Shown in pieces: positions 1 to 64,000 of a stretch of 64,000 nt of DNA. The notes beneath the pieces are model-generated. The model saw only the letters and a list, made by a program, of their open reading frames with translations. It ran no database searches and had not been told where the DNA came from. The DNA comes from Diplocarpon mali (taxonomy: Eukaryota > Ascomycota > Leotiomycetes > Helotiales > Drepanopezizaceae), in assembly GCA_024741835.1 (NCBI GenBank), contig JAENRP010000048.1:143730-207729 (forward strand), in the 5' to 3' direction. Within the stretch, counting starts at the first letter, position 1. Every line of letters begins with the position of its first letter. Both the position numbers and the translations under genes were made by a program.

Positions 1-1578
1 CTGGTGAATTTTCCAAGCGGAGAGACGAGATCGAGTTCTGGTTCTGTCTAAAGAACCAAAATCTGTAGGGGTGGGGAGGGGGTGGTAACTAGCTCAGTGG
101 ATAAGGTAGAACAGCTCTTATAGCAGCAATCAATAGTCCAGCTGCGGCCTCTAAGGAAGAAAACAGAGACGAGAAAAATAGAAACAGAAGTACGAAATGA
201 GACAGAAAGAAACCCCCTCAGTTCTTAGGCAGAACACATCTGTAAGCCAAACACAGGTCTCAGTCCCCCATCTGCAACAGCGAGACTTGGTGGCGCCAGA
301 GCCAGCTTCTCATCTCACCACCAGATGCGCTCAACCGCTGCGGGCTGGCCCCTGATCTGGACCATTACATCGCAACCTTCCGACTCGCTTCCTCGGACAA
401 AAGCGGCCTTGACGCCACATAAGTGATGCGCAACATAGGCCCCCTCTCCCTCTCTCGCGTACAACAGAGATCTTTCTCGAAGATGAGCTTCTTTCTTTCT
501 GCCTGGCTGTGTTTTCGGCTTACTGCGTTCTTGCCAGGGCCAGACGACAGTTTTCTCTGCTTGAGGAACCTCAGAGCCCTCAGGAACAAAATCGATATAG
601 ATTCGTCGGCTTCCGGCTACGCCTCAAGTCAGGCCGATCGTCTCTCCCGCCCCGACATTTGCGAGACATTATCTCCAATCGCGTGCCTCCCATAACTCGC
701 ACGCCAAAACGGCCTGCCGCTTCACACTACTACGTACCATCATAACTTCTCGGTACTTCGCGCACAGCAAGAACTACTTCCAAAACCACAGGGTTCTTGT
801 CATTCTCAGCGGCCTGTGTTATTTCCCCATGCCAGACTGCTTACTTCTGGGCATTGGAGATAGAGCTAAGGGTTAACTTGGAGAGATAGTACGTATTCAG
901 CGCCTTAGCTCGGAACAAGCAAAACTGGGAAGACTGCGGTAATGAGGAGAGCGGGTTTGGATATGTTGAACCTTTTATGAAGACGAGAAACATTACGAGT
1001 ATAAGGCAGCAGGCAGCTTTGGCCTGGGAGGCATGTGATATAATGATTGAAGAATTTCAAGGCGTAAGAATAAAGCCTGTAGGTTTTCTGCAGCGGGCTT
1101 CCCGCAGAACCTGGCATACTCGTCCGATATACCTCGTCTGGATTTACTATGAACGCCAAGGCGCAGACAGCGGTAATTCGATAGAAACCCGAAAAGAACA
1201 ACGACCGAGTCTCGCAACTGACGACGTAGGAGAAAAGAGCACAAGCGAAAACACAGGGAGCCCAAAAGACATACCTGAGAAGAAACGAAGCCACGACTTA
1301 ATTTTAAGACTGCGATATACACAACCTTACGCCGGCCCAGGGCCGCACGTTTCCTCCCAAGCTTGGCATCCGACCTTTCCCATATCTTACACGTATTTAG
1401 AAAACCACAAGCTTTCCTCTCACCTTTCGCCCGTCATAGAATGCGTATCCGGAGCGCCGATAGCTATCATGAGGGCCCTGCAGAACGCCGATAATCCCAA
1501 AGCAAGTCCCAAGGCATGCAGCTAAACCACCCCGCTCTATCAAGGAAAGACTGAAATGGCATCGAGCTCAAAAATATA
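1..1578. other. Intergenic, no supported gene
   Basis: No reading frame here has domain-like composition, and the short open frames on both strands overlap each other, as expected by chance. A stretch near 85-140 resembles the 5' half of a tRNA (an A-box-like TAGCTCAGTGG at about 90-100) but no T-arm follows. The downstream flank of the DUF3716 gene (on the minus strand) lies at the right end. Confidence 0.5.
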
Positions 1579-2862
1579 TCATAAGTCACCGTCCTCCACG
1601 TCGATACCCAGAGTTCCCTTGAGCAGATTGAGCTGCTTCTGAAGATTTTCGGTTTGTTGAATCTGGCTGCGAATTCCACTTTCCAGGCCGCCAATAATGC
1701 TGTAAAGTTGCTTCTGTGTCTTACGGGGAAGGCTATCAATCAGCGCAACGGGCGAATCAACTGGTGGACGGTGATCTTCTCGCTGATCCTGATTCCCCCA
1801 TCTGTCAACGGGTATATTCTCGTTGAGAGATGACCGCTGTTGACCTTTTACTGTATTTCCAAGACCTGGCGAGAAACTCCCTTCTGCAGCTCCCCCTGTG
1901 TAGCTGACTCTTGCTTTCCCGCTGCTATGGCCGTTGGAACGCGAAACTTGCAATTGCATCTCGTCGGATTCATCATTGTACTGCTGGTGGTGGTGTCTCT
2001 TGGTACCGTTGGCCTGGGATTGCTGTTGCCGATATACGTATCGCAAGAGAGCGGCTGGGTCATCGTCAAAAGACTTTTCGTATGGAGCAGAATTCGTAGA
2101 GCGGGAAAGCGGGGCACCGAATCTCGACTCCAGATCTTCGATGTTGTAGGACTTGCGGTGTTGCTTGTGAGGGCCTTTATCGGCCGAGACCTGTTTGCGC
2201 TTGCGAGATAGCTCTTGCTGGACGCGAGCTGTATCTGCCAAAGGTGTTTTCTTCAATACTGCTTTGACTTTCTGCTGAGCAGCGGCAGTGGCTGCGTATG
2301 TATGTTAGCGGACTTGAGAAGCGTCGCATGAGAGACACATACCTTCTTCTTTGCTAGTTCTATGAGAGCAGAGGTTGCCTTTAGATGACATTTGACAAGT
2401 AGCGCAAGCCCCCTGAAACCAATCATCTAGGTGGATGCACTGCGAGAACCGACCTGTCCCTCTCGCGCAACGATTGCATGGCTCCTTTGCGGCTTTTCCT
2501 CTCTGGCTCAACATCACGGCGGCTCGGACTTGTGCTCTCTCATGATCGAGAGCCTTTGAGGGCGGCAATTCTTGGCCGAGCTTCCATGGAATCTCTCTGA
2601 CCTTTGGTAAAGAGCTCAGGGCGCGCAGCATATCTGTAGTTGCTGTCCTTGGGGGCGGAGGGTGTGGTAGATTTTCAGGAGCAGGGCCATTCCACTCTTC
2701 TTGCGGACTGGGAGAAGCTAATTCAGAGGCGGGTAATTGGGGCAGAGCACGAGGCAGATCATTCTGCTCATGTGCAGTATCCATATTGTCTATGTTTGGG
2801 GGCATCATAGACAATAATGGGTGTTGAATTGCTGAAGCGATTGGGGTCGCAATATATTGCAT
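1579..2862 (-). CDS. DUF3716 domain protein, two exons
   Basis: Two exons join cleanly: 2862-2343 and 2291-1579, with a 51-bp intron (2342-2292) starting GTATGT and containing a CTAAC branch-like site. The splice keeps frame (phase 1) and gives 410 residues. The first 125 residues are low-complexity and proline-rich. A cysteine cluster follows (C129, C132, C142, C153, C156, C165; core PCNRCARGTGRFSQC), the arrangement I associate with the fungal DUF3716 family. The last third is polar and ends in a leucine-rich, probably coiled helix (IQQTENLQKQLNLLKGTLG). Function is unknown. A zinc-binding role is inferred from the cysteines only. Start chosen at the first ATG of the open frame. Confidence 0.8.
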
Positions 2863-3939
2863 CAGTCGAGATCACGTCGCGTCGTTAAAAAAAATACGGT
2901 GGTTGGTGACTAGGCAATTGGCGCCCCATAAATCAGTCCTATTGTGTAGATATCTATATTGAACTTTTTTATCTCTTCAGATCTGACAGCTTTCACAATT
3001 CAGCAATCTATTAGACGCTTATACAAAGAGCGATGTAAAGAATCAATTTCGCCAAAGATTTCTTTTCAATGTAAAGGTGAGGCATAATGTTCAGGTGGGG
3101 TGGAATGTATTATGGGCCTAATTTATGTACCCGCTTAACTACGCTTGTTTGATAACAGAATTTACCTACATACACATCTTTAACTACATCATGCGCCGCA
3201 CGCGTCGCAACAAAACAAAGAGACTAGTTAAACCTCGGTATAATCACCCAAAACTCATTGGTCCTCGGGCATTATCTTAAGAAATCCATCCGAGGCCTTC
3301 CCTTATTAATATATACATATTTACTTCTTTTCGTTCATGTCGCTTGGTGATTTTCAGGCCTTATGATCTTAGACCATTCGTATTGACATTGCCGTGCTGC
3401 CCCTATCGTAGTTAGAGATCTGCCTTTGACGTCCTCCGATTCTGGGGCTACCGTACTGTCGCACACTCTACACAATAGATATGGTTTAATAGGAAACCCC
3501 CAAAGCTGCCAATTCAGCCAACCTTTCCCATGCCATCCAGAATCTCAACTTCGAGGGCCAGTTATCATTAATTATAATGTAAGTTGGAGTGCCAGGGTCC
3601 TCTCAGGTTCAAGAGCCGGGTCTCAAATAGACCTAATCCTGCCCTGCAAATGTATCGAAACCACGTTGGAAAACCAAGGGGTACATCTTGCATGACGGTT
3701 AGTTTTGGGGGAGATCAGAGGCTATTGATGTTCAATGTTTTGCGCAGCGCGTTTTACCTACCTCACCATACGGCGATTCGCTTGGCACTCTGGCAACTAA
3801 GCAGAGCGACCAGGGAATCCCATAATGAATTTGTTAGAATATACAAGGATTGGAGATTAGGCTTATGTAATCATACCTTGTATATATACTCCTACGGCTC
3901 CATAGATCTCAGAATCTATACCTTTAGATTCTGTCAGAA
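2863..3939. other. Intergenic, AT-rich
   Basis: Contains the presumed promoter side of the DUF3716 gene and the 3' flank of the UPF0658 relic. The open frames at 3426-3695 and 3584-3979 (+) look random. I see nothing else. Confidence 0.4.
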
Positions 3940-5140
3940 TCAATCGAGAGAAAGCCTCATAACAACGGGGGCGTTGTAGGCTAACATGCTCGGCTCGTAG
4001 GACATCAAGCTCTCAGCCTTTCCATTTGGCATGAGATAAATTTTCAGCCCTATACCAAAGTTATGATAGCAAATAATCGAATTGACAACGGTCAAGAACA
4101 GCAACACGGTGCTGGCGCCTGCAAGAATATTGAGCATCGTTTAGCCTTCCTCGTACATGAAGTAGAATTCTCTCCACGTGTACATAATGACTATTTTATA
4201 GATAAGATATCCCAGAGCGGCGAGGTGCGTTGCCTGCTATCTGTTAGCTGGCACGCAGAAGTACACGGGCAACTTGGACGTACGATGGTGAAGACCGTCC
4301 CGGGCTTGATCTCTCGCGCAGTCCAGACATGAGAGAGGACGAGAACCGCGATAATGGCTGGGACTGCGCACAGGGTGGCGATAAACTCAACTCCTCCGAG
4401 TACCAGGACTTAAGCTACGAGCTGCGCTATCCATCCAATAATGAAGAAAAAATCGACTTTCAACAGCAGAATGTAGACCTAGAATCATCAACACCAGAAG
4501 CAACTGAGTGAAAGAGACACGGGAGAATTGACCTGGTACGCAACAAATCTCCTCTTCATTTCTGGATTACCGGCAATAGCTCTGTAAACATCCCACTCGA
4601 GCTCCTTGTGAATCTCCCACGCCAGGCCAGCCATCAATAGCGTGAACGCTCCAACGATACACGGGACAATTATCAGAACGGTGTTCACATCAGCCCACAT
4701 ATTCAAGCTTAAATCCACGAGCGGTTGGCCTAGTGCGTCGCACGAACCGGAGATACTAGTGATACTGGTGTGTATTTTCCCAGACTGGATAGCTGAATAG
4801 ACAACGAGACCGACGTTGAGGGCGCAAGCTACAGCTGCCTGGACAGAAGATCGGCGACGGAGGCCGTCGTATACGAAGGCGAGGGAATACCAGGACGCGA
4901 AGACCAGGAGGACAAGAAACGTTGGTATTACTCTAGAGGCTGGGGCTTGGCCTGCGTTGGGCCGGAGGAAGACCTGCCATTTCCCAAGATGTAACTGTTT
5001 GTCTTAACATTGCGGACTTTCGGCGGAGCAAGAGTGATTTACGCTTCGAGAACTATTACCATCGTGGCTTGGAGGATAGCCGTGAGCAGGAATACTCGTG
5101 TACAGGAAGTGCGTGGCCAATTCGCAGGCCTAGTATTCGA
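3940..5140 (-). pseudogene. UPF0658 Golgi membrane protein-like relic
   Basis: The minus strand reads as a multi-span membrane protein resembling the fungal UPF0658 Golgi apparatus family. Segments in order are: a first hydrophobic helix (FLLTAILQATMVIVLEA, about 5100-5042), a second exon from about 4998 to 4533 with two or three helices ending in KRRFVAYQ, exon 4478-4284 starting VYILLLKVDFFF, and exon 4233-3940 with the last helix. Introns 4532-4479 and 4283-4234 fit GT-AG and keep frame. In-frame TAA codons lie at 4412-4410 and 4143-4141, the first junction cannot be joined in frame convincingly, and no good start ATG is visible. I therefore call it decayed. The alternative is extra introns I have mis-drawn. 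The family is thought to be a Golgi membrane protein of unknown biochemical role. Confidence 0.6.
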
Positions 5141-7970
5141 GTTAAAGTAAATTGTAAGAATATATGCCGAGGTGAAGAATTAAAGAGTCTGGATATCTGA
5201 CGATTCATAGGTGAATGAAAATAAATGACGCTCAGAGGGCATCTATGAGGTGATGTTGAGAAACGTAATGTGCGAGTGGCGACTACGTCAGTTATACAAG
5301 AGATTCTCTCAGTTGGGAGCTAGAGAGGCTAGAGAGAGGGGTTTACGCTAGTCTCCCTCACGGGCTTGGTACATGAGGACAGCTGACGAAGACTTGGACA
5401 GAAAGAAAAATCCTCCAGATGTTTCAATCGGATTTTCATGCTATATCATGGAACTGCTTTAAATCTTCAATAACAGGTAGATTGATACAGAATGGAGATT
5501 TTGGTGGAACTTTATGTTGAGGTTGTTGAAGTTTACGCCTATGGTAAAATTTCTCGCTTAAGGCTAAATAAAGCCCCCCTTTACAAACGAAGCGCCATCG
5601 ATAAAGCCTCATCCAATGATGTGAAAAGTCTATTCGGGTGCGCTATGTACCAAGAATTTGTGTTATCTCACAGCTTGTGCTATCTGTCAGTATCCCCGCG
5701 ATGAATCGAGAATTTAAGATTGATATCGTTCCACATGGCTCAGCCTGGATTCATCGCTAATTATCGTAACTATTTTGCTCTCTTTGCTAGAGGCATGGAC
5801 CCCTGAGTGGTGAAAATTATCTCATTCTCATATTAATTACTACCGAGATATTCGAGCCTCTCTATTTTGTTCTTCCTAAAGTATTCAAGATCGGTATTTG
5901 CTCTATGCCGACCAAATCCAAGTCCATCTTGTCTTGCGGCGCTGGTCGCGAAAGGGGCTCTCCCTCTCTCTTCAGCACCTTCAAATCAAACTCGCAAGCA
6001 TGAAATAATTTTGCTATGAGAACTATCATCTTTCAGGAGTTCATATAGGGTCTTGAATAGGAAACCGAAAAGAGCTCATGATGCGTGCTCATACCAAATA
6101 TCCGGTACGTCGCAGCACCGAAGACGAGGCTTTACGGCAGAAAACATCTTCTGCACCCTCTACTAGCTTTGGATATCTGTATAATCAGCACAATGATCTA
6201 ATCTAGATAGGCCAGTAGACTGTAATATATGAAGTAAGTTGGCGTAAATGGTAGGAAGCATACGTAATACTAAAGCAAGCTTAGGAGTGTTATACATAAA
6301 GGCAGCAATTAATAATCACGAAATCCCTATTCCAAGGTTAAAGATAACATAGTATTAGTAGTTTAAGCTATGAGAAGAGGCGTAATAAGAAAATATAGAC
6401 CTAGGGTAGAGAGCACTTAGAGAATACAGGTGGCTTACTGACTGGGCGATAGCTAGTTAAATGATTCTGCCAAAATTGATTATTCTGTTAAATATATATA
6501 TTTACTTAGTATAGGTAGTATACTCACTGCGTGCAGTTTTTGAGCAGCTAATCAGAGACGCTTGTATAAAAAGTTCAAATCTATTTCCTTTCGAACGCAC
6601 TGAGTCGATTTAGAGGAGAGGGTACCTCTTTAGAAGGAAAAGAACCAGCTCTACCTTAATATAAGCTCTAAGCTCGCTTTGATAAGATTCGTATGCAAGC
6701 CTCTCACGGAAGCTAGCACTCGGGCTTCAAAAGGGATCCCCTTTTGTGGGAAGTCCAGCGACAACAGCGATACATCGTTAGCTCAAGTACCCTTCCTGGT
6801 GGTAACATCGCCACATGCCACACCTCTCACTTTCCCGAGATCTCGGTATCTACCATACTTTCCCAAAGAACGACATCCCCAAAACAAAAACCTAAATAGG
6901 CGATACGTTACAAAACAGACGCATCAACTTGTGATATGAAAAGACATGTGAGGATACAAAGCGTTATATAAACTGAATATCCATTATCCATCCCAAGTTA
7001 TCGGAAATCGCTGTACAGCGTGCTGCATATCACCTCGCGTTCTCACCTGCCAGGTTTCGCTATTGTCGTCCCCAAATCCCGAGCCCCTGAGATTAAGCGA
7101 GGCGCCTCATAGCCGCGTCCTAAATTGCCAAACGATCCCAAGGACCATTCTATCCGAGTCCGCGCAGACCCTTTCATATTGATATACAAACTACTACAAT
7201 TAGTCTCTGAATCTGCTGCTGTCAATTTCTTTTCCCTTCCTCTTCGTTACGAAGGATTTCGCCGTACCCCGGCGTTGAACTCCAGACAGCACCGAATATA
7301 CCATCAAGCTTCAGAAACACCGTCGAAATACTCGGCAAGCCGACCATGAAGAAAAGCTCCGCCTTGGAATCTTCTGTTATTCCCCTCTCGCTTTGCATTA
7401 GAATTATGGCGTATGTGTTTCACAGCCCAACCTCGGGTGGTTAATGAGAACATCCTTCGGAACAGCCATCTTACTTTGCACTGCGTTGGCTGTAAGATCC
7501 TACTGAGCACCTCACGAGCTATAGAAAAGTTGGTGAAATCTCACAAAGACATTGCAGAAGACGACTAGCTCAGGAGTACAAGCGATGAAAGTCGACATGA
7601 CTTCAGTGACGTCTCTCCAGCGGTGTAAAATCAAACACAAAAATCACAGACGACATAGCGAGACTAGAGTCTTAGTAGCCGTAGCTTGTCGAGTATAAAA
7701 TCTAATTTTCCTGCGTCCATTAGCGGGGAGCAAATCAAAACACACGTGATCTCCCACTTTTGGATTCAAATTTTGACTTGATAGCAATCTTCGGCAGGCG
7801 AGTCTTTCGAAATAAACATATTGTGCTTTCCCATGAAGGATATGGTATATAAGTTTGTCGAAAATTTCTCTTGAATTATTGAAAAATATCCCTGACCTAT
7901 CTCGGCCTCTCCTATCTCGCCGCACATCGCACTTACTCAGCGCTTTTAGAATCTGCATAAATCTACAAAG
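5141..7970. other. Intergenic, partly AT-rich relic sequence
   Basis: About 2.8 kb without a convincing gene. Around 6180-6560 the sequence turns strongly AT-rich with TA-rich words, like a mutated repeat remnant, but no protein domain is readable. Short open frames (5492-5704, 6679-6939, 7125-7349 and others) lack recognisable features. The right end is the upstream region of the FMN oxidase gene. The minus-strand frame 7644-7979 overlaps its leader and is not believed. Confidence 0.4.
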
Positions 7971-9236
7971 ATGGGCCATAAATCAGTACCCCCAGACACG
8001 ACCAGCGAAGTCATCCTCAGCATCGAGGACCTCCAAACTGCAGCCTCGAAAAGACTTTCAACTCGAGCACGAGGTCTGTCTCCCTCATTTCGCTGCTTTT
8101 GACCCCCCGTCCCTAATGCCAGCCCCAGAGTTCTTCAACTCGGGCTCCACAGCCCAGGTAACCGTCCGAGAAAACAGCACCGCCTTCTCTAAATACCGGC
8201 TGCGTCCCCGCGTGCTCAGAGATGTCTCGCAGTCCAGCACCGCGACCACAATCCTCGGCAGAGAAATCTCTCTCCCTCTGGGAATCTCGCCGGCCGGGCT
8301 GCAAGGTATGGCGCACCCGGACGGTGAGCTGGCTACCGGCCGCGCTTGTGCGTTGAGAGGCATCCCCATGGGCGTATCCTCCTTCGCAAACTACGGCGTT
8401 GAAGACATCGTCTTGGCTGGCCTCTCCGCCTCCGCATCCCCAGGCCCCTTACACGTACTGCAACTCTACACGATGAAAGACCGATCTCTCCAAGAACGCA
8501 TTATTCGAAGGGCTGAGAAAGCCGGCTGCGCAGCCATCTTCCTCACCGCCGACAGTGCTGTGCTTGGGGTGCGGTACAACGAGTGGCGCAATGATTTCCG
8601 CACCCCTGTCGGCTTGTCGTATCCTATGCTAGAGAAGAGCAGTGAAGAGATGCAGATGCAGACGCATGACAGTGGGTTTTTGAGCTTGAATTCGGATAGC
8701 CATAGCTGGGCCGAGGAGATCCCGTGGTTAAGGGCCAGAACCACGATGCAGATTTGGATCAAGGGAGTGTTGACGGCAGAGGACGTACTGCTGGCGAAAG
8801 AATTTGGGTGTGATGGCGTTATTGTGAGCAATCATGGCGGGAGGCAGTTGGATGGGAGTCCCGCGACGATCGATGTTCTGGCGGAGTGTGTGAACGCTGC
8901 TGCGGGCGAAATCAGAGTACATATTGATGGCGGGTTTAGAAGTGGTGCGGATATCTTCAAAGCTATCGCGTTAGGAGCAGAGTGTTGCTGGGTTGGTCGT
9001 CCTGCGATTTGGGGGCTTGCAGTACGTCCCTCTCGTTGCTTACAAATCCCCGTAAAGTAGCTAGCTAACCGCTGCGTGTGTAGTATGATGGTCAGAAGGG
9101 CGTCGAGAAAGCAGTTGAGATCTTGCATGATGAGTTCAGACGTTGTATGATGCTGACCGGTTGTAAAACCGTGGCGGAGATTTCGAAAGCTTCCCTCGGC
9201 ATCATGAAGACTGATGGACCTCTTGCACGGCTTTGA
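7971..9236 (+). CDS. FMN-dependent alpha-hydroxyacid oxidase, peroxisomal
   Basis: Three exons, 7971-8073, 8129-9021 and 9084-9236, give 382 residues. Introns of 55 and 62 bp obey GT-AG and keep frame. The upstream in-frame extension is rejected because the family N-terminus (SIEDLQTAASKRL) begins just after the ATG at 7971. It is a TIM-barrel flavoenzyme of the glycolate/L-lactate oxidase family, oxidising 2-hydroxyacids to 2-oxoacids, with H2O2 formed if O2 is the acceptor. Visible residues: QLYTMKD near 146 (conserved Tyr), the lysine of IKGV, the catalytic His of SNHGGRQLDG near 268-277, and the phosphate-binding DGGFRSG near 301. The C-terminus is Ala-Arg-Leu, a PTS1-type peroxisomal signal, also the end of plant glycolate oxidase. 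The tyrosine pair that follows the first helix in plant enzymes is Phe36-Phe37 here. The exact substrate is unknown. Confidence 0.9.
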
Positions 9237-9511
9237 AATGGCCCTTTTGAATGTTATGGCGAAGTCTTGGAGGATGGCGAACAAGCTAAACGAAAGAGGT
9301 AGATGCCACTGGACAGATAGAATGCGGTACGGGGGCAAATATAGATTAAGTAAAAATATATCCCATATCATTAATGTTGAAATTCTAACGTCTACTTGAT
9401 TATAGATATTTCCAGTCTTTCTTTTCATTAGCATTGTCGTCCATCATGAATTAGACAATCATCATCAGTACCATGAAGAACCAATCGAGATCCATGGACT
9501 TTACGGCCGCA

Positions 9512-11122
9512 TCATATTGACATCATAGCAACCTCTTCCGGTGTGTTGGTTTCGGGATTGGATCCGCTGGGGATTTCACCTACTAGCTCTTCTGTCGGCG
9601 ATTGAAGGGTCTTTTCCCACTCTTTCATGAGGGTCGACATGGTTCGTTGCAAGTTACCCTTCAATGCATTGGGGCTTAGATTGTCAAGTGCGGGCCATTG
9701 AATGTCGATGCGTTTTGGTGGCGTGGTTTCTTGGTCCCTCTGGATGATTCTAGCAGTGTCAGTTCTGATGAATGGTGGCAAGGCGGATGTCGGAACGTAC
9801 TTGACGCCTGCGTCGTCTTTATCACGCAAAGGCGTAGCCGGGTTCGAAACTGTTGTGCTTCCACTCCATCGAGGAGATGTCGGTGCCGGCAAATCCCAAA
9901 CCGGCCAGTCGTCATCGAGGTCGTCTAGGGGTGGCGCTGCCATAGACAAAGGGCGAGCTTTTTTTACAGTAGAAGGTGACCTCGCTCTGGGGCGTACCAG
10001 CTCTTCTGGCTCGTCCGAAAGATCCACCAAAAGGGGGCGGGTTCCAGTCAAAGTCTCCCAGGTTCTTGGTGACATAGATCTGGGTAATTGACCGGGCGTG
10101 CTGCGGTCGTCGCTTCGCATACTGCTCTTACTATCCTTCCTGACCTGTGCATGAGGCGCGGGGTCTACAGTTGTTCTGCTTGTAGTGCCGTTGACCGCCT
10201 CATCTCCTACAGTGGCTTGGCGGAGATCCTCTAGGAACGTCAACATCCCAGACTTGAGGTCCTCCGCAAGTTGCTTCGCGCCGAGAGGGACACCGATCTG
10301 ATAAGAATGCCGGGCGTTTGCGCGGCTGGGAGGTATGCGCCTGAGGCCTTGGCTCGTTTCCGGAATGTTCGCGGTACTGGAGAGTCCGCTGCTCTCTGCC
10401 GAGGTTTCGAGGACTGGGGGGAACGTTTGAGGCTGGTGGAAATTGGATCGTTCGGGGGAAAGCAGGGAAAGAGTTCTCGTGTGCGCCCCCGAGAACTTTC
10501 TGCGCGAATCTTTAGGCAGGTTGAGGGTGTTCAGTAGGGCTCTCCGTCGGTCAAGCTCTGAGCTCTGTCGAGGCACAGTCGATGGATCCTCCGCGTTACC
10601 ATCTCCCGTGGCGACAGTCTGTAAGGGTTCGACGTGTCGTATTTCTGCCTTCTTCTTGGTGGCCTCGTGCCTGGCATATTGTTTCTTCAGAGTCTTCAAT
10701 TCTTCTTCGGCTTTGACGAGCTCCTCTTTTAATTCCAACACCTTCCGCTCCTGCCCAGCGAGTGCTACCAGGAATTTACTGTGGTCCTCCGAGGAAGGCT
10801 GTGCTATCTCGACAGGAGTCAGGGGGAACGAGGGTACGTTCGAGGAAGTGGGCGTTGCTCTGGCAGATTCGTTGCTGCTGATGCTTGTTGCGACCGGGAA
10901 GCTCAAAGATAATCGATTCGGCCGGCGGGGTGTGTAAGACAGTGCTCGGGTATGCCTCAAAGATGTTCGAGACGACGGTGACATTGCAAAATGGGCTCTG
11001 TTGGGGGAATTTCCGATGTGCGGGCTGGGGAGGGCTGCGGGTGGGCTTGTTTCCCCTGTTTGCAGGATCGTCTCGATCGACGAGCGACTAACTGATGATC
11101 TTCGGCGCTGGCTGGATGCCAT
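9512..11122 (-). CDS. DUF4048-like coiled-coil protein
   Basis: An uninterrupted frame of 536 residues from the ATG at 11122. The frame is open upstream, but that part has no ATG and is cysteine- and leucine-rich, unlike the rest. The protein is largely Ser/Pro/Arg-rich and probably disordered. One strong helix spans about residues 113-160 (QERKVLELKEELVKAEEEL followed by KTLKKQYARHEATKKK), a coiled coil. A short conserved-looking block, RRALLNTLNLPKDSRRKF, follows later. This layout matches fungal proteins annotated as DUF4048, but I am recalling the family, not searching it. Function is unknown. Arg-Arg-x-Ser sites (RRRSSVSRSS) at the N-terminus look like kinase targets. No intron is needed. 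Confidence 0.75.
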   Translation of the reverse strand: MASSQRRRSSVSRSSIETILQTGETSPPAALPSPHIGNSPNRAHFAMSPSSRTSLRHTRALSYTPRRPNRLSLSFPVATSISSNESARATPTSSNVPSFPLTPVEIAQPSSEDHSKFLVALAGQERKVLELKEELVKAEEELKTLKKQYARHEATKKKAEIRHVEPLQTVATGDGNAEDPSTVPRQSSELDRRRALLNTLNLPKDSRRKFSGAHTRTLSLLSPERSNFHQPQTFPPVLETSAESSGLSSTANIPETSQGLRRIPPSRANARHSYQIGVPLGAKQLAEDLKSGMLTFLEDLRQATVGDEAVNGTTSRTTVDPAPHAQVRKDSKSSMRSDDRSTPGQLPRSMSPRTWETLTGTRPLLVDLSDEPEELVRPRARSPSTVKKARPLSMAAPPLDDLDDDWPVWDLPAPTSPRWSGSTTVSNPATPLRDKDDAGVKYVPTSALPPFIRTDTARIIQRDQETTPPKRIDIQWPALDNLSPNALKGNLQRTMSTLMKEWEKTLQSPTEELVGEIPSGSNPETNTPEEVAMMSI

Positions 11123-12368
11123 GATGCATATCGCACTCGGAGTGAGCTGTGAAGCCTCGCGTTCCAGGACGGAGGCGAATCTGGTGGTTCGTTGTGCGAG
11201 GGTGATCCAGAATAGAAGTCGTCGTTTGCGGAGGAGGGTTCTTTGTTTAAAGTCAACAAAACAATGCGCACCGCCGAGGGAAATCAATAAATAATAACAA
11301 GACGCTGGGCCGAATGCGGCACTCATATAGGCATAATATGTTCAAGAATAGCAGGGCAGAGTTGTCCGGTGCAAATGAGGGGATTCCGACCGTACCTGGC
11401 CGCGAGGGATCAATAAACTTGAGATTCTATTCAGGAGAAGGAATCGAAATGTTGGCAGGTGAGCAGGAAATGATGGCCGCCCCTGACCGACCCATTTAAA
11501 GTTCGCTGGGCCTGAGCCCGGAAGAGGCTTAGTGCAGACCCAGTGACAAATAGTGTCACGGGATCGCGCGTTCTTTGATCTCAGACGACACGTCGACCTC
11601 GAGAGCCCACCTCGGCACGCGCGTCACCCCTTCATTACCGCAACATCTGCATCTGCATTCCGTACTCCTCTGATCCTAAGAAACACACCGTGCCTGCGAG
11701 TCCCAGCCAAGTGGAAATATTAGGATCCTTGGAGAATCTCTGGGACAAGAAGATGCACAAAAAGGAATATTTGTCCTGATATGACAATAAAAATACGCTC
11801 TTGCTTCACGTTGGCTGTCTGAGCTCCCTCCGGGCAACGGGGAGAATCAGTCGTGCTCAGGCTCAAAGACGCAGGTTCAGATCTACGTAACAAACACCAG
11901 CCGGACTGGAGTAAAGACTCACCACCTTATATTTAAGCACTGGAGCATCAGTCCCGGCTCCCTGGAAAGGCTATCAGATTCTACGAAACATTCGAGGATC
12001 GGTGGACCCGTCCTCCATGGCCGGTCTTACGGCAGATCAGGGAATTTTCCTGCAGTATTGAAAGTATCAGCAACGGCACGAAACGGTTGCAGAGACTGCA
12101 TGTCTATCATTTCGCCCATATCACTGATCAGGTTACCTTCCCTCGATCTCCAGCTTTCCTCCTCTCCAGGGCAATACCCTTCGCCCAAACTTGCGATATT
12201 CCACATTTATTCAAATCGGCACTGACTGGAGGAGACCTTCTCGAAAGTACCGTGGTAGCGTCAAGTATTCGGGTCGATTGTCTTGGGAAACTTCTTCTGC
12301 CTGAAATCGATTCGAAGAAATTTTCAACCTCCCGCTAATTTCGCTATCACTTCTTCGGAACACCCGCC
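11123..12368. other. Intergenic between divergent genes
   Basis: Shared upstream region of the DUF4048-like gene (-) and the ligase-like gene (+), so probably a bidirectional promoter. A B-box-like word (GGTTCAGATC) near 11873 does not fold into a tRNA. No supported coding sequence. Confidence 0.45.
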
Positions 12369-14196
12369 ATGGGGTTCCCTTTTTCCTACATCTGCGACCT
12401 CTTAGATGCCTTGGAGAAGATACACGTGCGTGAAATACGGCTCTTGCCAAAAGTTCGGGAAAGCCGTACTAGGGACACTATTGTGGACTGGTTCCGGAGG
12501 CACAAATGGAGAATCGACTCCTACGATACGGACAGCCACGCCGTCCTGATGATGTTGCGGCCCGAGAGGCAGATTGACCGAGAATACGGACTGGAGAACT
12601 TGGTACCAACCCTTGGAAAGATATTCAACATGCCTTTTGCGAGTTACGAGCGACTCAAGCAAGATACTCCCTTTCACGGTGATTTGGGGTCTCGTCTATG
12701 TCAGGTCATGGCGGTTATGCGCATTGTGAGTTGTCTCCCTGTGCTTCTGCGAATGCATAGCTCTAGTGATCAGATCCGGATTCTGCGCACTCCTTCAACG
12801 AGCTTTGTGACTCTGCATGGATAAGACGAGGCTCTTTTGTTCTATTTGACTTGTAGCCCTAGAACTCTACTTATATCAGCCTTAGAGCCCGCAAATATTT
12901 ACAAACGGCCAGATCACTGCCGACAAGATCGACCAGACGCTTCTCCGCATCGCCAGCTACAACAGTGGTTCCTCAGAGGCTGTTCGAAGCCTCGCCGAGC
13001 TGGGAAAGAAAGCGCCCAGCAAGTACTCTTTATTAGAGGAGCTGTACAATCATCTGCAGCCAGGAGAGGCGAAATGGTTGACTCGGATTATCCAGAAAGA
13101 CCTTGGCGAGGTCACTCTTCCTGTTACATTCGACCTCGGAGGCCAATTCTCAGGCTTGCCAAACATCTTCAAGGTCTCTGTACAGTTTCCTTCGCCCGGA
13201 CCTGTCGCTCTTCGGGGCGAAGGCTCGAGAATTACAACTGGTGAATCTTCGGCCGAGCTTTCGCACCTCTTGCCAACACCGCCTATGTCTTCTTGTTTGC
13301 TGCCAGCACATGATACTTCAGTTATCATGGCGAAGCCTGCGCCTCGGTATCGCGTCACCTTGGATCCCACAACTTCCCAACTTGCTGCTCCGGTCAAGAT
13401 ACATACGATATCTACGCCCACAGCTTCATCTCCTATCCGGTCTTCGACCGCAAAGCTAACAGCAGAACTCGAGATCCAGGCACCTTCCACACCGGCGAAA
13501 TCCTTTCCCCTCCCGTGCTTAACACCCACCAAATCCAGATGCGTTGTTACCAACAGCTGCATACGAAGACCATCGTCGGCATCGATTACGGCTGCCCCGA
13601 GCCTTGGTGACTTGAAACGGCCAAACCAGCTAGTGGCACCCGCAAGATCTGCTCCGAGTCTAATACCGGCCAACGTCTCCGCAGGCCCTAGTCAGCGTTG
13701 CCAGCCAGCCTCAACGAACACGCAGAATGACTCTGCAGCACCACCGACCAGCGAGTCGAGCCAACCGCCATCAACACCAGTCCACTTCAGCACGGGCAAA
13801 TGTACGCACGAGAGTCCTATCTCGAATATGCGCTGCCCCTTCTCGAAGGCCCTCCTCATTCTCTCTCCTTGCGTAGCGCGCACGCCCTACATCATCGAAA
13901 ACCTCATCTCCCTCCACGGAGCCCACTTCATCACCTCGCTCTCACACCTCTCGCACGCCTCCGTGCCACGACGTACGACTTCTGGGCTGCGCACCCGCAA
14001 ATTCCTCCTAGTCGAGGTAGAGCGGCCTGAGGAGACGGTGGGATTTTGCAAAAGAGCGGAAAGGAAAGTCAGGCGGCTGAAGTGGAAATGTGAGAGGGGA
14101 TATCCAGAAAGAATCCCGATATTCGATTGGAGGGTGCTGGAGGACTTCACGACGGGAGAGGGCCAATGGATGAAGCATTTTCAGGGGACGATATAG
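12369..14196 (+). CDS. DNA ligase-related protein lacking the catalytic core
   Basis: Exons 12369-12725 and 12913-14196, joined across a 187-bp intron (GTGAGT to CAG), keep frame and give 546 residues. Residues 1 to about 195 resemble the N-terminal helical domain of ATP-dependent DNA ligases as found in fungal Lig4-like proteins (start MGFPFSYICDLLDALEKIH; later ITADKIDQTLLRIAS, then EELYNHLQPGEAKWLTRIIQ). In a ligase, the adenylation domain with its K-x-D-G lysine motif and the OB fold should follow. Instead the frame runs directly into a Ser/Thr/Pro-rich linker with LPTPPMSS and then a C-terminal block from about residue 425 (CPFSKALLILSPC to IPIFDWRVLEDF), which looks like the tail of the same fungal ligase paralogues. 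No K-x-D-G motif occurs. Probably non-catalytic, by internal loss. A mis-assembled or further-spliced gene is possible. Confidence 0.65.
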
Positions 14197-15770
14197 GGAC
14201 TGTGATTCTCCGAGTTTGCGAGCGGGCTTGGTGTGGAGGTCTGTGTCTCGAGACGGCGTTGTGGCTAGCATTGTCTGATGCTGCGTTGGACTTGGACCTG
14301 GGCGTGGCTCTTGGACAATGGGTTTGGGGTTTGGGGTTTGATTGCCTTGAATGGCAAGGCAAGGTCGGGAGCATAGTAGCAGCGCTTGACGCGGTACGTT
14401 GGATAGGAGAATGTGTGGACTTGGAAGCGGGTTCGGCTACACGCTGACGACGTACCGTACTAGCCAATTGATGTCAGTCATCTGCCCGTTCAAGACACAA
14501 ACGAGATGTTCCAGACTCTCTCTCGCTGACAGGTTGCTATTGAAAATTATCTGATCGTTATACCTCCTAGGCATATTATATGGAGATTCCTGCTATCTGA
14601 ATATACACATATACATATATATGTACGTATGTACACACTCTTGTACCCGAGTAAGCTTTGAAATCACGAAGAGTCGGATCTCGCCCACGCTGGCTACCAA
14701 GGCCGCATTTCTGAGCCCTCGCTACCTCTCCACTACCACTCCAACCCGTCAAGCAGCCTCGGAACAGCATACACTGGTACGTCTCCCTCCGACTCTCCGA
14801 GTCACCCCCGCCAAAAGACGCGCTACTTCCCATGCAAAAGAAACTGCTTGGTGGTACAACACGACGCTTCAGTGGACGTGTTCTTCGCCTGTGCTCCTCT
14901 TCTGTTGTCCTTTGATCCTCCTCGTGTCTTCCTTTTGTTTTAGTCGTTGTGGCGTCTCCGGTATGGAACGGCCTGTCGGAGCAGTGGGAGCAGCTGGCGG
15001 TGGCTCGGCGTCGGGGACATCTCGGGCTTGCAGCGCGCACGTTCTTCCCTCCTCGCTATCATCTCAGCCCAGAACAGGGCTTCCGTCGGGAGGCTCGTCT
15101 GAGCGGCGATAGTAGAACGACTGAAGCCTAGCGAGAGAGAGGGGGGAGGAAAGGAGAGAGGGAAATGAAGAGGAGGAGAAGAGAGAGGGCGCGACGGCCC
15201 TGTCGGGTTGCTTGTCGCTGAGACCGGATCGAGATTGAGATCAAGACTGGCCATTGCGCATCAGCTATGCCAGTCCATAGAAGAACGTAGTTGAAGAAAA
15301 CAGAACAGAACAGAAAGCAGGCCCTTCTGCTCTCGACTTATTCCGTATATCCTAGACATACTTACATGAACCAGAACATACTCGATGGCAGGATCTCGGC
15401 TGTCAATCCCGGGGGAGGATTACCTTGATATCAGGTATCCGAGATCACTTGTCAGATATCTCCGAGCCCCCCCTTAAGAAAGACGCTGCAATGTCGACCA
15501 ACCGGGTTGAGCGAGGACTGTAGTTGAGGAGTCGTATGGCAGCGGCCTGATCCGTAACGCCTACCTATCTAGCAGCGTGATATACAGTATACACAAAACC
15601 CGAGCTAGAGCTCTCCAGCTCTTCATCTTGTCCGGACCGCCTCGCAGTGCCAATAGCAAGGACGAAGCGCGCTTGCGGTACATCATACGAGTCCTCGCCA
15701 TCTCGCCGAGCTCGCCTGCGACGATTCCCAGGCCCGTGACGGTCCGTCTTCGACTCTCCTTCACGCCCAC
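14197..15770. other. Intergenic, low complexity
   Basis: Includes a G-rich stretch (14290-14340, GGGTTTGG-like words), AT dinucleotide runs (14600-14625) and GA-rich runs (15130-15190). Overlapping open frames on both strands are compositional. Only 14940-15254 (-) is worth listing separately. Confidence 0.4.
14940..15254 (-). CDS. Possible small hypothetical protein or first exon
   Basis: A 104-residue frame starting MASLDLNLDPVSATSNP and containing a Pro/Ser/Leu-rich segment. It begins with a good ATG and could be a first exon, but no downstream exon or domain is recognisable, and the region is biased (GA/CT runs). I do not recognise it. Chance is a serious alternative. Confidence 0.2.
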   Translation of the reverse strand: MASLDLNLDPVSATSNPTGPSRPLSSPPLHFPLSFPPPSLSLGFSRSTIAAQTSLPTEALFWAEMIARREERARCKPEMSPTPSHRQLLPLLRQAVPYRRRHND

Positions 15771-16946
15771 CTAGTCAAGCTCGCTCGGCCGTCGCATGTA
15801 CGCGTCAATCGCAGCTGAGAAGGCCGCGAAGCCCGCACACCCCAGCGCAGCCGCCTGCGGGCCGGCAGGCGCCGCCAACGCGCCGCCCGTGATGCAGCCC
15901 GCCAGCACGCCGTTCACCAGGTCGTTCTTCGCGCGGAAGCCCTCGATGCAGCACTCGGTACCCGCGAAGATGGCGCCCACCTTGCCGAAGTTCTTGGCCG
16001 AGGAGAAGGAGCGCGCGCCCATGTCCTTCAGGCCGGCTTTCAGCTGTTGCCGGAGGGGGAGCGATTTTATCGCGTCGGCGGCGCCGCCGGGCGTGTGGAG
16101 GGGCGTGTCGTATTGCATCTACGGGAGGGGTCAGTCGGGATGGATGAAGAGAGGGGAGGGCAGGGGAGACGTACAGAGGCCATGAACAGGCCAAAGGCAC
16201 CGCCGAGTGCGAAGCCCATCACGCCTGAGACGGCGGTCTTGCCGGGACAGGATTCCATCATCCTCTGCATCTGTAGGGGGGTTGCTGTCAGCGCTTGTTC
16301 TCTTTCTCATGTACCAGAAGGCAATGCGACCAGCCCTCCTCCTCTGCCCTCTTGCACTATGTCGTTTCCCAGTCGTTCTCCAGGAGACGTGCCAGTCGCA
16401 AGGGCGGGTATCGGGAGAGGAGGTTCGTATATCTGATTCCGCGACCCCACGGACATCGGCTCCCTCATCTGAATCCCCATCACATCACAAGCCTTCCTCT
16501 GTATTTCCCAACCCTGACCCCTTTCACCCTCGCCCACGGCCTGTCCATCTCCCCTCTTATCTCCATCCCAACCAACAGTCTCTTCAGAGCCAGCCCCTCT
16601 CCTCCCATCCCAGCTCCCGAGTCCCCTCCCTCCCCGTCCCCGTCGCAGCGACCGCCCCTCAGCCTCCAACCACTCGTCGTCCCCGTCCTATCTCCAACCC
16701 CTCCTCAGAGCCCTCTCCCTCCGATGCTGGGTCTCCCACCCTAAACCCTCTTCCCATCTTCTTATCCCCCCATCCCAAGTCTCCCCCCCCTCCCAAGAAC
16801 CAACATGCCAGCCTCCCTCCCAGCACGACAGAGAAGAACGAAGGATCAGAAGAAAAGGGGCAACCTACATTCCGAACCATCATCTTCGCCTGCTCCTCCT
16901 CCGCGCTCGCCTGCACGCCGCCGTATCCACTCATCGGGCCGTTCAT
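15771..16946 (-). CDS. tim22: Mitochondrial inner membrane translocase TIM22
   Basis: Three exons on the minus strand, 16946-16869, 16270-16175 and 16118-15771, all in phase 0, encode 173 residues. TIM22 is the channel-forming subunit of the carrier translocase that inserts multi-span carrier proteins into the mitochondrial inner membrane. Diagnostic features are the polar N-terminus ([10 protein letters not shown]), [13 protein letters not shown] with Cys34, glycine-rich helices typical of the Tim17/22/23 family, [18 protein letters not shown], and [14 protein letters not shown] with Cys114-Cys115. The Cys34 and Cys114/115 region corresponds to the conserved cysteines that form the intramolecular disulphide in this family. 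Length is slightly short for the family but complete. Intron 2 is 56 bp, whereas intron 1 is unusually long (598 bp) and strongly pyrimidine/purine-biased. Confidence 0.95.
16271..16868 (-). other. Long biased intron 1 of tim22
   Basis: Between GTAGGT at 16868 and the CAG before 16270. From about 16330 to 16810 the plus strand is dominated by C and T, so the transcript is G/A-rich. The bias keeps a long frame open on the plus strand (see rejected items). No conserved element is recognised. Confidence 0.7.
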
Positions 16947-17196
16947 CGCTCCAGCGGACAATCAGTCCAGCGCACCGTCCCACCGCAGGATAAGCGTGAA
17001 GCAGCACAAAGACACAACCCGAATCAAACAAGAGCAGCCAGCAGCCGACGAGGACCAGAATCCGCAGGCGGGGCGTGAGACGACAGCAGCCGGGAGGGTA
17101 CTTGCTCTACAGAGGTTCACGACGTTGAGTACAACTTGCCTCTTTTTTTTTTTTTCTCCCGCGAGGCTGGGCATGGTCTGTGCTGCGGCGAGGCTG

Positions 17197-17208
17197 NNNN
17201 NNNNNNNN
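17197..17208. other. Assembly gap (12 N) flanked by homopolymers
   Basis: Twelve N followed directly by a 20-base A run (17209-17228). About 40 bases to the left is a T run. The gap lies in the tim22 upstream region and was probably caused by the homopolymers. Confidence 0.95.
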
Positions 17209-17228
17209 AAAAAAAAAAAAAAAAAAAA

Positions 17229-17681
17229 GGAACGTTGATGCCCAGAGGTTTAGAAGGCCGCGAATACTTTCTGCCGGCTCTGGAGGGGAGGGGACGAGAG
17301 GTGTGGTGTAGTGCTTCGCACTGTGCGATGGGTATGGGCACATCTGAGCAGTTTGGTGATGGACTCTCTGGGCGCCGGGGGGGGGTACGATGGCACGAGT
17401 ACGATGTACAGGTACAGGCGGCTAGTTGTGAGCACCAGCACCAGTAGAGCAGAGCAGAGCAGAGCACAACACAAACACGCGCATCTCGACTCGTGAGCTT
17501 CATTAGAGCAGGCTTTTCAGTTCAGCTCTGGTCTCTGATCGTGGTACCTGCGCTCAGGCGTGTTATGTACAGCAAGGTGCCCATGCATCCCCTGACGCTC
17601 ATCCGAATTATGTATATCTCTACCTAGCAACCCGGCTGCAAGTCTGATCCCCCGTGACATCGTAACAAACCAGGCGGCCCG
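17229..17681. other. Intergenic between azgA 3' end and tim22 promoter
   Basis: Contains an AGAGC microsatellite near 17446-17466 and a G run near 17378-17386. No gene seen. Confidence 0.4.
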
Positions 17682-19880
17682 TCAAGCCAGCTTGGTGCCC
17701 TTCTCCGCGTCAGCCGGCGAGTGAACGATCGCGCCGTCCCCCTCGTCTTCTGCCCGATGCCCCGATGCCGTGTCGGGGGTGAGGGGTGCGGTGGAGATCT
17801 TCGCGGCGGTGTCGTCGTCGTGCCAGAAGTCTTTCTTGCTAGCGGGGGAGTTAGTATCTCTTCTTTTCTTTTTCTTTCCCCTTCCTCTGCTGTGCTCGGA
17901 CGGAGTCGGGCGAGATGACCACAAGAGAGGGCGCGGAACGTCAAAAGCAAGCGTGGGAAGCATGGGGCAAGGTGGGAGGAGAAAAAAAGGAATGAAACAT
18001 ACCCCCTCGCAGCCCGCAGCACCCACGCCGGCAGCAGACCGCCCGTGATCTTCCACGTCCACGGCTCCTTGAACTCCTGGTCCGGCGCGACGATGCGTCC
18101 GCCGCTGGCCAGCTCGATCAACCACACGGTCGTGTTGATGATCATGTACGAGACGATGCCCGCAATGAGGCCATACGCGATCGAGTAGGTGAATGGCATG
18201 ACGGCAATCGTGACGAAAGCGGGCAGGGCGTCGCCCAAGTACTTCCAGTTGATGTCTTTGGCCGCACTGGCCATCATGGCGCCGACGATGATCAAGGTGC
18301 AGCCGGTGGCCCAGGGGGGGATGGATGCGAAGATCGGCGCGAAGAAGATGGAGATGAAGAAGCAGATGCCGGTGACCATGGCCGTGATCCCCGTCTTGCC
18401 GCCCTCGGAGATGCCGGCCCCGGACTCGATGAAGGCCGTCACGGGCGAGAGGCCGAAGAGGGAGCCGATGGAGATGCCGAGCGCTGCGGATCGTCAGCAT
18501 CGCGGTTCGCTTGCGGGGGGAGGGGGGAAGGGGGGAGAGGGGGGACGTACCATCGACCAGGTACGCGACCGCCGAACCCTCGAAATCTTGCGTCTCGGGA
18601 TCTATGGCGCCTGAGAAGCGCGCCATGGAGTACAGCGTGCCGGTGCAGTCCAGGATATCGACGTAGAGGAAGGTGAGGAAGGCCAGGCCGAACTGACTGT
18701 TCGCGCCCGAGATGTCCCACTCGTTGACGCCCAGCGTCTCCCGAATCGGGTGGAAGGTGACGACCTTCTGGAAGAAGGCAAAGTTGGCATCGCCCACGAC
18801 GGTGTGGGGGAAGAAGGTCACGTCGGTCGATCGCGGCCACGAGATGATGGAGACGAGCAGGATGCCGGCGATGATGGCGCCCTTGACCTTGTACATCAGC
18901 AGGACGGCCGTCAGGAAACCACCGCAGAAGATGCCGATCCAGAGGGTGGGCGCGCGCATCTTCTCCGACGTGGGACACGAGCCGTCGTTGGCCTCGAGGA
19001 TGGCCTGGGTACAGCCTGCGAGCTCCAAGGGCGTCGACGAGGCGCCGACGATGGCCCCGATTCCGGCGCTGTAGGTCATCCCGATGATGGCTACACTGGA
19101 TCAGCCCGGCTCGGCTCTGCTCTGGTCTGGGGGCGCGGGGGGGGACTCACTCAGGTACAGGCCGATTCCCACGCCCGAGCCCAGCTTGATGGAGGCCGGA
19201 ATGGCGCGAGCGAGCCACTGGCGCATCCCGAGCAGCGAGAGGCCGACGAAGACGAAGCCCTCGATGAAGATGGCGGTCAGGGCCAGCTGGTAGGGGACCG
19301 GGCCAAAGCCGTAGGGGCCGACCACCGTGTAGGCAAAGTAGGCGTTCAGTCCCATGCCGGGGGCGAGCGCAATGGGCATGTTGGCGAAGAGGCCCATGGC
19401 GAAGGAGGTGAGGGCGGAGATGGCCGCGGTGGCGGTGATGAAGTCCCGGGTCAAGCGACCGAGGCAGAGTCCGTAGTCCTCTTGGAGAGGGCAGTCGAAG
19501 GGGGATTGGGCCAGACAAGGGCCACAGGTGCCGCCGCTGGCGGTGGTGATGTTGGCGTTGACCTGGGGGGGGGGGATTTTGCACTGGTCAGCCAGCGGCT
19601 CTGCTCTCTCGTCTTGTGAGGGGAGGGGGGGGAGGGGGGTTTGCACTGGTCAGCCAGCGGCTCTGCTCTCTCGTCTTGTGAGGCTGGGGGGGGGTGTTCA
19701 CGAATAACTGACCGAGATGATGTAGGCCATCGCAAAAAAGGTGGCCAAGCCAGCCCGAACCTCGGTCAGGAATCTCGCGCCCTGCCTCGCCTTGGGATGC
19801 CCGGAGCCCTCGAGACGAAAGCGGCGGCCGACGAGGCTCTGGGCCACCACATCGTTGATCCGCGTTGCCAGAGCGACCAT
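17682..19880 (-). CDS. azgA: AzgA-family adenine/guanine/hypoxanthine transporter
   Basis: Five exons (19880-19713, 19562-19151, 19090-18551, 18483-18003, 17838-17682) splice in frame to 585 residues, close to the length of characterised fungal AzgA. It is a plasma-membrane proton symporter for purines of the AzgA/NAT-like fold with many membrane helices. Diagnostic segments are RFLTEVRAGLATFFAMAYII near the N-terminus, the re-entrant PGMGLNAYFAYTVVG, QLALTAIFIEGFVF, LTIIGMTYSAGIGAI formed across intron 2, FLYVDILDCTGTLY, and ESGAGISEGGKTGITAM with FFAPIFASIPPWATG. The C-terminal tail is hydrophilic. Introns are 150, 60, 67 and 164 bp. Coding sequence is GC-rich, so both antisense frames stay open by composition. 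The start ATG at 19880 is the first in frame after the upstream stop-free stretch that contains no other ATG. Confidence 0.93.
19578..19683. repeat. Direct duplication in azgA intron 1
   Basis: A 44-bp block (starts TTTGCACTGGTCAGCCAGCG) occurs identically at 19578-19621 and 19640-19683, 62 bp apart, separated by a G-rich spacer. It accounts for the greater length of intron 1 and looks like a recent slippage duplication primed by the G runs. Confidence 0.9.
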
Positions 19881-20285
19881 GTTGATGCGAGAAGGGGAAC
19901 AAGCGATCAGCCACACGCACCCCTCGCCGTTTCAGTCGAAGCGCAACCAGATTGTGAGGGGCAGCAGACGCGGGGGAGAGCAGACCGCACGGCGCGGACT
20001 TGACATATATATATACATATACTCCTCTGTCTCTCTCTCTCGCACGGGATGCTTATCTCGGAGGCGGTCGGTCGTCTCCAGACCTTATTTGTTCTGCGCT
20101 TGATAGGCCGTGTGCCAAGCGGCCGAACGAAGCTGTCCAGCTTGGCGGACGGATGACAGATCGTGGCTGGTCTGGGACTGGCGGGAGAAGATGGTTTGAT
20201 GGAAGCTCGGCCGATGGTCGTGAGCACTTGGTGGCTCAGTTCGGCACTCGGGCATTTTGGCTGGTGCCAGACCGAAGCGAATGTG

Positions 20286-20436
20286 ATGCAATGACAACAG
20301 CAATAGCACAGCAATCGCAATAGCAATAGCCACCGCAATAGCAATAGCCACAGCACAGCAATAGCCACAGCACAGCAATCGCAGTAGCAATAGCCACAGC
20401 AATACCAATACCAATAGCAATACCAATACCAAGACA
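20286..20436. repeat. Degenerate CAATAGC-type microsatellite
   Basis: Interrupted repeats of AATAGC, ACAGCA and AATACC units fill this stretch, keeping leucine/tyrosine- and cysteine-rich frames open on the minus strand by composition. Confidence 0.85.
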
Positions 20437-21435
20437 GCGAGACTCCATCACTTGGACTCCCGCGTTCCCTCTCACCTCTCCTCGACTTTCCCATCTCCTC
20501 GCCGCAACACCACCAACCAACCCCAACACAGCGCCACGCGACACACCATCCCATTGTCCCCCAGAATCCGCCTCTTCCCCCCTCTTCCCCCCCCTTTGAC
20601 CGACGTTCCCTCTGCGCGAGAAGCCAGGGCCGACAAGCAGGGATCCGCGCCCTGTCGTCCCCGTATCACGTGAGGTGCAGCCAAAGTGCAGCTTTCATTC
20701 CCCCCCCCCCCCTCGTCGGCGCGGCAGCCCGCAGGGAAACCTGCCGCTGTCAAACGAGCAGCAGCAGACGTGCCGCGGACTGAGATTGACTCTCCCGGTC
20801 ACGGTGTACGGCCGGGTGGCCAGCAACTGGCTCGGCTCGGTGCACCCGCCTCGACGCGGGAGGGAAAGCCAGCGGCGATGGGGGGGGGGATTGTGAGAGA
20901 GGACAGCGGCGATGGGGGGGCTGGCGTGCGAGTGGACAGCGGCGGCGTGTTCTCTGACGGCTTTGCGCGTCGTACGTTGTATTCTCGCTCTGGGTCCCGG
21001 GGGCTTTTTCTTCCTTTTGTTCCTTTTTTTCCTTTTTTTTTCTTGTTTCTTCTCCTTCTTCTGGTATGCCGGGAAGATGCCTCCCCTGCTACGGCTGCTG
21101 CTCGGGCATTGTATTGTCATCGCAGGCGGGGGGGCCATGGGGAGGGGGGGCTGGGAGGGCAGAAGGTATGGCGTGGAGGCGCTGCCGGTCATCCTGGTCC
21201 GTGGCGGGAAGCTGATGGGTGATTTCCCGGGCGCGGAGGAGAGAGGGGCAGAGAGATACTTGGGTGGCCGAGGTAGCGGCGATAGAATGGAAGGATGGTG
21301 AGGTTGCATCTTGCCAGAGGCGTGGGAACGAGGGAATTGATACTGTATATGGCATCACTCACAGGATTGGATATGCAATTGCCGACCTCTCCCGCAGTAG
21401 TAAGTCTGCCCTCGCAGCCGACGTCTATATATCCA

Positions 21436-21826
21436 ATATCTAATACTAATGCCGAATACTAATAACTAATCCTCATAACTAATACTCATAACTAATACTC
21501 ATAACTTATACTAATAACTTATACTAATAACTTATACTAATAACTTATACTAATAACTAATACTAATAACTTATACCAATAACTTATACTAATAACTTAT
21601 ACTAATAACTAATACTAATGCCTAATACTAATGCCGAATACTAATAACTAATACTCATAACTAATACTCATAACTTATACTAATAACTTATACTAATAAC
21701 TTATACTAATATCTAATACTAATAACTTATACTCATAACTTATACTAATAACTTATACTGATAACTTATACTAACATCTAATACCAACACCTAATACTAA
21801 TGCCTAATACTAATACCTACCTAATC
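21436..21826. repeat. 13-bp AT-rich minisatellite
   Basis: About thirty tandem units with a 13-base period, the commonest unit being ACTAATAACTTAT with variants such as ACTCATAACTAAT and ACTAATGCCTAAT. Units of the variant types are interspersed, so the array has expanded by unequal exchange of mixed blocks. Confidence 0.9.
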
Positions 21827-22850
21827 CCTCCAACCCGCAAGTATCAAAACATCACGCCAACCTCTCGCCTTCGGCACCCGGAAAAGATACTCGTGATCCC
21901 CTTGGTCGGGACATGTGGTGCGAAGGGAGTGCTTGGTACTTCTGTAAGTCTCGCTGTCCGTGTCTCCCAAGTGAGGCTGGAGACCGAGACACACGCGCGC
22001 GAGGTGTCACGATTACTCACATCCCAGCGCCGTCGTCCGCGTGGGAGATGCCCCGGCCCACGTGCGCGGGTGCGGCTGGTCGGCGGGCGCGACATGGTCA
22101 CACTGTCGCAGCTCTGGTCTCTCGTCATCTTCTGCTCTTACCGACGCGGCAAGCCGTCAAGCGTCGTTCCCTGTGGGACAGGACCGGATCTCTTCCTGGA
22201 ACGCGGACGGACAAGAAGGAGAAGAAGAAACCCCACACCAGAACTAGGATTGTGCGAAATGCTTCGTCGGTCTTTTTTCCTTGCGTATTGTGCAGACAAC
22301 CCCCGATGGTATCATGCGGAGGTACAGGCGTCCAGGGGCTCCTTGTGAATAGCTGACAAGACGAAGGAGTAGGGTATGGGTATGGGTGTAGGTGTTGGCC
22401 GGGTATGGTCCATGTAATCAAGCAAGAAACGCGTTGGAGCTTTAGATCTATCCCCTCTTCTCTCTCGGGAGAGAAGAGAGAAGAGAGCAGAGATCTTCGG
22501 CGGACAGGGAGGTAAACAGCTAGGCAACCTCCCGAATTCCCAACGCCTTGAAAACTTGAAAAATCCAAGACCGGAGTTGGAGAGGGGAAGCTGGGACAGG
22601 CGGAGAGCTGATCCCCTCTCCGTCTCGCGTGGATATCAGTTCGGAGATGTGATGGACACTTATCGCCAGACAGGATACCCTCGCTTGACATCTACAGTAG
22701 CTCTTATTGACTCCCGCAGAGACTATCCTAGTATGACGGCCTGCTGAGCAATCAGACGGATGCCATGATCAAGTAGGATCCTGGTCTCTGCAAGACCTGC
22801 CAAGCAGCAAGCCCTTGCGTCGAGATGCGCAACTCTTGACCCGACGAGAA

Positions 22851-23476
22851 TGGCTTGCTCACACTTGCTTCCTGACCGTGATGTACCCCTAAACACCTTT
22901 TTGAATGGAAAGGGTGTTATTAGTCAGCCCATAGGGTGCCTTAGGCACTTAGATGTACTATAAATATCTTCCCTTAGAGGTTACTCCTTTAAGTCTAATA
23001 TAACTTCCTATTATACTAGTTATTTGGTGGAGGAGCTAGGGAATTCTTGGCTTTATTTTGTCTACGCGTTTTTAGTAAGGCTATTTACACTTTATTTTTA
23101 TCCTCCTATTCGACCTCGTCGTCGGTTATTATTAGACTTAGCTTAGGAAGAGTTTTTCATCTGCTAGATACTATTTCAATAGCTACTATAGTATATTACT
23201 AAGCTACCTCCCTTTGACCTTATACTACGTTATTAGGACTATAGCCTTTACTTTGAAAGCGAGCCTGTTTTAGCAAGCTGAGAATTAGAACTTATAATAG
23301 GTATAGATCTTAACGCGTTGTTTAGTATCCTATTGCGCTAATAATCCCTTTTTCTGACATTTTCATTTTTTCGCATTATGCGAGGAAGTAGCAAAACGCG
23401 TCTTTACGTAACGTTATCTCTTAATTAAGTGAAATAGCATTAGTCTATACCTGCCTTAGTTATACTATACTACTTA
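22851..23476 (+). mobile_element. Left remnant of an old decayed element
   Basis: The base composition changes abruptly here to TA-rich sequence with many stops in all frames. The stretch is interrupted at 23481/23482 by the chromovirus insertion and continues at 30518, because the 5-bp target duplication ATAAC marks the join. It is most likely the upstream part of the decayed Gypsy-like element that continues to about 36.65 kb. I cannot see its LTR. Confidence 0.5.
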
Positions 23477-23481
23477 ATAAC

Positions 23482-23716
23482 TGTTACGGTCATATCACGT
23501 GTTGGTTAGGTGCACGAAGTCAGGTGCCCGCTAAGGTAGCAAGGTGGCTGGGTCACGTGCACGCTAGTGAAGCACCTGTACTTATTCTGGAGGAGCTCTA
23601 CTAGAGACTCTCTCTTTTTCTTCATCTTTTCTTCTTCATTACATAGCGTACCTCTTGAGGTAATACAGTCAGCGTTCGTTCTCGACCCACTGTACGCTCC
23701 AGAGCAAGTCGTAACA
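23482..23716 (+). repeat. 5' LTR of element 1
   Basis: 235 bp, TGTTACGG to GTAACA. At the ten sites where it differs from the 3' LTR it has G or C and the 3' LTR has A or T, so it is the better-preserved copy. Confidence 0.93.
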
Positions 23717-24147
23717 TAAGAAAAGATCTACTCAACCTCCGCTGAGAAGCTTAATATCTACCACCTTCAGAATCTTCATTTCGAACTGCTTTGAGCAACT
23801 CGATCTCTCAATCTCGACTTCTACTACGAACTGCCCTAAGCAACTCGTACGTAGCGCCTAGATCTCACTGATCTAGTTTTCAGAGAAAGCTGAAAAACAA
23901 CCTTCGAATACGAGATCAGCTCGTTTTTTCGACCCCTTACCTCCTCCATTTTGCAAACGGAGATTCACCTTCAAGTTCAATTCGAAAAAAAAAAAAAAAA
24001 TTATTCACTGTGCCCTCGCTTCGCTAGCGTAGGCTGCCGCCTAGAGCAGTATAATAGCTTTTCTCTTCTTAACTTTCTCCCTCCCTTACAAACAACTCTA
24101 CACCACTCTTTCTCGTCGACAACATACTCGTCGACAACTCTCCTCAT

Positions 24148-24327
24148 ACTCTTCGAAGCTCCTCACTCCTTCCTTCGAAACCCTCGAATACAACTCGACT
24201 CCTCGAAGACCCCTCCTTGCGAACAAGTCGTCGACCTTCTCTACACTCCCCATCGACCCATACTCGTCGACCCATACTCGTCGACTCTTCCTTACACTCT
24301 TCGAAGCTCCTCACTCCTTCCTTCGAA
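24148..24327 (+). repeat. 32-bp direct repeat in the element 1 leader
   Basis: The block beginning ACTCTTCGAAGCTCCTCACT is present at 24148-24179 and 24296-24327. Between them are shorter ACTCGTCGAC repeats (24260-24285). It lies in the untranslated leader between LTR and gag, where packaging signals usually reside. A function is not shown. Confidence 0.85.
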
Positions 24328-24688
24328 TACTCGGGTACGAAACTGGGGGACCTATACCTACATATACCGTGGAGACTAGGTCAACTTTGGTGGAGTGATA
24401 AGCTTTGGATCCCCGGACCCCACTTCCCCGGATTTGCACTGCACCCCCAGGCAACCTTATTGCAACTCCTGATTGGTAAAGAGACGTGATCCCGAAGTAA
24501 AACCTTCTTTCTTAAGATCTGTGAACCTACGATACCTCAATACATACTCTACCAGAAGGCTTTAAGAACGTACACAGCTCCGCCTGTACTGATCTTCCCC
24601 CTTCTGAATAGGTCACTGTTCAGCATTAGGTCCCTCTAGACTAAACCAGATAATATAGAGAGAGTTAGTACTCGTGACCTCCAATCTT

Positions 24689-26002
24689 ATGCCACTTAGG
24701 AGAAGTGAAAGGTTAACCGCACCTCCACCGGGCCTCACTGCCACCAGTTCTACGGGCCTCACTGCCACCAGTTCCAGTTCTACGGGCCTCACTGCCAACC
24801 CCGGTCCTAGAGATATTCCCCCTCCTGAGGCCACTCAGGAAGCTACCTCCCCTAGTACAGATTTCACTCCCGGTCCCGGACCGCGAGTGGATTCTCGAAA
24901 TACCCCATTGCCGTCGATTGAAGTCAAGGAAGAACCGACGTCTACTCTCACTATGTCGGCCCCTCTCTTCTCAGCTGCCCAGCAGGCCGAAATCGCGAAC
25001 CTCGTCGGCGCTGCTATAGCTGCCGCTCTCCAAAACAATGCTGCCGCCCCTTCTTCCCCGAGTGCTAGCCCTTGGAACACTCGGTCCCTCACCGCCGACT
25101 TACTGCCTCCCCCAGACTACTACCTCCCGATCATCCGACCTTCAGTCCCAGCCGTCGACCCCCATCGGATCAAGTACCCTTAAACCCATTTCAGCAACCA
25201 CCAGGGCGAAATCACCTACAACGCCTGGAAGATGGCTATAAAGGTATTCATTCAAGAGTACTCAGGCAACTTCACTTCAGGAGAGGACCAGATCACTGCC
25301 TACTTCAAGTGTACGACAGGTGAAGCTCAGAACCTGATCCTACAACACATGGATCCCGTCTTTGCTAGTAAGTTCACGTGCGCTGCCGACGTCCTTAGGG
25401 TCTTGGATCAGAGGTTCTTTGACCACAACTATGTTCAGTCCGCCAAGCTCAAATACAGCAGGCTAACTATGGGTTCATTGTCATACAATGAGTTCCGATC
25501 CAAGTTCGTCACCCTTGCTATGGCTGGCAAGATCGATCAGTCTCGCTAGTTCGATGACGTCTGTGAAAAGGTCTCCCCGGCCTTGAAGAACGACCTTCGA
25601 GTAGAGAAGTACAAAATGAACAATGATTATACTACTCTAGATGAGTTCTTAGCTATTGCGGACCGCGAGGCCCGTAATATCAAGCAAGAAGAGGCCTATA
25701 ACGCTCGACGAGTTGCCCCCGCCGTCGCGTTCTCCCCCTCGAAGGACCGCGTCCCCGGCATACTGAAAAGGGAGTCATAGAGACCTACAGCCACAGCTAC
25801 CTCCCCAGCTCCCCGCACTCGTTCCCCCTCGCCAGCGGCCCACCGAGAAGGGTCTGCCAGCCCGAAGCCGGCGTCTAGTCTCTGCTACAACTGCGGGGCC
25901 CCTGGTCACTACGCGACGGACTGCCCGAAGCCAAAGAAGCAGGGCGAGTTTACGGTAGCTGAAGTTGAGATGGAAAACGACCCGCTGTCGGGAAACTGCT
26001 AA
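24689..26002 (+). pseudogene. gag: gag of element 1
   Basis: Retroviral-type capsid precursor of a Gypsy element. The N-terminus (from ATG 24689, MPLRRSERLTAPPPG) is Ser/Thr/Pro-rich with a repeated GLTATSSTG block. The capsid region runs from about 25230 (IQEYSGNFTSGEDQI and later FRSKFVTLAMAGK). A CCHC zinc knuckle, CYNCGAPGHYATDC, is at 25883-25924. In-frame stops at about 25181 (TAA), 25547 (TAG) and 25778 (TAG) interrupt it. One copy of the 23-bp palindrome is in frame at 24866-24888 (TPGPGPRV). Confidence 0.88.
24866..24888. repeat. 23-bp palindrome copy in gag of element 1
   Basis: ACTCCCGGTC / CCG / GACCGCGAGT, among the least mutated copies. Reads TPGPGPRV in the gag frame. Confidence 0.85.
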
Positions 26003-26640
26003 GCCGTGGCAAAGACTCCTACCATGGCATAGGTCACAATTTGTGGAAAGACTTAGATTTTGATTCCCGCCTATTAATAGGCGGCCGCCAGTTCTTGGTT
26101 CCTATAGAACTAGCTCGAAATGGATCATTTATCAAAACAGTTGCCCATATTGATGGCGGAGCTAATATTTTCGGTATTATCAAGACGTCTCTAGCATACC
26201 AGCTCTCCTAAAGACTCGGGGTGAAGTTCATTAAACTGCCTAAACCGATTACCCCCACTGGCTACAATGGTCTCGAGGGAGAAACCATTCGATTCGCCGT
26301 CTTACTCACCCTCACAATCGATAGGCGACGAATCAACTTCCCTTTCCTAATCACAAGTTTAGGAGCAACCGACGTTCTAATCGGCAGGAAGTTCCTAGAG
26401 CACTATGACCTCAAACAGTCCTACGGAAAAGGAAAAAACCGTATCTCCTGGCCCAAGGATATGCCTATCGTCCCCTACTTTGATCGACGCATACTAATCG
26501 ATCTCTCGCGGCCAACAAAACCCCTAATGGCCTAGCAAGACGTCGATCGTCGAGCAGCTATGATGGATGCCGAGGACGAAGACCTGAGAATAGCCCGAGC
26601 CCAGCTCTCGGTGCTAGCAAGCAATAACGACTCGAATCTT

Positions 26641-26708
26641 ACTCCCGGTCCCGGCCCGCGAGTGAAATCTGCGAACTCGAATCTCACTCCCGGTCCCGGC
26701 CCGCGAGT
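26641..26708. repeat. Two tandem 23-bp palindromes in pol of element 1
   Basis: Identical copies at 26641-26663 and 26686-26708, 45 bp apart (15 codons), each reading TPGPGPRV and followed by KSAN. A third partial ACTCCCG follows at about 26731. Confidence 0.88.
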
Positions 26709-28602
26709 GAAATCTGCGAATTCGATTCCCACTCCCGTGGCCTCTTGCAGACCTAGGGATAGCAGTTTCTTTAGAGACTTGAAAAGAGATCTGAACTGCA
26801 TGAAGAAGGCCTTGCTAGGAGTACTAGACCCCCCGCCCCCTCTCCTAGTGAAGAGAAACGCTCCTCTAAAGACGGCTTGCCAGATCAGCCTAATCTCAGC
26901 CTCAGCAATCGGCGCCCTCTACCACCGCTTTATGACTAGGGCAAGGCGAGCTATACAAACTCAGGAACCGGCGCCTAAAGAGTTCATATTCGTAAGCTCA
27001 GTTCACGACCTAGACCGAGAGATCAATCGCCGAGAATCGGCTAGGCAAGCTGAAATTAGCTCCCTTGGCCTTAGTTCGGCGCTGCAAGCCAAGTATAAGA
27101 GCAACGACGAGCTAATAGACCAGAAGCTCCCTCCTCAGTACGCTAAGTTCAAGAACGTCTTCAATCGCCAGGCCTCCGATCAGCTGCCGAAACCTAGGCC
27201 AGGAGTAGATCATAAAATCGAGCTGACAGGCGAGAACAACTTGACAATCGAGCCCCTCCGCCGCCTTACCGACGAACAGCTCTTAGAGGTCAAGAGCTAT
27301 ATTCTCAAGAACCTGCATAAAGGATTCATCGAAGCTTCGAGTTCCCCCTAGGCAGCCCCAATCCTCTTCGTTAGAAAAGCTGATGGCTCACTACGTCTAT
27401 GCGTCGATTACCGGAAACTAAACGCTCTAACGAAGAAAGACCCCTACCCGATTCCCTTTATCGATGAGATAATGGCACGCATATCGAAAGCTTGTGTTTT
27501 TACAAAAATCGATATATAACAAGCCTTCCACCGTATTCGCATGTCAGCTGACGCCGAGGACCTGACTACCTTTCGCACGCGTTACAGGACCTACAAATAC
27601 AAGGTTTTGCCATTCGGACTGACAAATGGGCCCGCCACCTTTCAAAGGTTCATCAACAATATTCTCCTTAAGCACCTCGACGATTTCTACTCTGCCTACC
27701 TAGATGATATTCTAATCTACTTAGAAAACTCCCTTGACTACGAGATCCACGTTAAGAAGATCTTAGGGATTCTCTAACGCCACGGCCTGCAAGCAGATAT
27801 TAAGAAAAGCGAGTTCGGGGTTACTAAGACTAGGTTCCTAGGGTTTATTATCGGAGTTCACGGAATTGAGGTAGACCTTGACAAGGTCTCAGTCATTTAG
27901 GAGTGGAAATACGCCGAGAATGTACGCGGCGTACAGAGCTTCCTAGGGTTCTATAACTTCTACCGAAGGTTTATTAAAGGCTATAGTCGTATCTGCCGAC
28001 CCTTGACAGCTCTTATAGGGAACGTTCCTTTTGATTTTAATAACGCTTGTAAAGAAGCTTAGGAAGCTCTGCGCTTGAGCCTCTAAACAACCCCGATCTT
28101 GTGCTACTATCACCCTCAGAAGCAGACAAGACTTGAGACCGACGCCTCCGACGGCGTAGTCGCCGGCGTACTCTCCTAACTCTAGGAAGACGATAACTAC
28201 CACCCAATCGGGTACTTCTCGAAGACGATAAATAACGCCGAGCTGAATTACCCCATTTACGATAAGGAGCTCCTAGCGATTTTTAGATCGTTCCACCAGT
28301 ATAAGGCAGAGCTACTCGGGGCCCAGAAAACAGTACACGTATATATAGATCATAAAGCCCTCGAGTACTTCATAACAACTAAGGACTTAATAGCCCGGCA
28401 GGCTCGCTAGGCGGAGTTCTTCGCTGATTTCAACTTCCTCATTATGTACCGAACAGGCACGACGAATACGCTGGCTGACACACTCTCCCGTCGAGACCAG
28501 GAGCTGACCCCTCTCGAGGCCAGAAAACGAGCTTTACGCCACCAGCAGCTCTTGCCCGACGATAAGCTCTCTACAAAAGTACTCGCCACTAGAGGCGATT
28601 CC

Positions 28603-28625
28603 ACTCGCGGGCCCGGCCCACAAGT
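28603..28625. repeat. 23-bp palindrome between RNase H and integrase of element 1
   Basis: ACTCGCGGGC / CCG / GCCCACAAGT. Reads TRGPGPQV in the pol frame, 654 codons after the copy at 26641. Confidence 0.85.
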
Positions 28626-30267
28626 GACGAGTGTGCCAATCGCGCCAATAGAGGCACCTGCCGACCTAACGTCAAGGGTCGAGTACGATATAGCGAGCTA
28701 CTACATTATCGACGAGGTCATTCAAGCTAATAAGACCTCCCCGGAGCTACAGAAGTTCCGAGACGAGGCGCAAAGCCACAGCCTCGACTATGAACTCAGC
28801 TAAGGCAAACTCTTCTTCCAAGGTAGACTCGTTGTGCCGTCACAACCTCCTGAACTACGAACAGCCCTGATTCGTCATGTGCACAAGCAACCTTGCGTCG
28901 CATACGCTGGAATCGGGAAAACAAGGCTTCTGGTAGGAAGAAAATACTACTGGAAAAGCCTTAGCAGCGACGTCGGCACTTATATCCAGAACTATCGTTA
29001 TTCGAGAATGAAAGCTCGTTGTGATAAGACCCCAGGTTTCCTACAACCCTTGCCAATTCCCGAACGAGCATACTAACACTTGACTATGGATTTCACGGAG
29101 CTCCCGCTTAACGAACTCGGCTACGACTTTACACTAGTGATAATAGACCGATTGTTAAAGAAGGCAGTATTAATCCCGTGCTATAAGACGGTAGATGCGA
29201 AAGGCCTTGCAAAGTTGTTCTTAATTCACTAGATACGCTATTTCGGCATGCCCGACTCGATTCTGTTAGATAGAGGCGCCCAATTCGTCTCTACCTTTTG
29301 GAAAGAGCTCTGTCGAATACTAGGTACAAAGGTCAAGCTAACTACAGCCTATAACCCTAACGTCGACGGCCAAACTGAGATCATGAACCAGTACTTAAAA
29401 CAACGCCTCAGGCCGTTCTGCTTATACTACTAAGACAATTGGAGTCGTCTCTTGCCTTTGATGGATATCGCCCAATTGACTTTGCCTTACGAATCGCTAG
29501 GGCAAATTTCCCCTTTCTAAGTGCTAAACGGCTACGAAGCTCGCTTCTCCTGGAATTTAATTAACCTAGAGCCTCTACGGACAGCAACCGAGAGATTAAA
29601 TCGTAAAACGGCACTGCGCATAGCTACTAGAGCTTAAAAAGTAGTCTAATTCGCTTAATCATCTCTACAAGTACAATAGGCTAAAATGAAACGGCTCGCA
29701 GATCTCCACCGCCGGCCAGTTGATTGGACTATAGGAGATGATATGCTAATTAGTACTAAAAACTGGAAACTGGACCGGCCGAGCCGAAAGCTCTCCGAAA
29801 AGTGGTACGGCCTAGTGAAAGTACTAGAAAAGCTAGGGGAAAGCTGGAAGCTACAATTGCCCGATTCGCTCCGTTCGATCTACCCTATTTTCCACTCCCA
29901 CTTACTGCATAAATACCTTCCTAACCTCCTATTAGGACAAGTTCAGGAACCTCCTGCCCTAATTAAAGTGCTACCAGAATAGGAGGAGTGGGAGATAGAA
30001 GAAATAATTGGCTCTTATATTCGAGCTAGGAAGCTCGAATATCAGATCAAGTGGAAAGGAGCTAATAAAGACCTCGAATGGTACCTGTACTCTAATACTA
30101 TAACAGCGCTATATGCTATTTGAGATTTCCATCTAAAAAACCCTCAAGCTAAGGGGCCACTAAGGGCGCTATCAAGCTGGCTTAGGTTATATAATAATGG
30201 AATTGACGATTATAGGGACTTAAAGGACAATACGCCTATAGATACAACTGCGCGGGCGCAGTTTTTC

Positions 30268-30282
30268 AAAGGGGGAGGGTAG
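30268..30282 (+). promoter_or_regulatory. Polypurine tract of element 1
   Basis: AAAGGGGGAGGGTAG directly abuts the 3' LTR, the usual plus-strand primer site of LTR retrotransposons. It also encodes the last residues and stop of pol. Confidence 0.85.
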
Positions 30283-30517
30283 TGTTACAGTCATATCACG
30301 TGTTGGTTAAGTACACAAAGTCAAGTGCCCGCTAAGGTAGCAAGGTAGCTGGGTTACGTGCACGCTAGTAAAGCACCTGTACTTATTCTGGAGGAGCTCT
30401 ACTAGAAACTCTCTCTTTTTCTTCATCTTTTCTTCTTTATTACATAGCGTACCTCTTGAGGTAATACAGTCAGCGTTCGTTCTCGACCCACTGTACGCTC
30501 CAGAGCAAGTCGTAACA
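30283..30517 (+). repeat. 3' LTR of element 1
   Basis: 235 bp, same length as the 5' LTR with ten substitutions and no indel. All ten are G:C in the 5' copy and A:T here. Confidence 0.93.
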
Positions 30518-30522
30518 ATAAC

Positions 30523-33500
30523 TACACTAGCTTTTTAATAGAACCTACTCTTAAGTAACACTTTACGAATAGGCTTAGATATATCTACTTCGCTAGCTGA
30601 GGTTTTTAAAGACGATTATAAGGTGCCGCCTATTTTAGAACCTTATACCTGCGTGCTATATATACTAGCGTCGTCTAGCAACTTACTAGATCATCTATTA
30701 GATTAACGGTTGCTATTATCGACTGGTTTACCTATATTATTAATTAATACTAGTGAATTATTGAGTTTAAAGCTTTAAAGAGCACTCTCAGTTAAAGACG
30801 CGTCTATAGCATTAACGTTAGCCTACTTAAGATAACTTGAGTTTAATATTATAGCTCTTAATAATCCTCTCAGTCCTTTAATAGGGACTATACTCCTTAA
30901 GTATGAACTATTAAGCCAGTTCACTAGAGCTAAGGGAAATGCATCCTAATGGCTTAATCGCTTGCAGTACAACTTTAAGAGTGCTAGCTATATATTACTA
31001 GACCTAGAGATATTCTTTAAGGCTATTAATATCTTATTTAAGGGCTAGGTAGCAGAGTGGCTAGACTCTAGCGCCGAATTCTGGGCTATTATTAATAAAA
31101 AGGAGAATGCTACTACTAATTATATCGCTAACTTTAAGCAGGCATTAAAGGCTAAGTATCTTATAAAGGTAACTGACTATATTGAAAATAATATTTAATA
31201 TAATATTAAGAACCTTACTTAAAAGCCAAATGAGTCACTTATAATATACTACTAAAGGACTACCTACTTACTTTATTATATATATAGAAAGGATGCTAGT
31301 AGATTAACAATTAGCCTAGCACTTAATTCTATTAAGCAAGTTGTATTAGATAGTATTATCGCAGCCTTTATTAAGGGCATTTATAATAATAAGCTATATA
31401 TAGCTACCCTTTCGAAGTCGGCGTTATTAACTAAAGCGCTATAGAAGGCCTTAGACGTTATAAAGGATGCTTAGAATATGCTAAATACAACCTATGAGAT
31501 AGAGCAACGCTAATAAGAGAAGATCGAGACCGAATAATTGTAATAACTATACTATAAATAATATAGTATATCAGCTTCTGCGGTTCTATTACTATTAAAT
31601 GTAGGAAAACCTATAGTCTTAATTAATCAAAAGCCATTAATGTATTTGCTAAGATCGACCCCTTTAGTTGAGTTGTATAGAAATACACCTTCGCAACCCT
31701 TAATTACTAATTGAAATAGTAGTCAGAACGGTAACTAGAGTGCTTATAGGGCCCTATAGGAAACTAATAATATATAGAATGCCTAGCCTATAAGGATTAA
31801 TCCTAATTAGCGAGCTTAATAGAACCTAAGAGTATATACTATCCTACCCTATTTGCAATTACTATACCCTATTATCAATAGCTCTTAGACCTATAACTTA
31901 AAGAAGGATAGAGTCCTATGTATATAATATAGGGACTTTGGTTATAAGGCAATTGAATATACTAGTAATAAACTCGCCGCTTAAGAGAAGGCATACTTAT
32001 AATAAGCCATATAAGGAGGCAACGTCGGATCTTACCTTGCTAATATTACTAGGTTAAGTAAGTATACTTAGAGCCTATTTGCAAAAGCTGAGGAGGGTTA
32101 TAAAGAGTCGTCCTTATTAAACTAGCAGTATAAGACTTTAAGTAACCTAGTGTTATTCGATAATTATATTAAAACTTTAGCTTTTAATAACTGCTCTCTT
32201 AACATATTATCCTTAGATTCTAAGATGGCTAGGCGTCTTAGAAAGCGATTACGCATATCTATTAAAGAGTTAGTCAATTTAAGTGATAATAAACTAATGC
32301 TAGTACTAATAACTAAGCCGACGAGTAGGGCATTTAATAAATCTACTAGTAGAGAGACTAGTATAGAGAAGCTAGCTAATAAGAAAGGCAAACGCGCTAT
32401 TTAATACCTAAGAGAAATTGTTATATAAGAAGGAATAGGCTTAATAGATTATCAAGAGCTTGTAGATAGAATTAAAGTGCTATTAAGTCTAACTAAGTTC
32501 TTTTAAGTTTCGCCCAAAGGTAGTAAAGAGTTCTGATATTTATTAACTCGCAAGAATTATAAGTCTTTAAAGAAGGCCGAGAAATCGGTCTACTTTACAG
32601 CTAAGGCAAGGGTCTTAAATAACGCCCGAAATGCCTTAAAACCAATTGCTACTATTCCCTTGCTATTAGCTAAGAAGAAGGCCTTTTAAATTGATTGCTT
32701 TATTAGGATGCTAAGTAAGGACGGAATCCTAGTGGACGTAGCTCTATTGACCCATATTACCTAAGTTAATTAGGGTTCTAATATAAATATTATATCCTAC
32801 GCCTTAGTAAATAAGTTAAAGTTTAAACCTATTCTATTATTAGAGAGAGGCTTTAGTGGCTTAATAATAAATACCGCAGATAGTAGCAAGACTGAACTTA
32901 TATATTAGATAGAGTTTAAGGTTAATACATATAGGATATGGCATAAAGATGAAGCGTTTATATAACTATTTAATACTAACCTATACTTGCTGCTTAGTCT
33001 TCTATAGCTATAGAAAGTGGATAGCACTATTAATATCCGAAACTTATAAATAACGATTAGTGATTCCGCAAATAGTAAGAAGAAGGTGGCTATTAAGGGT
33101 CCTAAGTTTGTATTATTTAAATATCATAAGTTATTCTTATATCCAATTGGCGTGCTAGATTTAGGTCTCTTAGATTTAAATAAATCAACTATTAAAAGAC
33201 CTAATATATAAGATAAGCTAGAGAGCAGCTTAAGCAATAGCAAGAGCGATAAAACTGATTCCTCTATTGACTTGGAAAACTAGATAGAGATAGACGACCT
33301 AAGATCGTTGCTAAAAGTATTAATAACGCATAGTTAGTCCTAATACAATTAACCTATGTATTAGATAATAAAGAAGGTAGAGTTATCTAAGACTAATAAG
33401 ATAGTAAGACCGCAATTATATAAAATGGCCTACCCGAATCTGCGAAGCTAATATTCGAAGCCTTAAAGGAATTAATTAAGGAAATATGCGATTATAAGGA

Positions 33501-36500
33501 ATCTATAGCACTGCGACTGATAAAGGCAAATCGTAAAAAGGTAGTTGAACTACAAATCCATAGCCTCTTTAGCTTAAGCGCGAGATTAATAAGCTTAAAA
33601 GCGAACTCTAATATTAATATCGACTTAAAGGAGTTATTATACTATAGGGAGTCGATATACCAAAGGGACTTAAGTAGTAGGACTAAGCTATAGTTAAATT
33701 GGGTAGTAATACTATACCCAACCTATTAACGCTTATACTAATAACCTTTATTAAAGGAATTAGATATAATTATTAATAAATGGTTTTAAACCTTTAAAAC
33801 TAAAATGGGAAATCTAATTAACAAGCAGTAGAGCCGACTGAAGAGGCTATTATATATATATTAGGACCTAGATGCGAAAGAGCTATAGAACCTGCTACCT
33901 ACTAACTTATACACTTATAGAGTTCGTTTAAAGGAAGGTATTAAGCTATATTTAATAACTTAGTAAAAACGCTGGCTAGCTGCGAAGGAATATTAGCTTT
34001 AATAATATATTAATAAGAGATTAAGCTGCGGCTTTTATAAACGTATAATAGTAGCGAATAGCTAGCTGTTTGATTAAAATGCGTAGGCTATTATTATTGA
34101 CAAGGTAAAGGACCCGTAGCTATAGGACGAACCTAGAATTACCTTTAACTACTGCAATATAATTGAGCAAATACCTAGATACTATATAAAGCTATTATCG
34201 AAGCTATATAATTACTTAAGCTATCTAGCGTATAAACTATTCCTTAAATTCGATTTAAAGAACGTATACTAATATATGCCAGTTTACCTAGCAGACTGCT
34301 ATTACTTTGCGTTTACGATATCTGGCATTAGCTAACTTTAATAAATTAAAATACTATAAGGGTTAATAACCTCTGGCTATAGTATAACTGAGCTAATATA
34401 TATTATACTAGGCTAGATACTACCTAATGAACTAGACTATAGTGACTTTGCTAGCCAACTATTAGTAATTATTGCTTTAGATAAGGACTCCCTTCCTATA
34501 TGCGGCTTTTATATTAATAATATCTTTAAAGGCTATTAGGATTTTAAGGAAGGCTATTGCTTTATAGCAAATGAATTATTCCTAAGAGTAGCATAGGCCT
34601 ATATGCGGCTATTGTTTAAGAAGATAGAATTATTTATAGATAAGGTTATTACACTTAGCGTCACTTATAAGTCTAGAGGCCTGATCTCGACTAAGCCTAA
34701 ACGCTTAAATAAGATCTAAATATAGCCTATCCTTAAATCCGCTACTTAGGTTCGCGAGTTCGTTAGTACTATTAGTATTATTAAGCGATTCATAAAGAAC
34801 TTTGCAAAGATTAAACTACTATTATTATAACTAATTAGTAATATAGATTAGCGATAAGGGAAGGCTAAGCAAGTATCGTTTGAGATACTATATCAAAAGT
34901 GTTTAAATATCTTAGATATATATAGTTAGGATAGTAGAAGGTCTACTATCTACTTCTACTCTAATACAAGTAAGCAAAGTATAAGGTGCTATATAACTTA
35001 ATAATAAAGAGGCACTAAGGTAGCGATACTATACGATACTTTTACATTCTCAAGGTTATAATACAATTATAGAATATATAAATGCGAATTATACGCAATT
35101 ATAGAATTTAATCGCAAGTTCGATTATATATTTTATAGATTGATCATAGCGACTGTCTTTACTAATTATTAACCTCTGACTTACTTCCTTAAGTTGTCTA
35201 ATATCGAAGGCATATATGCTAAATAGGCCTTTAAGTTGCGCTAGCTAAATCTTAAGATACATTAGATCTTAGGCTTTAGAAATAAGGTAGCTAATGCCTT
35301 ATTTTAAACTATCTTTCTTAATCTAAATAAAAACTGCAACAACTACCTTAACGACTTTAGCTACTTCGACCTATTTAGTATTAAACTAAAATAGGTTTAA
35401 AAGGATAGGAAGGGCGGCTATAAAGAATTGATTAGATAAGTCGGCAACTTAATCTATAAGGAGGAATTGCGTAGTATAATACTAAGGGAACCTTTGATAG
35501 TATTACTAGAGGTATTATCCTTTATAGCCTAACTACGCTAGGCGGATCCGATGTGTATTAAGTGGTTCAAATCTAAGTACTTGCCTACTATTTTATAAGC
35601 TTTTACATTAGAAGGCGTCTAGCGAAGCTACTTACTTCAAATAAAGTACTGCGCTTGCGAGTAGTATTTGGAGATCGCTAGCTTTCTTATCTCTTCCGAC
35701 TATTTAAAGTGGTATATTACAAAGACTTAAAGAGCTGCCTTTTATAAGAAACTAGATCGGTATAGTACTAATTCCTAAGGCGTACTATATATTCAAATCT
35801 GAAGTGTAATAAAGCGCTATATCTTGCTTAGCGAAGTATTAGTAGTTTTAATAGCTACTTATAATAAAGGAGGCCACTTTTAGGCTGCTATTACCATTCG
35901 GAAGATAACTAACGTTTATTAGCCTAGTATAGCGAAGGATATATAGGACTATATACTTGGCTATTTGCGCTATGCTTAGTATAGTACTACTCGACAGACT
36001 CAGACCCTTACTAAGGTTACAGTTTCTAGCATTATAAAGCTACTTAGTGCCGATTGGATTAGACCCTTCCCTGATTTCAACCGGCTAAATAAGGTCCGGT
36101 AGATCTTACTAATTATTAATTACTTCTCTTACTATGCGTAAGCCTAGGCATTCGATGCAAATGATTCGGCTGCTATTATTGATTTCCTATTTAATATCTT
36201 TAGTATATATAGTATACTAGTCGGTATTTATACTAATCTAAGCCTTTATTTTAATACAAAAGTGGTTAATTAAGCAAAAGAATAAGGCGCAATCTGGACT
36301 ATATTTCCTTTTAAAGCTAAGAAGGCTATTAGAATAATTGAGAAAGCAATAGATATATTCTAATAAGTATTAAAGAAGATATGCCTTATGCCTTAACTCT
36401 GGCTAGAATAGCTTAATTAAGCACTTTATAACTTTAATAATTGCTATATCGCCTACTTTAGCTATAGTCTATTCGAAATCTTACTTAGTTTTAATAGCTT

Positions 36501-36650
36501 TAATATAGTTAGTTAATAGTTCCTAGCATTCTATTATTAATCACTAACTGCGCTTATTAATAGTCCAGAAGGCGAATTAGAAGCTGCGCTACTAAATAGC
36601 AACAACTATACCGATCTTATGGTCGACTATATTAAGCTTAAGTGAGTCGG
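30523..36650 (+). mobile_element. Decayed Ty3/Gypsy-like element 2
   Basis: The plus strand reads, through very many TAA/TAG codons, as gag-like sequence (about 30940-31500), then reverse transcriptase (about 34180-34820; AFTISGIS, DYSDFASQ, VREFVSTISIIKRFIKNFA), RNase H (about 34920-35330, with KCELYAIIEF) and integrase (about 35800-36650). The RT catalytic box reads YINN at 34510-34521, both aspartates of Y-x-D-D having become Asn, a G to A change in each codon. Element 1 is inserted near its upstream end. No LTRs were found, so the limits are approximate. None of the 23-bp palindromes occur in it. Confidence 0.7.
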
Positions 36651-36949
36651 CGCAGTAGGTATAGGAAACTTCTAAAGGTCGATAGTCGATATATTAGTAA
36701 GAGTTAAGAAAGGAAGGTTACCCCTTTCTTCCCTATAGCTATATATATATTAATATCCTACTAATTAAGCAGTAGGGTTATATAATAATACATTAGAGTG
36801 ATAGCTATATTACCTATCTTAATACCCTTACTCAAACCTTACTCCGATTGACCTGTAGTTAGGAAAATAACAACTATCCTTTTACGCTAATCTAACTCTT
36901 AGGTATCTCTTTAAATTAAAAACAATTAATTAATAGCAACCTCTATTGA

Positions 36950-39900
36950 AATCACTAATCCTACTCGTAGGGTAGGACTAGGAGTCAAATTTCTAAAAGC
37001 GTTCCTTTATAAGATTATATGACCTGACTCGCAGGGCGGGCCCAGGAGTCGTCCTTAAGCTTGCTAAGCCCCTACTATCTTCTATAACCCTAGTATATCT
37101 TTAAATGCTTTGAACTTTGCAATTATCTTTAGTAGCTTTATAAATCCATTTGCTACTATTCGATCGGTTAAGATATAAGTAATCGATAACTTATTCTTTA
37201 TAATAAGGTTATAAATAAAGTAGTAGGTAATATCGATATATTTCAATCGCTTATATAAGTGTAGATTCTTTATAAGTGCAATTACTCTTATATTATCTGC
37301 TTAAAGATTAATATAATTCCTATCTTATCTAATATATTTAATAAAACCTATATCTTTTAAAACTTAGGCGATTTATAATCCTTGCTTGCAATTTAATAAT
37401 ATTAATATATATTCAGCTTTAGTACTTATAATAGCTATTGATTTCTACTTCCTACTTCCTTATAATATAGGTCTACTATATAGTATTGCTACGCTTTTAG
37501 ATATACTTTTCTAACCTTTTATATTTGCTTAATCGGAATCAGTATATACCTTAAGCTTTGCGCTTATATATTTCATTAGTCTGTATCTTACCTTTTATAT
37601 AATTATCGATCGAAGGTACCTTTTAAGTCGCTTGACTATATTCTTATATTAAATCGTCGGATCCTTTAGGTTCTGATTAAGTTACTTAATAATAAAGGCG
37701 ATATCTGGTCTTATATATACTATAGTATATATAATTGCTCTAATATCCTATTAATACTTCTTCAGATCTCCTTTTTACTTATTTTCATTAGTAGGCTCTA
37801 ACTTATTATACTTTCCTTCGATTAGAGTACACTTTAGCTTAAAGTTAGGAGTATAAGTAGAAAGTCCTATTCGGTCTAGGATCTTTTTAATATACTACTT
37901 TTAATCTAACTAAAGTTTTCAAGTGAAGCGGTTCCTTATAATGCAGATGCTAAAGATCTTATAAATTCCCTTTAGATCCTTAGTATTAAAACGTTTTTAA
38001 ATTATTATAAAGAACTAATCTAATTAAGTAGTTATTTTTGTAGCTATAGCAATATTGTCGATATATAGTAGCAACTTGATTTTACGCTTAGTATAGGTAA
38101 ATAGATAAAGGTTAGCTAGGCTTTAAACGAATCCTATTTTTATTAAAGTAGAGCTATATAAGAGGTTCTAATCATAAGCTAATTATTTAAGCTTATAAAT
38201 ACTATAGAGTATACGAAGAGAGTAGCCAGCGTATATAGGAATACCGTTAGGTTAAGAGAGAAAAATCCGTTCCTTTATAATCGCTTTAGTAAATGCATTT
38301 TTAATATCGTACTATCTGTATTTAAAGTCCTTAGCAGCTACTATTATTATAAATATATAAAGGGTATTTATACGAACTATCGGCGCGAATATGTCAAAGT
38401 AGTCTTTTCTATACTATTAAGAGAAGCCCTTAGCTATAAGCCTTGCCTTATAACGCTTTAGGGTTCTATCTGTATATATCTTAATTATAAAGACCCACTT
38501 TATTAATACTAGGTTCATATCCTTTAGCGTTAGTTCCTTTATCTATATACCATTTATAGTAAGAAAGCTTATCTCCTTTTAGATTGCCTTACTCTATACT
38601 GCTCTATTCTCCAGATTATTAATAGCTTTATTATACATCTTTAAAAGAGAGATTTTCATTATCCTTTTAGCAGCTAGGAACGCATTATCTTTATTAAAGC
38701 TCTATTAAAGTTTGAGCTTATAAATCCTATACGCTATTATAGCCTAGATACGCTTAGACTTGCGTTTGTCTAAGGTGTCTTTTAGTTTTAAGTCTCTATT
38801 CCTCTTTAAGGACGTAGGTTCGGCTATAGGTTCTATAGGCTTATTATTTAAAGAACCGCTTTCTAATAGTAAAGGCTTATTATTACTTATACCTATTTTA
38901 GGAATATCCTTTACTATAGGTGCTTTAATTAAAGGGATGATAATATTAAAGTTGTTTTATACTTTAGATAGTTTGCGGATAATAGGAATAGTCTATTCGG
39001 CCTTTAGATAATTAGTAGGTTATTAATTAGTAGGTGCGCTTAATATGCTTAAGCTAAGAGAAAAGGGTTATTAGTTCGGCTTAATAGTATTACTATTAAG
39101 TAGTATACTTTGCGAATCTTTAAGTATATAAAGCTTTAAGGATAGCTTCCTCCTATTTTAAGATTCGTTAAACTTAACTATTAAGGATATAATTACTCGC
39201 CTTAGATCTAGCGCATATACTATCTATTATTTTATTATCTATTTAATATACTTAATAAATATATACTCTTTACCTTAGTCTATTAGCTTCTTACTCTTTA
39301 TATCCGCAGGCTAGGACTTCGGGCTAATATAAGAGTAGTAGACGCTTTTAAAGACGCAGATATAGTCTAAGCTTAGTTTCTATTTAAAATATGCCTTATA
39401 TAGTAATATTCGGATGCTATTAACTATTAGTCTACTACCTATTCTATTTCGCAGGTATACATCTACTTTAATTATAAGGTCCTAGAATTCTAATAGTAGG
39501 TTAGTATCTTATAGTAGAGCGCGATAGTTAGTCTTTACTTGCTAGATACTTTACTTAGCGATGCTATTCTAATAGGAACCTTTATATATTATAGTTAGTT
39601 TATAATAAACTCCTTATTTTACCTATTTATTAAGCTTTACTTTAATCTTTAATACGTTATTAGACCTAATAGCTATTAGCTTTAACTAAGTCTAGCATTC
39701 CTCTATTACTTTCTAAGTTTCTAGCTTTTTTATAAGCTTAAATTTAATCCTAGCGTAAATAGTCTATATCTGCTAAGTGGAGTTATCTATTATTTAAGAA
39801 AACTAATTATTTCCTTTAATTAAAGTTATAAATAGTCTAATAGTATTAATAGATATTAGTGCTAGTATCGAATCTTTCTATAAACTAAGCTTAATTCGCA

Positions 39901-40393
39901 TCCGATTTCGAAGTTTTATTAGCTTATAAATTCGGCATACTAGGCGATCCTTTAATACTTAGATCTTCCGTTTTAAGGTTAAGACCTTATATAAGCCCTT
40001 TAATTTCTCTAGCCTTAAATGCGCGAATCTTCTATATATTAGCTAATACCTTAATAGGCTTTCGGCTTCTAATAGCTTTAGTAGCCTATCGTTAATCGAT
40101 ACTTTATTATTAGCAGCTAGAAAGGACTAGTAATAGCAGTTCGAGGTTTTGCCATTTTCTAATTGCAAGCCTAGCTTAGGAGTCGTTTTTAGTAAAGCCG
40201 TAAGATCCATTTGCAATCCTAGCTTAAGAGTCGATTTCCTAGAAATAGCGAAATCCACTCGCAGTCTTAGCTTAAGAGTTATTATTAGCGAATTTGCAGA
40301 ATCTACTTGCGATCCTAGCCTAAGAGTCATTTCTACTAAATTCACTTATAATCCTAGCTTAGGAGTTATCTTTAAGGACACTTTGCAATCTAC
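36950..40393 (-). mobile_element. Ty1/Copia-like element 3, left part
   Basis: Read on the minus strand, right to left: an integrase-like region (about 40080-39000), RT (about 38700-37600; KNAFTKAII, LLYIDNIAIA at about 38070, VYIRPDIAFII) and RNase H (about 37450-37100; STEAEYILILL, LKYIDITYYF). The order integrase before RT, and these motifs, are those of Ty1/Copia. The catalytic box is YIDN rather than Y-x-D-D. Many in-frame stops. The tandem 23-bp palindrome array at the right edge lies at the upstream side of the integrase region. The element continues at 63724 beyond the inserted element 4. No LTR was recognised within the window. Confidence 0.75.
36963..37049. repeat. Two 23-bp palindromes at the downstream end of element 3
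   Basis: Copies at 36963-36985 and 37027-37049. On the minus strand, the Copia sense, they read TPSPTLRV and TPGPALRV. Confidence 0.8.
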
Positions 40394-40398
40394 CTATA
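40161..40398. repeat. Tandem array of the 23-bp palindrome (left part)
   Basis: Copies start at 40161, 40209, 40257, 40305, 40344 and 40392. The spacings of 48, 48, 48, 39 and 48 bp are all multiples of three. The last copy is cut after 7 bases by element 4. A frame is open right through the array on both strands. On the minus strand each unit reads like TLKLGLQMD within a 16-residue repeat. Most differences between units are C/T or A/G. Confidence 0.9.
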
Positions 40399-40705
40399 TG
40401 TAACGACATAGAACCGCCAAAGTGCAAGATCAAGTATGGGAGTAAGAAGTAGTGCAAAAGGCGTATTCTATAGGTCTAATACGAAGGAAACGAAGAAGTT
40501 AGAGAACCCTCCTTAGGGGAAAGCCCTTCTTCTTTATATATATAGCAGCTAGGAGCTCTATTGCCTACTTACGTAATATTATATAAGAATATCCTTTTGC
40601 ACCTTCAAGGTCGATTCGAGAAAACCCTATATCGAATCGAGATTGCGAAACCTTAGAATGCTATACTCCTAGGTAATTACACTAAGTGGAGGTACAGCTA
40701 TTATA
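40399..40705 (-). repeat. 3' LTR of element 4
   Basis: 307 bp, equal in length to the other LTR. Aligned by eye, the differences I see are transitions. Confidence 0.9.
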
Positions 40706-41219
40706 CTACCTCCCCCCTTTGAGAACGCTTGCCTATAAGCGTTAATAGGTTATAATGATTTTTATATAGTAATGTACTTAGCGCGTTATTATACAAATAG
40801 TACCGTTTTATATTTAGTTTAGCGCAAGTCGTATTATATACTTAAATTTGTTTTTCCTCTTATAGGATCTTCCTTCCTTAGTATAATAACTATATATAAT
40901 CGCATAGGTCCTTTACTCCTACTACTATAGCGTAGGGCTAATGTATAGTAGTAGAAATAATTACTACTACTACTAACTACTATAAGTAAGTTTGCCTTAA
41001 TCCAGGGTCGAATCGCATCTAATACGCGTAGTGCTAATTCCCCTGCTGTTAGGCGCCTTTACAATAGCCTACTGCGTTTATTATTGCTAATGCGTGCGGC
41101 GCCTTATATGCGATATTACGCATAAGTGCGAGTTTGAATCAGAGCGTAGTAAGAAGTGCTATTAGTGCTAAGAGTAGAAGGCGGAGTGCATTCTTATAAG
41201 TATCTCGAATCGAGTCTAA

Positions 41220-42001
41220 AGACTTGGTCGCGCTAATACTTATTTATAGCTTTCCTCCTATATTAATAAGGAGTTTATAGCACTATCCGCGGCCCTTAAG
41301 GAGTAGTAGGAGGAGGCTCCTTAGTAGCAAGAGGGGAACGACGACGATGATAATAAGGACGCATATACAGTTTTAGCAAAGAACCGCGAGATGCTCTGTC
41401 AGGAGGCGGTCTAGCGCGCCTGGATTCTTATCAACCTCCTGCTAGTAGCCAGCATAGAGGCTCTGACTAGCCGCTCCTAACTAAAGCGTGCTAGCCTTAT
41501 AAAGCTCTACTCTATAGCTAAGGCTATAGTAAGCTAGCTAAAGGGGATCTAAGCGATAGTTGTTATAAGTTAAACTTAAATTAGTATCAAATCAATTGCT
41601 AACTTTCTAATAAGAGCGCAGTAACCTTATTAAGTCCTAGCTAGCAAGGTTAGAGTAATCCAGCCGAACTATGCTAGGCCTCCTAAGGTCTATCGCTGCG
41701 TTAATAAAGCGGACCGCTATAGCAGCAGAGTCTCTTATAAAGGGAGGAGGGCTCGCAGTAGCAAGGGTAGCGTCGGGCGCAGCAGCTAATAGGGCGGCAC
41801 CAGCAGCGGCAAGAGGAAGAGGTCAAGGTTATTCTAGGCAAGGGCGTATTTAAGAGGCGAGCTCTAGCTTTAGAACGGAGTTAGAGCTTGTCTCCTTAAG
41901 CGCAAAGGAGGAGGGGTCGGAGGAGTTATAAGGGGAAGAGGCAGTTGGCCTAATATTATTATTTTTTTATTTTTATTATTTTTCTCCTTTTTTTTTTTTT
42001 T
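41220..42001 (+). pseudogene. Opposite-strand frame inside element 4
   Basis: Lies between the chromodomain end (about 42060) and the 3' LTR, a place where element 1 has nothing. The plus strand reads, with several stops, as a Glu/Ala/Lys-rich probably helical stretch (FIALSAALKE, later AKNREMLCQEAV), followed by a Gly/Arg/Ser-rich part, and ends in a T run at the gap. It is less AT-rich than its surroundings. I do not recognise it. It could be an antisense gene of this element type or an inserted fragment. Confidence 0.4.
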
Positions 42002-42050
42002 NNNNNNNNNNNNNNNNNNNNNNNNNNNNNNNNNNNNNNNNNNNNNNNNN
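42002..42050. other. Assembly gap (49 N)
   Basis: The gap follows a T run and interrupts the stretch between the chromodomain remnant and the opposite-strand frame of element 4. Confidence 0.95.
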
Positions 42051-42059
42051 ATTTTTAGA

Positions 42060-45000
42060 TTTGTTTATTAACCTATTTCGCATCTAGCCTATCATCTTCT
42101 AAGTGACTATAATTATTTATACTACTTTCCTAAGCCTTTAGCTAAGCTTATAAGTTCTAAGGTAGTCCTAGCTTTATAGGATTAGTCTAATAAAAGTCGC
42201 AAATCTTATATAAGAATCTTGCAAAATTTAAAGCGCGATACTAACTTGAATTAGGATTATAACTAATCCATTTGACCTAGTACTCTAGCTTTCCTTAAGA
42301 TAGGCGTACACTTAGTATCTTAGATACTTTATACTCTTCTTACTTAGCAATCTTTTCTATAATAGGCTAAGGTTATTCCTAACTTAGCAAAGGGTTCTAT
42401 AGATCTTTGAATAGTAGCTTTAGCGTAAAGATATTATATATTATAGAACCTATAAGCAGCTTGATCTAATATAAATTGCCTACCTTTTTAAGAACCTCGA
42501 AAGGATTATCCTATTAATTGGCCAGTTTCTTACTAAGGCGGTAGTTCTTAAGATTTTTTATTAAAAGGTAGACTATATCTCTAGGTTTCTAATCAATCTC
42601 CCTTTAGTATTAATTTATAGACTTACGCATTTTCTCTTAAGCGCGTTCTATATTGCCTTTCGCTACTTCTTAAGCTGCGTATATCCTCTTTGCTATTAGC
42701 TTAGCTTTTGCCTAGTTTAATTTCTCTTATAAGCTAGACGTTTTTAAAGAGATCTAGTCCTAACTTATCTAAGGCGTAACTCTATACCTAAGCTAATACA
42801 GGATTATACTAATTGAAGCGTAAGGTAGAGTCGATTGCGTACAATCTATTAACAGAATCAGTTCACTTTAATTATTTTAATAGTAATTAATAAAAGGCCT
42901 TAGCCTTAAATCAATATACTTATTTATAATCTCTATTTGGCTATCAGTCTCTTTATAATATACTATAGAGAGTTTAATTTTAATACTAATAATATAGTAG
43001 AACTCTTTCTAAAATAAGGAGACGAATTAGGGGCCTCGGTCTAAGGTAATTATCTCTAAAGTATGGCCGAATCGATATATCTATTAAACGAATAATTGGG
43101 CAGTTCCTTAAGCGTCGATATCTTTTTAATAAGGAATTGTAATAGCGCTCTTACTAAGTCGGTTTATAAAAACCAGGATTTGATTAAAACCGTACTTATT
43201 AGGAAGGAAATCCTTAAAATCCATATATAAGTACTGCATAAGATAATTAAGAATAGGAAGAGGCTGCAAAAGGCCTTATTATTTAATAGTCTTCGAATAT
43301 GAGAATTGATAAAGTCTATAATTTGCAATAAATCTTTTATAATCCGAACCTATCTTGACCTAATAGTACTTAAGAGCAAGTAGCTAGTAGGTCTTTAAGC
43401 TACTAGGGTGCGCGCTTAAAGGTTGGTTATAAGCTTTTTAAATTAGATAAGTATATAAAGGAGTATTATAGCGTACGCAAAGATGCTCCTTAAAGCAAAG
43501 CAATCTATCTTTTAAAAAGTAGTTTTTAAGGAGGTCGGCGCGAATCTCTTAAAAGGATTCGCGGTTATTTTAATAAAGCTTCTTAATCAAATTAAAGGAA
43601 TCCTTAAGTCGATTTAGGGTCGAATCGGGATTATCAGTTGATATTAAGGCAAGGGTGCCTTCAGCAGATTCGGCGAGAAATTTATCAGCCAGTTTAGTAT
43701 TGATTTAAGGGTCCAATTGGGCTAGGGAAATCAGAACCTAAGATCGGCTATCTAGCTTCGCTTGCTTATAAACTGGCATATCTTGCTCTTAGCAGCTAAG
43801 AATATCGGCCTTCCAGTTGTCTTTACTAAGAGTATATACGATTTGAAAATTAAAGTCGAATAGGAATTCTATCTATTAGCACTATTTCGCAGTTAAAACC
43901 TTAGTAGTTATAAAGTACTCAAGGGAGCAGTGATCTAAGTAAATATCAACTCGCTCCTTAAGTAATATAAGCTTAGGTCTCTATTTATAGTAGGATTCAA
44001 TAATAGCAAAGAGTTCTTTATTGTGTATTTCCCAATTAGGTTTATAGCTAAAGAGTATATGCGAATAGAAGCCAATTAGGTACTATTGCTTATTAGAGTA
44101 TTGCTAAGAAAGTACTCTAGTAATAATACTATTAGAAGTATCAGTTTCCAGCTTTATAAGCAAGTTAGGGTCAAAATAGTAAATTCGCTAAATCAAGAGT
44201 AACTGCTTGCAAAGCTCTTTAAAAGCAATTCAGTACTCTTCTATCTAATTCTAAGGCACTATCGGTCGGGTCAGAACTGAGAGGGGTTTAGCAATTAGCC
44301 TAAAGTTGCAAATGAATTATCAATAGAACCCGTAAAATCCTAGGTAGGACTTCACTTTAGTAATAGTTTTTAAGTACCTTTAATTATATAGCAATTCGAC
44401 CTTTTTAAGGTCTGGTTCGATCCTAGTTATTATTAGAATATATTTAAGATATCGAGTTCAAGTAATATAGAACTCGCACTTCTTAATATCTGCTTAAAGG
44501 CCAGCCTTTAAGAGTCGTTTCAGCACCTTTTCAATATAACCCTAGTGCTCTTTAATGTTCTTTAAGTAAATTAAAATATCATTTAAATACGCTATGTAAA
44601 AATCATTTAAGTAATCTAAAAGAACGTCATTTATATACTGCTAATAAGTACTAGGTCCGTTATAAAGGCCGAATAGGAGAACCTTGCATTTATAAGATCC
44701 GTACCTTATTCGAAAGGTAGTATATTCCTTTGATTCGGGGTCTATTTGTATCCGATTGAAAGCGGCCCGAATATCCAGTTTTATAAAAATCTTAGCTTTA
44801 GATACTCGCCTTAAAAGCTCGTCTATCCTCAGAATCAGGTAAGCGTCTTTCCGAGTTAGTACGTTTAGCTTCTAGTAGTCTATATAAAATCGGAGGCTAC
44901 TATCGGCCTTCTTTACAAATAGTACTAGCAAAGCAAAGGGGCTAGTACTTATCTTAATAAAGCCTTTGTCTAAATTCTTAAGTAAGTACTCCTTTATAAC

Positions 45001-45283
45001 CTTAAGCTCCTTAGTAGATTAATAGTAGAGGGGCGAATAGGCATTAGGTAAAGGCTCTTCTAGCTATATCTTATAATTATAGTACCGATAGGGAGGGAGG
45101 GTATTCGCATCCCTTTTTAAGAAAGCTAGTCTTAGAGATCGGTACTATTTTAAGAGTCGATTATTAATTAGCTTTTCGACATTAGGATTCTTAGGCTTAT
45201 ATCTTTCCTTTAGAATCCTATCTACTTTGTAAATACTAGTTTAAAAGAACTCCGTCTTCTTACGCTTTATATTATAATAAAAG
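42060..45283 (-). pseudogene. pol: RT-RNase H-integrase-chromodomain part of element 4 pol
   Basis: Minus strand, right to left: RT about 44950-44400 (KVLLFGLYNGPSTYQ; catalytic box YLND at 44589-44578, one Asp changed to Asn), RNase H to about 43850, integrase about 43500-42700 (TLDRGP, KETDSQIEIINKY), and a chromodomain-type C-terminus about 42330-42060 (INNYSHLEDDRLDAK, comparable with DDYRDLKDNTP at the end of element 1). Numerous TAG/TAA codons. Its upstream end is the element 5 insertion point. Confidence 0.85.
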
Positions 45284-45288
45284 GCATT

Positions 45289-45532
45289 ATAAAACTGAGG
45301 GGAGATAACACAAGAATAGGCCTAAGGGAAGACCTAAAAACAAGAGGAGGAAGCACCACAAGCGGGCTCTCTTAGATAAGATATTAGGAACAAGTCCTAA
45401 GTATAGGGTATATTCAATACTATAGCGATACGCGCTATCTCTATATATAGAAGATGGCCCTTTTATCCTCCTGCTGTCCTGCGCCGATTATATAATATAT
45501 ATTATAAGACCTATCTATCTTAGGTCTCTATA
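45289..45532 (-). repeat. 3' LTR of element 5
   Basis: 244 bp. It differs from the 5' LTR at about 18 positions, all transitions and no indels by my alignment, with changes in both copies. Confidence 0.88.
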
Positions 45533-45732
45533 TATATCTTAAATAATAAAAGTAGTAGCCCCTACTACTATTAGCAAAGAATATAAAACAATATAGGTCA
45601 AGGCAATAGCATATCAATCACTAGCAAACCTTAAGTGCAAGAAAACTGATATATCAAAAGGCCTAAACTAGGGCTATATTATTATTAAAGGTAAAAGAAA
45701 AAAAAGGAGAGTTTTTTATATATACGCTTTTC

Positions 45733-45755
45733 ACCTATAGGCCAGGCCCGGGAGT
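45733..45755. repeat. 23-bp palindrome downstream of X2
   Basis: ACCTATAGGC / CAG / GCCCGGGAGT, between the X2 stop and the 3' LTR, so outside any recognised gene. Confidence 0.8.
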
Positions 45756-46152
45756 TAGAAAAAAGAAATTAGTAAAACAAATAAATAAGCTATAGAATTG
45801 TAAAAAAAAACAATTAAAATAGAACTAACTTAGGCATTAGTTTTCCTTAGTTCTCTTTAGAGGATAGGGAGAACTATTATTAGATAATACTCTCTTCGCC
45901 GAACGACCACTTCTTCTTATAGCATTGCTATTAGTGTCTGACGAGGCAGGTCTTAGTATGGCAGGAGCTTCTATGCTCTTTGCGGATGCTAGTATAGTAT
46001 AACGGCTTCTGCTAATAGGGAGAGAGACTTATATAGTAGCATTATTATTATTATTATTGTTATTATCCTTAAGGGAATTGTCGGTAATAGAAGAGGGGGA
46101 GGTAGGAGATTCTATAAATACCACTTCTTTAGCCTTGCCCTTTGATAAATCA

Positions 46153-46175
46153 AGTTGCGGGCTGGGCCTAAGAGT
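46153..46175. repeat. 23-bp palindrome near the X2 C-terminus
   Basis: Minus strand reads TLRPSPQL in X2. At a matching position to the copy at 50039 in X1. Confidence 0.8.
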
Positions 46176-46974
46176 TATATTAGGTGTCTTTACATAAGGC
46201 TTCTTAATGCTATACTTCTTAAGGAGTATTGTTTTATTAATTATATTATTAGCTTTAATATTATTATCTGTGTCCTTAGTCTTTGTCTAAGACTTATCGC
46301 TATATAACTATAGCTCTAGTTGTTAAACTAGCTTTTAAGTATTAGTAAAATCTTTAAAAAGTTCTTATTTGTACTTCTTCAGATATGCTATCAGCTGAGA
46401 TACGTCTTTTACAAATAAATCCTTTACAGTTATCACTACTAATAGATCACTCTATAATCGTCTTCTTATAAGAGCGTCTGATAGTAGACTACCTTTTGTT
46501 ATGCTAAGCGTTGTACGAAACTTGGCTAAGGCTTCTCTAGCAACACTCTATCTCGCTATGCTTAGTTTCTTTATACGGATAGAATTGATAATGAATTCTT
46601 CTAGGTTAGCGCTATTCTTAAGTGATTTATTACTAATAACTTTTATATAGTTATTACTAATAGTAAGAAAACTACCCTTTCCAGGTTCTCTATCAGAATC
46701 TAGGTTAATAAAGGTGCCTTGTCTTATAAATACTAAGAATAGAGTAGTCTTATTAGAGATATACTCCTTTAGAATTATTCTATCCTTAGTATTCAATTCT
46801 TTTTATTAAGCTATACTCTATGCCAGATTCAATAAGATCTACTAAGAGTTCTTAAGGCGATAGGATATAAGTATAGATGACTTATAAGACTTTTCCTATA
46901 TAGCAAATTCTTTGGTCGATTATTTAGCTGCCGGAATTATATAGTAGTCAATAGTTCTATTATTAAGTGGATTG

Positions 46975-46997
46975 ACCCGCGAGCTAGGCCTAGGAGT
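46975..46997. repeat. 23-bp palindrome in X2
   Basis: Flanked by ATTG and CAAT, so the inverted symmetry extends beyond 23 bp. Minus strand reads TPRPSSRV. Matches the copy at 50924 in X1. Confidence 0.82.
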
Positions 46998-48204
46998 CAA
47001 TCTTATGAATCTTATATTAGCGTCAATCTTAGTGGAAATAATTCGCGAATAGTAGTCAATGCCTATAAACTATGCAGGCTTAGGATACGCTACCAGCTTG
47101 TATAAAGAATTATAATAAGTTAATAGAGTACTAAGATATAGACTATAGTATATCCTTAAGGTCTGCTATATTAAGCTATGAGTCATATTATAAAGGAAGG
47201 CGGAGGGGGGGCTTAGCTTCTTATTTAAGGTCTAGAAATGGTGTTAGTACATTTCTAGCTCCTCTTATGCTATTGTTAAAAATGAATTCTTTTTATAATT
47301 ACTGTGACTATGCGTGCGTATAGTACTTAGGAAAGCGTAGCTAAACAATTTAAGTATATTTAAAAAACCTTTGCTATAGAGTAATATCAGGTTATTACTA
47401 GTTAGTATGGCACTATATTAGGCGGGAGTCCAGGCGATATTATAGAATAATTTCAAAGCTTTAGGCTTTACCTTAAACTTAGCGAAACCTAATAATATAT
47501 CTTTCTTAACCTAGCTTATTATTCTATTGCTGGTAGCTATAATTATATAATTCCTTAGGTATAGTAAAAACAACTTTAGGTCAAGTGCAGTGTAAAATTT
47601 GTATATATTAGAGGAAACTTGCTTATTAGTTAAAGACACTATTATCAGCCTATAATATTATGCATATTATTATTTATATAAAGTATAAAATTTTTCGAAA
47701 CTGAAGTCCTTAAACATCCCTATTATAAATTTACTTAATTGTATCTTCATCTTTAGTATTACTGCAATCTTAAATCTATCGCCATATTAAAGTATTATCT
47801 TAATATTAAAGGGAACTTTACAGCACTCTATAGATATGATTATTATACTATTTTCTAGCTTTTCTTCAAGGATATAGTAATCGCCCTTCGATTTCTTATA
47901 CTTAATGAAGAAATGCATAATATTGTCTATAGGAAATTCGTCTTATTATAGCTTTATAATTTATTTAACAGCTCTTACTATCGCTTCTTATGCTAGTAAA
48001 ACTTCTCCTTAACCTTCCTTTTTCAAATGCTTTATTATTGACTTATAGAATTTTAAAACAAATTTTTATAGGTCTTTAGAAAAGGTTTGCATAATATTAG
48101 CTATATCCTTCTTAGTATTATTAAAAATTTCTATTATATTAGTGATAGGGTTATTCTCTTTATCTATTAGATTATCTTTAAAGTCTATATTATTATATAT
48201 TCTA

Positions 48205-48227
48205 ACCCGTAGGCTAGGCTCACGAGT
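48205..48227. repeat. 23-bp palindrome in X2
   Basis: Minus strand reads TREPSLRV. 186 bp (62 codons) from the next copy. No counterpart seen in X1. Confidence 0.82.
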
Positions 48228-48390
48228 CAACTTCTTTACTACTAGTATTTTAAGTGTTTAAGGCATCTTTAAAGATAGTGAATCAAACTCGTTTAAGTCT
48301 AATAATTAGTAATCGCAATAGTCAGCTATTTAAGTTCTAGGTATTATAAGCACCTCTGGCTTAGGGATATCCTCTTTACGTAGTACTTCC

Positions 48391-48413
48391 ACCCTTAGGC
48401 CAGGCCTATAAGT
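48391..48413. repeat. 23-bp palindrome in X2
   Basis: Minus strand reads TYRPGLRV. Same relative place as the copy at 52310 in X1. Confidence 0.82.
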
Positions 48414-49301
48414 CAAATTTTACTTATTAGTTGAATCTTCTAAGGGTAGTAGCATTTTCTAAGCGGCGGGTATAATAAACTCCTATCTTTCTATCTTATT
48501 ATTAAAGTAGTTTATAATATACTTAGCTAAATAGATCATCTTTTCCTTTATAATAAGTAAACCATATTATAATTATTGCAAACCGAGGGTATCTAGAACT
48601 ATTTAGTCTAGCAATGCAATATTGTTATACTAAGAGGGGCTATCCTTTATAGTCTGAATAGCAGAGTGGATAATAGTACTTAAGAAACCTATAAATTTTC
48701 TGCCTTGCGTACTATTTCCCTATAGCTTTTTCATATCCTTTTAGATAGTAAAATAATTCAATACCTATATGGCCTTTGCCATTAGTTAGTATATCTTAAA
48801 AATTTTACCAAGCCCTTGCAAGGCGTTATTAGCGGTAATATTAGTTATAAAGTGTATTTGAAAAAGTGTACTATAGGTACTACTTATAAACTGTAATAAC
48901 CTTTTTATATACTCATTTTTCTTATCTTAATTCTTTTAAAATAGATCGACTAAATTAGTATACCCTTAATATTCCTATAGGAATTTTTCATAATCGATTC
49001 CCTTTGTCTTAAGCTTATTTTTAAGAAAATCATCAAAGTCTAAAAATCCTTCTTCGACTGCAAAGATTCTATAGTTTAATACTTTAATAAATAAGTTCAA
49101 GAATACCTATTATTCTATTTCACCTAATGTTCTATAAGTGCTTATTATATCTTCTAATAATCTTAGTAACTTGCCCTCTTATAAAAAGCCACCCTCTAAC
49201 ATTAGCTTATTGCTAGTAGTATTTATTAACTTGCTGCCTAAGGCAATAATTGACATATTCTTCTTAGGTATGGCTTTCTTATTTAAGCTTAGTGGTACCA
49301 T

Positions 49302-49860
49302 AATAAATTAGTCGGCAAGAGGGGTAGCTTTAAACGAAGAGATAATTATTTAAGAAAGATTAATAATATAAGAGGCCTATACTAGAAAAGATTGATAATA
49401 GAAAGATAATAGTAGTAGTGCTAGTATTATAGGTCTAGTAGGGTTATAGAGAAAGTAAAAAAGTAAAATCGTTATATAGAGAGAGGCTTATTTATAGAGT
49501 TTAGAATCGCGCTAGTGTATAAAGGAAAAGTAGGCATAATAAGCTTAGAAGTAGAAACAAAAGTAAGGTATGATATATATAAGGACCTATAATTAGTAAA
49601 TGATAATTCTTTAAAGGTAAGGATGATATTTCAAAGGTAAGCGTTAAAAAGTTGCATACAAAGGAAATAATCAAGGGGTAGATTATATAAAGAATAAAGT
49701 AGAGTAAAGAATATATATAGAATAGAATAATAAATAGAGAATAAAGAGGTATAGGTGTATAGAAAGTAGATAATCCTAAAAAAATTCAATATCTAATTCG
49801 CAATTTCTCCAAATGGTTTTCAAAGGGGAGGTAAACTATGATTCTTTAAATCGAATTGAC
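49302..49860. other. Spacer between X2 and X1 in element 5
   Basis: AT-rich and, on the plus strand, purine-rich (many AATAGAATAA-like words). No coding sequence seen. It may carry regulatory sequence for X2. Confidence 0.4.
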
Positions 49861-50038
49861 TCAATTGTCAGTTCTATTATCACTTCGGAGTCTTCTTCTC
49901 TTGCGTTAGTTCTTATTTCTTAGCGATTTCTTAGCTTTAGGGACCTCTTTTAAAGGATCTTCTATTAGTACCCCTAGATTTGGTGACTAAGGTTCATCCG
50001 AACCTTCTTATAGGCTTAAGCTAGCCGAGTCTAACCTT

Positions 50039-50061
50039 ACTCGCGGGCTAGGCTCGCGAGT
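50039..50061. repeat. 23-bp palindrome near the X1 C-terminus
   Basis: ACTCGCGGGC / TAG / GCTCGCGAGT, the copy closest to a perfect inverted repeat. Minus strand reads TREPSPRV. Confidence 0.88.
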
Positions 50062-50923
50062 CAGTCTTAGCGTTTCTAAACTTAAGGGTAAAAACAAGGG
50101 ATTAGTTCCCAAATCAGGGTCTAATATTATGCTAGCGTCTCGGTTCGTCTCTTTTCCGAATTTTCTTATAATAATGCTTTTATTAATTAGTGCATTAGGC
50201 TCTCGGATAGCATTTACTTTATCGCATTATCCCTAAGACTTAAGTCTATAAAGAAGCGACTTAGTATTTATAACGTTCGTCTAGGCCTTAATAAGGGTAT
50301 TAAAGAGCTTTTGATTATATTTTATAAGGTGGATTTTCAATTCGTCTTTATTAAAAAGAAATAACTCTTGTACTTCGATTATAACCGATAGATCTATTTA
50401 AGAGCGTTGACTAATAATGGCTTTAAAGAGGCTGCTGCAGTTCTTAAGATGAAAAGCTGCCTTAAAAGGTGTAGTAGTCTTACTTATATTAATCTATTAA
50501 GGTACTAGAGGTTGCTTTAAAGCAAAGACTGAAAAGATAAGGTCGGAGATTCGAGTCTTATTTTCTAAGGTATTCTTATCGCAAATAGCCGTATAGTTAT
50601 TACAAAAGGCTATAAAACTACTAGTCCTATAAGGATTATCCGAAAGCATTTTAAGAAGGTGTCCCTATTTTATTATCATTATAATTAGATTGCTATTATT
50701 AATAATAGGTCGCAAAATCTCCTTTCGCTTCAATTTTACGGTTATTCAAGCTAGTTGAGATTTTAAACTAAGTGCCTAGGAAGTCTATCAACTTATCTTC
50801 TTCGCAGATAGAGTGAGTTTCACATTTGATTAAGAGCTAACCTATCTATTAAGGCTTCTAGAAGCTGGCCCTTATCTGATTAGTAGGATCTAATAATCTA
50901 AGACTTGCTTTCTAATAAAATTG

Positions 50924-50946
50924 ACTTATAGGCCAGGACTGCAAGT
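50924..50946. repeat. 23-bp palindrome in X1
   Basis: Minus strand reads TCSPGL, stop (TAA), V. 885 bp (295 codons) from the copy at 50039. Confidence 0.8.
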
Positions 50947-52309
50947 GAAAATCGGAATTTCTTTATTAGTAGCACTTGTATCTCTCTTTATCGAAACGAC
51001 TTGATTATAAAGACTAAGGCCAATCAATTAGGGGGGTTCGGGGTAGGCTATAAGCTAATAGGTTCCTTTACTTCTTACTATTATAACTGAGAGGTAGAGT
51101 CTATAGTGTATTCGAAGGACTTATTAAGTAAGATTGAATATTATATTATAAAGAAAATAAAAAGGTATAGAGGTTGCGCTATCCATAGGGCAGAAGTAAT
51201 AAAGATATATCTCTACTTCTTATCTTATAATAAAGAGGAATATACTTATAAAAGTACTATTATTAGTAGTAAAATTGTCGGTTAGGAAGCAGCATCTGAA
51301 GGGTTTAGGCATCATAATTGACCCTTCTTCCTCTATTTCCTCCTGCTATTTATTATTTAGTAATATCGATAAGAAGGAATTGTCCTATTCAATCGGCTCT
51401 AACGCCTTTAAAGCTTCGGAATCAGCCCTGAATTTTGCAGCACCTAGAGATGCCTCTATTATTAATAGGTTGGATTTGCGTATCCTTAAAGAGACGAAGA
51501 ATTAATTATCAAAGTGGATTAGAAAAAGATCGATATCTTCTACTATATAGAGAAGTTTAAGGTGTTTAATGATTTTGTTAATATCAAATCCTTTATAATT
51601 AAAACTATAGTAAACCGAAAGAGAGCGAATATAAAGGTCGTAAAGTCTTTTTCCTTTGATTCCTATACTAAGAAGATACTGTCGAAAGCGAGTTTTCATT
51701 GCAGAGGACACTTGAATGTTATATCATTCTTTAAGTTTAAGGTTAAGAATGACCGATTGAGGTATATTACTATAATTATAAATGTCTTAATTAATAGATT
51801 CCTCTTTGCGTTCTCTTTCTTATAAGATAAAATAGTCCCGCTTAGCATCTAAGAGACTAGGTTTTTAACTTTTGCAATTATTAAAGAATTGAATAATATC
51901 CGTAAGGGCAAACTTATCTAGGATAAGCTATTGAATTTGTTTAATAGCTCTCTTAGTTGTCTTTAAAGTAAGAGGAATAGGATCTTCCCTTATATTATCG
52001 TTTCCAAATCAGTTATATATAAATATAAAGAAGTTAAGAACTAGCTCCTTTAAGTTGTTAAAGAAGGAGTTTAAGCAAGCGCGCAATCCTTTAATTTTAA
52101 ATTGCAAATTAGCTAAAGTAGCTATCGAACGATCTATCCTTTTTAAAGGTTAAGCTAAAATTGGTCGTTTAGCTAAAGGAGAGTCCTTTAAAGATTCCGA
52201 AAATTCTAAAGAAGCTGCGCTAAGCGTTTGAGCAGTCTGTTCGGCAGCGGTTTCTAGAATCATTTCGGCAAGAGGCAGGTTAAGTCTAGTTTTAAAATTC
52301 TCGTTTCTA

Positions 52310-52332
52310 ACTCTTAGTCTAGGACCGCGAGT
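52310..52332. repeat. 23-bp palindrome in X1
   Basis: Minus strand reads TRGPRLRV, preceded by YDL. 462 codons from the copy at 50924. Confidence 0.85.
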
Positions 52333-53573
52333 CAAATCATATAGTTTAGCGCTTATTGTATCTTTAAGCTAAAAGGCGAATTTCAAGGCAGGCTTGACTA
52401 TAAATAACTAATTCTCTTCTTTATTATTAAAGAAATCTTATTTAAACTTTGGTATAGGAGTCCAGTTTTCTTTTAAAATAAGTAACCTATAAGTAAAAGC
52501 GCAGAGCCTTAGCATATTGATAATAGTACTATTAGGTAGGGTAATATCTACAGCCTAATTTGATCTTTTTATAGCTTTATCAGCTGCTATAAGTACTGCA
52601 TTAGATAGGCTTACAAATCTGCGACTGCGAATTCGATTGCTTTAGAATTTTGCTACTCCTTCTTAAATGATAAAGAAATTGAGAATTTGAATAGCTCTAG
52701 CTATAGGAGTATTTTCCTTAAGAATTTTTAATAACACTCGCCTTCTATTATTAGAATCAATATTTATTAGAAAATATAAATAAAATAGGAGTCCTCTCTT
52801 ATTAGTGGCTAAATTATCCAGTTGTCAAATAGATTCTTCCCTTTTATCTTGGTCCGTTTTGAAAGTGTCGGCCAAAGTTATGTATTAATCTGCGTCAGCT
52901 AAGAATTCCTCTTTAGAGATTCCCTTCAGTCTTAATTCTTCGGTTAAGAAGTCGTCAAATTAGAGAATTCTAAAGGCCACCTAGGTTAAAAGGTTGCTAA
53001 TGGCATTCGCATAAGCTAAAAGGAGTTTTTATTACTCTATATCTCCTAAGGCTGCATAGGTCGATTTAAAGCTCTCTAATGATATAATAGCTCTACTATC
53101 CCAAGAGAAGTTTATAACTAATGCTTGTTTATCCCTTATCGCAGTAGATAAAACCATTTATAAGTTCTTTAAAGGCATATTACTTATAAAAGATAGGGAG
53201 TATAAATAAGAGAGTTCAATAGGGTATAAGAATTAAAAGGGCATATAAGCTGCAATAGGTTTGCTATATATATATTAAGGAAATTGGACTTTTTTATTTA
53301 TTATTTAAAGAAAGTAATAGGAATGTTATAATTAAAGGCTAATATCAAGAATGCAAAATAAGTCAGAGTAGGCAAGAATTTAAAGTGATCTTAAAAGATC
53401 TATATCTTAAATAATAAAGGAGGCGACCTTGCTTAAAATGTAAAAATAAGGATTAGAGGAAGGTAAGATAATTGATAGGCTAGGAAATCGTTTAGTATTC
53501 CTACTTGCATTCTTCGGATATTTTAGGAATAATAACTTAGGGTTGCGATTAATTAGGTATTTTAATATTCTTT

Positions 53574-53596
53574 ACCTATAGGACTGGCTTACGGGT
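53574..53596. repeat. 23-bp palindrome at the end of element 5 pol
   Basis: Minus strand reads TRKPVL, stop (TAA), V in the pol frame, 1134 codons from the copy at 56976. Confidence 0.8.
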
Positions 53597-55008
53597 CAAA
53601 TTGGAAAAATCTTAGTCTTTATCTAAGGGTTTAAAATTACTTATATTGCTGTTAGTTCCTATAAAAGATTCGGAGGTTGTATCAATTTCTGATTCGTCTT
53701 TTAAAGGGAATAAGGTCTAGTCGCATTAATAAAAGCGCTTCAGTCGGTTAGCTGCAAAGGTTCCTTTAATATCGACTCTATTAAGTTCCTAAAGAGAATA
53801 GTATCCCTTTTCTTCCTACTTAGACTTAACCTTAAATAGATTAAGCTATTAATAGTCAAGTTTAGTATCTATAGATATATTAATACTTCTTATAATATTA
53901 TAGACTAGGATAAGATCATCTTTTTAAATAGGGTGCGTTTTAAGTACTTTAGAAGCAGCCTACGCTTCCTTAGCTTTTTCCTAATATTATTTCTTTTGCA
54001 AAATGATTTCCTCTATATCTATATCTTAAAGCTTAAGTTGTTAGCATCTTATTATAAGTAAATCGAAACAGTTCCGAATTTGACTATAGTCGAATAATCT
54101 TTAAATAGGCTATCGGGATTCAAGAGGGAGCTGTGCCTCTTTGCTATAGACAAGGAAGAATAGTGTAACTCTAGTCGGTTTATAGATTATCGTTCGATAA
54201 GTAAAGAGTATTCTATAAAAGCGTTTTATCTAATCTTTAAATCCTTTGTAAGTAACTTTAGATAGATTATTAAGAATGTTATAGTGTCCTTGTTCTACTA
54301 CTCTATTAGCTTTCGAGTTATACGCTAAGATTTGAACCCATTTAATACCATATTTTCGTAAGAAAGCTTCAACTACTCCTTTGTTTTTAAAGCCTTTATT
54401 AATAGTTAATTTGCTAAAAAGTCTATAGCAATAGACTACGTCTTTCTAAAGGAACTTTGCAATAGATTTAGAGTTAGCAGATCTTAAAGGTCGTCCTTTA
54501 AGCCATCTTAATAGGTCTTCCTTTACTAGAATAAAATATATTATCCTATTCTTAGTAATTAGTACTTATATAATATTAAGGCTGACTTTATAAAAAAGGC
54601 CTGATGGCTAGGTTAGGAATAAGGGATTTTCCTTATGATCAGGTTTTCGTTTCTAATAGGGGATGCAACTCTTTATAAAAGCTTTGCAATCCTTAAAAGA
54701 GCCTTTCTAAAAGAATTTTCTTAAGAGTTAGTGGTAAGTGGACTTAGCTCTTTAGTAATCAGTTTCCTTATAAATATCCTAGATAGCCTTAGCCCTTAGT
54801 TTTTCATTATCTAAGCAGAGTTGTATAAGGAATAAGTTATCGCTCCTTTTAAATAATCGTCTTCCTTATATTAGATAAATTAAAGCTTTAGCTTTAAATT
54901 TCTGAAAATCCTTAAGAGCAACCGTCTTTAGTCGTTTAAGCGTAATTAAAAACTTTGCAATTTCTTCAAAGTTACCTAAGTAGTTAGGTAATAAAATTCT
55001 CTCATTTG

Positions 55009-55031
55009 ACTCGCGGGCCGGGCTCGCAAGT
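55009..55031. repeat. 23-bp palindrome in element 5 pol, unusual frame
   Basis: ACTCGCGGGC / CGG / GCTCGCAAGT. The pol frame here reads QLASPARES, so the unit is not in the common codon phase. Confidence 0.82.
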
Positions 55032-56975
55032 TGAGTCCCTTTAAGGCGATATATTAATAGATAACTAACTTCGTTTTCTACCTACTTATCAATATCTATT
55101 TCATCTTCTTTAATCAAATCAAAGGGGTAGGGCCGAGTTCTTTTTAAAAAGCCGTCTGCAGCGGTGTTTTTCGTTCCTAGAATATGTTTGACTTCAAAGT
55201 CCATTAGTCTTATTTAAGTAATCCATTTCGTTAGCAAGGCTTTAGGTAGGTCGCTTGCAACTCTATTCAATTATTCTATTAGCACTTTAGCATCAGTTTT
55301 AAGGATGAAGTAAGTGCTATAGAGGTCGCTTCTCATCTTTTTTATTACTTTTAAGGCTCCTTTGCATTCCTATTTAATAGTATTATACTTTATCTCTGCT
55401 AGATTCCAAAGACTACTTTCAAAGCGAGCTAGATGTCTTTTCTATTAGCTATTAGCTTATTAAAGGACGGCACCCTATCCGATTAAGCTTATATCAACTG
55501 TTAGTATTATTAGCCTAGCGTCGGCTCTATAGTCTATTTTAATCAGATATAGCGCTTTAAGCAACGCTTGCTTTAATTGTTTTATAGCCTCCATTTAAGG
55601 TTCCTCCTATTAAAACTCAGCCCCTTTCTAAAATAAGGCGTAAATAGGCGCTGCCTTTTTAGCGAAATCCTTAATCCAAATGCGATAGTATACTATAACG
55701 CCAATAAACGCGCGAGCTTCTGCCATATTATTATACCTCTTCCATTTGTCGATTTTGAGTACTTTAGCCCTCTAAGGACTTCGGCTATTAGAATTAGTAA
55801 TAAAACTAACAATTTCCATTAATAGAAGATAGTATTATAACTTTAGACTAACTATTGCTCTTACCCTTTCGAATCGTATAAGTACTTAGTCTAGGTTCTA
55901 AATGTATTCTATTATAAATTGTTGTATACTAAAAAGAACTTCTTTATAATTATAGAATGATCTTGATCCTTTTACTCTTATATTATCTATATAAGGGAGC
56001 GCAATATTAAGTATATAATCTACTAGTATCTTATAGATTACTTAGATAAATTAAGCGATCGAATTTATAGCCCCTTAAGGTAATCTTATTATTTGAAGTA
56101 GCTTAAGAGGGGTTTGAATTGCTATTATATCTCTCGATTTAACGTTAAGAATGAATTAGTTGTATTTAAAGAAGAAGTTAATAAGAGAGCTGTAGGTTAA
56201 TCCTGCGAATTTATTTAAGAACTTATCCATATTCGGAGGAACGTTAGCGTCCTTAATAGTTACTCAGTTCATCTCTACTACTACTATTATTAGTCTATAA
56301 GTTCCCTTCTCTTTCTTAGTAACTAAGAACTATTTATTTCTATAAGGGCTATTATAGAACTCGAGAACTCCTTGCTTCAGCTTATCCTTTAATATTTCAA
56401 TTACCTTTTCTTAAAGAGCTTTAAGGACCCCGAATGTTTTCTCTTACTAAGCTTTATAGGGTATTGTTTTAATCTTAATATAAGGCGTGACCTCTTTTCG
56501 AATCTGGCTAAGTTCCGTTTAGTCAAAAGCTAAGGCGTCCTCTTGATTTATTAAGGTTTTATAAAGTAGTTTGCATTCTTATTCTATTAAGTCATCTCTA
56601 ATTTTTAGCATATTAAAACGTTCTTTTATTAGCCGATATCCGATAGGTTTATTAGAAAATCTGCCTATAATAAACTTATTGAATTTGCTACCTAGCTTTA
56701 GAGGTCGAAGCTTCTTATCTTATTCAAACTAATCGTCTAGTCCTCTAGGCTTTGAGCCGTTAGAGATTCCCTAATCTATTAGTTATACTTTGTCGGCCTT
56801 GCTTTTATATATAGTTCGAATATTAGCTGGTACTATACTTCTCTACTTCTTTCCTTTTTTATTAAATCCTATAAAATAGTCCGAATTTTCCTTTTTAAAA
56901 ATAAATAAAAGATTTTCTAAGTTATTAATTTAAAGTGCGTAAATAGAAATGTTATTGGTAATTTTATTATTTTTC

Positions 56976-57160
56976 ACTCGCAGGTCTAGCTTATAAGTAG
57001 TTTTTAGGTTTTTCAAAATGATTGGTGAATTATCGAAATTTATAAAACGAACTCTCTTTTCCACTTTATTTTTCTTTTTTCTTAATTATTAAGCTGATAA
57101 AACGCTGATTATACCATTTTTTAAAATTCCAGATTTGACTCCTAGTCTAGGACTATAAAT
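56976..57160. repeat. Two 23-bp palindromes around the PR-RT linker of element 5
   Basis: Copies at 56976-56998 (reads TYKLDLRV) and 57138-57160 (reads IYSPRLGV), 162 bp or 54 codons apart. Confidence 0.8.
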
Positions 57161-59053
57161 CAAATCGCTATTATTCAAAATCGGCAAACTCACCTTTCTT
57201 TTACTATAACTCCTCGCTAGGTGCCTTCCTTTACTAGTATTAAGCCTAGCCCTTATACTAGCTAATCGTTTCTTAAAACCTTATTCTAGAATTCGGCTAT
57301 ATCTCTTGCGATAACCATTTATCCTTTTAAGGATCGATCTATATTCTAAAGGCTAGCTTTTATAAGCCTATCTCTAAGATAGTTAAATGTTAGCTAAGAT
57401 TCTAAAATAAAAGGCATTTTTAAAAGAATATTATTTAAGGAATTCTCTATTATTAGAAAGTCAATATAATTAACAATTCCTCTGACTCTAACCTTTACAT
57501 TTTTCACCTATCTATTAAAATTGTATTTTAATCCAGAGACAGTTAAATAAATAAGGAGTCGATTGCTAACAATTATTAATTGAGCCATTTCCGCCACTTT
57601 TCTAGTTATTGCATTAACTTTTGAACCATAATCAATTAAAGTCTTTACTTTAACTGATTCTTTTATAAAATAAATAACAATAGGGCTTTTTATCGCAATT
57701 GCTAAACAATTTCAATTGATATTCTGAGATATTAAAGCTATTGCTATAATATCGTAGTACCTTTAGGTTCCTTTATCTTTTGCAATCTAAAGACATTTGA
57801 TTAAGGCTAGGTGCTTCTTAAAGTTCTTTTGTATTACAATTTCTATTTCCTTATTATTATTCAAATCTTTAAAGGCAATTGGGATATGCTTTCCTAGTAC
57901 TTTATCAAAGCGTCCAATTAAACTAAATAGGTCTTTAAATATAAGGTTAATTTACTAGGCTATGACATTCTCTATAGCTTTCTCTATTGCAGTTAAACTA
58001 GCGTATTTATTGACGAATTTCTCCTGTTTTAATATCTGTCTCTTTTACTTAAGGTTAAGGGTTTGCGCAATAACTTTAACTTCTTAATCTTTAAGCTTAA
58101 AGCCATCTTTGTCTATTATATCTCTAATTAATTCGTCTACTATATCGGCTTTATCCTCGTCCACTATAGTTTTAGATTATTAGGTGTCTTTTAGCGTTTG
58201 GACTCTATATTAAGATTCCTGAGTTGCATACGCTAATTTCTGGACTTTGGCTGGTTTTATTAGTATTAGTGGAGTAGAAGATCTAGAAGGACGCTAAGAA
58301 TTCCAAGGGTTCTTAAATATAAAAGTAGCATTAATATCAGCTGAAATATTATTATTAACCTATCCTAAGATAAAGATACCTCTAACTTCTATAGCTATTT
58401 AATTAGAAGCTAGGTCCTTAAGAACTCCCTTAGGTAGATTGCTAATTAGACCTATATATATATAAGTTGGAATTTTAGCATTTATATTTATAATACGCTA
58501 TTGTTCGACCAAATTCTCGTCTTATTTCATATTATATATTATCGTTTGAACAGTCTATAACTATAAGTGATTCTAGTGCTTTTTAATAGGGATAGCTTCT
58601 GGCCTAGGATCCTTAATGTAAAGTATCCTATACTTATTAATATGTATAATCCTAGTGTTAATAAAACGAAGGAAAAGAGGGCAATTGTTATAATACTTAT
58701 ATAAAGCGTAGTTAGGTTCTTTATTATTGCAAAAGTTGCAGGTTAGTCGTCTTCTATTGCTATTCCCTTAGTACCTTATAGTATTAATATTGGCAGAGTG
58801 CTAGTTAGGATTAATTTCTCCTTCTTTAGTCAACTGTTGAGTTCTTATATTAGTAGGTTGTTCTAAATGATAAGAAGTAGGAGTCTGGTAATAGGAATTA
58901 CTATATTAGCTTATAGTAGCTGAGTTTTGCCTATTACTAAATTAGGGAATATGCTGTTTTTCTTATAAAAGATTATTAATTCTAGTTTCCAAGCTTTAGA
59001 TTCAGAGTTCTATAAATTAGGTCTTAAGTTCTTTAATTCTAAGGTTGGATTTC

Positions 59054-59076
59054 ACTCCTAGGTCGGGCTCGCAAGT
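59054..59076. repeat. 23-bp palindrome in element 5 gag
   Basis: Flanked by TTTC and GAAA, extending the inverted symmetry. Minus strand reads TCEPDLGV, followed by KS. Confidence 0.85.
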
Positions 59077-60062
59077 GAAAGGTATAACTACTAGGTTCTT
59101 CTTTGCCTCCTCTATGACTTTTAAAGCCTTTGAGTGTTCTTGGACTAGGCTCTTAAGGTCTTTAGTATAAGAGGGAGTAAGGGCTTTTTCCTACTCTATA
59201 GTATTAATAGTTCTCTTATTAAGATCTGATTTTAAAGCAAAGGCTGCGAATTCCTTAAATGAGGCGAAGGTTATAAGGTCTTGCTTATCAATCCTAAAAT
59301 GCTTGATAATCTTGTTTCGGAGTTTAGTAGGTAATCTGAGTAAGAAAAGGCGGCCTCTTTCAACTTCGCTAAGTATTTTCTAGCTGATTAAGGTGTTTGA
59401 TATATAAGTAAAAGTCCAATAGTAGTTCTTAAGTTCCTTAAGAGTATAAGTGACTAGAACAAATTCCTTTAAGAAAGCTAAGGTATTGCGAATCTGCTAT
59501 CTGTCAAATTTGCGAAATTCAGATTTAAGGGCCTTGATAAGGAGTTCCTATAAACTATAAGTTTTCCATTTAAAGAGGGACTTAATAATATCCTTACTTA
59601 TATAATCACAGTAGCAAGGAAGTCGAGAAATCATATCCTCTTGTATAATATTAAAATCGTAATAAGTTTCCTTATATTGCTTAAGGAAATTAGTAATATT
59701 AGCGCTTATGAAGTAAGGAGCGCCAGGGGAACTAGGAAGGGGAAAGTGATTGGTAATAGCCTTAAATGCGGCTATTATCGTTTTATACTAACCGTCTGAG
59801 TTGATAGAATCTATAGGGGGTAAAGGGGAAGCTTTAATATTGCGAGATTGATTGCTAGGAGGAGTACTTCGAAATTCAAAAGGGCTTAAAGAACGTTCAG
59901 AATCCGAGTTAATCTTAAAGTGACTAAGACGAGTTTGAAAAGATTTAGATAAAGGGTTAGTGAAAAGTTTAAAATTATTATTATTTTTAGTGTTTTCTAG
60001 TATTAATATTGAAAAAGTAGATAGCAGTCCTAAGTTATTTAAAGACGTCTTTTTATCCTCTT

Positions 60063-60085
60063 ACTTATAGGCTAGGCTTAAGAGT
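60063..60085. repeat. 23-bp palindrome upstream in element 5 gag region
   Basis: ACTTATAGGC / TAG / GCTTAAGAGT. Minus strand reads TLKPSL, stop (TAA), V. Confidence 0.8.
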
Positions 60086-60761
60086 GGAATTCCGGATTCC
60101 GCTAAAAGTTTAATCCGAGTTTGCTAAGAGATTTTAAGTAGGTACTAAACAGCTAATAGGAGCGTCGCAACTAATCGCAATAAGATAAGGTTTACCTAAT
60201 TAAGGACTAATTTCCAAGATAAGGTTTATATTTAAGATTCTTCTTAGCCTCTAAGCCAATTCCTATTAGTCCTTAGAATAAAGGGGTCTTTAAAGACGAT
60301 TCTAAGGCAATTTTTAGAGTTCTATCGAGCCGAGGCGGCTGAATTATCGGATTCGGATTTCTAAAGATTCTAAAGAGGTACTTCTAGTTGGAGTTTGCGC
60401 TTAGTATTACTCGAGTACTCGAAACTACTGCTATTTGAGATTACTATTATAAGGTTCGCTAAACTTTTCATACTAGAAAGCCGAAAATTCCGAAAATCTT
60501 AAAGTTAAGGAAGAAAATAGGGGTTTTTAAAGCAGAGCCGAAAAGGGAAAATCTAAGGTTATTAATAGTTGCTAAACGAAAATCGACAGTTCCAAGTAAC
60601 TAAGCGATTAAGGATAAGGGTTTTAAAGTCGATCAAAATGCTATAAGTGTTTTAAAGACGTATTCTTTAAAAGGCTAGTCTCTTATCTGCAAACTAAGAG
60701 ATTGATAAAATCGTATAAGGACGGAAATCTTAAGAAATCGGTCCTTGCGTAGGTCACTAAT

Positions 60762-61005
60762 ATAAAACTGAGGGGAGATAATATAAGAATAGGCCTAAGG
60801 GAAGACCTAAAAACAAGAGGAGGAAGCACTATAAGCGGGCTCTCTTAGATAAGATATTAGGAATAAGTCCTAAATATAGAGTATATTTAATACTATAGTA
60901 ACACGCGCTATCTCTATATACAGAAGATGGCCCTTTTATCCTCCTGCCGTCCTGCGCCGATCATATGATATATATCATAAGACCTATCTATCTCAGGTCT
61001 CCATA
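60762..61005 (-). repeat. 5' LTR of element 5
   Basis: 244 bp, the right-hand LTR. The internal sequence that follows it in element sense (60761 leftwards) begins ATTAGTGACC, a possible tRNA primer site whose TGG has become TAG. That reading is weak. Confidence 0.88.
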
Positions 61006-61010
61006 GCATT

Positions 61011-63411
61011 AGTACTAATTTTATAAATAGGAACTGCAGCTTTAGGGCATTTGCAAATAGGGTCAGATTATAGTTGATTTATATTAGACTGTTTTCCTAA
61101 ATCTAGCTTAATCATAGGCAGGGGCGCTGGCCTAGTAATAGTAATAGGGATCTCGCGCTTAGCTAAAGCTATTAAATTAATATAGGACTGTCTTCTATTG
61201 ATCTATTGAGCTTCGTCTATAGCTATTTCTCATTCTTTGCGATTGATATTAGCTTAATAATTGGATCGGATCCAAAGTCCTTTAAAAGGGGGAAGACGAA
61301 TAACAATTTCCTTTGCGAATTAAGGAGATAAGGGATAATACAAAGGCTATAAGAATCGGTTTTCCTTTAGGTTAAGTTTGAGTTAGAATCGGCGTATCTA
61401 TTTGACTTTAATAATAGTATCGCGCTAGCTAAGGTCGAGAATAACCTAAGGGCAGTTGTAAATACGCCTTCTATCAATTGTTAAGTAAAAGCGTATATAG
61501 TGCATAGCTTGCGCGCAAATAGTATTTTAAAATCTATAAATAGGAATAAGGGCTGGAAGAGGAAGAATTTTAAAGCTAATTGCTCTTAAAAGATATATAG
61601 AAAGGGAACGATTTAAAAACAGGTAATTAAGGGCTTTAGTATCTGCTAAAGCTAATAATGATACTCTAAGTCCATTTATACTAATAGTATAAGAGGTTAG
61701 AAATTGCTTCCCTCTTATTAAAGAGTTAAGATCTAGCTTTAATAAGTTGCACTTTCGCAAGCCTAAGTAGGAGTCTTTTCCTAGGCCTCTTTGTTTTCCT
61801 AATCTTCCTCTATTTTAACCCTATTCTTAGTTAAGTCCAAAGTCGGATTAGCTTCCTTTATATCTTTTAAGGCATTAATCTTACCTATAGAAGGGCACTT
61901 GGTCTTATAGTAACTAGTTTTACCATAGGTCTAGTAGGTAGCTTGCTTAAAGGGTAAAGTAAGAGAATTAGCCTTAGCTAGCGTATCTTAGCGAAAAGGG
62001 GTAGTCGGCTTTAGGGCTAGTATCCCAGAAGCTCAGGTAGTACTTCCAGCGCTTGGACCGCGAGCGGTCTTATTAAAGAGCGAACCGGATATCTTCTAAT
62101 ATAATACTAAGGTCGCTTTGCTTCTAGTCGAAGGGTTAAGAAGTTGGTTACTTCGGCGTTCAGTATCAAAGGCATTCAATTAGTTAACTATAATAGTATA
62201 GTCCTTCCCTTAGGAGGCCTTAGCTAAAGCGCAAGCAGATCTAAGCTAAGGGGTAATCTTATTCTATATAAAGAAGAACTACTTAGATCTTAAGACCTCT
62301 CCTTAGATTATAGCAGATTAGAATCGGGCTTGAAACTAAGGAAAAGTTTCTTTAGAATAACCGGCTTCTCTTATATAGAGGTAGTAGAAAGTAGATTGGA
62401 ATAGGTCTACCTCTTAGCTAGTTAAAAAGTAACTACTTAGCAGTTCTACTATTTTTTAACAGTTTCGAAAGGGGTTAGTCTCTAAGAGGTACTAAGGTTT
62501 GAGGTACATTTAAGCTTATCCTATAGTAGATCCCTAAATAAGGGCTTAGCGAGCTCGCTCATTCGGGTATAGGTCGGCGTTAACTTACAATCGGTCTCGG
62601 ACTAAAGCTAACTATTGCTTATATATTAAAGAGGTTCTATTATTAAAGGGGGTGATCTTTTCAATTAGCTGAATTTTTAGCCATTTTATATCTATATCAA
62701 CTTCTAAAGGAGGCTAAGTCTTACTTTATTAAAGGTAGGTGGATTCTCGCTCAATAGTCTAATATACGCGCTAAGCCGTTTCTTAACTTTGATAAGCTAG
62801 GGTCTTTAGGCTAAAGATAGCCTAGGCAATCCTGCTAATCTCGCTTTGCAATTGTCGATTAGATTAATCTTAGCATTATAAGGATTCCTTTAAACCTAAG
62901 ACTATTCCTTATAAGACGTTCGGGTTCGAAAAGTCTTATTTATCTTAGTTGGCTCGGCTATAGCATTATAGTCTCTTGCCCTTAGCAGTAGAGGAAGGTC
63001 CAGCCCTAAGGGCTAGGGTAAGGGTACTTCCTATAGAAGCTGGTTTCTTAAATAAACTAGGTATATTCTGTATCTGCTGACTTCTGGCTAGTAGGGAATT
63101 CATTTTACCGATTTTAGTTTTAGTAGTAATTCGGTTAAAAAGGGGTTCTATAGAAAAAGGGTTTTAATAGCGTAGTGCTCTCTTAACTTCTGCCTATAGC
63201 GCTTTTACAAAAGGAGTAGTTAAGAAAATCCGGCTAATAAAAGCGTTCTTCGATTATACTAGTTAATAAGCTATACTCAAGCTCCCAGTTTGTCTAAGAG
63301 ATCTCTAGGATCCTGACTCTATCGAAAGTTGAAATAATCGCAAATCGATTTTTCAAAAGGGTAAGATATTATTAAAAGCTGTCCTTAGTAAAGAAGAACT
63401 TCTTCGTTTAA
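61011..63411 (-). pseudogene. gag: gag and protease part of element 4
   Basis: Minus strand from the 5' LTR. A zinc knuckle is recognisable near 61935-61880, but its first two cysteine positions read Tyr (TYGKTSYYKTKCP), as expected from TGC to TAC. A protease-like stretch with LLALADTKALNYLF is within 61760-61527. The coding region then runs into the element 5 insertion at 61010. Many stops elsewhere. Confidence 0.7.
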
Positions 63412-63718
63412 TATAATAATACAGAACCGCCAAAGTGCAAGATTAAGTATAGAAGTAAGAAGTGGTATAAAAGGCGTATTCTATAGGTCTAATACAAAGG
63501 AAACGAAGAAGTTAGAGAACCCTCCTTAGGAGAGAGCCCTTCTTCCTTATATACATAGTAGTTAAGAGCTCTATTGCCCGCTTATATAATATTATATAAG
63601 AATATCCTTTTATACCTTTAGGGTCGATTCGAGAAAACCCTATATCGAATCGAGATTGTAAAACCTTAGAACGCCGTACTCCCAGGTAATTGCACTAAGT
63701 GGAGGTGCAGCCGTTATA
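63412..63718 (-). repeat. 5' LTR of element 4
   Basis: 307 bp. The left terminus reads TATAAT where the other LTR has TGTAAC, and the right terminus GTTATA, all by transitions. Followed by CTATA, the target duplication. Confidence 0.9.
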
Positions 63719-63723
63719 CTATA

Positions 63724-64000
63724 GTCCTGGCTTAAGAGTCATTTTCACGAATTTTACTTATAATCCTAGCTTAAGAGTCTATCTATTCTCCTTATCCTCG
63801 CTTAATTATATTAAGGCAAAGAGTGCACTTTCTTTAAAGGAACCTACTTATAAGTCTAGCCTAAGAGTCAATTTTTATAATATCACTTTTAAGATAATAT
63901 AAAGTCTATCTTTAATTTTAACTTTAAAGATCACTTTATAATTATTATTTATAAACTATATAAATTAATTATTAAAAACTCTTATATAATTTAACTTTAT
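63724..64000 (-). mobile_element. Copia-like element 3, right part
   Basis: Continuation of the sequence left of 40394. The first 16 bases complete the palindrome copy begun at 40392-40398, and two more copies follow at 63756-63778 and 63846-63868, spaced 39 and 90 bp in the rejoined sequence. The last 100 bases are AT-rich with no readable domain. The element runs out of the window. Confidence 0.7.

Follow-up and report, generated by a model that had tools for sequence, protein, structure and literature searches.

A 23-bp palindromic unit is dispersed through unrelated LTR retrotransposons in the window, the 64,000-nucleotide stretch of DNA analyzed here. The unit is probably, if by a modest measure, a micro-palindromic insertion module that depends on the retrotransposon cycle for its spread, and its sites presumably arose by insertion rather than by independent selection. 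Its thousands of copies were dispersed by hitch-hiking on retrotransposons. Short, putatively mobile palindromic repeats are already known from organelles and bacteria. A search of the open-licence literature on palindromes and repeats gave no described fungal unit of this kind, as an earlier reading of the sequence alone had supposed, and no report of a short nuclear palindrome that occurs exclusively in LTR retrotransposons, of both Gypsy and Copia type, and is accepted within their polyproteins. Should its spread indeed be linked to the retrotransposon cycle, the unit would mark the exchange of genetic material among unrelated retroelements and would show, as a natural experiment, which gag-pol sites accept inserts. 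The thousands of decayed copies constitute a record of repeat-targeted mutation.

The unit and its carriers in the window

The sequence-only reading had listed 28 copies of the unit, and every listed start does carry a 23-bp unit, 27 of them whole and one split (Table 1). The counts of 4 in Gypsy element 1 (E1), 10 in Copia element 3 (E3) and 14 in Gypsy element 5 (E5) agree with that reading. In a forward scan of the window with a scoring matrix built from the listed units themselves, and circular by construction, the 27 whole units scored 18.9 to 31.5 bits. The highest score outside them, 16.9 bits at 63717, belonged to the right-hand part of the split unit, and 20 order-3 Markov shuffles of positions 22851 to 64000 peaked at 15.9 bits. 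The rest of the window, including the host genes that had been described as free of units, never scored above 12.4 bits, and no LTR of E1, of E5 or of the unit-free Gypsy contains a unit. The 28 copies fall into about 19 sites, and non-adjacent sites are without flank similarity beyond the shell described below, which bears out the claim that unrelated elements share a discrete unit. Two observations had been named as arguing against such a unit, namely similar 23-mers in shuffled sequence of the window's composition and strictly homologous positions in all elements. Neither was found, since the shuffles were free of units and unit positions differ between elements.

Table 1. Retrotransposon features and palindromic units in the window
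Feature	Positions	Strand	Details
Gypsy element 1 (E1)	23482..30517	+	LTRs 23482-23716 and 30283-30517; 4 units
Unit, E1 gag N-terminus	24866..24888	+	phase 0, TDFTPGPGPRVDSR
Unit, E1 protease-RT linker, first of 45-bp tandem pair	26641..26663	+	phase 0
Unit, E1 protease-RT linker, second of 45-bp pair	26686..26708	+	
Unit, E1 RNaseH-integrase linker	28603..28625	+	phase 0, GDSTRGPGPQVTS
Unit, Copia E3 3'UTR, past apparent pol stop	36963..36985	.	
Unit, Copia E3 3'UTR, past apparent pol stop	37027..37049	.	64 bp from 36963 neighbour
RVT_2 domain of Copia E3	37856..38521	-	Pfam PF07727, E=1.6e-23
Unit, Copia E3 array	40161..40183	.	minus-strand reading phase 0 by fewest stops
Unit, Copia E3 array	40209..40231	.	
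Unit, Copia E3 array	40257..40279	.	
Unit, Copia E3 array	40305..40327	.	
Unit, Copia E3 array	40344..40366	.	
Left part of split unit, Copia E3 array	40392..40398	.	LTR-element insertion, duplication CTATA
Unit-free Gypsy inserted into unit	40399..63718	-	RVT_1 ~44446-44916, PF00078, E=1.2e-23
Right part of split unit	63724..63739	.	
Unit, Copia E3 array continued	63756..63778	.	
Unit, Copia E3 array continued	63846..63868	.	
Gypsy element 5 (E5)	45288..61005	-	LTRs 45288-45532 and 60761-61005; 14 units
Unit, E5, ~200 bp from 3' LTR	45733..45755	.	site also filled in diverged relative
Unit, E5	46153..46175	.	
Unit, E5	46975..46997	.	
Unit, E5	48205..48227	.	
Unit, E5	48391..48413	.	
Unit, E5	50039..50061	.	
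Unit, E5	50924..50946	.	filled in 16/16 covering loci
Unit, E5	52310..52332	.	
Unit, E5	53574..53596	.	11/11 covering loci by alignment (10 above score threshold)
Unit, E5 RNaseH-integrase linker	55009..55031	.	minus-strand coding, phase 1 (LASPARE)
Unit, E5	56976..56998	.	
Unit, E5	57138..57160	.	
Unit, E5	59054..59076	.	L064 has similar region with unit
Unit, E5	60063..60085	.	diverged locus L081 filled at same site

The consensus of the unit is the palindrome ACTCGCGGGCC-N-GGCCCGCGAGT, 23 bp in length and containing a CGG-N7-CCG core. The arms described by the sequence-only reading are palindromic around the centre, but the symmetry is wider than 23 bp and the central part is a single N rather than three bases. 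Symmetry runs about 6 bp outward, the fuller module being a 35- to 37-bp palindrome, RATTY-N-[23]-N-RAATY, and an RRAWTY stretch flanks the palindrome on both sides. Flank position -2 is a pyrimidine in all 38 symmetrised flanks; in a larger set it is a pyrimidine in 38/40, with a purine at +2 in 40/40. All six reading frames of the module are open, and an asymmetric form of the unit was found in both orientations. In the DNA that was read, lone half-arms scored at chance level only and a long parent element with the unit arms left no sign; no parent element or enzyme for the unit was found.

The LTR pair of E1 is 96% identical, its gag and pol frames could be read, and the element is 95% identical to the Diplocarpon coronariae protein P0134. 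In its protease-RT linker a third tandem copy, lacking 15 bp, comes after the 26686 unit. E3 and the third Gypsy of the window lie on the minus strand, and the units of the E3 array are spaced 39 to 48 bp apart. The splitting of one array unit, also proposed from the sequence alone, is confirmed by its junctions: ACCTATA at 40392 abuts the LTR start TGTAACG, and on the other side CTATA, the 5-bp target duplication, is followed by GTCCTGGCTTAAGAGT at 63724. The outer ends of the inserted unit-free Gypsy were placed by this duplication; its LTR pair aligns at 40410-40708 and 63423-63721 (89%), and the element is itself interrupted by E5. The RNaseH (~55594-55220) and integrase H2C2 (~54805-54641, below Pfam's cut-off) of E5 share one frame on either side of the 55009 unit, and E5 downstream of the integrase gave no Pfam match. 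A unit that seemed to lie inside an LTR, with L068 and L069 taken as two LTRs, was placed just inside the 3' LTR by alignment to E5 and is homologous to the 45733 unit.

Abundance and occupancy of sites across the genome

The whole-genome search that the sequence-only reading had proposed returned thousands of matches. In the 49.4-Mb genome, a degenerate unit pattern gave 7,650 forward matches versus 1 in the reversed control and 7,640 reverse-strand matches versus 0, and two strict patterns (≤3 mismatches) gave 858 and 1,010 strand matches versus 1 and 0, strand matches not being equal to sites as a palindromic site may match on both strands. Every locus read around the units was an LTR element or a diverged relative of one. 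The carriers in this fungus, very probably Diplocarpon coronariae, comprise two Gypsy lineages and two Copia groups, with about 23 separate unit positions; a third Copia group was discarded because L099 joins L063/L071 (gag-protease), L083 and L061-L084 (3' end) in one Copia. Units occur on contigs of up to 560 kb and in the window alongside host genes and nested LTR elements, and we infer that the unit-bearing contigs are nuclear.

In one of the Copia groups, Copia-A, units lie in phase 0 in the gag-protease and IN-RT linkers and also beyond the pol stop, in the 3'UTR; the 3' LTR stretch that was read has no unit. The IN-RT linker is filled in Copia-A and empty in E3. One Copia-A unit has the arrangement TGATTTT-unit-TGATTTT next to related tandem monomers, and a gain of 23+7=30 bp would preserve the reading frame. 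This direct repeat, together with the RRAWTY stretches on both sides of the palindrome, is what an ordinary DNA-level mobile micro-element might leave, a MITE-like sequence inserting anywhere and purged from genes by selection. Such an origin is highly improbable. In D. coronariae, repeats account for about 34% of the genome (PMC11527701); with random insertion and unbiased detection, all ~23 sites would fall in LTR elements with a chance of about 0.34^23. Among the matches listed, no unit lay in ~0.97 Mb between element clusters of C1 and C3 or on C2, the empty stretches including C1:3708-292108, C1:292132-394936, C1:444591-506724 and C3 before 466051, and the DNA read held no longer relative of the unit.

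As had been suggested, orthologous element copies were compared for sites with and without the unit. Loci L001-L030 and L061-L080 were picked by unit sequence, which makes finding that unit in them uninformative, and L031-L060 were picked by 621 bp of E1; the informative counts are therefore those of L031-L060 and of the other units in the unit-picked loci, with L041 left out of the E1 columns because it maps to another part. The E1 gag unit (24866) was present in 29/29 aligned E1 copies and, in another comparison, in 28/28 covering loci, the 26641 unit was filled in 30/30 loci, and a further site aligned across copies was likewise filled in 30/30 covering loci. Matches to the joined flanks of Copia-A were filled in all 13 fetched loci. 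Across five E1/E5 sites and Copia-A, every aligned copy was filled, with only tandem number differing, and no DNA-level empty site or insertion junction pair was found among these copies. One apparently absent unit at 53574 was a decayed unit, hence no empty site, and the shorter Copia-A matches that resembled empty sites lack a spacer monomer and retain the unit. The abundance of the unit is the result of carrier retrotransposition and of 45- to 65-bp tandem duplication. Of the earlier idea of a mobile or amplified unit, amplification with the carriers stands, but autonomous present-day movement is not supported, since the aligned positions are all filled.

Possible peptide and nucleic acid signals

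The sequence-only reading had regarded the unit as an in-frame peptide insert and had asked for a count of codon phase. Phase 0 prevails, in the E1 gag, protease-RT and RNaseH-integrase sites and the Copia-A linkers, yet 55009 is in phase 1 and the 3'UTR units lie beyond the pol stop, those at 36963 and 37027 beyond the apparent one of E3. By fewest stops, the E5 units are in phase 0 in 11/14, phase 1 in 3/14 and phase 2 in 0/14. The phase-0 bias is strong overall, but the unit does not keep a single reading frame wherever it occurs, and an in-frame peptide is not supported as its defining property.

A selected peptide motif, T-[PR]-G-P-G-P-R-V, serving at polyprotein junctions as linker, processing site or docking peptide and having palindromic codons by chance, would accommodate this bias at E5, at three E1 sites, in both Copia-A linkers and in the E3 array. 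It would also fit the many sites at gag/PR/RT/IN boundaries, the occurrence of the peptide in the homologues P0135 and P0142, and transversions at unit positions 9, 12 and 15, which are synonymous in phase 0. We nevertheless regard it as quite unlikely, given the phase-1 unit between RNaseH and integrase of E5, the units beyond pol stops in both Copia groups, and the transversions at positions 5 and 19, which alter the peptide. Moreover, 60063 and L081 differ at positions 9 and 15, and there the frame with the fewest stops is phase 1; most homologous polyproteins are without the peptide.

Of 148 protein hits, 120 homologues were listed, and all 70 that spanned the E1 RNaseH-integrase linker lacked the unit peptide, as did 14/14 other aligned homologues at the E1 protease-RT site. 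P0142 has TREPGPRV elsewhere in the protease-RT linker than the E1 unit; P0135 has a weaker TREPVPPV near the P0142 position and TREPGARV in the RNaseH-integrase linker, within a few residues of the E1 peptide, and this last may be the same site. The module is apparently also present in related elements from other sources, P0135 and P0142 being known here as protein sequence alone. With peptide forms set after P0142 was seen, the phase-0 peptide (≤1 mismatch) occurred 5 times in the 148 proteins, 3 of them in the Diplocarpon protein, versus a shuffle mean of 0.0, and the phase-1 and phase-2 peptides occurred 6 and 2 times versus 1.85 and 1.0. E1, E5 and P0135 all have a unit or its peptide in the RNaseH-integrase linker, which counts against differing positions.

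The unit might instead be a selected cis-acting DNA or RNA signal of this fungus's retrotransposons, such as a protein binding site, an RNA dimerisation or packaging hairpin or a 3'-end signal, shared via convergence or recombination. Consistent with this, the CGG-N7-CCG core recalls the multi-copy palindromic boxes of plant Sireviruses (PMC2829016), the consensus RNA hairpin has an energy of -19 kcal/mol, and units lie near the 3' end of E5 and a relative and, little decayed in copies picked by unit sequence, near that of Copia-A. Between diverged relatives, units had fewer transversions than flanks (5/92 versus 224/1647, p=0.025, the comparisons not being independent), which hints at function. 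However, no co-variation was seen at the stem positions 5/19 and 9/15, positions 5/19 are neither Watson-Crick nor G-U in 178/245 unit copies, and one natural form has hardly any tendency to fold (-6.4, z -0.28). The LTRs seen also lack units; these lie dispersed over coding regions, as many as 14 in one element, and the other Gypsy in the window is unit-free. On balance, a cis-acting signal seems rather unlikely.

Possible route of spread and comparison with known systems

An insertion module tied to retrotransposons might, more tentatively, be inserted during reverse transcription. Template switching between RNAs in one particle would transfer it, and the palindrome hairpin and an RRAWTY-like stretch could guide the jump. 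By such a route only retrotransposons would carry the unit, unrelated families would share it and either orientation would occur; as an insertion at most other places destroys the element, units would be found preferentially in linkers and 3'UTRs. The unit-free LTRs are not predicted by template switching alone. It is conceivable, though doubtful, that the unit is a parasite of parasites, a gene-less palindromic module that multiplies between unrelated LTR retrotransposons via template switching in mixed particles, is open in six frames, never enters host DNA alone and is common to retrotransposons of several fungi. Six-frame openness, if kept, would allow such a module to sit inside gag-pol genes.

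Rickettsia palindromic elements are palindromic repeats read in frame in protein genes; they are bacterial, lie in host genes and measure ~100-150 bp. The unit resembles them where it lies in frame within E1 gag and the protease-RT, RNaseH-integrase and Copia-A linkers, but it has 23 bp (35-37 with its shell), is fungal, and occupies retrotransposon genes and also UTRs.

Yeast mitochondrial GC clusters (e.g. GC42), Neurospora mitochondrial PstI palindromes and Podospora MUSE1 are very short, have many dispersed copies and have been proposed to be mobile, and the GC clusters and PstI repeats are GC-rich and palindromic (PMC4478555, PMC7218506). As these sources describe them, the unit shares their very short length and many dispersed copies, but they are mitochondrial, whereas the unit is seemingly nuclear, was seen only in LTR retrotransposons and is often coding. 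GC42 shows presence/absence polymorphism, whereas no empty/filled DNA pair was found for the unit. For a target-site duplication as in GC clusters, the TGATTTT repeat of Copia-A is a candidate, and permutation gave no significant site-specific signal (best z 2.3, 250 settings).

The RM boxes of plant Sirevirus Copia elements are palindromic with CGG..CCG symmetry, reach 32 copies in an element, are located in LTRs and close to env, and differ in sequence between most elements (PMC2829016). As a multi-copy CGG-CCG palindrome in an LTR retrotransposon, with 14 copies in E5, the unit is similar to the boxes described there. Unlike them, it leaves the LTRs seen empty, has one sequence in both Gypsy and Copia elements, and interrupts gag/pol linkers.

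The palindromic unit in the window and the genome

Each of the 28 places at which the sequence-only reading had put a 23-bp palindromic unit was found to hold one, and a scan with a scoring matrix derived from the units themselves detected no further copies in the window. The 27 whole units scored 18.9 to 31.5 bits; the top-scoring unlisted stretch was half of the split unit (16.9 bits), the remainder of the window reached at most 12.4 bits, and 20 order-3 Markov shuffles reached at most 15.9 bits. The split unit starts at 40392 in the array of Copia element 3 (E3) and resumes at 63724, after a 23-kb LTR insertion; the inserted element, a unit-free Gypsy, sits within the unit at 40398/63719 and is flanked by a 5-bp duplication, CTATA.

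The unit has a perfectly palindromic consensus, ACTCGCGGGCC-N-GGCCCGCGAGT, with no stop across the six frames. Units have decayed mainly by C-to-T and G-to-A changes, and the differences among 29 copies of Gypsy element 1 (E1) follow a RIP-like pattern, with a mean minor transversion frequency per column of 0.9% versus 10% for all differences. A symmetric shell, RATTY-N..N-RAATY, is kept around the unit whatever the codon phase, position -2 being a pyrimidine in 38/38 cases (38/40 in a wider set). A search for co-variation preserving the stem found none.

In the 49.4-Mb genome (676 contigs) in which the window lies, two strict patterns with up to three mismatches gave 858 and 1,010 matches, strands counted separately (controls, 1 and 0), and a transition-tolerant pattern gave 7,650 forward and 7,640 reverse matches (controls, 1 and 0). 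Among the transition-tolerant matches listed with positions (about 100, apparently in contig order, C1 and then C3:466051), clusters corresponded, by spacing or fetched sequence, to copies of Gypsy element 5 (E5), E1 and Copia; C1:292109 (locus L081) lay in a diverged E5 relative, and none fell in about 0.5 Mb of C1 between clusters, in all of C2 or in 0.47 Mb of C3. In the loci read, the units occur in retrotransposons, a statement that applies to those loci and not genome-wide.

Carrier elements

Elements compared for the presence of the unit
Element	Location	Strand	Type	Units
E1	window	plus	Gypsy	4, in gag, PR-RT and RNaseH-IN
E5	window	minus	Gypsy	14
E3	window	minus	Copia	10; unit array, and two units past the apparent pol stop
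Other Gypsy	40399..63718	minus	Gypsy	0
Copia-A	outside window; 3.7-kb stretch L099		second Copia	five in L099
Diverged E5-related family	L064, L068, L072, L074, L076, L078-L080			at the site matching E5 45733 (L064 and others)

One E1 piece showed 98% identity over 36% of the query to a protein named Diplocarpon coronariae, and a longer piece showed 95% identity to a protein so named across the whole searched part, which makes D. coronariae very probably the host. In L099, one unit lies ahead of the protease-like Pol_BBD domain, three stand in the stretch from the SH3-like domain to RVT_2, and the last lies in the 3'UTR, the RNase H end being identified by eye; the first and the 3'UTR unit of Copia-A were also seen at separate loci. 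The 3'UTR unit is preceded by tandem TGATTTTn-GCACTTCTATTAAGGGG monomers, one or two of which stand before the unit near the 3' LTR in L061-L098, an arrangement that recalls the multiple polypurine tracts found in Sireviruses. About 20 bp 3' of this unit, the 17-bp near-palindromic stretch CCTACTCTAGAGTAGAG is a second, polymorphic micro-palindrome, present in 5 of the 10 copies compared (L061, L062, L065-L067, L070, L073, L075, L077 and L002) and in 0/13 further Copia-A loci.

Regions 13 kb apart in E5 are only about 0.5 kb apart in L064, with units retained, a spacing that suggests a short derivative without most of the coding sequence. Downstream of the E5 integrase, about 7.5 kb of the minus strand (45600-53500) has few stops in one phase around most units and looks as if coding, which is long for a Gypsy; Pfam returned no match for this region even at E<=1. 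A 13-bp tandem repeat array (21370-21876) sits at the margin of the block of host genes and directly precedes the first element.

Fixed positions, filled sites and empty sites

Non-adjacent window sites showed no flank similarity at E<=0.001, and the flank matches that did appear came from overlapping windows or array neighbours. About 19 sites were counted in the window, with about four more outside. Covering loci were filled at 24866 (28/28), at 26641 and 26686 (30/30), at 50924 (16/16) and at 53574 (11/11, ten above the score threshold and the eleventh a decayed unit). Tandem number varies, in steps of 45 bp (E1), 48/39 bp (E3) and 54 bp (Copia-A gag-protease); in the E1 protease-RT array, the third repeat (26714-26745) lacks 15 bp inside the palindrome, and 8/30 copies have a full unit there. 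Since, in the copies aligned, positions are fixed within families and only tandem number varies, the thousands of copies are mostly carried copies from a few tens of events.

The empty sites sought by comparing element copies did not appear at the DNA level among the copies aligned. The unit peptide is missing in 70/70 homologues spanning the RNaseH-IN linker and, at the E1 protease-RT site, in 14/14 other homologues aligned. Two homologous Gypsy proteins, read here as protein sequence, have a unit-like peptide: P0142 has TREPGPRV elsewhere within the protease-RT linker, and P0135 has a weaker TREPVPPV near that place. P0135 also carries TREPGARV in the RNaseH-IN linker, a few residues from the E1 peptide and, for that reason, possibly at the same site. 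Within the genome itself, Copia-A carries units in its IN-RT linker and E3 has none in its own.

Peptide reading, proposed insertion route and known repeats

In phase 0 the unit translates as T-[P/R]-G-P-G-P-R-V. Positions 9, 12 and 15 vary by transversions that are synonymous in this phase, which favours a peptide; positions 5 and 19 also vary, non-synonymously. The proposal of an in-frame peptide stood in part: by fewest stops, 11 of the 14 E5 units read in phase 0 (3/14 in phase 1, 0/14 in phase 2), but the unit at 55009, between RNaseH and integrase, reads in phase 1, and the Copia 3'UTR units are located after the pol stop. An asymmetric form of the unit was found in both orientations. 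The Rickettsia palindromic elements offer an analogy to the unit.

Insertion during the retrotransposon cycle is a better fit than transposition as DNA into the genome at large, because in the loci read the unit lies only in LTR elements, in unrelated families and in either orientation, flanked on each side by short similar sequence; a proposed route is template switching during reverse transcription. Under DNA transposition, about 23 random events would all have fallen within repeats, whose share in D. coronariae is put at about 34% of the genome (PMC11527701); the resulting probability, near 0.34^23, is a rough figure that ignores selection and assumes that species and unbiased detection. 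TGATTTT on both sides of the Copia-A unit is the only suggestive target duplication, and a 7-bp duplication would give 30 bp, in frame; a general test for target duplication was negative.

The nearest known systems are the GC clusters of mitochondria, together with other short fungal repeats (PMC4478555; PMC7218506), and, in plant Sireviruses, palindromic boxes (PMC2829016). As these are described in the passages cited, the unit differs from them in location, polymorphism and placement; we regard it as a candidate mobile element. Between diverged relatives, transversions were less frequent in units than in flanks (5/92 versus 224/1647; Fisher p 0.025, the pairs being non-independent), which leaves room for a selected signal in the unit.
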